NCBI GenBank assembly: GCA_015179045.1
Contig: WHUZ01000001.1
Span: 310,001 to 374,000 of the forward strand
Length of the DNA: 64,000 bases
Source: Kalaharituber pfeilii
Lineage: Eukaryota > Ascomycota > Pezizomycetes > Pezizales > Pezizaceae
Reading direction: 5' to 3'
Position numbers and translations under genes: made by a program. The notes under the pieces were generated by a model. That model did no database searches. It had not been told where the DNA came from and saw only the letters and a list, made by a program, of their open reading frames with translations. Each line of letters starts with the position of its first letter. The stretch's first letter is position 1. Shown in pieces: positions 1 through 64,000 of this stretch.

Positions 1-507
1 TCACCCGTACGTAGATGATCAGAACGAGAACACAGAAAACAGAACACAGAACACAGCTACAGGAGACAGTTAGAAACAAATAGCACTGCATAGTGAACTG
101 AACTCTCCAATGAAATAACTCCTCCAGCGCACAGGCTCAAACTGGTGAATTTGCGCGAACTGGTCGGCCTGAACCGGCCTCAATTGCCTTGGGCCGACCT
201 GAATAGCCTGAACCATCCTGAACGGCCTGCATGTTTCAGGCCGGCCCAGGCCATCAAAAGCTCCGCCTCAGGAAGTTCCGGGCCTGCCAAGCCAGGCGGA
301 TGATCGGCAGCCTGGCCGGTTGCGTGACACCGAGTATTACTCATACAATCATTGGGTTTATATTCTTTTTGGGTCACCGCAATGATTTTAATCCATAGCA
401 GCCACAAGACGCATCCCTATAGTGGCCGCATCCTTAGTGGATCCTTCGGGACTGAAATCAGGAAGCTCGGCGAAATTGCATAAGCCTGCAGTCGGGTTTT
501 CACATCA

Positions 508-549
508 TTTTTTTTTTTTTTTTTTTATATCATTACTCGCATGCCGCCC
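508..549 (-). mobile_element. Short LINE 3'-tail copy (family 1)
   Basis: A poly-T run is followed by ATATCATTACTCGCATGCC and CGCCCT, the complement of the family-1 tail (hairpin, GCATGCGAGTAATGATAT, poly-A). Only the 3' arm of the hairpin is kept. A 6-bp TTCACA occurs on both sides (499-504 and 550-555); this is too short to be a firm target-site duplication. Confidence 0.55.
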
Positions 550-842
550 TTCACAGTATTTAGGTTCAGTCGGCTTTTTCAACGATGCATCCGGCATAGC
601 GGCAATGACTTCACGGGCATGTAGGAGAGATGCGTTAATTTGAAAATACCTTTTGCGGCAGGCGAGGCGATGTGAGGCGAGGCAGTGTGAAGTGAGGCAG
701 TGTGAGGCGAGCGGTGTGAGCCGAAGCAATACCGGTGAGTCGGGGTGAGGCTCTGTGTTCAATTTTTTAATGGGATTTCGAGATTCCAATCTATCCTTGC
801 ATACCAGGCATGAGGAAGGGCATGGGTTAAATTAGGGGCCGC

Positions 843-925
843 TTTAAGCGTATTTTCTATTTTTTCCCTTTTTTTATTCAATATCATTACTCGTATACCG
901 CCCCATGGGCTATGACCAGAAAGCA
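843..925 (-). mobile_element. Diverged LINE 3'-tail copy (family 1)
   Basis: A degraded T-rich stretch is followed by ATATCATTACTCGTATACCG and the complement of the hairpin (CCCCATGGGCTATG). Its interrupted tail suggests an older insertion. Upstream extent and target duplication were not resolved. Confidence 0.5.
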
Positions 926-1199
926 TACATAGCCAGCATCGCTTATCTCTGCTTACATACAACCAGAAAAGGCACTGTACAGAGACGTTTCGGGCCTAGG
1001 GACATGCAGCTCGGCGTCCAATCGGGACGAGATAGGTATATGGAGTACATTTGCGGTTGGAGGAATATGGTATAGCTGATTTCAGGGATGTTGCTTCCTC
1101 AATGACCCGAGCAGCAAAATTAATGATTATCGTTCACCGTGTTATCATCATTCGGCAGCCTGCATGCTAGGGATTATGTTGGCCGTCTGCGGAAAACTG

Positions 1200-1207
1200 T
1201 ATATATA
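1200..1207 (+). promoter_or_regulatory. TATA-like box of the carboxylesterase
   Basis: TATATATA lies about 110 bp upstream of the chosen ATG at 1316, a usual distance for a filamentous-fungal gene. This is inferred from position and sequence only. Confidence 0.4.
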
Positions 1208-1315
1208 CTGGTAGATAGCCCCCTCATGAATTGGAATTGCCAGTGTGCGCTTAGTTTTGAGTACTCCTCCAAAATCATCAAGGCGGAAGCCTAAACACAA
1301 CCGTTTGAGCCCACC

Positions 1316-3141
1316 ATGCGTCTGGCTTTGAGCACCTCCTGCGTCTCCTCTCTCGCTCTTCTGCTTGCTCTCCCTCTCTGCCTGGCCGTCGCCGCACCAA
1401 CTCCCACCGTCACCGCTCCCTCCGGCAAGATCGTCGGCCAACCCGGCCGGCTCGACCCCAGCGTGTATGAGTTCCTCGGCATCCCATACGCGCAGCCCCC
1501 AACTGGCACCCTTCGTTTCCGCCCGCCCGTGCGGCTCCCGAACCGCTCTCCTGAATCCGCTCCCTTCGTCGCAACGAAATTTGGCCTCTCATGTCCTAGC
1601 CTCCCGGTGGATTTCGGGCCTGGCAATCCATACAACTTTACAGGGACGGCTGAGGGGGAGGACTGCCTCAGCTTAAATGTCTGGACCAAGCCTGGGAGGG
1701 CTAATGCCCCCGTCATGGTGTGGATCTATGGCGGAGGGTACATCCTCGGTGGAACTGACACGCTCATGTACGATGGAACGCAATTTGCCGCCAATCATGA
1801 AGTGGTGCTGGTTTCTGTAAAGTGATTGACCCCCTCCCGTGAAACTTGTCTCTGCATCAATCCCATTCCCTTCCATTGACTGATGACTAACTAATGTCGC
1901 CAACCCCAGCTACCGCACGAACGTCTTCGGCTTCCCCAACTCCCCCGCGGTCGGTGTCGAGAATCTTGGCATCCTGGACCAACGTCTGGCCCTCGAGTGG
2001 ATCCGCGACAACATCCACGCTTTCGGCGGCAGCCCTGACAAAATCACCCTCTTCGGGCAGTCCGCTGGTGGAACTTCCGTGGACGTGCATGCCTACGCGT
2101 GGGCGCGCGACCCCATTGTCAAAGCCCTCATCCCGCAGAGCGGCACGGTGGAACTGCTCCGTACTCTTAGCGCCGGAGACGGGTTCTATCCATGGGGCAA
2201 TTTGACAGAGAAAGTCGGCTGCAGCAATGCGGGGTCTGAGAAGCAGAAGTTGCAGTGCATGCAAAAGTTGCCTTGGGAGGCCTTAATTGAGGGAATGAAC
2301 GCAATGGCGACTTGTCAATCCGGCTTATTTCTCGGGTTCGGACCGAGGGTGGACGGCAAGGTAATATTCTCCTCGGAAGAGTACCAGCGCAGGGGGAAAG
2401 CTGGCTTGTTTGCAAAAGTGGTGGGTGGTGCCCATATCCCACTCCTTGATTCTGGATTTTCTCAGACGGCTAATACCAGGATAGCCACTCCTAGTCGGCA
2501 ACACAGATAGAGAATTCCTCCTGGGAGGGTTACTTATGCCACCTGCGGGAAGCTGCCCGGTCCAGGAGCTCCCGGGGTCCTTCGGCCCTGAAGTTATTGC
2601 TAATATCTCCACCGCCGTCCTATTCAGCTGTCCAGTACGTGAAGCTGCTAACCGCAGGTTCGCATCCCTATCAGGCCTCTCCCCTTACCTGTTCCGTCTT
2701 TCCCGTCTGCAGTTCTGCTAACCATGCTCTGGAAATGACATTGCCTGCAGGTTACTCCACAATGTCCCGGTATGGCGGTACCGCTACTATGGGTCCTTCA
2801 ACTCAGGATACGCTGCCGGCCATGGCGCTGAAGTTCCTGCCTTGTTTGGAGCAGCACAACACGTCAGAGACCTCTCTGAGCGGGACGATGCATTTATAAA
2901 ATACCTGCAAAGTGTGTGGGTGGCGTTTGCCACCGCCCCGTCTACTGGGCTCAGCGCACCACCATTCAACTTGGCACAATATAACCCTAACAAGCCCACG
3001 CTGATAAGGCTTGATTATGAGCAGGAGTTGGAGGCAAGCGCTACACATCCGTATAACTATGACTATTTGTGCGACGTGCTTTCACCCCCATCAATCCTTT
3101 GTGCGTCGATGCCTTGTGGCTTGTCAGGGAGCCTTGAATAA
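1316..3141 (+). CDS. Secreted type-B carboxylesterase/lipase family protein, four exons
   Basis: Exons are 1316-1821, 1910-2420, 2485-2657 and 2751-3141, giving 1581 nt and 526 residues. All three introns are GT-AG, with branch-like CTAAC/CTAAT before the acceptors. The product starts with a hydrophobic signal peptide (about residues 1-26), so it should enter the secretory pathway. Family landmarks are in order: GIPYAQPP, EDCLSLNVW, VWIYGGGY, the nucleophile elbow GQSAGG (Ser220), the acidic residue in VGNTDRE (Glu349) and the histidine in GHGAEV (His421). Length and triad match fungal type-B carboxylesterases, alpha/beta hydrolases that split carboxylic esters. The natural substrate cannot be told. 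Nothing in the reading frame suggests decay. It stands alone, with no pathway neighbours. The family call is secure; the splice sites are inferred from frame continuity and conserved blocks. Confidence 0.9.
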
Positions 3142-4534
3142 TTCCCGACAGGGAGTTCATGGCATTGCATAGAGAACTATATAATGAGTAAATAATGCGA
3201 TTCTTATATTACTACCCAGTTGTAGCTTACCTTGAACAAGCTGAGATGTTTCCAGTATACCTGCAAAGATGTTGTTTGAAAGCAGCCCAAACCTAACAAC
3301 TCACTAGGATACACCTATTTACATGGTGTATGTATATAATACAGCCCAGTTCTGTATCCAAATCCCAGGCTTCGAGCTAGCTCGAGCCGAGCTGGAGGGT
3401 GAGCTCGAGCCAACTCGTGGGTAAGTGAGCTCGCCGCAGAAATATCTAGAAGTGTCAAGAGTAAAGAACGCAGAGACAGAAATATCTAGAATGCATGATG
3501 CATGACAAATGAATACATGACGTATAAGAGAAAACTAGAAAGTAGTAGAATATTAGAGAATGATATAGAAGAACAGAACCGGGTGGAAAGACTGAACGTT
3601 GTACTATACCATTTTCAACAATTCCGTCACCATTTAACTTAGCTACCTTTTTCTATATTCATTTGAGAGCGCAAAGGGCTTAGTCTCATACCAAAGGGCT
3701 ATAGTTGAGGATAGTGGTGTAGTATTTAGTGTATGTGATCCTTTGCTATGTAAGAGGGGGATTGAATGCTATACTTTCCCTACATATCATTGAAAACGGT
3801 GTAGCCATCAAATATTCTCCAAATATTCAGGCACATCTGCTATATATTCCGCAATTTACCTCATGTTACTAGCATGCCTGACACCGAAGATATTACATGT
3901 AGAAGTTACAGGAGGAGTACCTTGCCCCTGCATGGCGGCTGGGTTAGGAGCTTAGTCATGCTGCCACCCTTTCCCTGCAACGCTATAAATAAACATAGTC
4001 ATAAGGGGTCTAGTCTCGCAAGCGTTGATTGCTGACGCTCAAATTATATATCCGACTACCACGTCCAAGAAACCCCCCCACGTACTACATCAACAAATAC
4101 CATAATTCGGATTCGCTCCACCAGCCAAAAGAGACAGCAAGAAAATTCGAAGGAAAACAGTGCGCTTTTCGCCGCTATTGGTATTACGGACCAATTGAGC
4201 TTTCACGTCACCTGCGACGACCATTTGCAACTCCAACTCCCACGGATACTCGGAAGTTTATTGTTTTTCGTTTAGAGTGGGAGAAAAATTCAATTTACCC
4301 AAGAAGCAACGTGGTGAGTCGGCAAACTTGGCTGTGGAGAAATGTCACTAGAATACTGATTTCAATGCAAGCTTTGCCTTTTTCCAGCAGGTCAAACAGC
4401 ATCTCGACATCGGAATCGGCAGCGGGAAGGCCTACGGTCTATCTCGCCTTGACACATACTTCCCCACAACCTCATCCCCATTCTCCTCCCGCTATAACGG
4501 CATTTCCTCCCAGCGCTCACCCTACAAATACACC
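3142..4534. other. Intergenic; promoter and probable 5'-UTR intron of the F-box gene
   Basis: No gene supported. At 3365-3440 there is a cluster of GAGCTCGAGCC-type words, seen again at 8755-8815 and 8994-9040, marking a small GC-rich repeat of unknown kind. A TATAAATA-like box sits near 3984. A donor GTGAGT at 4314 and acceptor TTTTTCCAG ending at 4387 would make a 74-bp intron in the 5' leader of the next gene. Confidence 0.45.
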
Positions 4535-6088
4535 ATGGCCCCTTTCCTCCCACCCGAACTCATCTCAGATATCCTTAGCTCGACCCCTCCCCTCCCCCGC
4601 AGTACCCTGCTCGCTGTCTGCAACACCAACAAGTTCCTCCGCAGCCTTGCGCTCCCGCATCTCTACCATACCATCTCCTTCACCTGGTCTGACCCGCGGC
4701 TCGACCACTTCCACCGTCCGCTGAATTATCTTCTCCGTTCTCTTGTCAACTGTCCCTCTCTAGCCCGGTACATACGTCATCTCGAGCTAGTGCGATGGAA
4801 CCTAGAGGATCCAGGCGCTGGGATCACAGCGGGAGAGTCCAAGATATTCATCAAGTCCGAGGTCAAAAGATTGCGGAGGTTGCTAGTGAAGGAGGGATTA
4901 GATGCCGAGTGGTGGATTGAGAAACTGAGAAAGGGGTCACTGGACGCGAGCGCCGCGGTGATATTGCTTCTTGTGGCGATTTCGAATAGGGAGGGTGCAC
5001 AAGCCGGCGGCGGTCTTCGCGAGCTCAGGTTGACGCTGGACCATGTGACGCTGGACTATGGGGGTGGGCGGACGCTGCCTGAATGTATGTGGAAGATGCT
5101 GTCGCATCTTCTTGAGCCTTCCCAGGGATCCTGCTCCCTAAGTTTATCGGACATCCAAGTTCACGGCCAAGCATTCCCGTTCCTGAACAAGGCCGTGATA
5201 AAGGCAACCCGGTACCCGAACCCAATGCGATTGCAGGATTATGACTGCGACCTGAAAGATTTTGCAGTCCCATTCCTTTTCCATTCTGGCCTAGAAGACC
5301 TAGAACTGTCGGCCTTAGATAAAGGCCCTCTCATTTGGGACGAGGCACTCTACACTATCCCAAACTCAGAAACCGTTAAGCATTTATCACTTACCAATGC
5401 GCACCTTCCAACCCTGAAATCATTGCTAGCCTGCACACCAAACCTATCCACACTCTGTTACACTCACCTCCGAAACATCATTATCACCGAGCACCGGTGG
5501 GTTGATTACTTCGTTCTCGGCTCCGCACTCAGCCACGTCAAGGATACCTTGACAACGCTTACCCTCCGCACTTTCATGTTCGGCTCATTGGACCTAAGCA
5601 CGATGATACTAGGGACTGAATGTGGCTTCAGGGGCGATGCTCGGGCTCTCTCGCTGTCGGGATTCACCAAGCTGCGGGACCTGACCACCAACTTGAGTCT
5701 TTTGCTGGGCCTCAATAATGAGAGCGGAATGAGTTTATCCCAGGCGCTCCCGGAGGGGCTAGAGGTTCTGAGACTTGTTGACGAGCTCCAGCAGCTGGAT
5801 GGGTGTTGGTGGGAGCTAGAGCAGGCTGCGAACATCGTGGGGCAGTACATGCGGGAGAGGGGCAAGGGGACGTTCGGTGGCAAGGGCAGGCTTGAGAAGG
5901 TGGTGTTTGTATCGGATTGGGAGAGATGGCAGGACCCAGATGTTCCCGGATGGTACGGCATGGACCCGTCAAAGGACATCGCGTGGGTGGCAAATGAGAC
6001 GGGAGTGGTTGTGCAGTATGCATGGACATACGAGCACAGTACTATGTTCTACCGGGATATTGCGCACGACCGGGATGTTGCGCACTAG
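4535..6088 (+). CDS. F-box domain protein whose C-terminus runs into a transposon end
   Basis: A single open frame of 517 residues. The N-terminus (about residues 3-48) has the F-box pattern: LPPELISDIL, then a leucine-rich helix and LPHLYHTI. F-box proteins are substrate adaptors of SCF ubiquitin ligases. The remainder is leucine-rich with loosely repeated hydrophobic segments, as in many fungal F-box proteins whose C-terminal half binds substrate; no clean LRR register was assigned. The last 12 residues (YRDIAHDRDVAH) and the stop at 6086-6088 come from the terminal inverted repeat of the adjacent pogo-like element. Removing that element and one TA copy would place a TAG directly after ...STMF, giving 505 residues. 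The ORF is otherwise intact, so the gene is probably still expressed. Its substrate is unknown. Confidence 0.75.
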   Translation: MAPFLPPELISDILSSTPPLPRSTLLAVCNTNKFLRSLALPHLYHTISFTWSDPRLDHFHRPLNYLLRSLVNCPSLARYIRHLELVRWNLEDPGAGITAGESKIFIKSEVKRLRRLLVKEGLDAEWWIEKLRKGSLDASAAVILLLVAISNREGAQAGGGLRELRLTLDHVTLDYGGGRTLPECMWKMLSHLLEPSQGSCSLSLSDIQVHGQAFPFLNKAVIKATRYPNPMRLQDYDCDLKDFAVPFLFHSGLEDLELSALDKGPLIWDEALYTIPNSETVKHLSLTNAHLPTLKSLLACTPNLSTLCYTHLRNIIITEHRWVDYFVLGSALSHVKDTLTTLTLRTFMFGSLDLSTMILGTECGFRGDARALSLSGFTKLRDLTTNLSLLLGLNNESGMSLSQALPEGLEVLRLVDELQQLDGCWWELEQAANIVGQYMRERGKGTFGGKGRLEKVVFVSDWERWQDPDVPGWYGMDPSKDIAWVANETGVVVQYAWTYEHSTMFYRDIAHDRDVAH

Positions 6089-8234
6089 CGTGGCGCTAGT
6101 GCGCTAGCGCGTTTACTTGATAACACTACAGTTGCGGGGCATTGTGGGACACAGCAATACAACAACAATCATTCCTGGAGGTCTATAGAACCCAGCCATG
6201 GCAAAAGATCAAGAAGCGAAAATCCAGGAGGCTATTAAGGGCCTCAAAGATGGTAAGTTCAAGTCAGTTCGGAGAGCAGCAGACTTTTTAGGACTAGCTG
6301 AAGCTACAGTGAGAAATAGATATAAGGGGAAGACTACTACTCGTAAAGTTAGTCATGAGAGTCAGCAGCACCTAGATAAAGAGCAGGAGAAGGCAGTGGT
6401 AAGATATCTTGAATGGATGATATGGGATTTCCTATTGAGATAGAAACTTTGAGAGAGATTGCTACTAGTTTAATAATTAAATGTAAGGGGGGTATTAAGC
6501 AAGATTTAGGTAAAAATTGGGTACGCAGGTTTGTGAAAAGACACCCAGAGGTCAAGCAGAAGTTAGCAACAGCTCAGGAGCGCCAGCGGGCAGCAGCAAA
6601 TAATCCGGAAGTGGTAAAAAGGTTTATTCAGGCAGCGCAAAAAGTGATAGCAAGGAATAAGATACCCGCAGAGAATATATGGAATATGGATGAGAAACTT
6701 GGGTTTATGTTAGGAAGAGGAAGCAAATGCAAAGTGATTTATAGAGCTAGGAGAAAGCATGTGTGAAAGAGGGTGGATGGAAACAAAGAAACAATTACAG
6801 ATATTGAGACAATTAATGCAGCCAGTAAAGTATTACCTGCATATATTATATATAAAGGAAAAACTCATGTAGCAGGATGGTATGCAGGTATAACTCCAGA
6901 GGATAGGGAAGCAAGATTTAACCACTCACCTAAGGGATGGACAGATAATAAAATCGGTCAAGACTATTTGCAGAATCATTTTTTACCCCCTAGCAACGAA
7001 ATTGTCTAAAAAAACTCATCGTCTTGTATTGTTTCTAGATGGACATGCCTCTCATTGCTCTTGGGAATTTCTTTCATGGTGTCTGGAGCATCATATGTTA
7101 GTGTTTTGTCTTCCCCCACACTCAACGCATCTTCTACAGCCTTTAGATGTTGGGTTATTTGCACCTCTACAACATGCCTATAGTCAATAGGTGGATACCT
7201 TTACTAGAGAGAATTTTGATATTATTAGAAAAGGAAATTTTTGGCCAATGCTTAAGACAGCTCGAGAGCGTGCCTTTACAGAGCAGAATATCAAGTCTGG
7301 ATGGGCAGGGACTGGAATATATCCTAGCAACTATAGAATCCCCCTTGGCAATATGCAACATACAGCTATCGAAAAATACCTCTCTCCAGTACGTCCAATA
7401 TCCTCCCATAGTGTCTATACTCCTAGGACACCAAGAGCACTCAAAAGACGTACCATTCGCTTCATTCAACGACTTCCAAATGCCTCTCAGTCAGAAATCA
7501 AAAAGTCATTTCTTAAACTCTCATCAGCAGCATTAGGAGCAATGACTGAGGTTGATATTGAGAGAGATATCAATGTGAAACTCAAGAGGCGTGGTAAAAA
7601 ACTCAAAACAAAGGACCAAAGACGTCTTCCAGTCATTGGGTCCATCACTGGAAAGGATATTATCAGGCACAAGAAGCAGCTAGAGATGGAAGAGCAAAAG
7701 AAGCAAAAACCGAAAAAAAAAAGAACATCCAAGCCGAAGTCACAGCAACCACAGGCCAAAAACAAGCGTCAACCATCCCAACGTACTCGCAAACAAGCTA
7801 GAATTGCTTCAGAGTCACCAGAAGCCTGGTCTGATACAGATGACTCTGAAACATCTGATGCTGCCTCAGATATCACTTTGGATACTATAGTTGTTCAGAC
7901 ACCACCTCCGCCCACAAGACGCCAGCTCTTTCCTACTTCGCACCCACCATCTAGACCCACAAGAGCATCTACCACAATGGCTGTGAGACTTAGGAAATGA
8001 TTCTGCAAAAGTTAGACCTTCAAGTGTCTGTCCTTCCCAAATAGGTATGTTACCAAAATCACCCCACCTGAAAAATTTCTGTGTGCTTAAATGAGGTCTG
8101 AAATAGGTTTCTACATGTATCTAGATGCATTGTATTTAATTTGAAGTCAATTGAACAAGTCGTTGAATTTTGACAAGTCATTTATTAGTCACCCGAAAAT
8201 GCGCAATATCCCGGTTATGCGCAATATCCCGGTA
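6050..8234 (+). mobile_element. pogo/Fot1-like DNA transposon (Tc1/mariner superfamily)
   Basis: The element runs from CCGGG at 6052 to CCCGG at 8232 (2181 bp) between TA duplications at 6050-6051 and 8233-8234. Each 33-bp terminal inverted repeat holds two tandem copies of CCGGGATATTGCGCA-like sequence (6052-6084 and 8200-8232). It encodes a psq/CENP-B-type transposase with DDE/D motifs, now broken. The empty site is the palindrome TGTTC-TA-GAACA, and its TAG was the stop codon of the upstream F-box gene. TA duplication, TIR form and transposase type all agree with pogo/Fot1. Confidence 0.88.
6198..8000 (+). pseudogene. Decayed pogo/Fot1-like transposase
   Basis: The reading frame starts at the ATG at 6198 with a psq-type helix-turn-helix (RRAADFLGLAEATVRNRYKG, about residues 25-44). 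It then shifts frame near 6413, has a TGA at 6764-6766, shifts again near 7005 and meets a TAG at 7188-7190. Across the broken frames the expected blocks are present in order: the CENP-B-type WVRRFVKRHPEV, the first catalytic Asp in WNMDE, the second in LFLDGHASH, and the third in QPLDVGLFAPLQ. A long lysine/arginine-rich tail ends at 8000. The protein would have cut and rejoined element ends in the nucleus. With two stops and two shifts it is very unlikely to be active. Confidence 0.85.
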
Positions 8235-9214
8235 GAACACAGTAACTGGTATTTTTCGTTTGTTGAGAAGGATGATCATGACTGGATGATACAGGCAGGG
8301 ATCAATGTGTATTGATGTGTTGTTCTAGAAGCAGGAACGTGAGAACAGCCTGTTTGTCACAATACGTTATGGATTGGTCATGAAAAGGTAGAATATGGAA
8401 AGTGCATATTTCCGTTAGGCCGTGAAAACTGGAACTTTTGGGGCCATGAAGCAGAAGGCGTTTTTAATTGACTCTGTGTATCCCGTATGCTCCTGCACAG
8501 TGTTCAGCCGTCAGACCCTCAGGTGAATGTGGTTACTCTACATGTGTGTCTTCAGGCCCGGTTCTGTCATGGTCTACCCGAAGGAGGATATTGCCGTGTT
8601 GATCAACCCGAAAGTATGCTAGTGACGATTCTGCCTGGTTAATCGATCGCTACGGCACGGTAAAGACAATGAGGTACAGGTCGGGCACGTGCGGAGGTGT
8701 AATACAACGACTGACGGCATGGTCACTAGCAGCGCATAGCAAACACCAGATGATGAGCTCGGCTCGAGCCGAGCTCGTCAAATAGAAGATGGGCTCGAGC
8801 CAGGGAGCCTTGATTACATGATATTAATAACTAATCTAAACTACTCTACAGCTTCATTCTCCTCGCCGCTATCCGCTAAATTCAGTATTTCTTCTACATT
8901 TACTCCTGCTGCAAGTTTATGAACCCTGCACTGGCTGAGCATTTTAGCGAGCTCTCAAGAGAAACACTAGCGTGATCCTGGCTGTCTTAAGCTCGAGCCA
9001 GAGCTCGAGCTCATGCCAGGCCAGCTCGGCTCGTGCCGCTCACTACGATCAACGTTGTCTTTTGTGACTTGAATTTGTGTTGTGCTTCAGAACACATTGG
9101 CAGCTGAAAAAAATCGGGGCTTCTTCTCAATTTTCCTTTCATGTAGTAGAGGGGACGGCAAGGGGAGGGCTACCTTACTCAATCATTCTGGTTCTATTTT
9201 CCTTCATTATGTAT
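8235..9214. other. Intergenic, no gene seen
   Basis: No open frame with family features. It starts with the right flank of the pogo-like insertion. GAGCTCGAGCC-type palindromic words cluster at 8755-8815 and 8994-9040, similar to 3365-3440, and may bound a degraded element of about 290 bp. No target duplication was found. Confidence 0.5.
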
Positions 9215-9280
9215 CTAGGACATCGCCATAGCCCATAGGGCGGCAAGCGATTAATGATATAAAAAAAAAAAAAAAAAAAA
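9215..9280 (+). mobile_element. LINE 3'-tail copy (family 1) with A20
   Basis: The family-1 hairpin (CGCCATAGCCCATAGGGCGG) begins at 9224 and is followed by GCGATTAATGATAT and 20 A. Upstream TATGTATCTAGGACAT resembles the 3' UTR of longer copies, so this copy probably extends further left. The target duplication was not resolved. Confidence 0.65.
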
Positions 9281-9872
9281 GCAATTGTCCATTCTCATGC
9301 ATTCCGCCATACAACTATGTATACAGATCATCGTAAATATGCTACACACGAGGCCAGGAAACATATACGCACCATCGGAACTGTTGTAAAATGAGATGCT
9401 GGTAGAGCAATAGAAGACTTACCGATTGTTGTAGAGGACAACCGAACAATAAAACGGTTTCTATACAGGAGACTCATTGCAAATCGTAACGTTGTCACGA
9501 GCGTAAGTTTCCCGTAGTAGGTGATATTGTGTTAACAACAATGCGATAAGACATGATACTCTAGTGGCGACCATGTCTGATCCGATAATGTGCTCCCAGC
9601 CAATATCCTATTTTCGGCCTATGTCTTTCAACAGAACCAACAATACTTGAGAGCCATGCTGGTGCATAATTATATTCGTAGGGCGATAACGAGATTCAAA
9701 AACACAAAGTGAAAACGAAAACAGCGGATGTAAAATCCAAGGCCAGAGGGCGCTGTGAGGGCCGGGAAAGAACTGCATTCTTCAAATATGGCAGGTGGTG
9801 GAGACCAGTACTGTATGTTAGTAAAGCCAGCGAAGCAAGGAATAGAAGGTGCACCAGAAGGGTGGTTACATA

Positions 9873-9932
9873 CTGTTCTCGTGCCCAGACTCTCTTGGCA
9901 CGCTTAGAGAGAGAGTCTGGGCACGAGAACAG
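9873..9932. repeat. Perfect 23-bp inverted repeat with 14-nt spacer
   Basis: The left arm 9873-9895 starts CTGTTCTCGTGCCCAG, and 9910-9932 is its exact reverse complement. The same terminal word occurs at 31083-31100, with its complement near 31211-31233, and once alone at 32912-32930. It is therefore the end sequence of a DNA-transposon or MITE family, and this copy looks like two ends brought nearly together. Flanks share TTAC only, so no duplication is certain. Confidence 0.6.
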
Positions 9933-10141
9933 TTACGTTCCTCATCCATCTGCTTTTGCAACATTTTCTTTTTTTTTTTTTTTCCCTCTCCTGGATTGTT
10001 TGCCTCCTGCAACTTAGCTTCCAACACGTCTTTGGTGACGATGAATCTAGCTTTTACCATGGCAGATTCACTTTATTCCGCACATATTCCATGTCCCAAA
10101 CGGCCTTGACAAGCCCTAGGAATTCTGAGTGCACAACTTAG

Positions 10142-10235
10142 CCTTTTTTTATTTATTTTATTTTATTTTATTTGTTTTCGTTCCTTTCAAATATCATTAA
10201 TTATATACCACCCTAGGGGCACGGCGAGATTAAGT
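10142..10235 (-). mobile_element. Diverged LINE 3'-tail copy (family 1)
   Basis: A TTTTATTTTATT-type tail is followed by AAATATCATTAATTATATAC and a decayed hairpin complement, then AGATTAAGTATATAGG, which matches the 3' UTR seen at 21776 onward. An old copy; borders were not resolved. Confidence 0.5.
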
Positions 10236-10813
10236 ATATAGGAGCAAATTTGCTTCTAAAATTATTCACTTTTGATGCGAATTTATGGTTCCTACAGGTC
10301 CCATGCTGTAGATGTCAGGAAGAATGTGAAGGTTGCCACGACTTTGAATGCATGTCACCAAGCTTTTGCTTCGTTAGTTGGATCGTGAATGCGGGATAAC
10401 ATCCTGGACGCTGAATGCGAGAATCACTATTTTTACGGCCCCAATGTAACTGCTCAAACGCATTAGGAGATCTCCCAGTGCTTGATCCAAATCTATTGCT
10501 GACAGGGAAGCTAGACGGGCCGCCATTCCCATTCTTCCGCTTCTCCAGTTCCCCCCTGGGTCGCTGACACATCCACCTCAATCCTGTTCATCTCCACTCC
10601 CAACCCGGCCCTCAGTCTTCTGCTGTAACCTTGTTGCCTCCATCACCTCCACCTTCACCAACTTTCGCTTCTCAACTTCCTCATTCTGGATATTTCCCAG
10701 CAGACCAAAACAAGCCTAAAGGATGGCTGTCACCGCCCAACCATCACCATCACCTGCCAAAATTGCCACTCAGGCAATGTAACCTTGGCAGGGTCTCAGT
10801 TGGGAGAGCTTTT

Positions 10814-11002
10814 TTTTTTTTTTTAAATATCATAAATCGCGTGCCGCCCTGGGAGTTATGGCGATTTAGTTACATAGGAGATAGTAAGTGGGAAATAAGC
10901 ATAAAGTAAAATGAGAAACAAAACAAAAAAAAGAGAAAAAAGACAAATGAGAAAAAAAAGGTAAAACTGAATATAATCTCTGTATATAGCCGAGGAACAG
11001 CT
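10814..11002 (-). mobile_element. LINE 3' fragment (family 1), about 190 bp
   Basis: A poly-T run, then AAATATCATAAATCGCGTGC, the hairpin complement and a long A-rich 3' UTR segment resembling the copy at 26796-26933. AGCTTT occurs at both borders; this is a short and uncertain duplication. Confidence 0.6.
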
Positions 11003-11109
11003 TTCGAATAGTGTAATTGCGCGCATAACCAGTTTGTACTACGCTTCCTGTTGCTAACGTAACAGATTCTCATTTCCAAACAGAACAATCTCAGAAACTA
11101 AGTATATAT

Positions 11110-11179
11110 GAGTGGTTGGAATACAGATAACGCGCGGTATACAAGGAATGATACATTCAAAAAAAAAAAAAAAAAAAAA
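11110..11179 (+). mobile_element. Diverged LINE 3'-tail copy with A20
   Basis: GCGGTATACAAGGAATGATA followed by CATTC and 20 A is a degenerate family-1 end in plus orientation. The hairpin has decayed to CGCGCGGTATAC. Its left end is not clear. Confidence 0.4.
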
Positions 11180-11327
11180 GGTATCGGACAGAGGAGGAGA
11201 CAACGGAACACTTATGGAGATGGGAGGTATGGAGAAGAAGGTGGCCAGGTGGGCGGGACGCAATCAGGGCACCGCCAACTGGAACGGAAGTCAGACAGGG
11301 CCCGTTGGTGGACTTGATGAGATGGAT

Positions 11328-11522
11328 TTTTTTTTTTTTTTTTTTTTATATCATTAATCGCAGGCCGCCCTAAGGGCTATGGCGATGTTATGCTATATAG
11401 AATGAAAAAGTTAAAACACGACGACAGAAACATTCCCGCCTAAAAGCCCCAATCCTAACCCCGACCTATTCTATCTACATGTATTTCCCGCTGTGTCCAT
11501 CTGTATTGCGGGGGAAGAACGA
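11328..11522 (-). mobile_element. LINE 3' fragment (family 1), 195 bp with 12-bp TSD
   Basis: The insert is flanked by GATGAGATGGAT at 11316-11327 and 11523-11534. It holds poly-T, ATATCATTAATCGCAGGCCG, the hairpin complement with an altered loop (CCCTAAGGGC) and about 120 bp of 3' UTR. A clear 5'-truncated retroinsertion on the minus strand. Confidence 0.8.
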
Positions 11523-11639
11523 GATGAGATGGATAGAAAGATGATGCTGGAGAGGCGGAAGGAGCTGTTTTGCTAGTTTGCTTATTCTGGTGTGTTTATG
11601 CGTTGTTTTCGTGGTCTTACTTTATCTAACTTACTTTTT

Positions 11640-11700
11640 TCCTATCCCTATATAACTATCTCGTCGTAGCCCCCGGGGCGGTATACGAGTAATGATATTT

Positions 11701-11734
<34 letters not shown>
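11640..11734 (+). mobile_element. LINE 3'-tail copy with a 33-A tail
   Basis: A hairpin variant (GTCGTAGCCCCCGGGGCGGT) is followed by ATACGAGTAATGATATTTC and 33 A. The outer stem pairs here become G-U wobbles while the inner GCCC/GGGC stem is kept. The left end and target duplication were not resolved. Confidence 0.6.
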
Positions 11735-11738
<4 letters not shown>

Positions 11739-12394
11739 TTGCGTGAGGCAGATATTCACGTGAAGAGATAGGAGGGATGGAGGGAGCCAGCAAGAGGGTA
11801 GTTAATGTTGGTGTTGCTGTGTGCAAGGTACTCAGGACATTTCGCCGGGCTGTTGCGCAATCTGTAGCCTTGCGCCAGAAGATGGAAAAGAACAGAAAGG
11901 GAGGATCCCGGAGTGGAAGAAGGGCGGGGATTAGTCACTGCCCTGTGGGAACTGAGGAGAGAAATGGCTTTATGTTCCCAGCCATACGCCATATAAATGG
12001 GTTCTTTCGAGCTTCAACATTCCCCGCGGGTGCCCGAATTCTCTTCGTACAGAAGAAAATGGAAGGCATCAAAGCAGGACATATATGAAGGTCACGGATG
12101 CAATGCGGATAAAGGAGCGGTATTGCTTAGACATCTGGTGTTTGGCGTGGGAAGAGTCGTTGACATAGGGTCAGGAGTATCGATGATAAGGGGAGCACAA
12201 AAAAAGGAAATTTGCGTGTTTGAAGGAACTGGCAATTCCTGACGTATGAAGTCGTAGGCAAGACTGGAGCTTATCTCGACGACTTTCATGCCATGGACTG
12301 GTAGCCTCTATGCGTGGTTTGGTGACCATAAAGAAAAATAAATATATAAATAATTAAATAGATCCCCCTTCCACCGATTTTCAGGCTATCTGCT

Positions 12395-13751
12395 TGAGAA
12401 GTTCAATGTATTGCATGGCCTATACATTGGTTTCTCACGTCCTTTCCACACTTTATGACTCGCGCCCGGCACAGGCAATGAGGTGGCTGCCTTTGCCGAC
12501 TTCTCATTGGAGAACAGTTCAAAATCATGGGTAGCCGGGCCCGTGGCGGCAACTTTCTGCATTTCCGGTGCACCCGTGCTTGCTTCAAACCATGGTGTCA
12601 GGTTGATCCTATCCTTTTTTCGCTCATGATTGCGAATCCGAACGCAGATAATGATCAGCACTGCAAGAGAGAGTCTGCAGTTGGATTGTAAGTTAGTGAC
12701 TTTCAGTTCACGTTTGATGCGTGTGGTGAACATACATCATCAACATATCCCCGACAAACTGCGCTGTAAATGCCGGCTGCATGGCCTTCTCGTTCACCGA
12801 AGAATTCTTCTTGGGTTCTCCCCGCGCAGCCCAAACCCTATTCACTGCCGCCACAAAGATAAAGCAGCACCAAGCGGGTACGCTCCACCAAATGATCGTA
12901 CTGAGACGCAAATTTTTCTTGATTTTATGTTTATGGATCACAACCAGGACGTATATGATGTAACCGATGGATAGCCCAAAAAGATAGGCCGCAAACTAGG
13001 TTAAACGTGACCACCAGGCCTCCTCCACCCCCACCACCACGGTTGCCTCCTCCACCCTTTCCACCCCCTCTACCTCCACCCCCTCCGCTATAGCCTTTGC
13101 GTGCATAAAGCTCATGAATGCTGTCCTCGTCATTGAAATCTGAATAGGGTTGCGAGCGGCGCACAAGACCTTCAGGAGATATTGCATCGGAGATGATTGG
13201 TTGGATGGAGGCACCGAGGATCATTATACAAAAGGCGATTTGCGAATAGAGGAGGTAGAAGATGGTTTTTGTTTTCTGGAACGAGTGGCTCCGGTTTTTC
13301 TGTCATGGTAGGTAATTGCTTAATGAATCTCCCTCAGATTATATTATCATCGAAAGGAACTGTAGAGGTTGAAAGGACATTCCTCCGCGCAAGTAAATTA
13401 TCACTGAATATGTGCTCAAACGGCGACAGCTTTATCTTTAAGGTCCACGTCTTATTCAATAGAATCGGCTTCCTTGTCATACATTGAATGGTTGAAATTA
13501 ATAACGTTCTTGGTGTCCAAAAATATAAGACTCCTTTGCGCGAATCCCTGCCACGCTGTCTGGCGCCGTAGCGCTGAATCGTCAAGTGACAACATCATTG
13601 GAGCGCAAGCTGGTCTCACTAGAGCATGGCTATGCAAATGACCTTTCGTGGCAGAACAAGCGATTAAACCCTTGTCGGGATCCTGCCAAGCATTGCAACC
13701 TACAACACTACAACCTGGTGGATTGGAATTAACAGGGAAAACAAACGCCAT
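12395..13751 (-). CDS. Probable multi-exon membrane protein, structure uncertain
   Basis: On the minus strand four hydrophobic segments follow each other in frames that could be joined by short introns: IFYLLYSQIAFCIMILGASI (about 13285-13205), then after a glycine-rich stretch (13090-13020) AYLFGLSIGYIIYVLVV (about 12975-12925), then IIWWSVPAWCCFIFVAAV, and finally VLIIICVRIR leading into a soluble tail that ends near 12386. An upstream ORF with an ATG at 13751 may be the first exon. The lengths fit a four-span integral membrane protein of about 300-400 residues. I do not recognise the family. Exon borders were not settled, and a decayed gene is possible. Confidence 0.4.
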
Positions 13752-14102
13752 TGAAGGATACAGTGCTAGCCCGACGTCGCATATTGACTTGGGGGTGCCG
13801 GTAGTTGTTGTTGATTTGGTCTATTTTTGTTATTCTTGTTTCTTACATTATGTTAGTCACAAGCTAAGTCATGTGCGTTGCATATCGTTCTAGCAAAAGG
13901 GCAATCGTAGGCTAATGCAGCAGTCGCATCAACCGATTCCAGATTGTGGGCTCTTTCTATTTTACGTAACGCCGCTTGCAGCTGTTAACTATCATTCCAT
14001 CAGTATTTATTCAACGATTTGAGATGGCAGCCTGCTCAGATTCTGTGTTGTGTGAAATCGCACAGCTACCTAACAGCAAGCGCATTTCATACCAGTCATA
14101 AC

Positions 14103-14140
14103 GCCCTGCCATGGCGAACAGCTACAAGCGGGGTCACGTG

Positions 14141-14167
<27 letters not shown>
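14103..14167 (+). mobile_element. Tiny family-2 retroposon, 65 bp with 14-bp TSD
   Basis: Flanked by ATACCAGTCATAAC at 14089-14102 and 14168-14181. The insert is about 39 nt (GCCCTGCCATGGCGAACAGC, then TACAAGCGGGGTCACGTG) plus a run of A. CCCTGC and GCGGGG can pair in the RNA. No internal coding sequence or A/B boxes fit in this length. Confidence 0.85.
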
Positions 14168-14171
<4 letters not shown>

Positions 14172-14920
14172 CAGTCATAACTAAGCGGCGGAATGGCTGT
14201 GATCGAAGACTAAGCCTCAAAGAAAGCTTATTTTCGACTAGTAACACTGCGACATTGACCAGAGAAGCAAGGGGTAAGGTGCGACCTGTTCGTGTTACCT
14301 CTAATACACAAATTCGAATGCGCAGGGTTTCAACCTAATTTCAATCCGATAAACCAACAATTAAGGATTGATCGAAAAGCAGGAAAAGAAAACAAGGAAA
14401 AGGGGAAAAAAATAGGCCAGTTTTGAGAGTAACATGTTACCCCGAATTACAGTAGTACTGTAAGGCTCCCGCGAAATTACTTCCCATCTTCATGATGTGG
14501 AGGTTGTGGCTGGCAGAGAAGAACTTCATCTGCACCGGAGGAATAATTCTATTGCCCTTTCCGTAGTATAGTTCAAAAATCACAACATGATACCTGAACC
14601 AACTTAGCTAAAATTATGATCATGGTGTTCCGCATTAACTAGTTGGGCATGAAGTTCTGGATTCAACCAAGTCGCCTATGATAGCTGTACGAAGCTTAGA
14701 AGGGTCGATGTGGTATCGATTTTCGTGATGTAGAGCCTGTACGGAGTATAGATGAAGTTGAAACTCGTGTCGAAGCTCAGGCAGAAAAGCGAAAGCATTT
14801 GCAGTAGCAGTGGGTGTATGGAGAGTAATAGCAACAAGTGAGATACGCGAACAGGTTGTTTCAGAGTAATACTTATCATGCAAAGTATCCTTCTTTTTTT
14901 TCTTTTCATATCACATATCG

Positions 14921-15388
14921 TTACTCTCTACAGCGGGGCAGTAGTAACAGGGTCCGGTGCTGCCAGCTGCAGAGACGAGGATCGCAGCGAAAAAAGATGG
15001 AAATTATGCACGGTAACAAAATATAATAAATGCTCGTGGTATATGCCTCAGGTCCCTTAACCAAAGCTTTAAGCACTCGAATATTTGAACAAATCAACAT
15101 ATCAAACACATTGTGTGTGAAACGCTCAATAGCAATGGAATCTTCTACAAGGGCATCCGATGGCGATGTTGAGCGACGGTAAGGAAATGAGCCGCGCCGT
15201 AGGTAGTATAGAACCAGCCATTGATTCAGTAACTTCGGAAATCGTTGGTATGGGATATACCTCATTGTTGCGAATATTTCAGCTTGGCACACTTCGTTCC
15301 AGTTGAGCGCGCCAGACACAAGTACCCACAACCGTCGGTTAGTTAGGTTCGTATGGATGCATCCACAATTGCCAGCATTCGGTGCCAT
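14921..15388 (-). CDS. Unrecognised 155-residue ORF
   Basis: An ATG-started frame of 155 residues with ordinary composition and a hydrophobic segment near its C-terminus. No domain recognised, no clear promoter, and the codon pattern gives no strong support. It could be chance or an exon of a longer gene. Confidence 0.2.
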   Translation of the reverse strand: MAPNAGNCGCIHTNLTNRRLWVLVSGALNWNEVCQAEIFATMRYIPYQRFPKLLNQWLVLYYLRRGSFPYRRSTSPSDALVEDSIAIERFTHNVFDMLICSNIRVLKALVKGPEAYTTSIYYILLPCIISIFFRCDPRLCSWQHRTLLLLPRCRE

Positions 15389-15507
15389 GGACGCAGAAGT
15401 AACTCAAAACTCCAATTTCCATGTGCCACAGCCTGTCCAGTTTCAAAAGATGCGCACCATTTCCAGCCTTTGCAGGTGAAGAGTGCCATCACCACGAGAA
15501 TTTTTTT

Positions 15508-15566
15508 TTTTTTCGGGGGGGGGTCACGTAACTCCGCATACAGGCTACCAGCCTATGCCAGGGAAG
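15508..15566 (-). mobile_element. Tiny family-2b retroposon
   Basis: Poly-T, a short G run, then the complement of CCCTGGCATAGGCTGGTAGC, CTGTATGCGG and AGTTACGTGA. It shares the start CCCTG and the end TTACGTGA with family 2, but its hairpin uses different bases (GCAUA/UAUGC and GGCU/AGCC, loop GGU, UG bulge). Flanks match at 8 of 10 positions (ACCACGAGAA, AGCACGTGAA), so the duplication is probable, not certain. Confidence 0.55.
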
Positions 15567-16630
15567 CACGTGAAGATTGAAGCTATTGCTCATCAGACAA
15601 CTGACCCAATCCTCCCGGCAAATAATTCCATCCCACATGTGTAAGCAGATTTCTATTCATCAACCATAAACCATGTTCGAAACTGGCTCTAAACAAAGCG
15701 AGATAAACACCTCTGCTCATAATAAATATTCGAGGGTCTGACACCAAAGTATGCTATCGTTTCCACTTTACGGGCAGGAATAGATTCAATGATACGTTCC
15801 CGAACCTGAGCTCCATCTTCATGCACTACAGTCGAACCTCCCATATCGGATCCTGTCATATTGGATAAAATCCTCCAGTCCCGGCCTTATCCAATAATAC
15901 AGGTTTGACAATATCTAAAGATTGGCAATAGCCCCGGGGAGTAAGAATTATAAGGTTACAGACAGGGGCGTTTGTTCAATCCTGTTACTAATTGCCATAC
16001 TGTAGACACTCCTAGTTTCACTTTTTTTGGAATGACGAAGCCTGACTCGAGCGTGAGGTTACTCTACACCATGTTAGCGATCTACTTTTCCTAACTTATT
16101 GCATCGCACCTACTCTAGTTAGCTGCAGGCTTTCGGCTACAGTAGTCTCGGCCGGGCAGTTAATCTGAAAACGGCTAAATGGAAAGAAAAAAAAAAAAAA
16201 AATAAAAAAGTTAAAAAATTGATAAAAGTAAAATATAGATTTTTTTTTTTTTTTGGAATTGGAGCATAGACCTGCGACATAATTCCATATACCGCAGGTA
16301 CGTCATGGGCGTGTTGAAAAGAAATGGCCCGTATGGAATCTTGTATACAGCATATGTAGAAAACTGAGGAGGGAGTGGGAGCAGAAATGTGGTAGTTTTT
16401 CTTAGTGGGTACTTAAGGTATCGTTCTTTGGAGGCAGAATTTTGGTCTTATGTTATTTCATCTTTCATATTGTGTATTTCAGTTTCGTGGTTCATTTGGA
16501 ATCTAATTACCCCATTATTTGTAGTGTAATATGCATGTGTTTGTTTATTCAAGTGCAAGCTTATCTGACATGGGTACAATGAAACCAAGCTACAAAAAAA
16601 AAAAGAAAAAGAAAAAGGAAATACAAGCAC
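15567..16630. other. Intergenic, no gene seen
   Basis: Only low-complexity A/T runs (16184-16255) and a fragment at 15828-15900 (ACAGTCGAACCTCCCATATC, CCAATAAT) that resembles a Tc1/mariner end. The matching opposite end was not found. Confidence 0.45.
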
Positions 16631-16683
16631 TTTTTTTTTTTTTTTTCACGTAACCCGCTTGCAACTGTTCGCCATGGCAGGAC
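16631..16683 (-). mobile_element. Tiny family-2 retroposon, 53 bp with 12-bp TSD
   Basis: AAATACAAGCAC at 16619-16630 and 16684-16695 flanks poly-T followed by CACGTAACCCGCTTGCAACT and GTTCGCCATGGCAGGAC. The unit body is about 38 nt. Confidence 0.85.
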
Positions 16684-16967
16684 AAATACAAGCACAGGGG
16701 GTGGGAAAATGATTCTGATGATTTGTACATCTGCAGGGAAGAAAATGGAAAAACAGGGGCGTAATCGAAAGATGAGGGTAAGTGATATATGACAACAAAT
16801 CAAAAACAAAAGGGTAACGAAAAAAAAAAAAAAAGGTTTTTAATGTCAAAGGTTAGGGCATGGCAGGAAACTCTGAAAAGCTTGCTCTCCAATTCTAGAT
16901 CCATCATCCCAGACTCCGTCCAACGCATTCTCAGGAACACAAATTCTGCAGGCTTCCTCAACAAACC

Positions 16968-17012
16968 GGCACGCGAGTAATGATATATAAAAAAAAATAA
17001 AAATAAAAAAAA
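16968..17012 (+). mobile_element. 45-bp LINE-tail insertion with only about 21 nt of element
   Basis: TTC(C/T)TCAACAAACC at 16954-16967 and 17013-17026 (14 bp, one mismatch) flanks GGCACGCGAGTAATGATATA followed by an A-rich tail. Only the 3' arm base of the family-1 hairpin and the terminal GTAATGATAT are present. Confidence 0.8.
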
Positions 17013-17100
17013 TTCTTCAACAAACCAGAGCCTGTTCAGCACGACCACTGTCGTTGACCTCACTGTTACCCTTATTCCCACCTACCGTCCATCTCGTCCA

Positions 17101-20100
17101 TCACTGCCGCCACGTCGGCCATCTCCACACACCCTTCACGCTCCCCTTCAGTTTCATCCTTTCCAACACCTTCCTCCTAACCTTCCCCCATGCGTCCCTC
17201 ACCCCTATCCCCGTCTCCTGCATCTTAAAAGCCGTCACCAACATCTCTTCAGTCCATAACACATATACTTTCCTCCTTTCCCATTCCTCTTCGCGCCCTT
17301 TCCCCTTCTGGCTTCCGCTCCCATCCACCTCGGCCCTCAACACAGCCCCAGCCTCCCTCCACCACCCCTGCCCCACCCGGCTGAGGCCATCGCCGCACGG
17401 TACGCCTTCCGCCGCTCAATGTCCCAGCCCAATGTAATACGCCCTTGGACCTTCCTCTCAAAGTCCGTTATTGACATCTCAGGTTCCAAGACACGTGCCA
17501 GCGATGTAAGCATATCGATAGTTTCCATGTCACAATCCTCGTTATGAGGAGCCTGGGTATCGGCACTGAAGCCTGCACAGAGGTTTCGGAGCACATCAAC
17601 CCAAGGCCACGGCCCAGGGCGGGTCTCGGCTTGGGTGTAGATGTGTTCTTGGAGGGTGTCCCAGCATGCGCTGAAGAGGAGAAAATAGTATTCCCTGATT
17701 GAACTTTCGGCATCATGAACAACATTGAGGTTGGAGCGGAGGGCGCCTGGGGCCAGCCAGGCGATTTTGAGAAGGCGGAGGTAGAGCGTGATGGCTAGGT
17801 CGTCTAACGAAGGCCTACACATTTGAGATTGTGTGGCGTCTGTGAGAACCTTTGAAATGGTAAAAGATACCAGTGATAGGGATTCACGGACAGTGAAGTC
17901 AGAAAGCGAAACGCCGTCGTCATCTAGGCTTGAATCATAACCCTGGGTAGCAAAGTATGCAGCTCTGACACCAACGTAAAATTGCGAAAACATGAATTTT
18001 CCTGCCGTGGAAATCCCGTGTGTGCAAGGGTGTTCATCCAGGGGTTCGGCAATGTACCAAGGCACTGTAGGGGATTCTGGAAGTTCTAGAAATTGGGTAA
18101 GCTTGCGTTTCCTGGGATTATCAGTGCTGGCATAAGCCGTGGGCGATGATGATGGCACAATAGGAAGAAGTTGAAACGATGACGGGCTTGCGGCAGAAGG
18201 ACTTGGGAAACGATTATGAATAGGAAGGGGATCTGCCCTGCGGGAGGTTGGCAAAGTCATAGCTCTTTGCTTCACAGTAGCATAATCGAATGTGAAGCTC
18301 GATAAGATAGAACAGTTAGCGGGAGGACGAACAGGAGTAGTAACAGCTCTTTTCCTCGATGTAACGGGACTGGAGCCCAGACTTGGTGCAGGTGGGGAGG
18401 TCTCTGGTGAAGATGAGCACACCACAATCGGGTTTTGCTGACTTGCTCCCCTCCACTTTGTTGGTATCACAGGCGCAAACCGGCATGTGTCCCGGGTGAA
18501 GGAGTCCGACTGGCAGTCTGGGTCCCGTCAGTTTCAGACCCAGCCTCAGGATACGAGGAGGAATAGAAGCAAGGCGAAGAAAGTCGCAATATTGGCCCTG
18601 TGGCTTTAATTTGGAGTGGTTTGCTTGGTGGTACGGGCGTCGATAATGACGAAGATATATGCTGTGCAGGAGAACTAATGGGAGCAGCGACATGGCTGCC
18701 GATTACGAGTGTTTGGGTGTACGAGGATCTATTGGTGGACGCCAGTGAGGAACCTCGGGAGGTGTTTCTTCGGCACTTTGGCGAAGAAAGCGGATAAGCG
18801 GGGGTCGCAAGAGGAAAGCTTGCATCGGGTTCCTCTGCCTTTTTGGAAGCTGAAGGATTGTACAAGTTGGGTGTGGGTGATTTTGTTGAACCCATTGTGT
18901 AGATATCCTCGTTGTTGTTTTTGTTATTTTGTATTTGGCGGAGGTTTTCTTTCCCGCAAGACATTTGTAAGGGTGCTGAAAAACAAGGGCTATTAGGTTT
19001 AACATTGCTCGCAACAGAACTCTTGTTGGTACTGCAGACTTCTTTTACTGCCTGCGGACAAGAGTTGGCAACGTCTTGTAGCGAGCATTGTTCGGCGGCT
19101 AGGTTTTGTTGTGTATCCTGCGACACTGACCTTGTAATGCTGATTGACAAAAATTCAAAAGCTGTTTCTTGCAACGCTCCAACCGGGATCGAGGAGCTTG
19201 GCCTCGATATTGAGGCTAGCTCTCGCTCATTGAGAGCAATGAGAGGAGCATTGATTTCCTTTAATGACGGTGCTGCAGCAACAGATTTCCGCGTCAAGTG
19301 TTTAGACGGTTTTTGAGCAACTGGCGCTGTTATACTTGATGTCGTGGACATTGTATTTTGGTCTAGGATTCCGATCAATGTAGAATGTGAATTTGGCGGA
19401 GTTTGTACGGTTAGTCGAGAGAATGTACTTTCTTCACTATGCTCAATCCCTTGGAGGGGCTCAGTGACCTTTGATACCGTCGCTTTGAATGTGTGCACCG
19501 GCGCTTGTTCTGCAACTTCATTCGCGTGAATGTCCATAGCCTCGACTACAGGCGGTTCAATCGCCTCTCTTTGTATGTTATACTCCTTTCCAGGCGAAAA
19601 TGCGAGTCTATTAAACACATTCTCCTCATCGTCAGCGTCCTCTTCCATCTCAAAAGGATCTCGTATCCCGCTACGCTGCGTCCCTTTCCCACAGTTAAAT
19701 AAGGTAGAATGGACGGGTTGAGCGTCGAGCGAGCCCTTTAACATCGATAATCTTTTCATATGTTTCGAAATAGCAGGTTCCTCTGTCGCTTGTTCCCCCA
19801 AAATCACTTCAATTGGCTCTACCCGTTCCTTTTTGCCAGGTGTCACCTGTTTCACCAACTTTGAGTCGCCCTCTTCTCTCTCCTTCACAGCACCATTCTC
19901 ACCATCATCGTCATCATCATCATCATCAATTTCGAATGGATTGTGTTTCCCTCTATCTTTGGTTCTGCTCGCCAGGTCCTCTACCGATAATGGTTCAGCA
20001 GCAGGTGCAGCTTTCGGTGCTGACGACTGTAGATCCGCCGTTGAAAGTGCTGACACCTTACTGGCCTCGTGCTCGGTGTGCACAGCTGGAGTATAGGGCA

Positions 20101-21659
20101 CTGTGGCTCCTGTCCGACGCTGTATGCAAATGGACCAGTCACCGCCTGAACCCTCCGCCTCGACTCCTTGAACCTCCCCCTCCAGGCTATCTAGTTCTTT
20201 CATTGATACGGCGTCCACATGCCTTGCTCGCCCCTGAGATTCCGCTTCAGTAGCACTATTTTCCCTGTCATCTTTTCTCTCTATCCACTCGCTTTTCCCG
20301 TCTCTTCTCAGCGCCTCTTCCCCACTGCCCATCGTATACCGTCTCCCGTCCTCCACCTGGCCTTCCAACTCGCATAGCTGTCCCAAACTCTCCAGGTCTT
20401 CACTCATATCTCCGCTTTCATCTCCGTCCTCAGAGTCATTCAAGGTTTCCATTAAGGCTCCAGTTAGCTCCATGTCTTCACTTATGTAGTTTCCTGAAAT
20501 GGCTTCACTGTCATCACTCAAGTCTCTCTCAGTTTCGGAGTACTCAAGTTCACTGCACGCGTCCGTGTCGGGATCGGTCGAATGGGATTTTCCTAGGTCA
20601 TGCTTTTCATTCTTGTGTCTTCGCAAGATAGGCAAATCGACAAATGAGAAGGTTCGTCTGACTTTGCCCCCCTCAAGCTCCCCATTGACTATGGCTGCCA
20701 TCTTCATTTCTTTCTCTGCCGGGCCTGAGGTTTCCATCTGTGTGAGCGCTGTAGGAGCCGCCGTCGGCGTTGTTGTGCTTCCAGCTTTGATATAGGGTGG
20801 AGAATGCCTATCTTCCGGTATCTCAACCCCTTCTGCCCCCTTTTGTCATTCATGTCCTTATCCTGTCCAGCTTCGTTTGACGTTTCTACGACTATCAATG
20901 CTCGAGATTGTGGTGTTTTCTCCTTCCTACTAGGACAAGGCCCTCTAGCAGAATAAGTGTGCACTTTTAATCTTCCTGCGATTGCTAGTGTGGATGCCGT
21001 GTCGTCGCCCTCACATGGGCCGTTTGCATCAATCACCGTACCCCGGGAACTGGTGTATCTTCTATCACTTGGCTCATGCATGTTATTCCCTTCGCTGACA
21101 GTCGCATCCGAACCAATGGTATCGTTCTGAGCTAAATTGTCGCTTTTGTGCTTCTTGTTTGCCTTCACCATTTCGGTCCCTCCTGGGTCCACGAGGGGCT
21201 GCAAGGTGGTCTTTTTGGCTGGCGCTTGCCACTCAGGGTGGAGACAAAAAGAGTGGGGCTATAGATGGCCTTGAGAGGGAGAGGCGATAAAACGGGGCGC
21301 GCTCTTGAGCACTGTGCTGGGAGAAGAGCTGCAGAGCAGCTAGGGACCTTGGATGGCGCCACAGATAGAGTTGCCTGTATCCCAAGAGGCGGCATCGGAG
21401 ATGCGAACCCGAACGGAGGAGATAAAGCAGTTGGCGAAGCGGAGGACTCCAATGGGTCAAGGGTGGGTGAGTTAGTAGGTAGGCTGGAGGCTATGGCGGA
21501 TCGCACAAAAGCAGGCATCCTCGTTCGAGGGTCTGGAAGGTTGACGCCCGGGCCTATAACACTCCACTGGATTCCGGAGCCGCTGCCGTTCACTGCAGAC
21601 TCCGCGCCGAGATTCCGACACAGTTGCGCTAGGCCGGAGGGACAGGAAGAGATGGCCAT
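17101..21659 (-). CDS. Large low-complexity acidic/serine-rich protein, several frames
   Basis: Long open frames follow one another on the minus strand with small overlaps: about 21659-21180 (start MAISSCPSG), 21204-20800, 20850-18510, 18509-17340 and a possible last part 17376-17101. The 2.3-kb central frame has many Glu/Asp clusters, NPFEIDDDDDDDD near 19920, DPFEMEEDADDEE near 19640, and Ser/Pro-rich stretches, as expected for a disordered nuclear or regulatory protein. The C-terminal part (18130-17400) is ordinary and helix-rich, possibly the folded domain. The switch near 18510-18634 fits a 125-bp intron (donor GTACCA, acceptor GCCAG, branch CTGAC). Introns for the other switches were not pinned down, so frameshift decay or assembly errors remain possible. 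Family not recognised. Confidence 0.55.
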
Positions 21660-21718
21660 TCCGCAGGCCTGCGACTCCAGTGTGGGCGCTAAATAACTTG
21701 AACGCAGATCAGCAGCAA

Positions 21719-21720
<2 letters not shown>

Positions 21721-21752
<32 letters not shown>

Positions 21753-22065
21753 CATTACTCGCGTGCCGCCCTGGGGGCTATGGCGAGATTAAGTACATGA
21801 AAGGGAGTGGTTAGGTACATGAACGAAAATGGAGTGGAAAATGTCGATAATAAAAATGAGGGAAATAAAAGTGTCAAGGTGGAGGTCTCTTCCCATCGAA
21901 AATGTGTAGAATAACCCCGTCTACTCCCGCCCCTGCCCCTTCAGTAGCTCCGCCGGTTTGTCTCCTTCCCCATCCTTTTCGGGTTTTGGTGGGGTCTTAT
22001 ATCGCCATAGCCCATAGGGCGGCATGCGATTAATGAAAGAAAAAAAAAAAAATTTGGTGGGTCCT
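21721..22065 (-). mobile_element. LINE 3' fragment (family 1), 345 bp with 12-bp TSD
   Basis: TCAGCAGCAATC at 21709-21720 and 22066-22077 flanks a 30-T tail, the hairpin complement (loop variant CCA) and 3' UTR sequence on the minus strand. It sits just upstream of the large acidic-protein gene. A second, smaller copy in the opposite orientation is nested at 21999-22052. Confidence 0.82.
21999..22052 (+). mobile_element. 54-bp family-1 insertion nested in a LINE fragment
   Basis: TTTGGTGGGGTCTT at 21985-21998 and TTTGGTGGGTCCTT at 22053-22066 form an imperfect target duplication (one small indel, one substitution). The insert is ATAT plus the hairpin, GCGATTAATGA and an A-rich tail. It is younger than its host copy. 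Confidence 0.75.
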
Positions 22066-22077
22066 TCAGCAGCAATC

Positions 22078-23288
22078 AACCCACACGTATACAGAGACTG
22101 CAGGCGCCACTGTCCCTGGACTCACCCGAGTGCGTCTATGAAATGCCACAACTCCACATGCAATGTACAAAGCGCGTTTCGAAAATAAAGATGGAGATGC
22201 TGGGGGAGCCTGACTTGAGGGGCTGTGGGTATGGTGGTACATCACAGGTTTCGTCGATTTCTGAGTGTGGACAAGCTTAGTCAGCGGCACAAAGCAAAGG
22301 TGCATGGCATCATCCCACGTCTACCTTCTGTCTGGCAAAACGGGAACGGGCGCACACTGATGCGTGACCCCATGTGATGGCAATTGGGGTCAGAACAATG
22401 GCGAGCCAGACTTACGCTTAATAATGTACCAACCAGACTGGATTGGATGAGAGGAGCCGAGGTCCATACCAGGAAGCCAAGCTGATGAGTATAGCAAGTT
22501 TGGCAATGTCAAGGAGTTGCCATAACTATAGAGTGAGCAGCCTGCATATGTCAGATATGTCAGATATGCAGCATCATACACATGTGATATGCAACAGCAA
22601 TAATTGCATTATCATCATCATGTAGTGCTATATAAGCTGTACACAGTCTCAATACCAGCACAAACTATAGGCATCTAGATTAATATAGAGTGTGACTATC
22701 ATATTAATAGTATATTGTCGGTTATACAGGTACACATTAGTACCGTACTGTTGTAGAGTACAACTGATGTGTAGACACTCTCTAAAGCTACAGATATAAA
22801 GACATACCTAAGAAGATATTTTATAATAGCTGGTGGTACGGGATAATGGTTTTGGGTAGCTAAAACCTATAGTCACGGTATAGCATATCTAATATAGGCA
22901 GCCTGCTTACTCTATAGCCGTGGTGACCCCATGACATGGCCAAGCATGGCCAAACTAGCTACGCTTCCTGAGAATAGGTATTAGAGTATATGTCAAGATG
23001 AATAAGATCTCAGGTAGGATCATTAACACTTGGCAGCTCAGAGTATATCTAGCATAGGATTTGAGATATACCAAATAGATTACTACCCATCTCCTAAAAA
23101 TTGGCGCAATGAATATGCGGAAGATAATTCCATATATTCTACCATGCTCTGGCTTCAATTTGAGAGCTATTTGCACTCGCAGGAATTTTTTGTTGTAGAA
23201 TCTGGAAAATGCTCAATTTCACAGTTATGCGCAATATCTTACTACAGGAGCATACAGTGCTATGTTACAGATCTCAAGCTGTTACTAC
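22078..23288. other. Intergenic, no gene seen
   Basis: AT-rich sequence with no supported gene. GTTATGCGCAATATC at 23222 resembles a pogo-like TIR sub-repeat (CCGGGATATTGCGCA), perhaps a solo end. GTACTGTTGTAGAGTACAAC near 22744 is a partial palindrome. Confidence 0.4.
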
Positions 23289-23305
23289 TCATGTATTGTA
23301 ATATA

Positions 23306-23333
23306 AAAAGAAAAAAAAAAAAAAAAAAAAAAA
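23306..23333 (+). mobile_element. Poly(A)-only retroinsertion, 28 bp with 17-bp TSD
   Basis: TCATGTATTGTAATATA occurs exactly at 23289-23305 and 23334-23350. Between them are only A4-G-A23. No element-specific base other than A and one G is present. Confidence 0.75.
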
Positions 23334-23433
23334 TCATGTATTGTAATATAGTACTAGTAGTACCATTGCTACCATTCCTACCATTGCATGAGCAGGTGGA
23401 GTGTTGCAGTGAGTTAGTATTTACTGATGGGCA

Positions 23434-23496
23434 ATCGCCATAGCCCATAGGGCGGCATGCGAATATTGATATAAAAAAAAAAAAAAAAAAAAAAAA
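23434..23496 (+). mobile_element. Tiny family-1 retroposon, 63 bp with 11-bp TSD
   Basis: ACTGATGGGCA at 23423-23433 and 23497-23507 flanks ATCGCCATAGCCCATAGGGC, GGCATGCGAATATTGATAT and about 24 A. It starts two bases before the hairpin, as does the copy at 35410. Confidence 0.85.
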
Positions 23497-23859
23497 ACTG
23501 ATGGGCAGCTAGAGGAAGTTATTTCATAAGGTAGAGGCGTGATGCAACTGTAGATGCTATAGGAGTAGCATTTTCACTTATTTCCCTTCAAATTCAGAAT
23601 CGGCGCAGTCAATATGGTGTATAATCAATTCATCATACATATTGAGATATATTCTGTGAGATATGCCTGACATTTTTGACGTTCGGGAGGGTGCCCAGTG
23701 TGCACACCGTTACCCATACGGTACTGGTATTTGGACTTCTTTCATTAGAATCCTTTGACATAGAGTTTTTCTTTACTTTGTGATTCGAGTTATTACTTTC
23801 TTTGCTTCCTTTGTTAACATGTACAGAAGATTAAAGTAGCATGTTTTTTCTGCAATTAG

Positions 23860-24115
23860 GCAAGCAAGCAAATCTTTTCGGCACTCTTGCAATACTACAC
23901 TTGGGCTTTGGATTGGACTGGGACAACTTCACAAAGTCTCGTTGTTCCCTCATTATGCTCGGCATCTTGCTCCAGAGCCTCGATGCAGAGTTCGGCCATG
24001 CTGGTCTCTGCATCACTAGTCCGAGTTCGACCACAGAAAGAGCACGATTGTAGAGCACACCATGTAAACTTTGCGATGGGATGCCTTGGTTTCTCTTCAC
24101 TACCGGTTATGCAAC
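23860..24115 (+). pseudogene. Relic of the 33-kb tail-anchored gene family
   Basis: The DNA is clearly alignable with exon 2 of the gene at 33002-35232 (about 34157-34385). Shared peptide blocks are KSRCS(P/L)IMLG, LLQSLDAEFGH(T/A)GL and the TTE(R/S)ARL region. The relic has a TAG where the intact gene reads through (after ARL), plus small indels, and no recognisable rest of the gene. Function is lost; its value is as evidence of a duplicated family. Confidence 0.75.
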
Positions 24116-24860
24116 CATACTCGATTTAGGCTATCATGACAGCTTGGTTGCTTTTGAGAATGAGTTTACAACCTTTTAGAGATCAGCGGTGGTTTCGATG
24201 GCCGCTTCCGTCCAGGTTTACTACGCATGGGGTGAATTACCGAAAGTTGACATTCCAAACGAATGCGATCTCGTGTGGCCCATAATTTCAGCCATAGTTT
24301 CCCCGCCAATATGGTTTTTCTACAATAGTGCAAGGTTATCAAATAGAGAGTCTTATATATCTACTGTGGTCCCTCCTTTCTACCCTCCATCATCTCATGT
24401 GCGGGGCTATCATCTGCTATCTCATTCTTTTCCGTATGACCTCCATCGAACGGTCTCATCCTGGAGCGTTCCCTTACACAATGCAGTTTTGCCTGCATTA
24501 TTTGCTTACTGTTACGGACTTGCAGATCATCGTGTATGAGTCAGAGGCAAGTACCATTACTCACATAAAATTTTCAATTCTGGATAGGGGTAAAAGCCGC
24601 AACGGTATGGACCCTATTACTGCACCTGAACATTCGACTATCTGACTGCTTAGCTAGGAACTTGTGCAGTATCGTTTTCATTGCCACCTTAGTGATTATT
24701 AGCGAGTAATACGAAAGGAGCTCGGTTACAGCATAGATAACTACCTAGAATGGAGGGAAATACAAGAACTTGAAGCCAACTCAGGGGATACCAAATTACA
24801 ACCTATAACACGTCGAATATGTTTCACTTTGGCGCCCTTTGAGTTCGTACTAGGCACATT
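24116..24860. other. Intergenic, no gene seen
   Basis: ORFs of about 105-116 codons at 24189-24645 overlap in different frames and show no family feature. No repeat tail was found. Confidence 0.4.
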
Positions 24861-25469
24861 ATGTGCTTATGCAGCCTCATTCTGTTTTTGTCCCGGCACC
24901 AGTTCGGCAGCGGAGGATTTGTCTCTCCCATTCCCAGTCTGAATCTCACTTTCAGCTTGAACAGGCCCCCGGATCTGGGTCTGTCATTTCGACATCCCCA
25001 TCCTAGTCTCCACCCTCGCCCTCTTCCATGGCAGGAGCTTTCCCCCGAGCACTCCCCGCATCGTTCACCATTCCGCCGCTCTTTACCCCGCTGCTCCTCC
25101 CTGCGTTTCCACTCGTCCCCGCATTCACCAACGGTTTCAAAAAGAAGGCGTGACGACGAAGAGCAGGATGATGGAGGGAATGCGAAGAGGAAGAAGGTTG
25201 CTGTCACGAAAGGGCGTGGGACTGCACCTGGAAGGGGGAGGGGAAGAAAGGTTTCAGGACCGCCTGTGGCGCTGGGTAAGGTGGCTGGTAGAGGTAGGGG
25301 GTGGCCGCTGGCAAAGGGAAAAAGATATGAGAGGAGGGTAGTGAGCGAGACGGATGGCGACACCACGGGGGAAGAGAGAGCTGAGAATGAGGATTGCAGG
25401 CCAGTGGGCAATGGGAACACGTCGACAGGTGAAATGGAAGAGGAATTATACGGAAGCATTCAAATATAA
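24861..25469 (+). CDS. Small basic, possibly AT-hook nuclear protein
   Basis: An open frame of 202 residues with an ATG at 24861. The middle has a bipartite nuclear-localisation-like stretch (KRRRDDEEQ...KRKK, about residues 94-112) and glycine/arginine/lysine repeats, including GRGRGRK (about 126-132) and AGRGRGWP, similar to AT-hook cores that bind the minor groove of AT-rich DNA. A conserved-looking sequence continues in another frame to about 25746 (QWNKDGTTIVKGVMGCLF), so a second exon reached through an intron near 25400-25500 is likely. A nuclear chromatin-associated role is inferred from composition only. Confidence 0.4.
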   Translation: MCLCSLILFLSRHQFGSGGFVSPIPSLNLTFSLNRPPDLGLSFRHPHPSLHPRPLPWQELSPEHSPHRSPFRRSLPRCSSLRFHSSPHSPTVSKRRRDDEEQDDGGNAKRKKVAVTKGRGTAPGRGRGRKVSGPPVALGKVAGRGRGWPLAKGKRYERRVVSETDGDTTGEERAENEDCRPVGNGNTSTGEMEEELYGSIQI

Positions 25470-25746
25470 CCAAATGACTGTACTGCGGCGGTTTGCAGGA
25501 GAGGAGGCATTGAGGCAATGGAATAAGGATGGGACCACTATAGTGAAAGGAGTAATGGGTTGTTTGTTCAAGGATCCGGAGGTCGTTACTTTGATCTGGG
25601 AAGAAATAAATCCAGATGTACCTTCATCATGGACGAATGGTGACTTGTCAACCAAACCTGGGCTGGTTAAGATCAGCATACCATACCCAAATTCAACAGA
25701 TTGCTCGACAGGATCCCGTCTACTATACCTTGGTAGCTGCTACTAA

Positions 25747-26312
25747 TCCAAACAAAACCTAGCGGCAGATCTCATATCCTTACTATATGAAGGCAGTATT
25801 GCCAGTGACTGTATTCAGTTCCAACATCTCGATCTAAATATGAAACGGTATATTGAATGTGGCTGAGGAAAGAACCGAATATAGACATCCCTTACTCTAA
25901 GCCAGGAGACAGCTGAAAACTGCACGCTCGTGGTGCCTGGGTTTCATAACCATATTAAAGACTGGTGGACTCGAGTGCAAAGACGTAGTCAAGACAGAAC
26001 CAAATCCAGACATCCCTTACTCTGAACCAGGAAACGGCTGAAAACTACACGCTCATTGTGTGTGGAATTTACACTTAAACGTGGCGAGGTTGCTGAAATA
26101 AATAATATCCGCCCCACGGGACAGATGATGGTGTTTGTGGTTGTTTCAGGATCTTTATTGACAACCTTTCCCAACTATTATCGGGCCACGCAAGCCAGTA
26201 CCCGAAACCGAGTTATCCTGCCTTCCAGGCGGGCTACTTGGAAAATCTAATGTATTAGTTTTTTTTGTTTTTTTTCGCCTTCAGGTTCTTTGTTTTTCAT
26301 TTTTGGCCGCTC
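25747..26312. other. Intergenic with a local direct repeat
   Basis: No gene seen. AGACATCCCTTACTCT and nearby GGAGACAGCTGAAAACTGCA (25882-25925) recur in diverged form at 26008-26050, a direct repeat about 125 bp apart. A possible tandem duplication, not further identified. Confidence 0.4.
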
Positions 26313-26326
26313 GAAGCATATTGCTC

Positions 26327-26437
26327 GCGGGAAACACATGTAGTTAGCTGTTAGTTTTTCTCTCTTTAAATAAACCCTCGCCATAGCCCGTAGGGCGGCA
26401 TGCGAGTAATGATATTAAAAAAAAAAAAAAAAAAAAA
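26327..26437 (+). mobile_element. LINE 3' fragment (family 1), 111 bp with 14-bp TSD
   Basis: GAAGCATATTGCTC at 26313-26326 and 26438-26451 flanks about 90 nt of 3' UTR with the hairpin (loop GUA), GCATGCGAGTAATGATATT and a poly-A tail. Confidence 0.85.
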
Positions 26438-26795
26438 GAAGCATATTGCTCAAGTTATGCTATCGCTGTCTGGGATGGGCCACTTTCTCGTTCGCAATGC
26501 TGCTGGGTTGCTCACGTCTCGGCCGTGTTCGTGAGGGACAAATGGCATTCCTCATGAATATGGTACGGCCGCGGACACCTTGTCTGTACCTTTGTTTATG
26601 TAGACATTCGCTTGTAATTTACTATGGCAGTGAGTATTGCAATGCAAATCAACTGAAGCCGACCTGCCTCCAATGCCTCAATGCAATCAACTATGTATGC
26701 AATAGCGATACTGCTATACATTGCTCTCATCCTGCTGCGCGCAGACTTAAGGAGGTGCAATTCAATCCCTGTCAATTCCAGTCGCGGAACACCTC

Positions 26796-26933
26796 TTTTT
26801 TTTTTTTTTTAATATCATTAATCGCGTGCCGCCCTTAGCAATATGGCGATGTTTAGTTACATAAGAGATAAACGAGACATGAAATAGAATATGAAGTAAA
26901 GTGTATGCAAAATAACATAAATAAATAAGACGA
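26796..26933 (-). mobile_element. LINE 3' fragment (family 1), 138 bp with 8-bp TSD
   Basis: AACACCTC at 26788-26795 and 26934-26941 flanks poly-T, AATATCATTAATCGCGTGCC, a hairpin complement with a decayed stem, and about 100 bp of A-rich 3' UTR including TTTAGTTACATAAGAGATA. Confidence 0.75.
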
Positions 26934-27662
26934 AACACCTCATACAGTAATCCCCGGAATTGTGGAGGATTCTGGAGAAGTCCACCGATTGAGCTAATGT
27001 GCTGAACATTTGATCAAAGCAGGAATACCCTGAGTGAGCACATTGGCAACTAATTCATCGGTAACCCCATCACACCGGCCCTGCCATAGCGAATAGCTTC
27101 TTTTACTCCTCTGGTTTTTCTCTTAACGCCACTGACCGGGATCCGGCGCATTACCGGGATCCGGCGCACTTCCGGAATAAAAACAATAGCCTCCTGTAAG
27201 GCCAAAACTTCATATAAAACAACCAAATTACACATACAGCTTGGAGAGGTATAGGAAAGTAACTTCCGCACCTCAGTTAGCCAATTGGAAATTTTGAATG
27301 ATACTCTATGGTGGTAGTTGCCCAATTAGGCATCTGAACCCTATGCAGGTGTAAAATGGCAAGATGGCTATTTAGGACCTTGAGCAAGTGCATATAGCTT
27401 CTATAGTATGTATTCAAGAGATCTGAAATGTTTCATGATGATTGGATACATATGGAATGAGTGGTGAGCCAATATCCATACATACATTTTTACTGCTAGA
27501 AGTAAATTTCGATATTCAGTTTGTATATAATTCTAAAAATATGAGGCATGTTCAGAATGCCCTAAAATATAACTCTACACATAGAAGAATATATCTTGAG
27601 TAGCCTATAGGTATAGGTATTGACAGAAAGTAGAGATCAATAGAGATATTCATCTATATATA

Positions 27663-28279
27663 TGTCACGGCCCGCTCCTTACAGCCTCCGCACACCAAGC
27701 CATGACCGCCGGCAAGCCATGACCGCCTCCCGCCGACAGCCGGCAAGCTCATAGAACGTGCTAGCTATAGGTAGCTAGCAAGTTGCCAGTATAGCCCGCC
27801 TGCCAGTACAGCCCGCCTGCTAGTATAGCCGCCTGCCAGTATAGCCTGCCTGCCATGAAAACTCTGCCTTCACCACTCTGTTCTTACTACTGCCCTCGTC
27901 GCTGCTTCTACCTTTGTATTATGTTTCTTAGCTAATGAACCTATCATGTATATATAGGCTCTATCTTGCCCTCATGTAAATAGTTCCTTCTCTCCTTGTC
28001 TGTTGTCTTGTCTTCTTAATAGACCCATATGGTTCCTCGCAGTCCATATGTTCTTGTTATTCTTGTCAATCTCTAGATCTAATTCCGTACCTGATCTTCT
28101 CTGCCTTTCTCACCATAGCCTGCCATCGCCGCTGAACTGGAACCGCTGAACTTCTCCTGTCAAGCCTCTCCTGTCAAGTTTGTCAGGCCTCTGCCATTCA
28201 GCGCTTGCAAAACTACTGTTACCCTGAATCGGTCGTATCCCTTAGCAGCACCAGCTCGTCGCCGGCCCGCCGCGTGACA
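27663..28279 (+). mobile_element. Solo LTR, 617 bp with 5-bp TSD
   Basis: It starts TGTCACGG, ends CGCGTGACA and is flanked by ATATA at 27658-27662 and 28280-28284. It has a TATA-like TATATATAGGCTC near 27951 and, at 27783-27857, diverged 15-18 bp GCCTGCCAGTATAGCC repeats. No internal retrotransposon region is present, so it is the product of LTR-LTR recombination. Confidence 0.88.
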
Positions 28280-28722
28280 ATATACCCAATTAGGTAATGC
28301 ATATTCCTTAATGCATCATATATGAATACTGCAGTCCTGGCTATAAAACTTCAGATATATAATATAGAGGCTTCTGAAATATTATATAGAAACTCTCAGA
28401 GTGGCCTAATACTACTTGCTCAAAGTAGACATAATTATATCTCCTTCCATATAGAAACATCTTAAATTTTAGTCTGTATATCATTGCAACATGTATAAAT
28501 ACACTCAATAATAGCCAATACATCACTGACACCTTACTTTGAGTGCATCGTGCAAGTGTACTAGAAGGTTCATTACTTATTTCTTATTTTTGTTACTTAT
28601 TTCTATAACTTTTTTATTTTCGTACTTAGCTCTCCACTACTGAACTTACTCATAAGTGATGACTTTCTTATTTACTCTCTCAATATCTCTTCTGTGAAAT
28701 AAATAGCATCTATGAATCCAAC

Positions 28723-29396
28723 TGTCACGCGGCGGCAAGCTGGTGCTGCTAAGGGATACGACCGGTTAAGGGTAACAGTAGTTTTGCAAGTGCTGAATGG
28801 CAGAGGCCTGACAAACTTGACAGGAGAGGCTTGACAGGAGCAGTTCAGCGGTTCCAGTTCAACGGCGATGGCAGGCTATGGTGAAAAGGCAGAGAAGACC
28901 AAGTACTGAATTGGATCTAGGGATTGACGAGAATAACAAGAACATATAGACTGCGAGGACCCATATGGGTCTATTAAGGAGACAAGACAACAGACAAGGA
29001 GAGAAGGAACTATTTACATGAGGGCAAGATAGAGCCTATATATACATGATAGGTTCATTACCTGAGAAGCATAATACAAAGGTAGAAGCAGCGACGAGGG
29101 CAGAAGTGGTGAAGGCAGAGTTTTCATGGCAGGCGGGCGATACTGGCAGGCGGGCTATACTGGCAGGCGGGCTGTACTGGCAGGCGGGCTATACTGGCAG
29201 GTTGCTAGCTACATGTAGCTAGCCGGTTCTATGAGCTTGCCGGCTGTTGGCAGGAGGCGGTCACGGCTTGCCGGCGGTCATGGCTTGCCGGCGGTCGTGG
29301 CTTGCCGGCGGTCGTAGCTTGCCAGTGGTCATGGCTTGCCAGCGGTCGTGGCTTGCCGGCGGTCGTGGCTTGATGTGCGGAGCGTGGGCTGTGACA
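28723..29396 (-). mobile_element. Second solo LTR of the same family, inverted, 674 bp
   Basis: The reverse complement of the first LTR, with ends TGTCACGCGG and GGGCTGTGACA and 5-bp duplications CCAAC at 28718-28722 and 29397-29401. It is longer mainly because of a 17-bp GGCAAGCCATGACCGCC-like unit, about seven copies here (29260-29375) against about two in the other LTR. Confidence 0.88.
29260..29375. repeat. 17-bp minisatellite inside a solo LTR
   Basis: About seven imperfect tandem units of GGCGGTCATGGCTTGCC. The open frame across it (29247-29465) is a by-product of the repeat and not a gene. Confidence 0.7.
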
Positions 29397-29545
29397 CCAA
29401 CTATTCTCTTCACTTTATCCAGTTCTAAGAAAATAAATAGACCAAATTTAAGAAATTATGTGTAACTTTAATAAATATAATTGAGTCACTTTGAAAGTTT
29501 CTATATAATATTTCAGAAGCCTCTAGATTATATTTCTGAAGTTTC

Positions 29546-30159
29546 TTTTTTTTTTTTTTTTTTTATTTCATTAATCGCATGCCGCCCTATGGGCTATGGC
29601 GATTTTCAGTTACAGTGGTATGATGGAAAAATGATAATGAAAGAGTAAAGAAAAATCGATAATGAAAGAGTAAAGAAAAATTGAACCGTCCTATTCCTCC
29701 CCCGCCCATTCCAATATTTCCGCCATGTTTGTGTCCTTATCTAACTGTCTTATCACGTCTGCTCCTCTTGCGGTTTTCCTGTTCCATGCCGAGCAGCTAC
29801 TCTTTATGTGATCCCAGGTCTCCGGCGCTTCGCCGCACCATCTGCACTCCGGGAGGTGGCCTTTCCAATCCTGAATCTCCATTCCTTCAGTCCCTTATTG
29901 CCCAATATCCCTGCCATTGTGTCCAGATACCGGCGTTTGTCGACCTTTTGGAGTGGGCGGTAGTTCAGTCCGGCTTGGTTCCTTTCGGCAGCTCTGGATG
30001 CTTTGTATTCTTGTCTTAGTCCTGGCTCTGTCACTATCTCGTCTTCGCTTCGCAAGGCAGTACCAACTTTCGCCGCTTGGTCCGCCCCGTGTTGCCTTGT
30101 ATTCCTTTATTGCTCTTGACCCACATGATCGCAAGGTCTAGATCACCCCTGGCTGCCCT
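29546..30159 (-). mobile_element. 5'-truncated LINE with RNase H/zinc-knuckle remnant
   Basis: TTTCTGAAGTTTC at 29533-29545 and 30160-30172 (13 bp) flanks the insert. From its 5' end (30159) the minus strand encodes, over shifted frames, the end of an RNase H domain (WVKSNKGIQGN, then ADQAAKVG after a one-base shift) and a C-terminal knuckle CRWCGEAPETWDHIKSSC (C-x2-C-x8-H-x4-C) ending in EWAGEE at 29691. This is followed by a 3' UTR with the family-1 hairpin, GCGATTAATGA and poly-A. Such C-termini are typical of fungal Tad1-like LINEs. This copy assigns the family-1 tails to a LINE. Confidence 0.85.
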
Positions 30160-30781
30160 TTTCTGAAGTTTCATAGCTCAGAACTATAGCATTCATATAT
30201 GGTGCATTAAGGAATATGCATTACCTAATTGGATATATATAGATGAATATTCCTATTGATCTTTACTTTCTGTTAATACCTATACCTATAGGCTTCTCAA
30301 GATATATTTTCCTATATGTAGAATTATATTCTAGAGCATTCTGAACATGCCTCACATTTTTAGAATTATATACAAACTGAATATCAAAATTTACTTCTAG
30401 TAGTGAAAATATATGTATGGATATTGGCTCACCACTTGTTCCATATGTATCCAATCATTATGAAACATTCCAGATCTCTTGAATACATACTATAGAAGGT
30501 ATATGCACTTGCTCAAGGTCCTAAATAGCTATCTTGCCATTTTACACCTGCATAGGGTTCAGATGCCTAATTGGGCAACTACTACCATAGAGTATCATTC
30601 AAAATTTCCAATTGGCTAACTGAGGTGCGGAAGTTACTTTCCTATACCTCTCCAAGCTGTATGTGTAATTTGGTTATCTTCTATGAAGATTTGGCCTTAC
30701 AGGAGGCTATTGTTTTTATTCCGGAAGTGCGCCGGATCCCGGTAATGCGCCGGATCCCGGTCAGTGACGTTATATGAGAAA

Positions 30782-31082
30782 ATGCAAAATTTTTGTAAAA
30801 CGACTCAAAAAATATTGCAATCATGAAACGCACTGGAAAAACTCGAAAAATTCGAAAAACTTGAAACTTGTAGAAAGGAGAAAAAAAAAAAGTCATACCA
30901 CAAGTGAAAATCAATAAGGTGTCGCCTCCCCATTAGGTTGTTGCTGAAAGAGGGTGGACTATGTGTCGTATCCTGTATGTAAGGAGGGGCAGGCCGGAGG
31001 TTCTGCTCCTCTCTTCTAACCTACATTATACAAGAAAAGTTCTTAAGATTTCCGGCCTTGAGCGAAGGAATCCTCCGATAGT
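30782..31082. other. Intergenic, no gene seen
   Basis: AT-rich, with an A-run at 30885; no coding or repeat structure was identified. Confidence 0.4.
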
Positions 31083-31233
31083 ACTGTTCTCATGCCCAGC
31101 GGAGTACTAGTGCTAGCAGAGGACTGTCAATACTAATAGAAAAATCATTAAGTTAGCTAACAAGTTAGATATAGTAGAAGAGCTATCGAACCTACCTATT
31201 AAGCTAAAGCTGGGCGGTCGGACATGAGAACAG
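31083..31233. mobile_element. MITE-like element with CTGTTCTCATGCCCAGC ends
   Basis: The left end is CTGTTCTCATGCCCAGC and the right end is the complement of CTGTTCTCATGTCC...GCCCAGC, about 150 bp apart. Same end family as the palindrome at 9873-9932. No coding capacity; target duplication unclear. Confidence 0.5.
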
Positions 31234-31883
31234 AAAGCTACCGATACCAGGCTCTCATGATCTACTGTTATATTCTGTTGCAACCGCGCGCGTTCAACAT
31301 GCCACTACTTGTTTACTGACTGGTCAGTCTTGACTTATTACAGCTGCAACAGAAGTACCACGTGAATTCACGTGAGTACCTTGGCGCTGCATAATTCCAC
31401 AGCAACCCCGAGTACATTAGTGTATTGCCAGCTAAGTACTGTATTGCCGCTCTTCCCTTTGGTAACCTCCGGACCTACATAGATTTAGTAACTGCACTAC
31501 TTTATTATTTTACTTACCTTGCATTTTGTGCAACTAGCAAGCATTCAACAACAGAGGCAGACAGCGAAAGACTATGATGTTGATATCGTCAGACGATAAT
31601 AATGAATGCGGGCACGGGTTATAGTGTTGAGCAGGGGGGAGCCATGAATAGGGTTACACTCCACCGCAATGTGAGTCCCATGCATTACATAATATTTTTA
31701 TGCATTAGTCAGCCGTTCCAATACTTTTTGAGTACTAGGCCCTATGTATGCCTGGTTACGAGACTAGCCCTATGCTAAAATTCAACATCGTGATGTCCGT
31801 ACCGGTAACGTGCTGTACGGAATAACCCCCATTTTGGGTCACGAGAATGCTGCCGTGTTCACATGATAAATAATAATAAATAG

Positions 31884-32547
31884 TGTTAGGTCGAACTTGA
31901 CGGGGTTGAGTATAGAATTCCCGTTGTAATTGTAGTAACGCCAAGGGTACCAGAGCAGTTAATACATTTTAGACCGTCAATCTTGAAAAAATCGTGATAG
32001 CACTCCTGCGTCATATATACATCTCGTACCCGCACATTCACTGACCGCCTGCCCTACGGTTGTGGTGAGACATAATACCTACTCACACAATCCTGCTGAC
32101 ACAATCCTACTCACAATCTTGGTCACATAATTCTATTCACTCAGACATTGCTACTAAGTATCTATTGCTTGTTTAGGAGATCTTCATTACCCTGCCATGA
32201 CGAACAGCTGCAAGCGGGGTTACGTCAAATTAAAAAAAAAAAAAAGGAGATCTTTATTCTAATAAGAGAGATAGAAACTAATCTGTAGCTATGTAATCAA
32301 TCAGAGATACTCTAGTTTTATGAAATTGTAATATAGTTAATAAAGTTGCAATGGTTCACCAAATTATACATAATTGTGATGAGGATATAGTTAAAGCAAG
32401 AATATAGTGTTGTGGATTGCACTGTTGTAAAAGCGATATCGTGATTATACCATTAGGGAAGCAATATCATGATCATACTGTTGGGGTAGGCAAACAGTAA
32501 CATTCTTAAACGAGGTGTTTACGCTAACCGCTTGGCATGACCTAACA
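31884..32547. mobile_element. Possible solo LTR or TIR element (TGTTAGGTC...GACCTAACA)
   Basis: The termini are a perfect 9-bp inverted repeat with TG...CA ends 664 bp apart. The flanking 5 bp differ (AATAG and GTTTT), so the expected duplication is absent and the call is weak. A family-2 retroposon lies inside it. Confidence 0.35.
32189..32244 (+). mobile_element. Tiny family-2 retroposon, 56 bp with 14-bp TSD
   Basis: AGGAGATCTTCATT at 32175-32188 and AGGAGATCTTTATT at 32245-32258 (one mismatch) flank ACCCTGCCATGACGAACAGC, TGCAAGCGGGGTTACGTCA, AATT and a short A run. Confidence 0.85.
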
Positions 32548-33001
32548 GTTTTTATGCCAAGCCCACTGTGCTGCCATAGCTCGAGTGCCTATTTTTGTAC
32601 TCTACTCGTAGTTAAGGCCTGCTGCATGGATATTGCTTATGGTGCATGACATGGATCGACATCTACTCTGTACACTGCGAGGTATCTTCATCCAGAGCAA
32701 ACAGCCTAAAGCGAAGATCGAAACGATAAGTGTGAGTCAATCTGCAACAAGATTTTATCGCTTTGAGCTGCAAGGCTTTCAGCGCTATCTCTTATACTGA
32801 CCCTTCAAAGACCGCCAACATTTTTTTGCTGCAGCAGTCACTCATCTCGCTTTCCTATTACCTTCAAACGACGTCTCGCTTCAATTCTCATCCCACAATA
32901 TTCCGGAATCCCTGTTCTCGTGCCCAGACTATTACTTTCGGCCTTCGCGATCCCATACAAATCGCAAGAGGTGCATAGGAACTTCTGCATTGATCTCAAT
33001 T

Positions 33002-35232
33002 ATGGCTGCTAGCGCCCCCGACAAAACAGGCATCACAGCTGCCGGTCTGTCCACATCGCGAAAAGGCATGGCACCCGCTTTCAAGCCCACAGTGGTCACC
33101 GGCAACCCCACTACTTCAGCAATAACTCAACAAACAGCTGGGGATCTAGATACTGTTTCCGAAGCAGGGATTCTCACTCCCCAAACTGGCACATCAACCC
33201 CAACCAGAAATACTCTAGAGGTTTCGCTAGCTGGTATTGCACGAATGGACAGTCGCAGCAATGAGACTGGCCGAATCTACCCAGAGCTCACGCAAATATA
33301 TACAGGTTGTGATGAGGAGAATATGGTAATGGAGGTCAAGTTTGTGTCAAAAGCTTCCAGGAACGTGGTCTATGCATGGCGTTTTGGCGTTGCAGAGGAT
33401 AAAATCCGCCAGAGCCCAGTGTTGAAATCCGCTCTTCAGGGATGGACTGGAACTAAGGATTTGGGCACTTTGCGTACTACATTTCAAAAGGCTTCCAGTG
33501 AAAACAATCCTGAGATGGAGATGAAAGTTCTCACGCTCACTTGCCCTATCCCATTCTCGGTACCCACAAGCAAAAAGGATAAAAAGGACATTCAACAACA
33601 AGTCAATGCTGTCCGAGACATTCTAATGGCACTGCATGGGAGGGGAAAACAAATTCCGACCACATATAATTTGCATGAAGTTGAGTACCGTGTGATGTGG
33701 GCTCACTGGTTTCAATGGGTTGAACCAATCCTGACACAAATTCGACTGTGGTTTGTTGTGCTCAAACCGAAGATCACAAACAAGCTGATGAATCAAAGAA
33801 TGAAGCACAAGGAAGTGAAGTCACTGCTCAACATATCCTTCATTTTTGAATATTTTTCTCGAAGGTATATGTTAACAATGGTACCATGCTCACCTACCTC
33901 AACACCATCTTCCTTTCTCACATTTAATAACGATGTGTACGATTTCGTGATTCCAATGATGGAAATTCAAGGTTAGTCCCGCTACCAAATTCCACGTGCT
34001 CGATGTCCATATTACATAACTCATGCTAAGCGGTTACTTATGTTGCAGATCACATTACAAACACAATAGAAGATGCCAAAGGGAAGCTGAGAAAGCTGGT
34101 CAAGTTGATCCTATTCAATCTCACGAAATCCAAGAGTATCAGAATGCATCACCCTGAGCTGCACGTCAAGGGCTTCACACCGGACTGGAACAACTTAAAG
34201 AAGTCTCGCTGTTCCCCGATTATGCTCGGCGCCTTCCTCCAGAGCCTTGATGCTGAGTTCGGCCATACTGGTCTCTCTATTGCTAGTCCCGCTACAGAAA
34301 GTGCACGATTGTGGACCACATCATGTAGATTCTGTGAGGGGATGCCTTGGTCCCTCGCAGCTAATGACTCATTATCTCAGATGTTCGAAACGTTTCAGAG
34401 GGTTATTGACAGTGTGCTCCAGACTCACGAAGAGTTCCGTGTGTGCTGGTCTCCCTGTGCCTCATTCCTCCCTGAACTTCAAAAGGCACTGTTCACAATT
34501 GAACAAGAAATCGAGGGCTTTAAACTCCTAATCTCAGAGGAGCACCAGATAGATCGCATTCTTGGTCCACACAGCCAGAGCAATCAGGTTCAGAGGCAAG
34601 GGCTTATGGATTTGCTTGACAATCGGCCGCAAGCGCAGAAGGATGTAGATTGGCTTGAGAAGAGGGCCCTGGAATTGCAGTTTTCAGCGGCATCACAAAG
34701 ATTGGAGTTCTGGAAGCTGAGTGGCTACTTAAGGCGGACCTGGGACCTCCAGCAGCGGTCACCAGAGGTAGAAAGAGCTTTCATCAACGGAGCTTCGCAT
34801 CCTACATCAAAGTGGCTTCTGGCTCTATTCGTGATTTTGTTTGCTCTCGTCCTCTACTTCCTGCTCTTCAAGTTTAGTCTTGTAGCTGAGCTGATGCGGC
34901 TCGCCCTCCGCTTCCTGCTCTCCAGGTTTCTTCTTCTTGGTCATACGTATCGACTGATGCTACGGCGGCTGGCGATGTCGATGAATCAGTCGATGACTAG
35001 ACTGGCGATGTCGATGAATCAGTCGATGACTAGACTGGCGATGTTGATGAATCAGTCGATGACTAGACTGGCGATGTTGATGAATCAGTCGATGACTAGA
35101 CTGGCGATGTCGATGTATCAGTCGATGACTAGACAGGCGATGTCGATGAATCAGTCGATGACTATACTTATATACTATAGTAGATTGTTGTTACATCGGA
35201 TAATGCTGGGACTGGCGGGTGTTATCCAATAA
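33002..35232 (+). CDS. Unrecognised tail-anchored protein with C-terminal coding minisatellite
   Basis: Two exons, 33002-33971 and 34049-35232, joined over a 77-bp GT-AG intron (branch-like GCTAAG), give 717 residues. An in-frame triplet at 32990 is TTG, so the ATG at 33002 is chosen. Residues 1-80 are Thr/Ser-rich and probably disordered; 95-560 look folded and mostly helical, with a Cys-containing SLxAEFGHTGL region in exon 2. A strong membrane helix (WLLALFVILFALVLYFLLF, about 579-597) follows, then a basic hydrophobic stretch, then five full and one partial 11-residue repeats (MSMNQSMTRLA). This suggests a tail-anchored membrane protein with a repeat tail on the far side. A decayed paralogue lies at 23860-24115. 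No domain is recognised. The transposon-end sequence CTGTTCTCGTGCCCAG lies at 32912, 90 bp upstream of the start. Confidence 0.7.
34975..35164 (+). repeat. In-frame 33-bp minisatellite
   Basis: Units start at 34975, 35008, 35041, 35074, 35107 and 35140 (the last is partial) and differ by only one or a few bases each. Length 33 keeps the reading frame, so copy-number change lengthens the protein without breaking it. Confidence 0.85.
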
Positions 35233-35409
35233 AATAGTCTATCGGTTGTAAGATAGACAGATAGTATCCAATACTGCCTCTCGAAGGACCGGAGCGGTGA
35301 GAACTGGCGGGACGAACGTGCGACTGAATGCGAGTGCAAGTGCGAAAGCGTGGGTGCGAAAAGAAGAGAAGAGAAGGTTGTTGATTGTATGTGCTATAGT
35401 ACACAAAGT

Positions 35410-35466
35410 ATCGCCATAGCCCATAGGGCGGCATGCGATAAATGATATTTAATAAACAAAGAAAAA
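35410..35466 (+). mobile_element. Tiny family-1 retroposon, 57 bp with 12-bp TSD
   Basis: AGTACACAAAGT at 35398-35409 and AGTACGCAAAGT at 35467-35478 (one mismatch) flank AT plus the hairpin, GCATGCGATAAATGATATTT and an interrupted A-rich tail. Confidence 0.82.
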
Positions 35467-35478
35467 AGTACGCAAAGT

Positions 35479-35864
35479 CTGCATACATATGGTATCGCCT
35501 CACGTGCTGCCCTTATCTCCACGTGCCCTCTATGCCAAGCCATTCCGTTGTCACCGTTGGAGCGGAGAAATGAATTTTTGTGCTATTTACATGCGATCAG
35601 AACTATGGTAGATACGTATATGGATAATGAACTATACTGTGTTGTACCGGGATATTGCGCACGCACAACCGGTATGAGCGTGGGTGTGCTGCACCTAATT
35701 CCACTACTCTACGCACTGGGTCCTCTGCTGGGAGGTCGCTGGGCAAAGGAGGAAGTGAAGGCAGTATCAGATAGTTGAATGGAGAAGATTACTGAGCATG
35801 AGCGAGAGTTGATTGTATAGCAAGTGCAGAAACCAATATTAGAACGACGTAACTATAGAAAGGT
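35479..35864. other. Intergenic with a solo pogo-like TIR
   Basis: TACCGGGATATTGCGCAC at 35646 is a near-perfect copy of the pogo-like terminal sub-repeat without a partner end nearby; CCAGGATATTGCCCAC at 36731 is a diverged one. A 76-codon ORF at 35548-35778 shows no features. Confidence 0.45.
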
Positions 35865-35924
35865 TTTTTTTTTTTTTTTTTAATTTCACGTGACCCCGCA
35901 TGCAGCTGTTCGCCAAGGCAGGGC
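35865..35924 (-). mobile_element. Tiny family-2 retroposon, 60 bp with 14-bp TSD
   Basis: AACTATAGAAAGGT at 35851-35864 and 35925-35938 (exact) flanks poly-T, AATTTCACGTGACCCCGCAT and GCAGCTGTTCGCCAAGGCAG, then GGC. Confidence 0.88.
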
Positions 35925-36008
35925 AACTATAGAAAGGTAATGGAAAACTTTATACCAGTTTGTGCAGCATCACCATTTCTAAGCATCATCTCCCATGCCC
36001 CTGGACTT

Positions 36009-36074
36009 ACCCTGCCATAGCGAACAGCTGGAAGCGAGTGTTACGTGAAATAAAAAAAAAAAAAAAAAAAAAAA
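36009..36074 (+). mobile_element. Tiny family-2 retroposon, 66 bp with 12-bp TSD
   Basis: GCCCCTGGACTT at 35997-36008 and GCCCCTGAACTT at 36075-36086 (one mismatch) flank ACCCTGCCATAGCGAACAGC, TGGAAGCGAGTGTTACGTGA and a tail of about 24 A. Confidence 0.85.
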
Positions 36075-36086
36075 GCCCCTGAACTT

Positions 36087-37381
36087 CGCTCTAAAGTCGA
36101 CCCCGGAATTCCGGCTTCGCACGTAGGATTTATCTTCTTCAAGCTGATTCTGATCCATTAGGTCTACATCATCTAGGTCTGCCAGTTCTGGGCTATGGGT
36201 ATCCATTAAATGAGAGGCATACAATAGTAGTCCTCTCGACTACAAATCCACCAAAGAGACAGAAGCATGACTAGGATAAATAACCCTATCTGTTTGGCAA
36301 ATTAGTAAACCGAAATGAAAATTTCTATCACTAAGCATAACCCTATCACTAAGCATAATGATCCTTACTAGCATTGGCACTATCCACTATGACAGGTCCA
36401 GCTACCAGTAAATCCGGGAAACCGGCCGGTGAAATTGTTATCCATCCAATAAATGAAAATATCCAATAATTCCACAGGCGCCGACAAAGTTTATGCAATA
36501 TGACCGGTTATCCAGTATGACAGGTATTCAATATGACAGGTTTGTCTGCAGGAGATACAATAGGTTTAAATATGAGTGAAGAGGATTCTGACAGCTAGAG
36601 CATATGATGAAGATTTATTTTTGGTAGTCCTAGAACTTTACATAATAATTTGAAGTATGTGGAATAGTATACTACTTTTAGTAAAATTTGATGTAGTGTA
36701 TAGTTAAATATACAAGAGAATGCACGCTACCAGGATATTGCCCACTCTCCAGATACCACAACAAAAAATTATTATGAGTGCAAATGGCCCTCAAGTGGGC
36801 TAAAATTGAAGCCACAGCATGGGAGAATATGTTGAAATATCCTCCGCATGTTTTCTAGGCTTATTTGTGGCCTTTAAGTGATGACTTATTTAGTACATAC
36901 AAAATCCTATGCTGGACATGTTTTGAGTCGCCATGTGTTAATGATTTTACCCTGAGATCTTAGAGACCTTCTGCTGCCTATTTCCATGAAGTATAGGATG
37001 TTTGGTGGTGCTCAGGCTATTATGTAGAGAATTGCACTGTTATATTGAAGCATACATCTTCACTTATCCATATGCACAGCAATTCTGGCTACTATGCAGT
37101 GTAAAAGCATTGTATGCAGATTCTCTAAGGCTATAACATATAAACACATATATAATGAGGTATTTCCTGAACTGCATCAGCAAAAAAAATCGTTCGGGTC
37201 GCAAGGCGTCCCATGCGTCAGACGACCTAACGCTATGCGACCTCAACCGCCTATCCCAGTGACAGAACTTTTCCGACGGTGTGTCGGCACGCCATTACCA
37301 GTCGGCTATTCTCCTCAACGCGTGATTACTTTCTATGGCTTCCGGAATTTGGCTCTTTCAATCATGACATCCTCAACTATA

Positions 37382-37384
<3 letters not shown>
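36087..37384. other. Intergenic, no gene seen
   Basis: At 36380-36545 the words TATGACAGGT, ATATGACCGG and TATCCA(A/G)TA recur in direct and inverted order, resembling sub-terminal repeats of a Tc1/mariner-like element and the fragment at 15828-15900. No transposase or firm ends. Confidence 0.4.
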
Positions 37385-37419
<35 letters not shown>

Positions 37420-37455
37420 ATAACCCCGCTTGTAGCACGTGGCCATGGCAGGGTA
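37385..37455 (-). mobile_element. Tiny family-2 retroposon, 71 bp with 12-bp TSD
   Basis: TCAACTATAGCC at 37373-37384 and 37456-37467 flanks a 28-T run, TTAAATCACATAACCCCGCT and TGTAGCACGTGGCCATGGCA, then GGGTA. To its right the word TATCAACTA(T/C) recurs three times at about 35-bp spacing (37455-37530). Confidence 0.82.
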
Positions 37456-37529
37456 TCAACTATAGCCTGACATTCGCTGCGTTATCAACTACATCCTGAT
37501 ATTCACTACATTATCAACTACAAACTTAT

Positions 37530-38321
37530 ATGACCTACGTTATCAATTCCGGACTGCGTCCTCAAGTGTGACCTGAATTAGTAATCGGTTACTCGCGCCT
37601 CAGTACATCATTTCTTAACTGACATGAGTAGTAGTATGAACATCATCATTTTCCTCTTGATGCATCTCATCATCTGACTCTTCTTTAGCCCGATTTTAGC
37701 ATTCCACATCAGGATGAAAAGAGTGTCAAAAAGTACGTGGCTGCTGCATTTTTGACTGATGTTTGAACCTGCACAGGATGAGAAGAGATGCAAGTGGTGG
37801 AGGAGTGTGGGGAATACGGTGACAGTGAATATCTCGAGGCGTCCTGCAACTAATTAGAATCTTATATACTTACTCAATCAGTATATTTGCCAAGACAGAC
37901 AACGGGAGCGGCTACGTCTGGTTCTCTGTAGGGCAGCGATAAATTCAAATTTTTCACTTAAGTAAGTAAGGTATTTATTCGGGATTCTGACCAGTACTGT
38001 AGCCCAGGCTAGCTGGCATAAATATGGATGGCCCGGGCCATTGGTCTTAGCATGGCTGGCCCAGGCTATCCACTTTTGTGTGGAAGAAATGCCTTGCCTG
38101 GGCCAGTCATCAGTGGCCCCGCTAAGATGGCTGGCCCTGAACATCTATAAATTCTTTTTGTTGCACTCTTAGACCCAGGATTAACTAGAAGAGTCTCCCG
38201 ACTAGAGCCTTATCAGTTTTTTTTTTTCATCTTCCTCTGGCTTTCTAAATGCACTTACCGTCTGCCAGTGCGGCAAACAAAGCCAAAGAAATACCGCAAC
38301 CACATTACTAATCCTACGTCT
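37530..38321. other. Intergenic, no gene seen
   Basis: No supported gene. 38010-38150 is GC-rich with repeated and inverted GGCCCGGGCC/TGGCCCAGGC words, similar in style to 150-310; possibly part of an unclassified repeat. Confidence 0.4.
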
Positions 38322-38357
38322 TTTTTTTCTTACTCACGTAATCACGCATAGAGGCTG
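38322..38357 (-). mobile_element. 36-bp family-2b insertion with 12-bp TSD
   Basis: AATCCTACGTCT at 38310-38321 and 38358-38369 (exact) flanks only TTTTTTTCTTACTCACGTAA and TCACGCATAGAGGCTG. The complement ends TTACGTGAGTAAGAAAAAAA, matching the end of the 15508 copy. Unique sequence is about 25 nt. Confidence 0.82.
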
Positions 38358-38369
38358 AATCCTACGTCT

Positions 38370-39532
38370 GCCAGATCATGCAGCAAGTTGTTTTAGGCTG
38401 GTGGTCATCGCTATGCCTCACAGGGACATACTCCAAGCAAGATATCATAGGGATGCGAAGCAACAGCTGGATCTCCAACTCAATGCCTGCAGGTGGTTGT
38501 GTTTGCCTTTAAAATTACGTTCGGATTCGAAGGCATAAAGATGTAAGATCCGGCCACAAGCGTCCTTACCGTCTTTATCCAAACTTCAATTACAGTTTCT
38601 CTAGCGACCGCTCCCGTCGCGTCTCCTATAAGTGTTATCCTATGACAAATGGAACCTTGAGGCTATTCAAGGAGTTTGATATTTAAGGACGCATCCCGCA
38701 TTACACCGCAGGTAAAAGCTAAATCTACAACCAACAACACCCAAGCATTCCAGTATACAACCAAAGGCCTCCTGGGAGAGGGGTGACGCAGGCATTATAC
38801 AGCTGGAGACCACGTATTATTCCGCAGTATACTGAAAGGAAGGAAAGTCCGTGTTTCATGGGCAGTGAGATGTGATACCTCCAAATCCTCCACCGCCCAC
38901 ACCATCAGACGCTCATATCATCATGGTCATAAAGATTCCGCGCTCGACCAATTAGGAAATGTGTTCTGCTTTTTAATTTTCCTCCACCGTGTCAACAACG
39001 TTCAAGGTCGTGCCCATCAGGGAAGGCGATACGGAGTGCTGGGTGCGGTCCTCATTTGTAGGTCATTGGCGACCTTTTTTGTCTCAACAGTAGGGGTAAA
39101 CTCAGATTGTTGTACACCGTCATGCATGCAGGCAAGCAAAGTTCCGCCAGATATAGAGGTACATGTGAGTAACATACTTACTCTCCGAGACTCTATCCAT
39201 GCTTATTCTTATGTGTACATTCACATCCAGTAACACACACTTTTCACACTGCACCAACTCATTCTTCACTTGTATCCTCCTTCAACCATCGCATGAGAAC
39301 CTCCTCAAAGTTATGGAATAACACCATCCTCTGTGGCAGGATGGTGGGTTTCATAAAGACTGCCATTCGAAACAAAGCCGTATGCACCTTTAAGTACGAC
39401 TATGCTTGATAGCCGCATGTCGAATTGAACAGCTCAGTGTAGCCCTCCATTTCCAGGGCAAGATCTGGGTTGGGAAGTTTCTTGCGGTGAGGTGATACAA
39501 CTACTGCACAATAGCAGGACGAAAAGGGGCAA
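38370..39532. other. Intergenic upstream of the GCR1_C gene
   Basis: A 122-codon ORF at 38865-39233 has no recognisable feature and is not called. No repeat tail found. Confidence 0.35.
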
Positions 39533-39540
39533 TATATAAA
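39533..39540 (+). promoter_or_regulatory. TATA-like box of the GCR1_C gene
   Basis: TATATAAA lies about 230 bp upstream of the ATG at 39767. Positional inference only. Confidence 0.35.
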
Positions 39541-39766
39541 TGCCTCAGGTCACCCTGTTAGCTTCTTCTGCCTATAAGTACCCACTAATTCTTCATTCAC
39601 AAGCGGAGAGCTCAGTAAAATCTTCATTGTTCTGCCTCTCTGCTCATTTTCTTGACGTTTTGCTCACTCTTAAACGTCCAATCGCTGAGCCCTATATACT
39701 CCTGCTAGCCATTCTGCAGCCTCTCAATCATTAGCGCTGACATATATTGCCAAGAACAGGACCAAC

Positions 39767-41008
39767 ATGCGTTACTTCACAGCTATCAACGCTACACGTA
39801 CAGGTTCCCCAAGCCTCCAAAGGAAAAGAAAAAGAACCGCCCAAATTAAAAGCGTCACTGAAAGCAGAACAAAGAAAAGACGCGGATCCGAAGTTAGTTG
39901 CCAAGATTCAACGCCAATGACCATGTCGCACTCGGGCAGCGCACATGAGATTGTGGAATCAAGCTATAACCAAGTACAACAAATTCTGGAGACAATATCC
40001 GAGATTGATACCACGAATATCCCATTAGAGGATGCACAAGCCCTTAAAACGTGGGCAAATGATGGTACTGTCTTGCTACAGAAATTTTATCGTCATGAAC
40101 AGGAAACAACAATTTCGTGTGACTCACGAGCAAACGTCATGCCCAGCGAGGCGGCGAGTGAATTCAGGAGAGACAGTTGGAGTCCCAAACATGGACATGG
40201 AGACACCCCAACCCCTGCGGTTAACGACGAGCAGAAGGGCAAGAAACTGAAGTCGGGCGGTTCCCGACTTCATATATATAGAATGGACCGCAAAAACGTC
40301 ACTTCCATCCACGACCTGTGGGTGGAATATAGTATGGGACTTCCGAAGGTCACAGGAACGCAAAATCCCGCGGACACCCGAAATTGGGAGGGAGATAGAT
40401 GGCCATCTATCAAATTTCTAGAAGCCACCTATGGCGCTGCCTGGCGATCCGGGGATGGAGACCGCCAATTTTTTCACCGGCGTCAGTATATATGGAAGAG
40501 AGTGGAGGACATGACAACCTTCAAGCTTGCAAAACTCCAACAGCTGGGCGTAGTGACATCTGAAGAAGCCACCTTCTTGGACGGTGAGATCCATAGAGCG
40601 GTCGAGTGGGAGGCCGTCGAGTGGTTAGGAAACGAGTGGAAAGGTGAAACCCTACACCACCTATTCAAAATCTTTCGGCAAACGCCCGAAGAAGACACCA
40701 ACCTAAGAAACGAAGCGGCTCAACAGATTAGTTGGCATGAGAAAGATGTACTGACTGCAGTAAGGCGAGCAAGATCTTCAGCTCGCTTAAGAGAGAACAA
40801 TACTTCACAATCGTCAGGCCATAACAGCCCTACTTCAGCAACGTGTGGCCTTCATGTCCTCGCTGAAGCTGTTGTAAATTCTCTAGCCGTGGAATTCTCG
40901 TCAGATCTTCGGTTCTCAGCGAGCAACGCCCAAGGAAAGCTTTGCATGCCCTCCAGCAATTCTGCACGTAGGGTGGACAATGGCAAACATCGGGCGCAGC
41001 GAGTATAG
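39767..41008 (+). CDS. GCR1_C-type DNA-binding domain protein
   Basis: A single frame of 413 residues from the ATG at 39767. The N-terminus is basic (RKRKR and KKRR, about residues 20-43, nuclear-localisation-like). Residues about 170-250 match the GCR1_C pattern (Pfam-type transcription activator GCR1-like domain): YRMDRKNVTSIHDLWVEY, then WPSIKFLEATYGAAWR, then a basic FHRRQYIWKRVE. In yeast Gcr1 this domain binds CT-box DNA at glycolytic promoters. In filamentous fungi it also occurs in Crypton elements, after a tyrosine recombinase. No recombinase motif is seen here or beside it, so a host DNA-binding protein or a domesticated Crypton remnant are both possible. The C-terminal third is Ser/Ala-rich. 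Intact ORF, nuclear role inferred. Confidence 0.7.
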   Translation: MRYFTAINATRTGSPSLQRKRKRTAQIKSVTESRTKKRRGSEVSCQDSTPMTMSHSGSAHEIVESSYNQVQQILETISEIDTTNIPLEDAQALKTWANDGTVLLQKFYRHEQETTISCDSRANVMPSEAASEFRRDSWSPKHGHGDTPTPAVNDEQKGKKLKSGGSRLHIYRMDRKNVTSIHDLWVEYSMGLPKVTGTQNPADTRNWEGDRWPSIKFLEATYGAAWRSGDGDRQFFHRRQYIWKRVEDMTTFKLAKLQQLGVVTSEEATFLDGEIHRAVEWEAVEWLGNEWKGETLHHLFKIFRQTPEEDTNLRNEAAQQISWHEKDVLTAVRRARSSARLRENNTSQSSGHNSPTSATCGLHVLAEAVVNSLAVEFSSDLRFSASNAQGKLCMPSSNSARRVDNGKHRAQRV

Positions 41009-42469
41009 TTTGACCTGCTCCCGTCAGATATGACAGCCCCAGTACCATGATGATGACACCCAATCGAGAGGTCAAGACTAATAAACCGCATGATTTGCAG
41101 TAGTAGCAATATATGTCTTGATCTCCTTTTCCTGTTTCACTTCTTGCTTTCCCATCACTAATTTGAATTTTGAAATCGGTCAGGCGGCGTTCCGCAATTC
41201 CACAATGCCATTCATTGTAGGATTTTGGCGTTCATGTTACTTTGGTATTAGCTTGGGGTGTCGGTTTCATTCGGCGTTCGGTAAAGTCGCTGGGATTATT
41301 TTTCCAGGATTGTTTTGGAATTCTATTTGTGGTTTTCCTATCTCAGGACACATTCCAAGCGCTGGAGGCTGTCTACGTTGAAATTTATTTGTTAATCATT
41401 GCTAGTACACTCCTGTGGCGTTGGGATTTTGAGTAGATTTTTGACTTTAGCACATTTTAGTTATGGGTTTTGGAATTGTGATCATTTTGACGGAAGGGAT
41501 AAAATAGTCCTCTAAAAAGTGGAGGATGAGCTTGCCTTTAATGGGATAGTGACCCTGTCATAATCCAAAAGGGCGACGTACAGTACGGGTAATGAACCCC
41601 CCTCCCCCCCCCAAAAAAAATAAAATAAAGTAAAATAAAATAAAATAAAATAAAATAAAATAAAATAAAATAAAATAAAAAGGATAGATATTGAATAGTA
41701 AAGAATCGAAATACTGTTGAGATTACTTACAGGAAACCCAGTGTCGAACGGGAAGACTGGTTCTGCAGGAAGCCCTTCTCAGACAGGTTGTGGTGAATGT
41801 ATTGAGCCGTTAAGTTATTGGGAGTATATAAAGTAGCTTTATGCGCCGTCTTTCGTGAAGTACTTTACAACGAAGCATCTTCGTGCCGAGTGGCTTCTCA
41901 GAAAGCGAATTCTGCATCGTCGGCCTACTTCTCGTGCCTGCATCACCAATACCTTTCATTGTCCTACTAGGTTAGGTTGCTGCTGCAACAGAATTCTCAA
42001 ACTTCCACTCCTCTGATATCCAGAACCACATGCAGCTTGCTGAAGGGTGGCGGTGTAGAATAAGTGAAGTAAAACGACCTCAAGAGGGTGAATGTGAATG
42101 TGTGGGGTCCAGTTGCTATCGCTGAGTATTGGACTTAATAATAGAGCGGTTGAAAAGCATAAATCCTGCATAGGACGAAACATTGCGACAGCGAAGGAGA
42201 AAAATAGAAGAACTGCAGGCAAAGAATTTAAATAGTGATAACCTCGGTACCCTAACCGACCCTTGGGCTTCGCTTCACTGTCTTCCCGTTGCAGACAGAG
42301 GTGCATGGTTCCACGGCGCCATTTTTTTCTTTTGTAGTACATATCTCACATGTCCCGGTTATCGCTCTTTGCTATGGCAAGGACCCCTGGACTGGGAACC
42401 ATAAGGTCCAAAGACAGGTACGGTAATCAGTCAGTTGGTTACTATCACTAAACATTTACAAATTAGGCT
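41009..42469. other. Intergenic with old LINE tail and pentanucleotide repeat
   Basis: At 41558-41610, GTCATAATCCAAAAGGGCGA followed by CGTACAGTACGGGTAATGA looks like a very diverged family-1 end. It is followed by (AAAAT)n at about 41620-41690, probably grown from its A tail. ORFs at 41118-41436 and 41956-42404 show no family features. Confidence 0.45.
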
Positions 42470-43295
42470 TACTGTCTTTCACCACAACCCGACGTGTGCC
42501 ACGTCCAGACGCACGTTTTACACCAAAACTGACTGTGCGCGACAACATATATCTCAACCACCAGAACAGAATTTTGTATGCCCTTTTCAGGGGAAATAAA
42601 TGAAGGTTTCTTCACTTTTCATCCCTCTATTTACACTGAAAGGACATTGTGGTTGGTTAATGGCATCATGAGCTTTTCATTGATGTCTTAGCATACATCT
42701 ATACGGAATTCCCATACAAAGTGCACTGGAGGGTAGTATGCACTACTTCCCGTCAATGCTCACCATAATGGCTATGGAATTGTGACTAGACAGTCTCCCT
42801 AATAGGCCTCTTGATGATTAGTGCTTTGATTTGGCTTAATGTTATTTAATGCCTAGTTCATACATCAAATTGCCTTTTCTGGTAGTTTCTCCTATACAAT
42901 TATTGCATACAATGTCTATAAGAATATGAAAAAATTTTGTAAATAACTCTACCAGTTCTTTGGAAATTTTCTTGATGTGCTGCTCACATCTTTGAATAAG
43001 ATAAGATATTGATATTCAGGTGTGATAAGTGGAGTTCAATACTAGTGATATCACAGCGAAAAATATATGCCACACCAATTTATGGTGCGAATTTCATGAG
43101 TGATAAATCCCTTCAAAGCAACATACCTGAAGAAACTAAGGTGTGGAATATGAAGAATAGTCCTTAATTTAACCAGTTTACAAGCATACAAATTTCTATT
43201 CTCGTTGCTGAGATATATGCTGTCATCCGTCGTTAGTTTTGATGTAAAATGTGCGCCGCGACGTGGTGTACGTCGCGTTGTGGTGAAAGACAGTA
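42470..43295. mobile_element. Non-autonomous TIR element with TA TSD, 826 bp
   Basis: The left end TACTGTCTTTCACCACAACC and the right end (complement TACTGTCTTTCACCACAACG) are inverted and alignable over at least 110 bp. Each is preceded by TA (42470-42471, 43294-43295). The interior has no transposase. The TA duplication and 'TACTGT' end suggest Tc1/mariner. Arms are about 85% alike by eye, so it is old. Confidence 0.75.
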
Positions 43296-43379
43296 GGCTA
43301 CCCAATATTAAGAATCATCACTTTTGAAACAAGAAACGGCAATTGGGGGAGAATCCCTGCCTTAATTTATACCAAGCGT

Positions 43380-43740
43380 TTTTTTTTTTTTTTTTTTTTT
43401 ATATATATCAGTACTCGCATGCCGCCCTATGGGCTATGGCGAGTTATATAAAGCGTGACAAAAAAAGATAGCCATGAACAAGCATAAGCAAATGAAAGTA
43501 AAAACAAAGACAAACGAATAAGATAAAAGTCAAAGTTATTTCATGCCCACAAAACTCTGTCCCTCCCTATATCCGTCTATCATTCTTTTGTGCGCCTTAT
43601 CCACAATTGATGTAATCAAAACAGCGATCCGAAGCACTTCCTCCTTCTTTGACATCAAGCACCTTATAAAACATAACCAACTTGGGTGTGCCCATCCAGA
43701 ATACAGGACAAGAAAGGAAAACATGTAATTCATCTTCAAC
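43380..43740 (-). mobile_element. LINE 3' fragment (family 1) with possible coding remnant
   Basis: Poly-T, ATATATATCAGTACTCGCAT, a perfect hairpin complement and an A-rich 3' UTR. The minus-strand frame 43739-43539 may be the eroded end of the LINE ORF, but no knuckle is visible. The left border is clear; the right border and duplication are not (AAGCGT recurs at 43374 and 43451). Confidence 0.55.
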
Positions 43741-44018
43741 TCATGTTTTGTGCAATCTGCGATCCCATAGTGTAATATCGGTATCCAAGTTGCTTGAACG
43801 CATTTTCTCTCGGCGATATCGCATCACTCAGCGCAGCAGGGACGCTGGAAGTAGCATAGATTGATGGAGGAGCTCTGGCAATATCAAACGATGTCCTGGT
43901 CATTCGTGCTGAAACTACGAGTGAGCGGAAAATTGGATTTAACGAGAATGTAGAACACTCCGTTGAATACCCTGATAAACATCTACCCATATATGAGTAT
44001 GTCCTTGTGTCTATGTCC

Positions 44019-45040
44019 TCATAGCTGCATCTCAATAGCTCCTCGCTCCAGCAGAAGTGAAACCACATCAGTATTGCTTCTCTGTCTTGCAGCTGCTAGT
44101 GCACTCCCATGATCACCACCCACAAGGTTGATGTCAGCCCCTCGCTCCAGCAGAAGTGAAACTACCTTCAAGCTCCCCTTATATGCCGCAGCAGTCAGAG
44201 CAGTCCCAAGAACACCACCCACAAGGTTGATGTTAGCTCCCCGTCCAGCAGAAGTGAAACCACATCCAAGCTGCCCTTGTAGGCGGCAGCAGTCAGAGCA
44301 GTCCCAAGAACACCGCCCGCAAGGTTAACATTAGCCCCTCGCTCCAACAGTAGGGAGACTACTTCCAACCTGCCTTCCCATGCAGCCGCAGTCAATGCCG
44401 TCCCATAATTACTGCCCACAAGGTTGATATCAGCTCCCCACTCCAGCAGAAGCGAAATCACCTCCAAGCTGCCTTGGCAAGCTGCAGCAATCAGAGCATT
44501 CTCCAGTACGCTGCCCACGAGGTTGACATCAGCGCTTCGCTCAAGCAGAAGTGAAACCACCTCCAAGCGGCCCGTGCATGCAGCAGCTGTCAGAGCAGTC
44601 CCATAATTACCACCCACAAGGTTGATATTGGCTCCTCGCTCCAGGAGTTGTGAAACCACCTCCAAACTGCCCTCCCGTACAGCAGCAGCAAGAGGAGTCC
44701 CGTAATCACCGCCCACACGGTTAACATCAGCTCCTCGCTCCAGCAGTAGGGAGACTACTTCCAAGCTGCCTTCCCATGCAGCAGCTGTCAGAGCAGTCCC
44801 ATAATCACTGCCCACAAGGTTGGCATCAGCTCCTCGCTCCAGCAGAAGTGAAACCACCTCCAAGTGGCCCGTGGATGCAGCAGCAGTCACAGCAGTCCCA
44901 TAATTACCACCCACAAGGTTGATATCAGCCCCTCTCTCCAACAAAATGGAAATCAGCTCCAAGCTGCGCACCATTGCTGCTGCAGTTACAGCAGTTCCAT
45001 ATATCTTGCTCACACAGTTCACATCACCTCCACGTTGCAT
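44019..45040 (-). repeat. Ankyrin-coding 99-bp tandem repeats, about 11 units
   Basis: Each 33-residue unit follows LEVVSLLLERGADINLVGGN, YGTALTAAA and a short variable link. DNA units are nearly identical outside a few codons. A frame break near 44245 lies between units 8 and 9, and the last unit ends in a stop at 44019 after RGAIEMQL. Confidence 0.85.
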
Positions 45041-45081
45041 GATGAGTTCCACGGTCCATTGGTTCTGGCCCTCTGCAACGG

Positions 45082-45584
45082 TATGAGCGGGCGCGAGGCT
45101 GCTCAGTCAACTATGCGCGGTTCCTCTACTAGGTGGTCCTCGAGTCACTGTCCGAAGGAGGCGAATCGCTATCTTGAGTAGTAGAAAGTCTCGATATGTG
45201 TATATTCGGCAATGGCAGTAGCGAGTAGAATGTGTAAGTACAATAAAAGAGTGCGGGAATGTGGTAAGTAGGAAAAGGAAGTAGTATAACGGCGCGGCGA
45301 TATCTACATGACTGTAGAAGACAGAGTAATCGTGCGTATGTTCAAATGGATGATGTGTGTATTGTATATCTGTGTATGATACATGTGCAAAAGGAACAGA
45401 ACCTCTTTATACCGCAGACCGTTCGGTCATTTCTAATCAACCCGGCTTACCCTCATCCTCACGTGCCCGTGCTACTTCACTATTGCTCTTGAACTTCCAC
45501 GTGACCTACGGCGTTATCTGAGCCCAGCGCCAGCGCGGTTAGTAAATAAGTAGCAACTAGCAAGTAGGCGCGCGCCGCCTACCA
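45082..45584 (-). mobile_element. About 503-bp insertion splitting the NLR, solo-LTR-like
   Basis: CAACGG occurs at 45076-45081 and 45585-45590. Excising one copy with the intervening DNA rejoins the ankyrin reading frame exactly (HIAV then EGQNQW). On the minus strand the insert starts TGGTAGGC and has a TATAAAGAGG box about 150 nt in, as in an LTR. The 3' end is ...GCTCATA(C), not a canonical CA, so the class is uncertain. Confidence 0.65.
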
Positions 45585-48500
45585 CAACGGCGATGTGTAG
45601 CAAGGAAGTCCCATCTGCATGCAGTTTTAATGTTCATGTCTGCACTCTCGGACTGCCATAGCCAGCTAACCAACTGTCCGAGACCTCCTAGCGCAGCGGC
45701 AAAAGCAGGTGCCGACTTTACTGCAGATCCGATCTTGTACTTCTCAAATTGAAAAACTGAGTCGAGCAGCCAGTCTACCCATCTCATGTAACTTGCAGTC
45801 ACTTCATCAAAAGAACTCAAAAAGCTATTCAGTAAAGGAATTTCAAGTCCCTGCATAACTGACCTGCTACTTGATAGTAGTACTAGATCCTGATATGACC
45901 TGCAATGTCGGAACCAGTGCATAGCGGAATACGGATATAGAGGACTGACTTGCTCAATTTTTTCATTTGATACCTCTAGTCTGCGTGGACCCTGAAGGGT
46001 CCACAAACACGCTTCCGCCACGTGAAGTTGTGCATCGATTATGTCCCACTGGTGTCTTTGTGTTTCCAGATATTCATTCACCGACAGGTGCGCAAATCGA
46101 ATAACGTCCAATCCACGGTCCCATATGCGTAATCCTCCACAAAAAGAAAGCACAACCTCTATTTCAACTGCTGGCTCTTGATCGCTTATGTCTGTGCTTA
46201 GAGAGATGCTTGGGTCGAGCGCTATAGCAGCAATGATTTCTCGGGGTGTAAGGGGTCTGCAGGAAACTAGCATCCACTTGAGTGCACGCTCAGCCAAGAG
46301 AGGCCCACTTCCTTCCTGTGAATTTATTGCAGTCATAATCTCATCATAAACACCGCTTAAACTCTTGGGAAGCTTTCCCAATCGACTACGGATGTCCTTC
46401 TCGAGTCGAAGCTTGCATAGATCGTGTATTTGGTACTCTACCCAAAGAAACCTTATTCAAGTAAGTTCACTTAGCGCTCAGGAAGCATGAAATGCAATGT
46501 CATATGTCGTAGCGGATGGTGGCGGCCAGAGGGATAACTTACATTCCGTGTGCATCTCTTAATAGGACCTGCTGGATCTGGTCTCGTAGGGATGCTGAAA
46601 TCTCGCCCCGAAGGAGTTGCTTTGATTTAATCCTTCTATCAAGCTCCATTTCCACATAGTTTCTGATATCCTGAGCGTTATCTCGTGCTTCAATGCTGAC
46701 ATAGGGTACATTCTTCAGAGAATCTTGAATGTCTAAGGAAAGCCGGCTGGACACAAGTACCTTCACAGTCCAGGAACGGTTCGAATTGATGATGGAAATG
46801 ATGGCCTCTAGGATAAAGCAACGGACATCCTCAGAACATTCGTCAAGTGCATCTAGTATGATGACAGGGTGTTGATAGCACTCCAGAAGCTTTATGATGA
46901 GTTTGATACTCATTGTAGCAGGCAGGTGCTCGCGGGCAGAGGGATCTTGCTGTTGTTGTTGGTAGGCCTCTATTGCTGGTTTGCAAATGGTCCTGCTATT
47001 AGGGCATGCAAGTTGTTTAATGAGTGAAAGTAATATTTTATTTCTATCATGACGGTCCCGTTCGTCCCGCTTGCAGTAGAAAAAGGCGACCTTGTCGGTC
47101 TTTACCTGGAGGTAATCGATGGCCGCCGACCTGATAAAATCAGTTACTGCCTTCTAGCTACTACTTCTAGTTTTTGGCGCTAGGACTAAGGCTATATTTG
47201 GCATATGTCAAGGAAAATTCATACTTACATGAGCTTTGTTTTTCCCGCACCAGCTGAAAAATAAAATATGAGTTATGTGTATTTGGCGACCATAGGGCAG
47301 CGGGCATGAGGTAGGTAGCCTTACGAATTCCTTGTAACCATAATAGTTCCAAATTCTCTGCTTGCCACCAATCACAAAACTCTGCTCTAGCAAACAGCCA
47401 GTCTCCAGTACCATCAACACGTCCTTCCTGTGCAAGGTCGTGGTGACTTTGGTAGGGGACCTCCGAGAGCCATGTGAGGACTTTGATTCTTTCACTTTCT
47501 GGATAAGACGTTAATCCCTGCCTTGAACGCTAACAAAAACATGTAAACATGGGTTCGAGGAAACCTACCCTCGATGCTCTTGTACATCGCACCCATGGTG
47601 GAATCAATTCTTCCCACAATCGGCTCAAAGCAGTTTAGAAGTTTCTTCAGAGCATTGAACTCGTCTAAGCCTTAGTTAGCAAGACCACCACTATCCACAT
47701 AGGTGACGGAAATATGTGCGACCATTATTGGCTTTATTCAAGTTCAGCTGATCTGGGTTAACGTGAAGTTTCTGTTAGCCACCCGCAATCGGACATGTCA
47801 TACTCAGAGTCCAATCCGAAGCTAGCCCGCAGTGCTAGCGCTTGAAGGGTCATTCATACAGCACTTGTCCACCGCGTCAGCGGCTATATTCACGGTCGAT
47901 TCTAGCCCATCAAGCAATTTGATCTTCTCCAACACTTCTCCTGGATTTTTCAAGCTTGCCACAGTACGTCTCACTGGTTTTAGTAATTTTGATATTAGCT
48001 TCTATGCAACCTGCATCTCATGTGTACATGAGTAGCAGATTGCCTTACCAAAACCGCTCATGAAAAGCTCCAAAAAGAGGCTCAGGACGATTAGTATAGC
48101 TGTGTATAAGTTAACAAGTGCTCGCCGGAGGTCTTCTGTAGCCCTTGCAACTGTTGGAGACACCTCCGAAGTGAGGTATAGTTGTTCGTACACCATACAA
48201 CGGCTTACTAGCATGGTAACTCGTTCCATCCCGACAACAGCAGCTGCCATATTCTCCTCTCCGCTGATTAAAACCTACACTAGGCAAACTCATGTACACT
48301 AGGCGTTAGTCTCAAGCTCCAGGAAGGCAAAGATAATGTATGAATAGAGGGATAAACACAGATCTAGGCTGAATGTGTAAAGGGGCGATTTGCCGAATTT
48401 GGGGTATAAAAATGGATAAGAAGACGGCAGAAAGTTGAGGGGAGTATGCAAAATAGTTGATTGACAGTTCGGGAAAGTATTGCAGGATTCAAACCGTCAA

Positions 48501-49106
48501 GATAAATCGCACTCCCGCCCATGGCAAGGCAGTGTATACTGGATTAAATTGTATCGCTATGTCTCCTATATGCTTGAATGATTCAATCCATCCCGTTATT
48601 GCTTCCGCCTTTTCTCGCACATCTATTACCCTTTGTCCCCACTTCAATTTCCAACGTCTTGCTTCACATCTCACTTGAGCTTCTTTGGCAGTCATCAGCA
48701 GTTCTTCCAGAAATTCCTGTTTTCCAGAAACGATTTCAGATTTTATTCCTACTTCCTCCAAGAGACTCTTGCGCCCCATAGGGAGATTTTCAAGTGCTGC
48801 CATCCATAGATCCTTTGATCCTACTTGTTCATTACAATTTCCAGTAAATGCACCCTCTTGCTGCTCATCGGATCTCATTGTAGATTTATTTTTTTGAGGA
48901 TCATTTTCTTTTGCGGACAGATTTCCATCATGTTTGTTGGCAAGATTATTGCTAGGCTGCTTTGTTAGTTCCGTGATAGTCGCGTCATCACAACGGTCCG
49001 CGATGGTGATATCCAGATTCGCGTTTGGTGAAGCATTTTGTGAGCTTGAGCTTGAGCTTGATCTGAAGAGATCGTAGAACCTGTCTCGCTTGCAGGATTT
49101 CTTCAT

Positions 49107-51919
49107 AGGAGCGTTATAAGTTATGACTGTCTGGAATCGTGCCTGGTAATGAGCGCCGAAATTAATATATTTGGACACCTAGTGTTCATTCGGTTCCGCC
49201 GGTGCTGGGGAAGAGCTTTAGTACGTATTCTGAACTGGTTTGTTTCCTCCTTTGAATGACATTCGCTATCTATAGTATAACGTGGAGTGCTATTTGGACC
49301 TTGACTTCTATCGATGGCTATGGTGCCAAGTCATTACGGGAGAGGTACTGTTCTTGGTTAAGGAAACTACAGTTGTACCGTGCCGAACTGCCCCTACATG
49401 GCCAATCTCCCCTCTCTTCAGCCTCACAACAGGTGCGCCACCGGCGTTTTGGCCTGCAATACCGCTAGCAATACAGACGAAGATCTGTGATTTGAGAATG
49501 GGTGGTGTATGTTGAGATTAAGGGGCTTCTGCTCGGTTCGAGACTGGACTGCCCCCAGTTTTACTCCTTCCCATCGGATTCTCCCAAGTTCCCCACCTCT
49601 AGCCTTGCCTCCTCCTTCTTGTCAACTTCCAAGCGATGATTCCTGCGCCAACCAGAATCCTACTTCGTTTATAGACAGCGTTTACATAAGGCTCCGCCAA
49701 GATACAGTAAGTACGCCTCACGTCCTACAGGTAAGCGCTGTATCATACCACCACCATCGAGGGGTAGTGCCAACCAGACTACAGTCTACGCTTGCTACAC
49801 CAGATCGCTCAAATCTGGTTCAGTATAGCCCGGTTCCGGTATAGAATAAAATGCATGGCAGACAGGGGGTCGATAAAAATTTTGTAAATTGAAAAAATTT
49901 ACTGAAATAGGAAAATGAACAAAGTAAACATCAACTTGTTCACATTCCAGGCAAAGACATCAATAAGCGTCGCTCACAAAATCTAGAAAAACGTGGGGCC
50001 TTAATCTGCTTGAGAAGCAACAAATATGTAAATGTTACTAGAACTAAAGAAAAGTTAAGTGAATTTGCTAAATATTTTCAAGATGAATTGGTAAGATTAC
50101 TGTCCTTTAACTTAACTTTGATATTCTAAGTATCTAATCTATTATTTTAGGCCAACCAGTAGCTGTATCTACTTTATCAGATATTTTAAAATAAAGTGAT
50201 AAGTGGTTTAGTATTTAATCTCAGAAATGATTGTTCATGTAAAAAGAGGCAATGAAGTGCCCAGTTTCCGTTACTTGAACAACATTGTAGCAAGTGATGG
50301 TAGCAGCAGTAGCAGCGGCGATAGCAGAAGCAGTGGCAGCAGTGGTAGCAGCAGTGATGGCAGCCAAGTGTAAAGTGGGGTAGACTAAGATAGTAGGGGT
50401 TGTATCTGGTATAGCGAATACTATTTGTATGGAGACAGGGGGCTACTTGTCTGGAGGTTTTTGTCCGGTCTAGAATTGTTAGGGCTTCCGGTAGCAATAG
50501 TCTGGTTGGCACGACCCCCGACCGGACGGTAGCAAGGGTGATTTGTATAGGGGAACGGATGTCGCAAGCAGAGGCCATCCAATATAGCAAGAGTAGACTG
50601 TATGTACCACCTACTTGATGGATGGTACGCATACAGTAAAGTACTGGCTGGCAAGAAAAGTGTCCGATTGGCTGAGTAATTCATGCACATTCTGGGACTG
50701 TATTATGCAGTGTTTAGTACGCACGGTATGCAACTATGTACGAATGCCTGCTAATCAAGGCAATATTAATTCAGCGGGGTGGAGCCTACATGGGTCTAGG
50801 TACATGGAATAGCAACGCTGGGAAGCTTACTGATTCGAAAATGGAATGATGAAGCTGGAGAAACAGTTGGGCAGGCTGCTATGGAGGAGTGTAGTGTAAT
50901 ACAGCATTACAGTAGTGGGTTGCTCGGCACTTACTGCAGCACACATGGAAAAGGAAAAACCTTTCGTTGTGAGAATGCAGGAGTGATTTGAAATGGTGAT
51001 GTCATACAGGGGACGTTTTTGTAGAAAGGTAAGGACTTCTGCCCAGGGACCCTGCCATGACGAAGCAGCAAATGCCAATGGCACTTGTTCGCCCGATCGC
51101 TCGATCGGAAACTCGCGGCTGGGCTCTTTGGAAACGTAATCCCGAATGCAGTGCGGTGATTTTTCGTTCGCAGATCGGCCTTGGCATATGCTCCTGGCCG
51201 CTAGATGTCTGCTGATGTGGGATTACAATTCCAGACTTCCTTCAAAGAACGATTGCAGAATGGAATGAAAATTTTGCCAGTGCATATGGCTTATCGAAAT
51301 TGCATGTCGTGGATTTTAGAGCAACAGCGGCATCACTGTATTCTGCGGCGAAGGAGTAGTTGAGCTTCACAAAAACCCATTTGTGAATGATCAAAGCCTT
51401 AAAGGTAATGGAAGGGATCCATGTTATGCCAAGAAGGGTGGTCTTGAGGGTACTTCCAGGTAATGAGAGGAGCACCTGAGGAAACATGCCAGCGGGACAG
51501 CCTTCTATATACTTGTATGCTATCAAACATCAGAGTTTAGAAGGGTCTCAAAGTTGTCCTCAGTCAACCAAGATGGAAGAATTAATACATCGTACTCATT
51601 ACTAAGAGGACACAAAGATATTGGGCTAATTATCTCAACATTGAGTGACATGAAAGTTCAATTCGGCTTCAGCACTAAACTTATCTGAAGCAGGTCCGCA
51701 ACAATGTATACAATACGACCCTCGCCAGTTTTGCACCTATTGACTGCAAAGGGAATTCCGGATTGCAGTATCCCGAATCATATATTCATTGTCAACAAAG
51801 TTCATTTACAACAAAATAAAGCTTTTGGACTTGGAAAAAACTTCAATTATAAACAAAACCATGATATAGAAATCGTTTTGAAACATCATGACCACCCCGT
51901 CTGTGTAAAGCTTTCAGAA
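49107..51919. other. Intergenic with inverted and trinucleotide repeats
   Basis: GTGCCAACCAGACTA occurs at about 49768 and inverted near 50505; TACAGTCTACGCTTGCTA at 49790 is inverted near 50590. Both suggest a diverged element spanning about 49740-50620. AGCAGTGGC/AGCAGCGGC triplet repeats fill 50293-50362 and explain a Cys-rich minus-strand ORF there. No gene is supported. Confidence 0.45.
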
Positions 51920-53600
51920 CTAGAAGCGGACATAGCTCAAGACTTTCTTCCCCCACGGCAAGTTCTCATACCTCTCCAGCATTCGGATCTCTTCTTCATC
52001 CTCTCCTCTCCTCCCAGTCATCAAATCAACCTCCGCTAATGGTATGAGCCGTGTGCGATATATAAGCTTATATCCTCCCCACATAATCAAGAAAATCGGC
52101 ACACCAATAAACCCGCCAAAGAAGACCTCGGCATTGGGATTTGCGCCCCCTATTGGGAATAGGCTGACATAAAATTGGCATACAACCATGAACGACACGG
52201 CGAAGAACGCGAATATGCTGGCCCATGGCCAAAGGAAAGCCGTGAATGCGAACCGACGGTTGACCCAGTCTCCCTCACCTTGGGTTTTCATTGCCGCACG
52301 GAACCGCCAGTTTGCAGCGATAGTGACCAGCCAGGAAAGGAAGAATGCCATACCACTTAGACTTGTAAACCACCCGAAAACTGTCGCCCCTGTGGAACTC
52401 ACATTGAGATAGCAAATTCCAGACCCTATAAGCGAGGTGAAAGCCAGTGCATAGTACGGTCTCCCTTCTCGGTCTGTTCGTACGAACACTGACCATGCCA
52501 TTCTGTCTTCGGCGAGGGCAACAAGCACTCGGGAGGAAATATATATGCTGACGCTACCAACCGAGCACACACAAATCAGGACCACCGCATTGAGTAGGTC
52601 TGGAAGTACCTTAATGCCTGCCGATTTGATTGCAATGACGAACGGGCTTGACCCAGCGTTCTTTCCTCCAAGAAGATCTCCATGATTAGAGGGCACCACG
52701 AAAGTCACAAACAGCAAGCTAACGACATAAAAAATTATCATACGCCACATGAGTGTCCGAATGGCACGAGGGATGTTGTAACGTGGGTGCTTTGCCTCAC
52801 CGGACACAATACCGACCACCTCTGTACCTCCGCACGCGAAAGCTGCAGTCACAAAAACCGATGCAAGGCCCTTAAATCCATTCGCCAACGCCCCCGGGTC
52901 CACCCAGTATTCACCTCCGTGTTTTTGGCCGTCCGGTCCACCCCCAGCCATGACTACCCAGATGACCACGATGAACACAACGATACTGATAACCTTAAGG
53001 GTGCTGACAACAAATTCCACCTCTCCAAATATTTTGACAGAGAAGCAATGGATACACAGATTGATTACGATAAACAGTGAGATCCATACCGCGGTATGCA
53101 CACTTGAGGTCCAATATTGTATTAATATATTCGCCGCCGTAGCCTCTGCAGCAAACACCGAAACCCAGCAGAGCCAGTATTGCCATCCCATTGCGAAACC
53201 AAGGGCGGGATCGATAAACCGAGTTGCGTATCGGGTAAAAGAGCCAGACACCGGAAACAGGACGGTCATTTCACCCAGTGATTGCATCATGATGAAGAGA
53301 CTGATACTGATGAGAAGGAAGGCGGAGACCAGGGAGGCAGGACCGCCGCGGTGGAGAGCGGCGCCGGAGCCGATGAAAAGACCAGTTCCAACGTTTGAGC
53401 CGATGGCGATCATCTGGAGACGGTCGTGTTCATATGTTAACCATTTCGATGTCCATTTCACTATAGCAGGAAATCGGGTATACCTGAATGTGCCTCGCCT
53501 TCAACTTCCGCTTTAGCCCCGCATTTTCAACAACCACAGGCCCTCCAGTTTCTATTGACGCGGAGGGAGATCCCGTCGGTACGGCATTCTTCTCTTCCAT
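51920..53600 (-). CDS. Amino-acid permease (APC superfamily, YAT family)
   Basis: Exon 1 is 53600-53484 and exon 2 53413-51920, joined over a 70-bp intron (GTATAC...CTCCAG), giving 536 residues. The junction recreates the family-typical KARHIQ-MIAIGSNVGTGLFIGSG. A start at 53461 inside the intron is therefore rejected, and the ATG at 53600 is chosen. About 12 hydrophobic segments follow, with landmarks such as TRYATRFIDPALGFAMGWQY, CGGTEVVGIVSGEA and PYYALAFTSLIGS. Family members import amino acids with protons across the plasma membrane, usually under nitrogen control. The substrate cannot be told from sequence. The short acidic C-tail ends WGKKVLSYVRF. No decay is visible. Confidence 0.93.
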
Positions 53601-56600
53601 TGCACGATTTCTTTCAGATTTCGTTCTCACAAATTTAAATATTGCGCTCCTACTTTGAGTATGCTGTCTTGCCTGTCCTTAAATGCAAAAAAGTTGAAAT
53701 GAGACCTCCAATCCCGTAGCCGAATTGCCCGAGGAATTCCCGATACGGGAGAGTCAAGAATAAGGCAAATGTAACCCCTGGGGGATGATGATGCTTCCCC
53801 AGTTGCGATTATTGTCGTTACTAGGAGTACCCTGTTTTATGTTCAATTATCGACCGAAGTGGGGGTACCGCGATCGTGCCCTTAGAACTGATTTCAACAA
53901 CGAAGTATCTCACTTCCGCTTACGAGCAAAGTCCCAATAGCTTACTCGCAACGAGCTTCGATTTGCCGGATAGTATTTTTGGTCGTCTGAGCGCAACTTG
54001 ACGGGACTCAAACTAGAGGTACGAATCCTGTCACTTGGAGAGTGAGAAGGTAAATATAGCAAAATAAAAAAAAATAATCATACATTTCAAGGTACCAACT
54101 TTAAATTAACCCACCTAAACTACATGACCATGTTGCACCTTCCCAATCTCACAAGTAAGAAACCGTCGGATCAGCTGCATGTGGGTAATGACAAGACGAA
54201 ACATGGAAAACTTTCAGAATGAAGGAAGGAGCAACCTAAAGTCCCAGAGATCTAAACCTAATCAAGAAAAGGCTCAACGAGGATGCGGATAAACACGCGA
54301 CTGCACAAGTTCATGTTGCGATAGGGAGCATAGATCGTCAGTAGGATGCAAAGTTAAGAAGCTTGGGTCCTTCCGAATATGGCTAGCCCTCTAGCTAACC
54401 TCAGGGTATGATATGCATACAGGGCACTGGGTTGAAGATATGGAGCTTATCGTCGGTGTGGAGAAAGAGAACGACAGCAACACACCCGGGCAACGACCCC
54501 GGCAGTGGGACCTGGGGCGACAGGTCATACATCCTTGCCAGTTCTAGAAGTTATCATAGAACCAAAATTCACTTACCATAAGCCCACCCTGTTTTCATTC
54601 GGAGCCTCCCGGAGCCAGTAACCAAATAGCTTGACTCTCTCAACTACGACAGCAGCTTGGCACAAACATGCGGATGTCTGCATCTGCATGGGGGTCTCGG
54701 GCGATCTGCATGGATGTTCAACCCTTTCCAGGAAGGACGTTTTGGGTCCCGTAGTCATGCCATTTGTAGGGGGGTCATGTACTTTGAGATACTTGGCACT
54801 GTACACAGGAGATAGCAAAGCGTTTGGGAATTAGAGCTTTGCTAGAGAGTATGAGGGAACCAGTAGCTGAGGGACCATGCGATTTCATTCGGAACTATAA
54901 TTGGCAGTCCGGTTTCTGGAGAACCTTCGGCATAGGCAGCCTTCCTGTGACGGTATATTCATTATACATAAGAGGGTATTCAGGCTAGAAGTATCCGAAA
55001 TTATATCCCCCTTTCCTTTGCTGAATACTTAAACCTATAACTTATCCCTTGGGGTCGTGAGACATGCAACCGACCACTCCCCTCCCCCCGTAGAACCTTT
55101 CAACTCAACCCAAAGTCGTTTCTGATGAAAGATTCTGATTCTCCGAAGCTCATTCATATAGCGTTAACTTTTTTTTGGCCGACTTGGGACTTTAGTTTCT
55201 CTTGCAAGATACTTCGCTGGAGGGTGGCGGCACTCGATTGCATTTGGACACAACTCTTCATTTATGATATGATACATAGAGTACCCGAAGCGAACTCCCA
55301 ATCAACAATGCCATGCTAGCCTCGAACCATTCTACTCCTTTGTGAAAGCAGATAAAGAATCGTCGAAAAATTTATCGGATTCGCATCGTACTTCACTCTC
55401 ACTAACATTGGGAATTGCCGTTTGGCATGTGACCGAGAACCTCTTAACAAACAATCTGACTGGCAACTTAAGAAATGGAATGGATCCGTTTCTCGTACCT
55501 AGTCACAATGCCACCAATCCAATGTGTGGGTGGCATCTGCCTCTTTCTTTCGTCAACTGTGCCCGTCACTGGAAGTCCCAATCCAGCGAGAAGTTTGTTT
55601 ATGGCACCACCTACATTAAAGTTACCACGGGAAAAAGTTTGAGGATGAGGATCAGGCATGCTCACCATTCAAGACACAAGATATGCCGGAAAGTTTGGAA
55701 CCTCTTCATATCTTGCCCTTCAAGACCTTAAGCGATGTAGTTATTGTCGCTCGTTACTCCCGACTCATCAATCGGCCACAGTTATTTTTTCCTCTCTTTC
55801 ATAATCAGTACTTGAAATTTATTAAGGTAGAAGTTATGGCGATGGCACACACTCAACCGAAGCATTTTTTAAAAATTACTGAAGTTTAACGAAGCTCACG
55901 AAGTATATGGAGCTGAGTCTGCCCCATGCGACGTTCACAACCGGAAGATTCTGCAACTTTTTGAGTTCAGCTGCAGCATTCCCGGTCCGTTTCCCTTCCG
56001 CTGTCATAAACTCAGTTTAAGTCGTCGAAATCAGGTGGTTCAGCCATCTAAAATAGTCTGACATCCTAACCTCCGACGTATTTAAAGTTGACTATTATTA
56101 CGATTTCCTTGAAATCAAGTTTTCCGCGTGAATGAAATTGATAGTTCCAAGAATTCTTCTATCGATCGGTACTACTTACAAGCTTCCAGCTGCTATGGGT
56201 GTTGAGATATCGGTGGAATAAAACGTCAAATCAACTAATCCCATGCCAACTTAGAATAGTAATTTACAACGGTACCGCTTTCATCGTTAAATCCCTCTAG
56301 CAAGGATATATGTATAACGTCACTGTCGCTTGGGGTTCCTTGGTTTTACTGTACGTAACAGATGATATGTTCCTTGGCATGGACCAACCAGACTACTAGT
56401 ACCAGTCCCGTAGTAGTTACAAGTATGAGTAATGAGCCAGTACCTTGGCCACCCAAGTTCCAGTTTTGGTACGGTATCATACAGACCCCTAGTTATGTAG
56501 TAGTTACAGGCACACCTTATATACCTGTTGCATCAGTCGTCGCACAAGATACTCTTCCTTTGTTACATTCTGTTTCTTCCGCATCTGTTAATCGCTTTTA

Positions 56601-57090
56601 TTATCATTGTTTGCGTGCATGGATGCATCGAGTGAATGGTGTAACTTATGATACCAAGGAGTTTCATTTTTATAGAGGGATTTTGCAACCCTGCAGGAAT
56701 TAATACTGACATGGGGTCCCAAGTCTTCTTATACAGCACTTAAAGAGTAGATGCATCATATATTGCATATTCTACGTCAATTCTGCTAGTTTCATAAAAA
56801 AAAAAAATAAACATTTCAAAGTATCAAATGAAATCAAAGATAGTTAGTGCATTCAAATATATCTCTCCAACACTTGAGATATAGTGTCCATACATGCTGC
56901 TGATATTATATCAGGGAATACTGCAGTAGCATCAATCTAGGAACATCAAACTGGCATTTGTGTTGGGCGCTCAAGTTGCATATTTATAGTGATGATTATG
57001 AAGTGACATTCCTGTATCATGCGGGGTTACTTCATGCTATCCTTGTTGACATCCTGCTGGGGTACGTACAGGCTTGCAAAATCTCTCTAA
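53601..57090. other. Long intergenic stretch, no gene supported
   Basis: ORFs of 60-130 codons occur (for example 55342-55731 and 56362-56703), but none shows domain, signal or codon evidence. No LINE or family-2 tail was found here, in contrast to the first two thirds of the window. Confidence 0.5.
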
Positions 57091-57758
57091 TACAGGTCAC
57101 TCTGGCTATAATGAAGCTAAGAATCTCACCGGTTTCTTCAGCTTTCACTATAGCAAGGGTCACGTGCTTCCCCAAGGTAGGCAGGGGTGAAAAAAGAATT
57201 GTCAAATGCAGAAGTTTTCAGTGTATGATATTCAGATCCCAAGTGCGAATTCAGTTCCTTACTAGACCACCAATATCATCTCTCCTCAACTCCGCTTTGG
57301 ACACCCAGCTCTAGAGAAATGGAAGGTATGTCATGCTCGCCAGGAAGTGGGACAGCGCCCAGCAGATATGATTTCAGAAGAGTTATGCAAATTATTTCCT
57401 AATCCCGATAGCAAGCCAATTGCATTATCTTCAACATATATGATATTGAGGCGGTCAGATACACCAAAAGTTTTTTTTTTTCCTTTTTGTATTGAGATAT
57501 CTTGAATAAATCACCACTCTGCTAAGCCTATTACATAAGGCAGTACTGAGACTACTCCCAGGTATTTCACTATAGCAAGTAGACTTTACCTGTAGCTGAA
57601 TTAATTAGTCCTGAAAAGTTCTTCATTTTCATTATAGTGCCTCTTTTCACGATAGCCAGGGCGTTTTAGCTGCGTGCGCAAACGATCTCGCCCATTATTC
57701 CTTCACTATAGCCAGGAATTCACTATCAAGAGTTTCGTTATAGCCAGGGTCACCTGTA
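57091..57758. mobile_element. Non-autonomous Tc1/mariner-like element, 668 bp
   Basis: The left end TACAGGTCACTCTGGCTATA at 57091 and the right end TATAGCCAGGGTCACCTGTA at 57739-57758 are inverted repeats, each bordered by TA. The internal motif TTCACTATAGC(A/C)AG recurs at 57145, 57567 and 57707 with TTTCACGATAGCCAGGG at 57645, making sub-terminal repeats. No transposase seen. Confidence 0.72.
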
Positions 57759-59490
57759 TTCACATATATCAAGGTCATGGACCAGTACCAGGTAACACGA
57801 AGTGGGGTACGCATAGGGGATGTACATATTTTAGATTAGTTAATTCTCTTGTTGGTAATATTAGCATGGACTTTACCATATTTGATAGTTATGAAAGGGC
57901 GGACATTTTAACCCATTCCCAGGTAAAACTTCTTATCTTTGATTTTTCAAATCACTGTTACAGAATCTTAAATAAATGGCTATCGCTTCAAAATATTGTT
58001 GCTCATTCACTAATTTATCATCATTTGATACAAAACTAGTTTTATCTCTTTATGTTGGTTTGATTTGAGTGTTGAAGTTGATGCGATATTCATTCCGCGT
58101 ACAGATGTCCCCAACCATAGGTCTAGTTCCAAATCCGGTAACCTCAATCCTTATTGTGGCTTACCCGGAACCGATTAATGACTTCAAGAAACCAGTTCCG
58201 GTGCTTGGCGCCTCGGAGCTGAGGCGCCCTCCATTTGGGAATAGATTTCGTGTGAATTTCGGCAAAGTATTTTGTTATCTCTTGGGGTGCCGTGATATCT
58301 ATAAATCCCTACTAGCGACATTCAACTCCGGATATTGCAGGCCGATGCTGAATGATTCTTCATAGCGTTTTGTGTAGATTTTGGAAGTTCATTGTTGTTT
58401 GTATTGGAGTACAGTTAGCAAGGAGGTAGTTCGCAGTGGGAAGTCAGTCTCGAACTAGCGGAGGTATGCTGTTCACCAACTCTATATCATAGTAATCGGC
58501 GATGGAGGTGCTAGGGGGTGATGCGGCCTCTCTTTTTTTGGTCTCGTGATCTAACTCATCGCTGGGCCGTATTCACATCCTGACCACTGCCCTCTGTGAT
58601 AGATTCCTGAAGAGTCGCAGGTATGTAACTGAGAAGATCAAAGATCTCTATTCAATACTAAAAGAATATAAAGAGAAGTCGTTGCAGGTAGGACACAAGA
58701 CTTTACGATGGATTTCAAACCCAAAATTCCGCCCATTGTTAAATGACTAACAGCCGAAAATTCGGTAACCAAAGAAACCTGCCATGACATAGAGCCATTA
58801 TAATATCCGATCAAATAGTTCTTGGTCAGAATTCTCCTACTTTACCTGCCTTGCAATTTGCTAACAAGCTTCACATTCCTCTTAGTCCGCTATTTCCAGA
58901 AAGCAGGCACAACTTGTTTATTGGAGATTTTTCCTCCGCAGAAATTCAGAATCCACTCACGAAAATGAAATGAAAGTAATGATAGTAAGCAAGACTTAGG
59001 GCACGATATATTTTTCATGAAAAAATGGGATTATCTGAATGACAGCAATGCCAACTCCGTAGTCCCCATGAGATACCAATAACACCGAACCGAATTAACG
59101 CCATAGAAAAGAAAAAAAAATACATGAAACTGGTAAAACAAGAAGGAAGCAGAAAAGATAAAGGAAAGGATATCAGGGACGCCCTGCTGGGTGATATGCA
59201 GGCAGGACAAAGATTTCAGAACAAAGAGGTATGGAGTGTAGTGAGACCAAACAAGTCAGCCCGAGTACGAAGTTGCCATGCACAAAAAGCGAAGAAACAG
59301 CAAAAAAAAAAAGGACAATTGAGATATTTTCCATGTTCTGCTCTTTGTTGGTTTTTGCACCGTTGAGTCCATCACAGATAGGGTCGTTACGGTGAATACC
59401 TCTCCAACATGCTCTGCATTGTTCCGACCTAGATGCCCCTTCTACCTGACATCACAGTCGCATTGCCTTTCCTCATTACCGCCCTCAATT
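57759..59490. other. Intergenic, no gene seen
   Basis: Short ORFs only, none with recognisable features; no repeat tail identified. Confidence 0.4.
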
Positions 59491-59934
59491 TCACCGCCGC
59501 GGCTCTAGCCCTGGCGGTAGTTCGTCTCCAGACCCCTCTACCAGTTGCGCCCATCCTAGCCCCGGTCTCGGTCCAATGTGATCCGGTTTCCTCGGTTTCT
59601 GTGGTGTTGGCATAGACTCGGAATTGGCACCACTCACTACACCTCCACTACCTCCCATACCTACCAGGCCACCGGGTCTTCTACCACTAGCTGGACTGCG
59701 GGGTGGAACAGTGTCGGGAAGAACGGTGACTGGAGGTGGGTATGCGCGGAGAAATGGAGGAATCTGGTTGGTGAATCCGGGACGAGGAGGGGCCGGAGAC
59801 TCGTCGGTTGGAGGTGGGGGAGTGCTTGATAGCATGCGAGAGGATGAGCCTGAGGGGGGTACGCTGGAATGAGGATAGCGGGAAAATGCCGCTCTGAGCG
59901 ACAATGTAGTATGTGCCGTCTGTGGTTTAAACAT
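59491..59934 (-). CDS. Proline-rich small protein, possible mitochondrial presequence
   Basis: An ATG-started frame of 147 residues. The first 30 residues are Arg/Ser/Thr-rich with no acidic residue (LSLRAAFSRYPHSS), compatible with a mitochondrial targeting sequence. Pro-rich stretches follow (TPPPPTDESPAPPRPG, RAYPPPVTVLPDTVPPRSP), then GGLVGMGGSGG and a basic PQKPRKPDHIGPRPG. The family is not recognised. A GTGAAA after the last Arg codons could be a donor, so the C-terminus may continue in another exon. Composition and frame length in a GC-richer block support a real gene, but moderately. Confidence 0.4.
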   Translation of the reverse strand: MFKPQTAHTTLSLRAAFSRYPHSSVPPSGSSSRMLSSTPPPPTDESPAPPRPGFTNQIPPFLRAYPPPVTVLPDTVPPRSPASGRRPGGLVGMGGSGGVVSGANSESMPTPQKPRKPDHIGPRPGLGWAQLVEGSGDELPPGLEPRR

Positions 59935-62900
59935 CCTGGTGACAGCGGTGGTTATGGAATGTTGGATTGAATGTTATGCGAAATGAGATAATGAAGGCTG
60001 AGGAATTTGGCGTTGAAAGATCTAAGAACACTTGGAATAGCGGACGCTTTGACAATCAGGCAGTCTTCGTCGTGTCCGTTCAAGGTCCAAGAACCGGAAA
60101 TTGGGTACAAATAAAGATATTATCTGCGTTATTGTTGTCCAGAGTCGTCACAGTTCCACACAATTATTATTAGGATTTCGCACTATTATTCGCATTCAGA
60201 TGTGGTTTCGATTTCAATTAACAGTACAAAGCAGTTCTTGTGTGTGTTCTTACAATTTATATATATAGCACCCCACCGAACCTGCCAACGCAATCTTGTT
60301 CCGCCACTAGCCACATCCCGCTCCGCGCAAAATCACACGAAATCGTCGATCACCGCCATTTGCGGTTCAACAGTTGGCGTCCCAAGCGCTGGCCTGGCTG
60401 GACGTCATGTAGACGTAAGTAAGATAATCCAGACATGGAGGGGTGATTATGTAATTTTGGGGAGCGTTCAAGACTTTTGTTGGTTTCGCTCTTTCTTGAT
60501 AGGTAGTTGATGTACCGGATGCGGTGAGCTTGGAAAGCTTAAGTCTGGTTGTGAGCGCATGTGAATCGGGGCTTTGCAGGTGACTGGTTTCTTGTTGGTC
60601 GTTGAGGAAAAGGATGCCTGAGTCGATCACCGATAGTTCGAGGTAATGCAACCAGACTAGCTTGCCTAACTACCAAGGCTTGACTCGAAAAGGTTAGAGG
60701 AGCACAGTAGGCGCGTCGATGCACGTGCTAGCGCTGCGTTGCGCCCTCAGGGCCATGGCTCGGGTACGCCACTGCACATGCGAGTGTAACTGTCACTACT
60801 GGCGCAGCATGATATTGTTCATGCTCCTCAAAACAGCATATATACTGCTTCCAGTCCTACATACTGTCCTTTTGTCTCTTCTCTTAAGCCTAATCGCCAG
60901 AAAATCACAGATGCCACCGATCCGCACATACCAACCAAAATATCAAAATGCTTTTCATGGCTCTCGCTTCTCTCCTCTTTTCCCTCCCGTTCTCCTAGCG
61001 GCGCCAGACCTCAAGCTGGCCTCATCTCGGATGACGGTGTATTAAACTTAGGTAGAAGAGATGATTGTTATTACTCCGTAGTCAGAATAGCCGAAAGAAC
61101 GGTATCTTTATCTAGTCTCCATCGTGGCCCCCACTGATATCCGACACTCCGCCCGTCATGTCCGACTGGACATTACTGCAGATCTCTAACACGGCGCGAG
61201 CTACTGCTGTTCAGCATCTTACTGCTCCGGCGACCTTTCCCAGTGCGCACACCAGCCGCATAAACCAATTTACGAGCATCAACCCACAATTCAAGTTACG
61301 AGCCTGCTCGTCCGCTGCCCCGTCCTGCTCATGCGAGAACACCACCCTGTCTTGCGTCCCGCATTCCCAGGCCGGGTTGTAACTTGGCAAGCAGCACGCG
61401 CGTGACACTTGTCTGCCGTATTATCAATTGATCACCATGACGGTAATGTACGATTACCCGATTGCAACCCTACACGCGACTGCGACGTGCACAATGACGC
61501 TCTTGAGTTGCGAGACTCCGGCTCAATGGTCCCGGCAGTGCCAGCATGAAATCGTATTTCGAGCCGCAATACACGCATTATCCCGACCACTGCGAGTATG
61601 TGTATCCGTGCGCAGTTCTGGCACACCCGGCAGTCACGGCTGTGAATGTGCCGCTTGTGCATTATGACAGAGAGGAGACTATTGGCACGAGCATGGGCGT
61701 GCGGCACAGAAGGTCTTGACGATGGTCGGGGGGTAACAGTCTTAATATGGGGATTATGAAGCTATCAAGTGCTTGCAGAGGATAAGGCAGAGGTTGGGAA
61801 CTGGTGGGATGAGATTTGGGACAAGTAGATAATGCATAGAACTTGAATGTGGTAGACAATTGCGGAGCCCGAATAGGGATCAAAATTGTAAACGTGGCGT
61901 GAATGGGCGATGAAGCCGGGGATGGGTACTTGAAATTGTATATAGATTGGGCCGATGTACTTAAATCAAGTGCTGCGTAGCGCGTACGAAACACTTGAGT
62001 TTGTGCGTGCTGTGGTGATTTTCGAATTGTGACTCTGATATACTTACATATATACAAGAAGTATATAAATAGGATAATGGAGAAGCTATTGAGGATGCAC
62101 AATTTTTGGATACTTCTAAGTAGCTCCTAATCACGCACATCAGGTACGTATTCACTTAGGTAGGGCTTGTCATCAAGTGCTGCTTTTGAACTTGAACGGA
62201 CCTCCAAGAAGTAAGTATCCATTCCTAAGTATTTCATATGTAGGTAGAATGTGCCACTCGTATGTGTCATCTCAAGTATATTTCTCCGGTCTACTGATCA
62301 GATGAAAAAAAATTTAATTAAACATAGAATGAAAGATAATCGAGATCACAAAACTGAAGTATTTATGCAGTCCCCTATCTATAGTGTGTTCTCGTTCACC
62401 GGTGTTTATGATGGTAGCCACATCCCGTATGCTACTCTGGATGACTTCCCATGTGCGCAGATTGACAGATTCACAGGTGAAAGATCGCCCAGAAATTTTT
62501 TTTCAACCCCCCCGTCAATTCTGGCTGTACGTATGTTTCTTGATGGGTGGCTGAGATGCCACTTCAGTGTGGTGAGATACGGATACAGCGAATTTAATTC
62601 TTTTTTGTTAATTATATGTTTATATGAAACTATTATGATTACTATTATTATGTTGCTTGAGCACCGTGCGATTTACCCGTTACCAGCAGACAATACTTTT
62701 CGGAACTGGGCCGCATATGCAAGTTACTTATCATCGACACGGGAATCGACTGTACTGTAGCTTCTTCATTGCATCTGTCATATGCAACTCCGATCGGCCC
62801 AGTTCTCAAACAATTACCGAATACTAGTACATGCCGCAACCTTGTAGAGTAGAGTTACATCCATAATCGAAGACTATCATTCATCATAAACCAATCTGCA

Positions 62901-64000
62901 TTGCAGCTTGCATGAGGAGTTGAGATTAAGACCTCAATTTGTCAGCCAATAGAGGGTCTGAAGTGCTGATATGCAAGCGTAGGCTCCTCAATACCACTTG
63001 CGGGTGACGATTAGGCTTCCTGCAGTAGTCGACAGTACTAGCTCTTCGGAGAAAAGTTGTTGCGTGACCGATGTGGAATTCTATCATAAGTCATTGACTG
63101 TTACACAGAGTACAAATGCAACCTAGCCAATCACCACAATTTGCCACAGCAACCTTGCATGTCCAGCCAACCATAAAAGTGGGGGCGGTAAGTTGATGTC
63201 GACGGAGGCAAACTGGATGGAACGCCTGCTGTTGGACACTTGTTAAACAATGTAAAAGTAGTGAAAGTCCTAGCCTAGTGTGGGAGGGGACAGGAAATCA
63301 ACTTTTTGGCATCGGCAATTGCCGCAACTCGCATGGTTGAATACAAGTATTTTACATGTTTGTACTGTAATTCAAGGTGCAGATAGGACGACTGTGGGTC
63401 GGTTGGTTTCGTTCAATCGCAAAAGTGCGCCTTGTCTTGCATTTCGATCAGCGCGTGGCAAGAGGGTGTGTTGTTCTGGTTTGGCCAGTCTGGCAAGCTT
63501 GTCAAGCAGACTAGAGTACAGCATGCTGCTTGTTAAAGGCCTAACTGTATGGGTGCGTTACGGTCGCCCGCGTAGTGTCTAAAAATTGGACCAGTCTGGC
63601 ACGCGTTCCGTTTGTGCGTTAGCTGTAGCATGCAAAAGCAGCGACATAGCTCATCTCTCCCCTTATGACTTGTGATTGCCGCAACACGTGACTAGGAACT
63701 CATGTGTCAGATGTGAGGTCATTAGAAGTTCCAAAGAACCTCAATCTGGCAAAAGCAGCAAGGCCACGTTTCCTCCTGTTCAGTTCTGGGAACGACAACA
63801 TGGTTGATCCTTCCCCAGAGCGAAAGCTCTTCCGTCGAAACATTCGGACCAGCCTATACATTGTACTCAGTAGGTGCAAAGCGAACCAGGCTGCGCTGCG
63901 GTGCTTGCATATGCGTGTCGTAAATGGACGCAGAAGGCCCAAGCACATGCACGTGCACTTTTGCACAAAGGCGATCGTGTTGAATCAAGATTTGAATTGG
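59935..64000. other. Gene-poor right end
   Basis: ORFs up to 169 codons (62251-62760) show no domain, signal peptide or splice-supported extension. No poly-A-tailed repeats or TIR pairs were recognised. Regulatory sequence of a neighbour beyond the window cannot be excluded. Confidence 0.45.

What the first reader, a model, noticed from the sequence alone, without database searches (positions are those of the whole stretch)
14103..37455. A ~40-nt retroposon family with fixed 5' end and target-site duplications
Six insertions (14103, 16631, 32189, 35865, 36009, 37385) each consist of one unit of about 38-45 nt plus poly-A, between 12-14 bp duplications. All six begin within one or two bases of CCCTGCC (one has TCCTGCC) and end at CACGTGA or a close variant. 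Random 5' truncation of a long LINE would scatter the start points; these do not, and no longer copy is present in the window. The unit is too short for RNA polymerase III A and B boxes. It may be a minimal SINE-like retroposon, or the product of reverse transcription always stopping at one RNA structure. I know of no described element this small, but could not search.
Basis: partly seen in the sequence, partly recalled or inferred. Interest (0 to 1): 0.87.

Follow-up and report, generated by a model that had tools for sequence, protein, structure and literature searches.

The report
LINE tail-hairpin stubs inserted genome-wide
In this fungal genome more than a thousand copies of a 38-letter hairpin, the tail end of a longer jumping gene (a LINE), are scattered about, and 69 of 80 sampled copies start at the same point; they were likely made by copying RNA stubs trimmed down to that hairpin, so that RNA decay, and not random copying failure, would set where most copies begin.

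Summary
All six window insertions are real. The 78-Mb own genome holds 1,323 exact CCCTGCC…CACGTGA matches, reversed control 11. Of 80 copies chosen by their 3' end alone, 69 start at the same place. The -27 and -64 ends are 5' bases of predicted hairpins. None of the 80 starts inside the tail hairpin; one chimera elsewhere does (L186). Seven chimeras join the 3' end of a Pol III-like RNA to these two points. A second window family, with a covariation-supported hairpin, has the same anatomy, with some exceptions. The commonest hairpin variants occur in long and short copies, so a separate SINE lineage is unlikely. Best model, inferred: the reverse transcriptase copies RNA stubs trimmed to the hairpin and runs off their end. 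Main rival: RT pausing.

The parts
14103..14168 (+). family-1 stub: hairpin unit plus poly-A; duplications TACCAGTCATAAC at 14090-14102 and 14169-14181
16631..16683 (-). family-1 stub (begins GTCCTGCC) plus poly-A; duplication GTGCTTGTATTT
32189..32245 (+). family-1 stub, A-first subfamily, plus poly-A; duplication GGAGATCTTYATT
35864..35924 (-). family-1 stub plus poly-A; duplication ACCTTTCTATAGTT
36009..36074 (+). family-1 stub, A-first, plus poly-A; duplication GCCCCTGRACTT (one mismatch, by eye)
37385..37454 (-). family-1 stub, A-first, plus poly-A; duplication GGCTATAGTTGA, one extra T before base 1
23434..23497 (+). family-2 stub: hairpin with 5' end at the stem base, linker, poly-A; duplication ACTGATGGGCA
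22001..22052 (+). family-2 stub; imperfect duplication TTTGGTGGG(G)TC(C)TT, by eye
35410..35448 (+). family-2 stub; duplication AGTACRCAAAGT, by eye
26377..26437 (+). family-2 tail of a longer copy that begins about 52 nt upstream (duplication GAAGCATATTGCTC)
16967..16986 (+). family-2 copy that begins INSIDE the hairpin (20 nt); duplication TTC(C/T)TCAACAAAC by eye; counter-example to a strict rule
508..550 (-). family-2 fragment beginning at AGGGC, the 3' strand of the inner stem; no clear duplication
9222..9280 (+). family-2 tail, 5' end not resolved
10810..10865 (-). family-2 tail, 5' end not resolved
11327..11386 (-). family-2 tail, long or unresolved 5' end
11660..11734 (+). family-2 tail with a C-G to U-A double change in the outer stem
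21721..21787 (-). family-2 tail, long or unresolved 5' end
26796..26850 (-). family-2 tail, 5' end not resolved
29546..29603 (-). family-2 tail, 5' end not resolved
43379..43443 (-). family-2 tail, 5' end not resolved

Best explanation
The unit is the 3'-terminal hairpin of a LINE, and its copies were likely made when the LINE's reverse transcriptase copied RNA stubs already trimmed from the 5' side down to that hairpin and then ran off the stub's end. Shown here: the LINE parent, the poly-A and target-site duplications, the discrete 5' ends, and chimeras whose junction lies at the same points. Predicted: the hairpins themselves, with 5' bases at the -27 and -64 ends. Inferred: that the enzyme binds the hairpin and shields it while the rest of the RNA is lost (5'-to-3' exonuclease or an endonucleolytic cut), that the short RNA is the template, and that the chimeras are end-to-end template jumps onto a Pol III-like transcript.
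For: (1) Of 80 copies picked by GGGGTCACGTGAAATA9 alone, 69 start at base 1 of the hairpin within a few nt, 2 at -64, 1 at -147, 8 continue (3 of the 8 share a 3' flank); none starts 1-23 nt upstream of the anchor. A duplication is called at the -27 end for 60 of the 80, 32 of them flush. (2) Both frequent ends are 5' bases of predicted hairpins; a block to an enzyme reading from the 3' side would be expected at the 3' side. (3) Seven chimeras genome-wide carry the last bases of a multicopy Pol III-like RNA joined to the tail: 6 at GCCCTGCC, 1 at AAGCCTGCC, seven different junctions; four of seven show duplications around the whole chimera (L168 by script; L091, L191, L199 by eye). (4) Untemplated bases at the junction, mostly T, in 11-12 of 60. 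(5) The commonest haplotypes are shared by long and short copies: 5 of 42 haplotypes, 59 of 89 short copies. (6) A second family repeats the pattern: 5 of 20 fetched copies start at the hairpin base with duplications, by eye, and its first base pairs with base 30 in 98 of 100 listed copies, my hand count.
Against: No RNA data exist here: a free 38-nt RNA is not shown. A weak 4-bp hairpin (GGGU..ACCC) ends 4 nt upstream of the -27 end and could itself halt the enzyme. L186 is a family-1 tail that begins inside its hairpin (CAAGCGGGG) and is joined to the poly-A of a family-2 copy, as RT pausing would give; the decayed piece at 13960-13987 may be another. In family 2 three copies begin inside the hairpin (16967; 508-550; L022 near 2387). 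One window insertion is poly-A only (23305-23333), so copying can stop before the hairpin. The fold is only moderately better than shuffles: 42 nt z -1.8 (11 of 200 shuffles as good), 79 nt z -1.3 (22 of 200), a composite 92 nt z -0.3 (67 of 200). Family-1 stems hardly vary, so covariation there is weak. 12 of 17 haplotypes of long copies were not seen among short ones.
Confidence: 0.47

Rival explanations
1. Programmed RT stop: the template is intact long LINE RNA, and the reverse transcriptase pauses or lets go right after it has unwound and copied the tail hairpin (for example because leaving its bound hairpin, or meeting the small hairpin 4 nt upstream, triggers second-strand nicking or a template jump).
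For: In Magnaporthe, WEIRD-MGL chimeras switch at recurrent sites with predicted hairpins just upstream (PMC2104539). A 4-bp hairpin lies 4 nt upstream of the -27 end. L186 and three family-2 copies begin inside their hairpins.
Against: At the -64 end the 7-bp hairpin has been copied whole, and none of the 80 unbiased copies ends at its 3' side; the Magnaporthe motif GCC*A/U is not at these junctions; none of the 80 ends inside the tail hairpin.
Confidence: 0.39
2. An independent minimal SINE-like retroposon: some short copies are themselves source genes whose 38-nt RNA is transcribed and retroposed.
For: Short copies predominate (69 of 80; 331 long-form matches, against 1,323 units of all lengths) and have exact ends. 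25 of 42 haplotypes were seen in short copies only.
Against: No internal promoter fits in 38 nt; the commonest haplotypes are shared with long LINE copies (59 of 89 short copies); a transcript of a short copy would carry host sequence at its 5' end (inference).
Confidence: 0.06
3. Ordinary random 5' truncation of a LINE, looking fixed by chance or by search bias.
For: LINE copies are commonly 5'-truncated at various positions (PMC3747384 passage).
Against: 69 of 80 ends within about 9 nt in a set chosen without the 5' end (about 8e-74 for an even, independent spread over 158 nt; a few of the 80 are duplicated loci); no ends between -35 and -60 in that set.
Confidence: 0.02

Closest known systems
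5'-truncated LINE copies (non-LTR retrotransposons, Tad1/I-like in fungi; clade name recalled)
   Same: 3' end, poly-A, target-site duplications of mostly 12-15 bp, long relatives with endonuclease, RT and RNase H regions
   Different: Truncation mostly at one or two fixed hairpin bases instead of scattered positions; most sampled copies are only about 38 nt
SINEs that share a LINE tail (e.g. AfuSINE2-1a with the I-1_AF 3' UTR, PMC5063351; UnaSINE/UnaL2 recalled)
   Same: A 3' stem-loop tail presumably recognised by the LINE enzyme; seven copies do carry a Pol III-like body before the tail
   Different: Only 1 of the 80 sampled copies (L168) has such a body; no Pol III promoter in the rest; a separate lineage is not supported
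MINE / WEIRD-MGL chimeric retrogenes of Magnaporthe (PMC2104539)
   Same: A non-coding RNA fused by template switch to a LINE 3' part, in a filamentous ascomycete; recurrent switch sites near predicted hairpins
   Different: There the MGL part is 230-5461 nt with 28 sites and motif GCC*A/U; here two sites, 38- or 78-nt tails, another motif, and the same sites bound the body-less copies

Membership tests
SINE | internal Pol III promoter (A and B boxes) | tested here: not met
   38-nt unit read directly; no tRNA gene and no Rfam match in the window
SINE | 3' tail shared with a LINE, poly-A, target-site duplications | tested here: met
SINE | own lineage distinct from the LINE | tested here: inconclusive
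   5 of 42 haplotypes are shared by long and short copies, covering 59 of 89 short copies, which speaks against; no tree was built, and 37 haplotypes were seen in one class only
5'-truncated LINE copy | 3' end identical with a LINE that has RT and endonuclease | tested here: met
   L169 upstream of a long copy: RVT_1 E 2e-24, Exo_endo_phos_2 E 1.9e-8, RNase_H E 1.7e-5 just below its cut-off
5'-truncated LINE copy | variable truncation points | tested here: not met
   69 of 80 at one point
Tad1 clade | placement in an RT tree with named Tad1 elements | not tested
   domain order is compatible; clade name recalled, no tree built
LINE-mediated chimeric retrogene (MINE-like) | cellular RNA fused in the same sense to a LINE 3' part within duplications | tested here: met
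   seven chimeras; duplications seen for four of the seven: L168, and by eye L091, L191, L199

The most novel reading that the evidence does not exclude
The tail hairpin with poly-A is itself the main mobile unit: hairpin-tailed LINE RNAs of at least two families decay to enzyme-protected stubs, the stubs are retroposed over and over, and end-to-end jumps from a stub onto Pol III RNAs are how tailed SINEs are born, so that the genome holds a fossil record of RNA-decay footprints.
Probability: 0.38. Interest if true: 0.78.

Novelty: new variant of a known kind. Interest (0 to 1): 0.62.

Why it matters
LINE 5' truncation is usually put down to the enzyme falling off. Here a large natural sample (69 of 80 examined, from a family of over a thousand) ends at the base of the hairpin, which points to template length or a programmed stop as the cause and can be tested directly. 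The seven chimeras would show one way in which SINEs get their LINE tails. Insertions of 36-45 nt are also short enough to be missed by standard repeat annotation (inference).

Tried and rejected
Rfam gave no usable match: 0 at gathering score on the window, 0 on the Pol III-like body, one chance-level U8 at E 0.89, 0 on the LINE 3' region; so no known ribozyme or 7SL was recognised, and a self-cleaving ribozyme at the stub's 5' end is not supported. The Magnaporthe GCC*A/U switch motif does not match the junctions. The 30 best RVT_1 loci fetched (of 150 scored) do not match this LINE's RT (tblastn, 0 hits at 1e-5), so I do not know whether an intact copy of the LINE exists. The search for non-G before TCACGTGAAATA10 gave 2 places, both one duplicated full unit with a point change; it sees only copies that start right at TCACGTGA with a non-G neighbour and is therefore a narrow test. 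Covariation of base 1 in family 1: A goes with U33 in 50 of 100 listed U33 copies (49 G, 1 T, hand count), while A with C33 occurs 16 times genome-wide; this may be subfamily history, so I lean on family 2.

In print: searches listed no paper that I could see describing such stubs; the library lacks most subscription journals. Papers: PMC2104539, parts 1-3 of 5 read; PMC5063351 and PMC3747384, passages; all others listing and abstract starts only.
Full report
WHAT IS THERE. The six units are present as described: one 37-43 nt unit, a poly-A run, and 12-14 bp duplications, on both strands (36009 by eye with one mismatch). The window lies in a 78.03-Mb genome of 360 contigs. The best named hits of one window permease are Peziza echinospora (69%) and Terfezia claveryi (72%), below two unnamed ones at 78% and 74%, so the host is likely a Pezizales ascomycete; this rests on one protein.

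GENOME-WIDE COUNTS. CCCTGCCN{5,35}CACGTGA has 684+639 exact matches, reversed control 6+5; a few listed matches are visibly chance, and long copies are included. The sister form DCCCTGCC-N19-GGGGTTAC has 372+339. The 3' end GGGGTCACGTGAAATA9 with up to 2 mismatches has 877+888. A longer form, GGGTTTAGACCCAGGGGCCCTGCC with up to 2 mismatches, has 178+153.

5' ENDS. To avoid choosing by the 5' end I fetched 80 of the 100 places listed (all exact at the 3' end). In 69 the element starts at hairpin base 1 within a few nt; 2 start at -64 (AAGCCTGCC), 1 at -147, and 8 continue into a longer body (positions count upstream of GGGGTCACGTGA). Not all 80 are independent: L139/L143 share a duplication, L069/L085/L118 share a 3' flank, L134/L135 share a 5' flank. 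A script called duplications for 63 of 80: 60 at -27, 2 at -64, 1 at -147. Of the 60: 32 flush, 13 overlapping by 1-3, 15 with extra bases (8 T, 2 G, 2 C, 1 each TT, CCCT, TTTTTT; the G may be templated and the last comes from a T-rich target). Among the 17 without a call, some short ones show a duplication by eye (L111, L119, L144, L148, L151); L168 is a chimera.

EXCEPTIONS IN FAMILY 1. Scanning everything fetched, 122 of 124 distinct 3' ends have the whole hairpin (many were fetched by patterns that ask for it, so this is not an unbiased figure). The two others are L023, a diverged relative, and L186, where a family-1 tail starting at CAAGCGGGG, inside the hairpin, is joined to the poly-A of a family-2 copy. 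The decayed piece at 13960-13987 also lacks the first part of the unit.

LONGER COPIES. Of 19 readable long-form copies (20 fetched; L095 missed its target), 10 start at -64 (one of them the chimera L091), 1 at -147, 8 run over 500 nt. Most of these came from the best 40 hits, which favours copies reaching -64. Of 20 more, 6 start at -64 (two share flanks), 1 is unclear, 13 continue. A 7-kb stretch upstream of one long copy (L169) holds, in broken frames, an ORF1-like piece with a zinc-knuckle motif (by eye), an endonuclease piece, RVT_1 and RNase H pieces. So the unit is a LINE's 3' end.

STRUCTURE. The 42-nt unit folds into one hairpin, -15.4 kcal/mol, z -1.8, with 11 of 200 shuffles as good (z -3.1 with poly-A, 1 of 200); the 79-nt form adds a 7-bp hairpin that begins at AAGCC and a 4-bp one between, z -1.3. 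Folding longer pieces gives other partners in some copies. Family-1 stems hardly vary: in 45 distinct units read from loci and window each tested pair forms in 41-45 of 45. Family 2 is the better test: 30 distinct units, 94.8% of cells paired (0 of 500 shuffles), 15 cells and 3 pairs changed on both sides (19 of 500 shuffles reach 3 pairs), covariation score above all shuffles, but the number of pair types is not (460 of 500); sliding the partner drops pairing to 14-50%. In the 100 copies listed the first base and base 30 pair in 98 (A-T, C-G, one T-A; exceptions C1:405356 and C3:132617; hand count); total 1,348 copies of any length. The first base of that element is thus part of the stem.

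SECOND FAMILY. It has 16 profile hits in the window. Of 20 fetched copies chosen with the whole hairpin, 5 start at the stem base within 2 nt with duplications by eye (L170, L173, L180, L184, L188), L183 starts about 52 nt upstream, and 14 were not resolved within the 75 nt shown. So stubs are a minority in this family. Against a strict rule, three copies start inside this hairpin (16967 with duplication; 508-550; L022 near 2387 with duplication).

CHIMERAS. A 37-nt piece of an RNA with B-box-like GAGTTCGAACC occurs at 30 places. Of 22 read (20 fetched, plus L091 and L168), 12 go on as TACTTTTTT with gene-like flank, 1 as TATTTTTT, 7 join the family-1 tail, 1 (L209) joins a long family-2 tail, 1 (L203) goes elsewhere. 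The pattern TGGCTACTTCN{0,14}CCTGCC finds exactly those seven genome-wide, with junctions TACTTT|G, TACTTTTT|G, TTCA|G, TACTCT|G, TACTT|G, TACTAA|G (all GCCCTGCC) and TAC|AAGCCTGCC. Whether the RNA is Pol III-made is inferred from the box and T-run; Rfam does not know it.

MECHANISM. An enzyme copying from the 3' end that met a hairpin would be expected to stop at its 3' side; in the 80 unbiased family-1 copies the hairpin is always copied whole. Ends at the 5' base, extra bases at the junction, and joints between one RNA's 3' end and the tail's 5' end together read best as run-off from short templates. The trimming agent is not shown. RT pausing with release just after the hairpin remains a serious rival; the small upstream hairpin, L186 and the family-2 exceptions are in its favour.

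KNOWN KINDS. Magnaporthe MINE elements (PMC2104539, parts 1-3 of 5 read) are the nearest: non-coding RNA fused to MGL at recurrent sites, ascribed to pausing before GCC at hairpins. AfuSINE2-1a shares a Tad-type 3' UTR (PMC5063351 passages). Neither, in the parts I saw, describes body-less hairpin stubs in such numbers. I therefore call it a new variant of a known kind.

Noticed in passing
window 23305-23333: An insertion made of poly-A only (AAAAG plus A23) between two perfect 17-bp copies of TCATGTATTGTAATATA: a retroposon with no body.
   Followed up: partly
L186 (C2:206252-206536): A family-1 tail piece CAAGCGGGGTCACGTGAAATT-A(n) joined directly to the poly-A of a family-2 copy: a LINE-LINE chimera with a junction inside the hairpin.
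   Followed up: partly
window 13960-13987(-), 15501-15543(-), 42345-42382(-), 51049-51064(+), 27079-27098(+): Weak, decayed relatives or pieces of the unit; 27079 has only the 5' half of the hairpin, which 5' truncation does not explain.
   Followed up: partly
L210 C42:78750-79420 and L211 C113:476200-476900: The multicopy Pol III-like RNA gene lies in a repeated context with similar flanks in different contigs, as if part of a larger repeat; no Rfam family.
   Followed up: no
window 11159-11179(+): Poly-A tail after a distant relative of family 2 (ACGCGCGGTATACAAGGAATGATACATTC), possibly a third tail family.
   Followed up: no
families 1 and 2 (e.g. window 14103 and 23434): The two hairpins share GCCATRGC..AG..GCATGCG and may be homologous LINE tails.
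   Followed up: no
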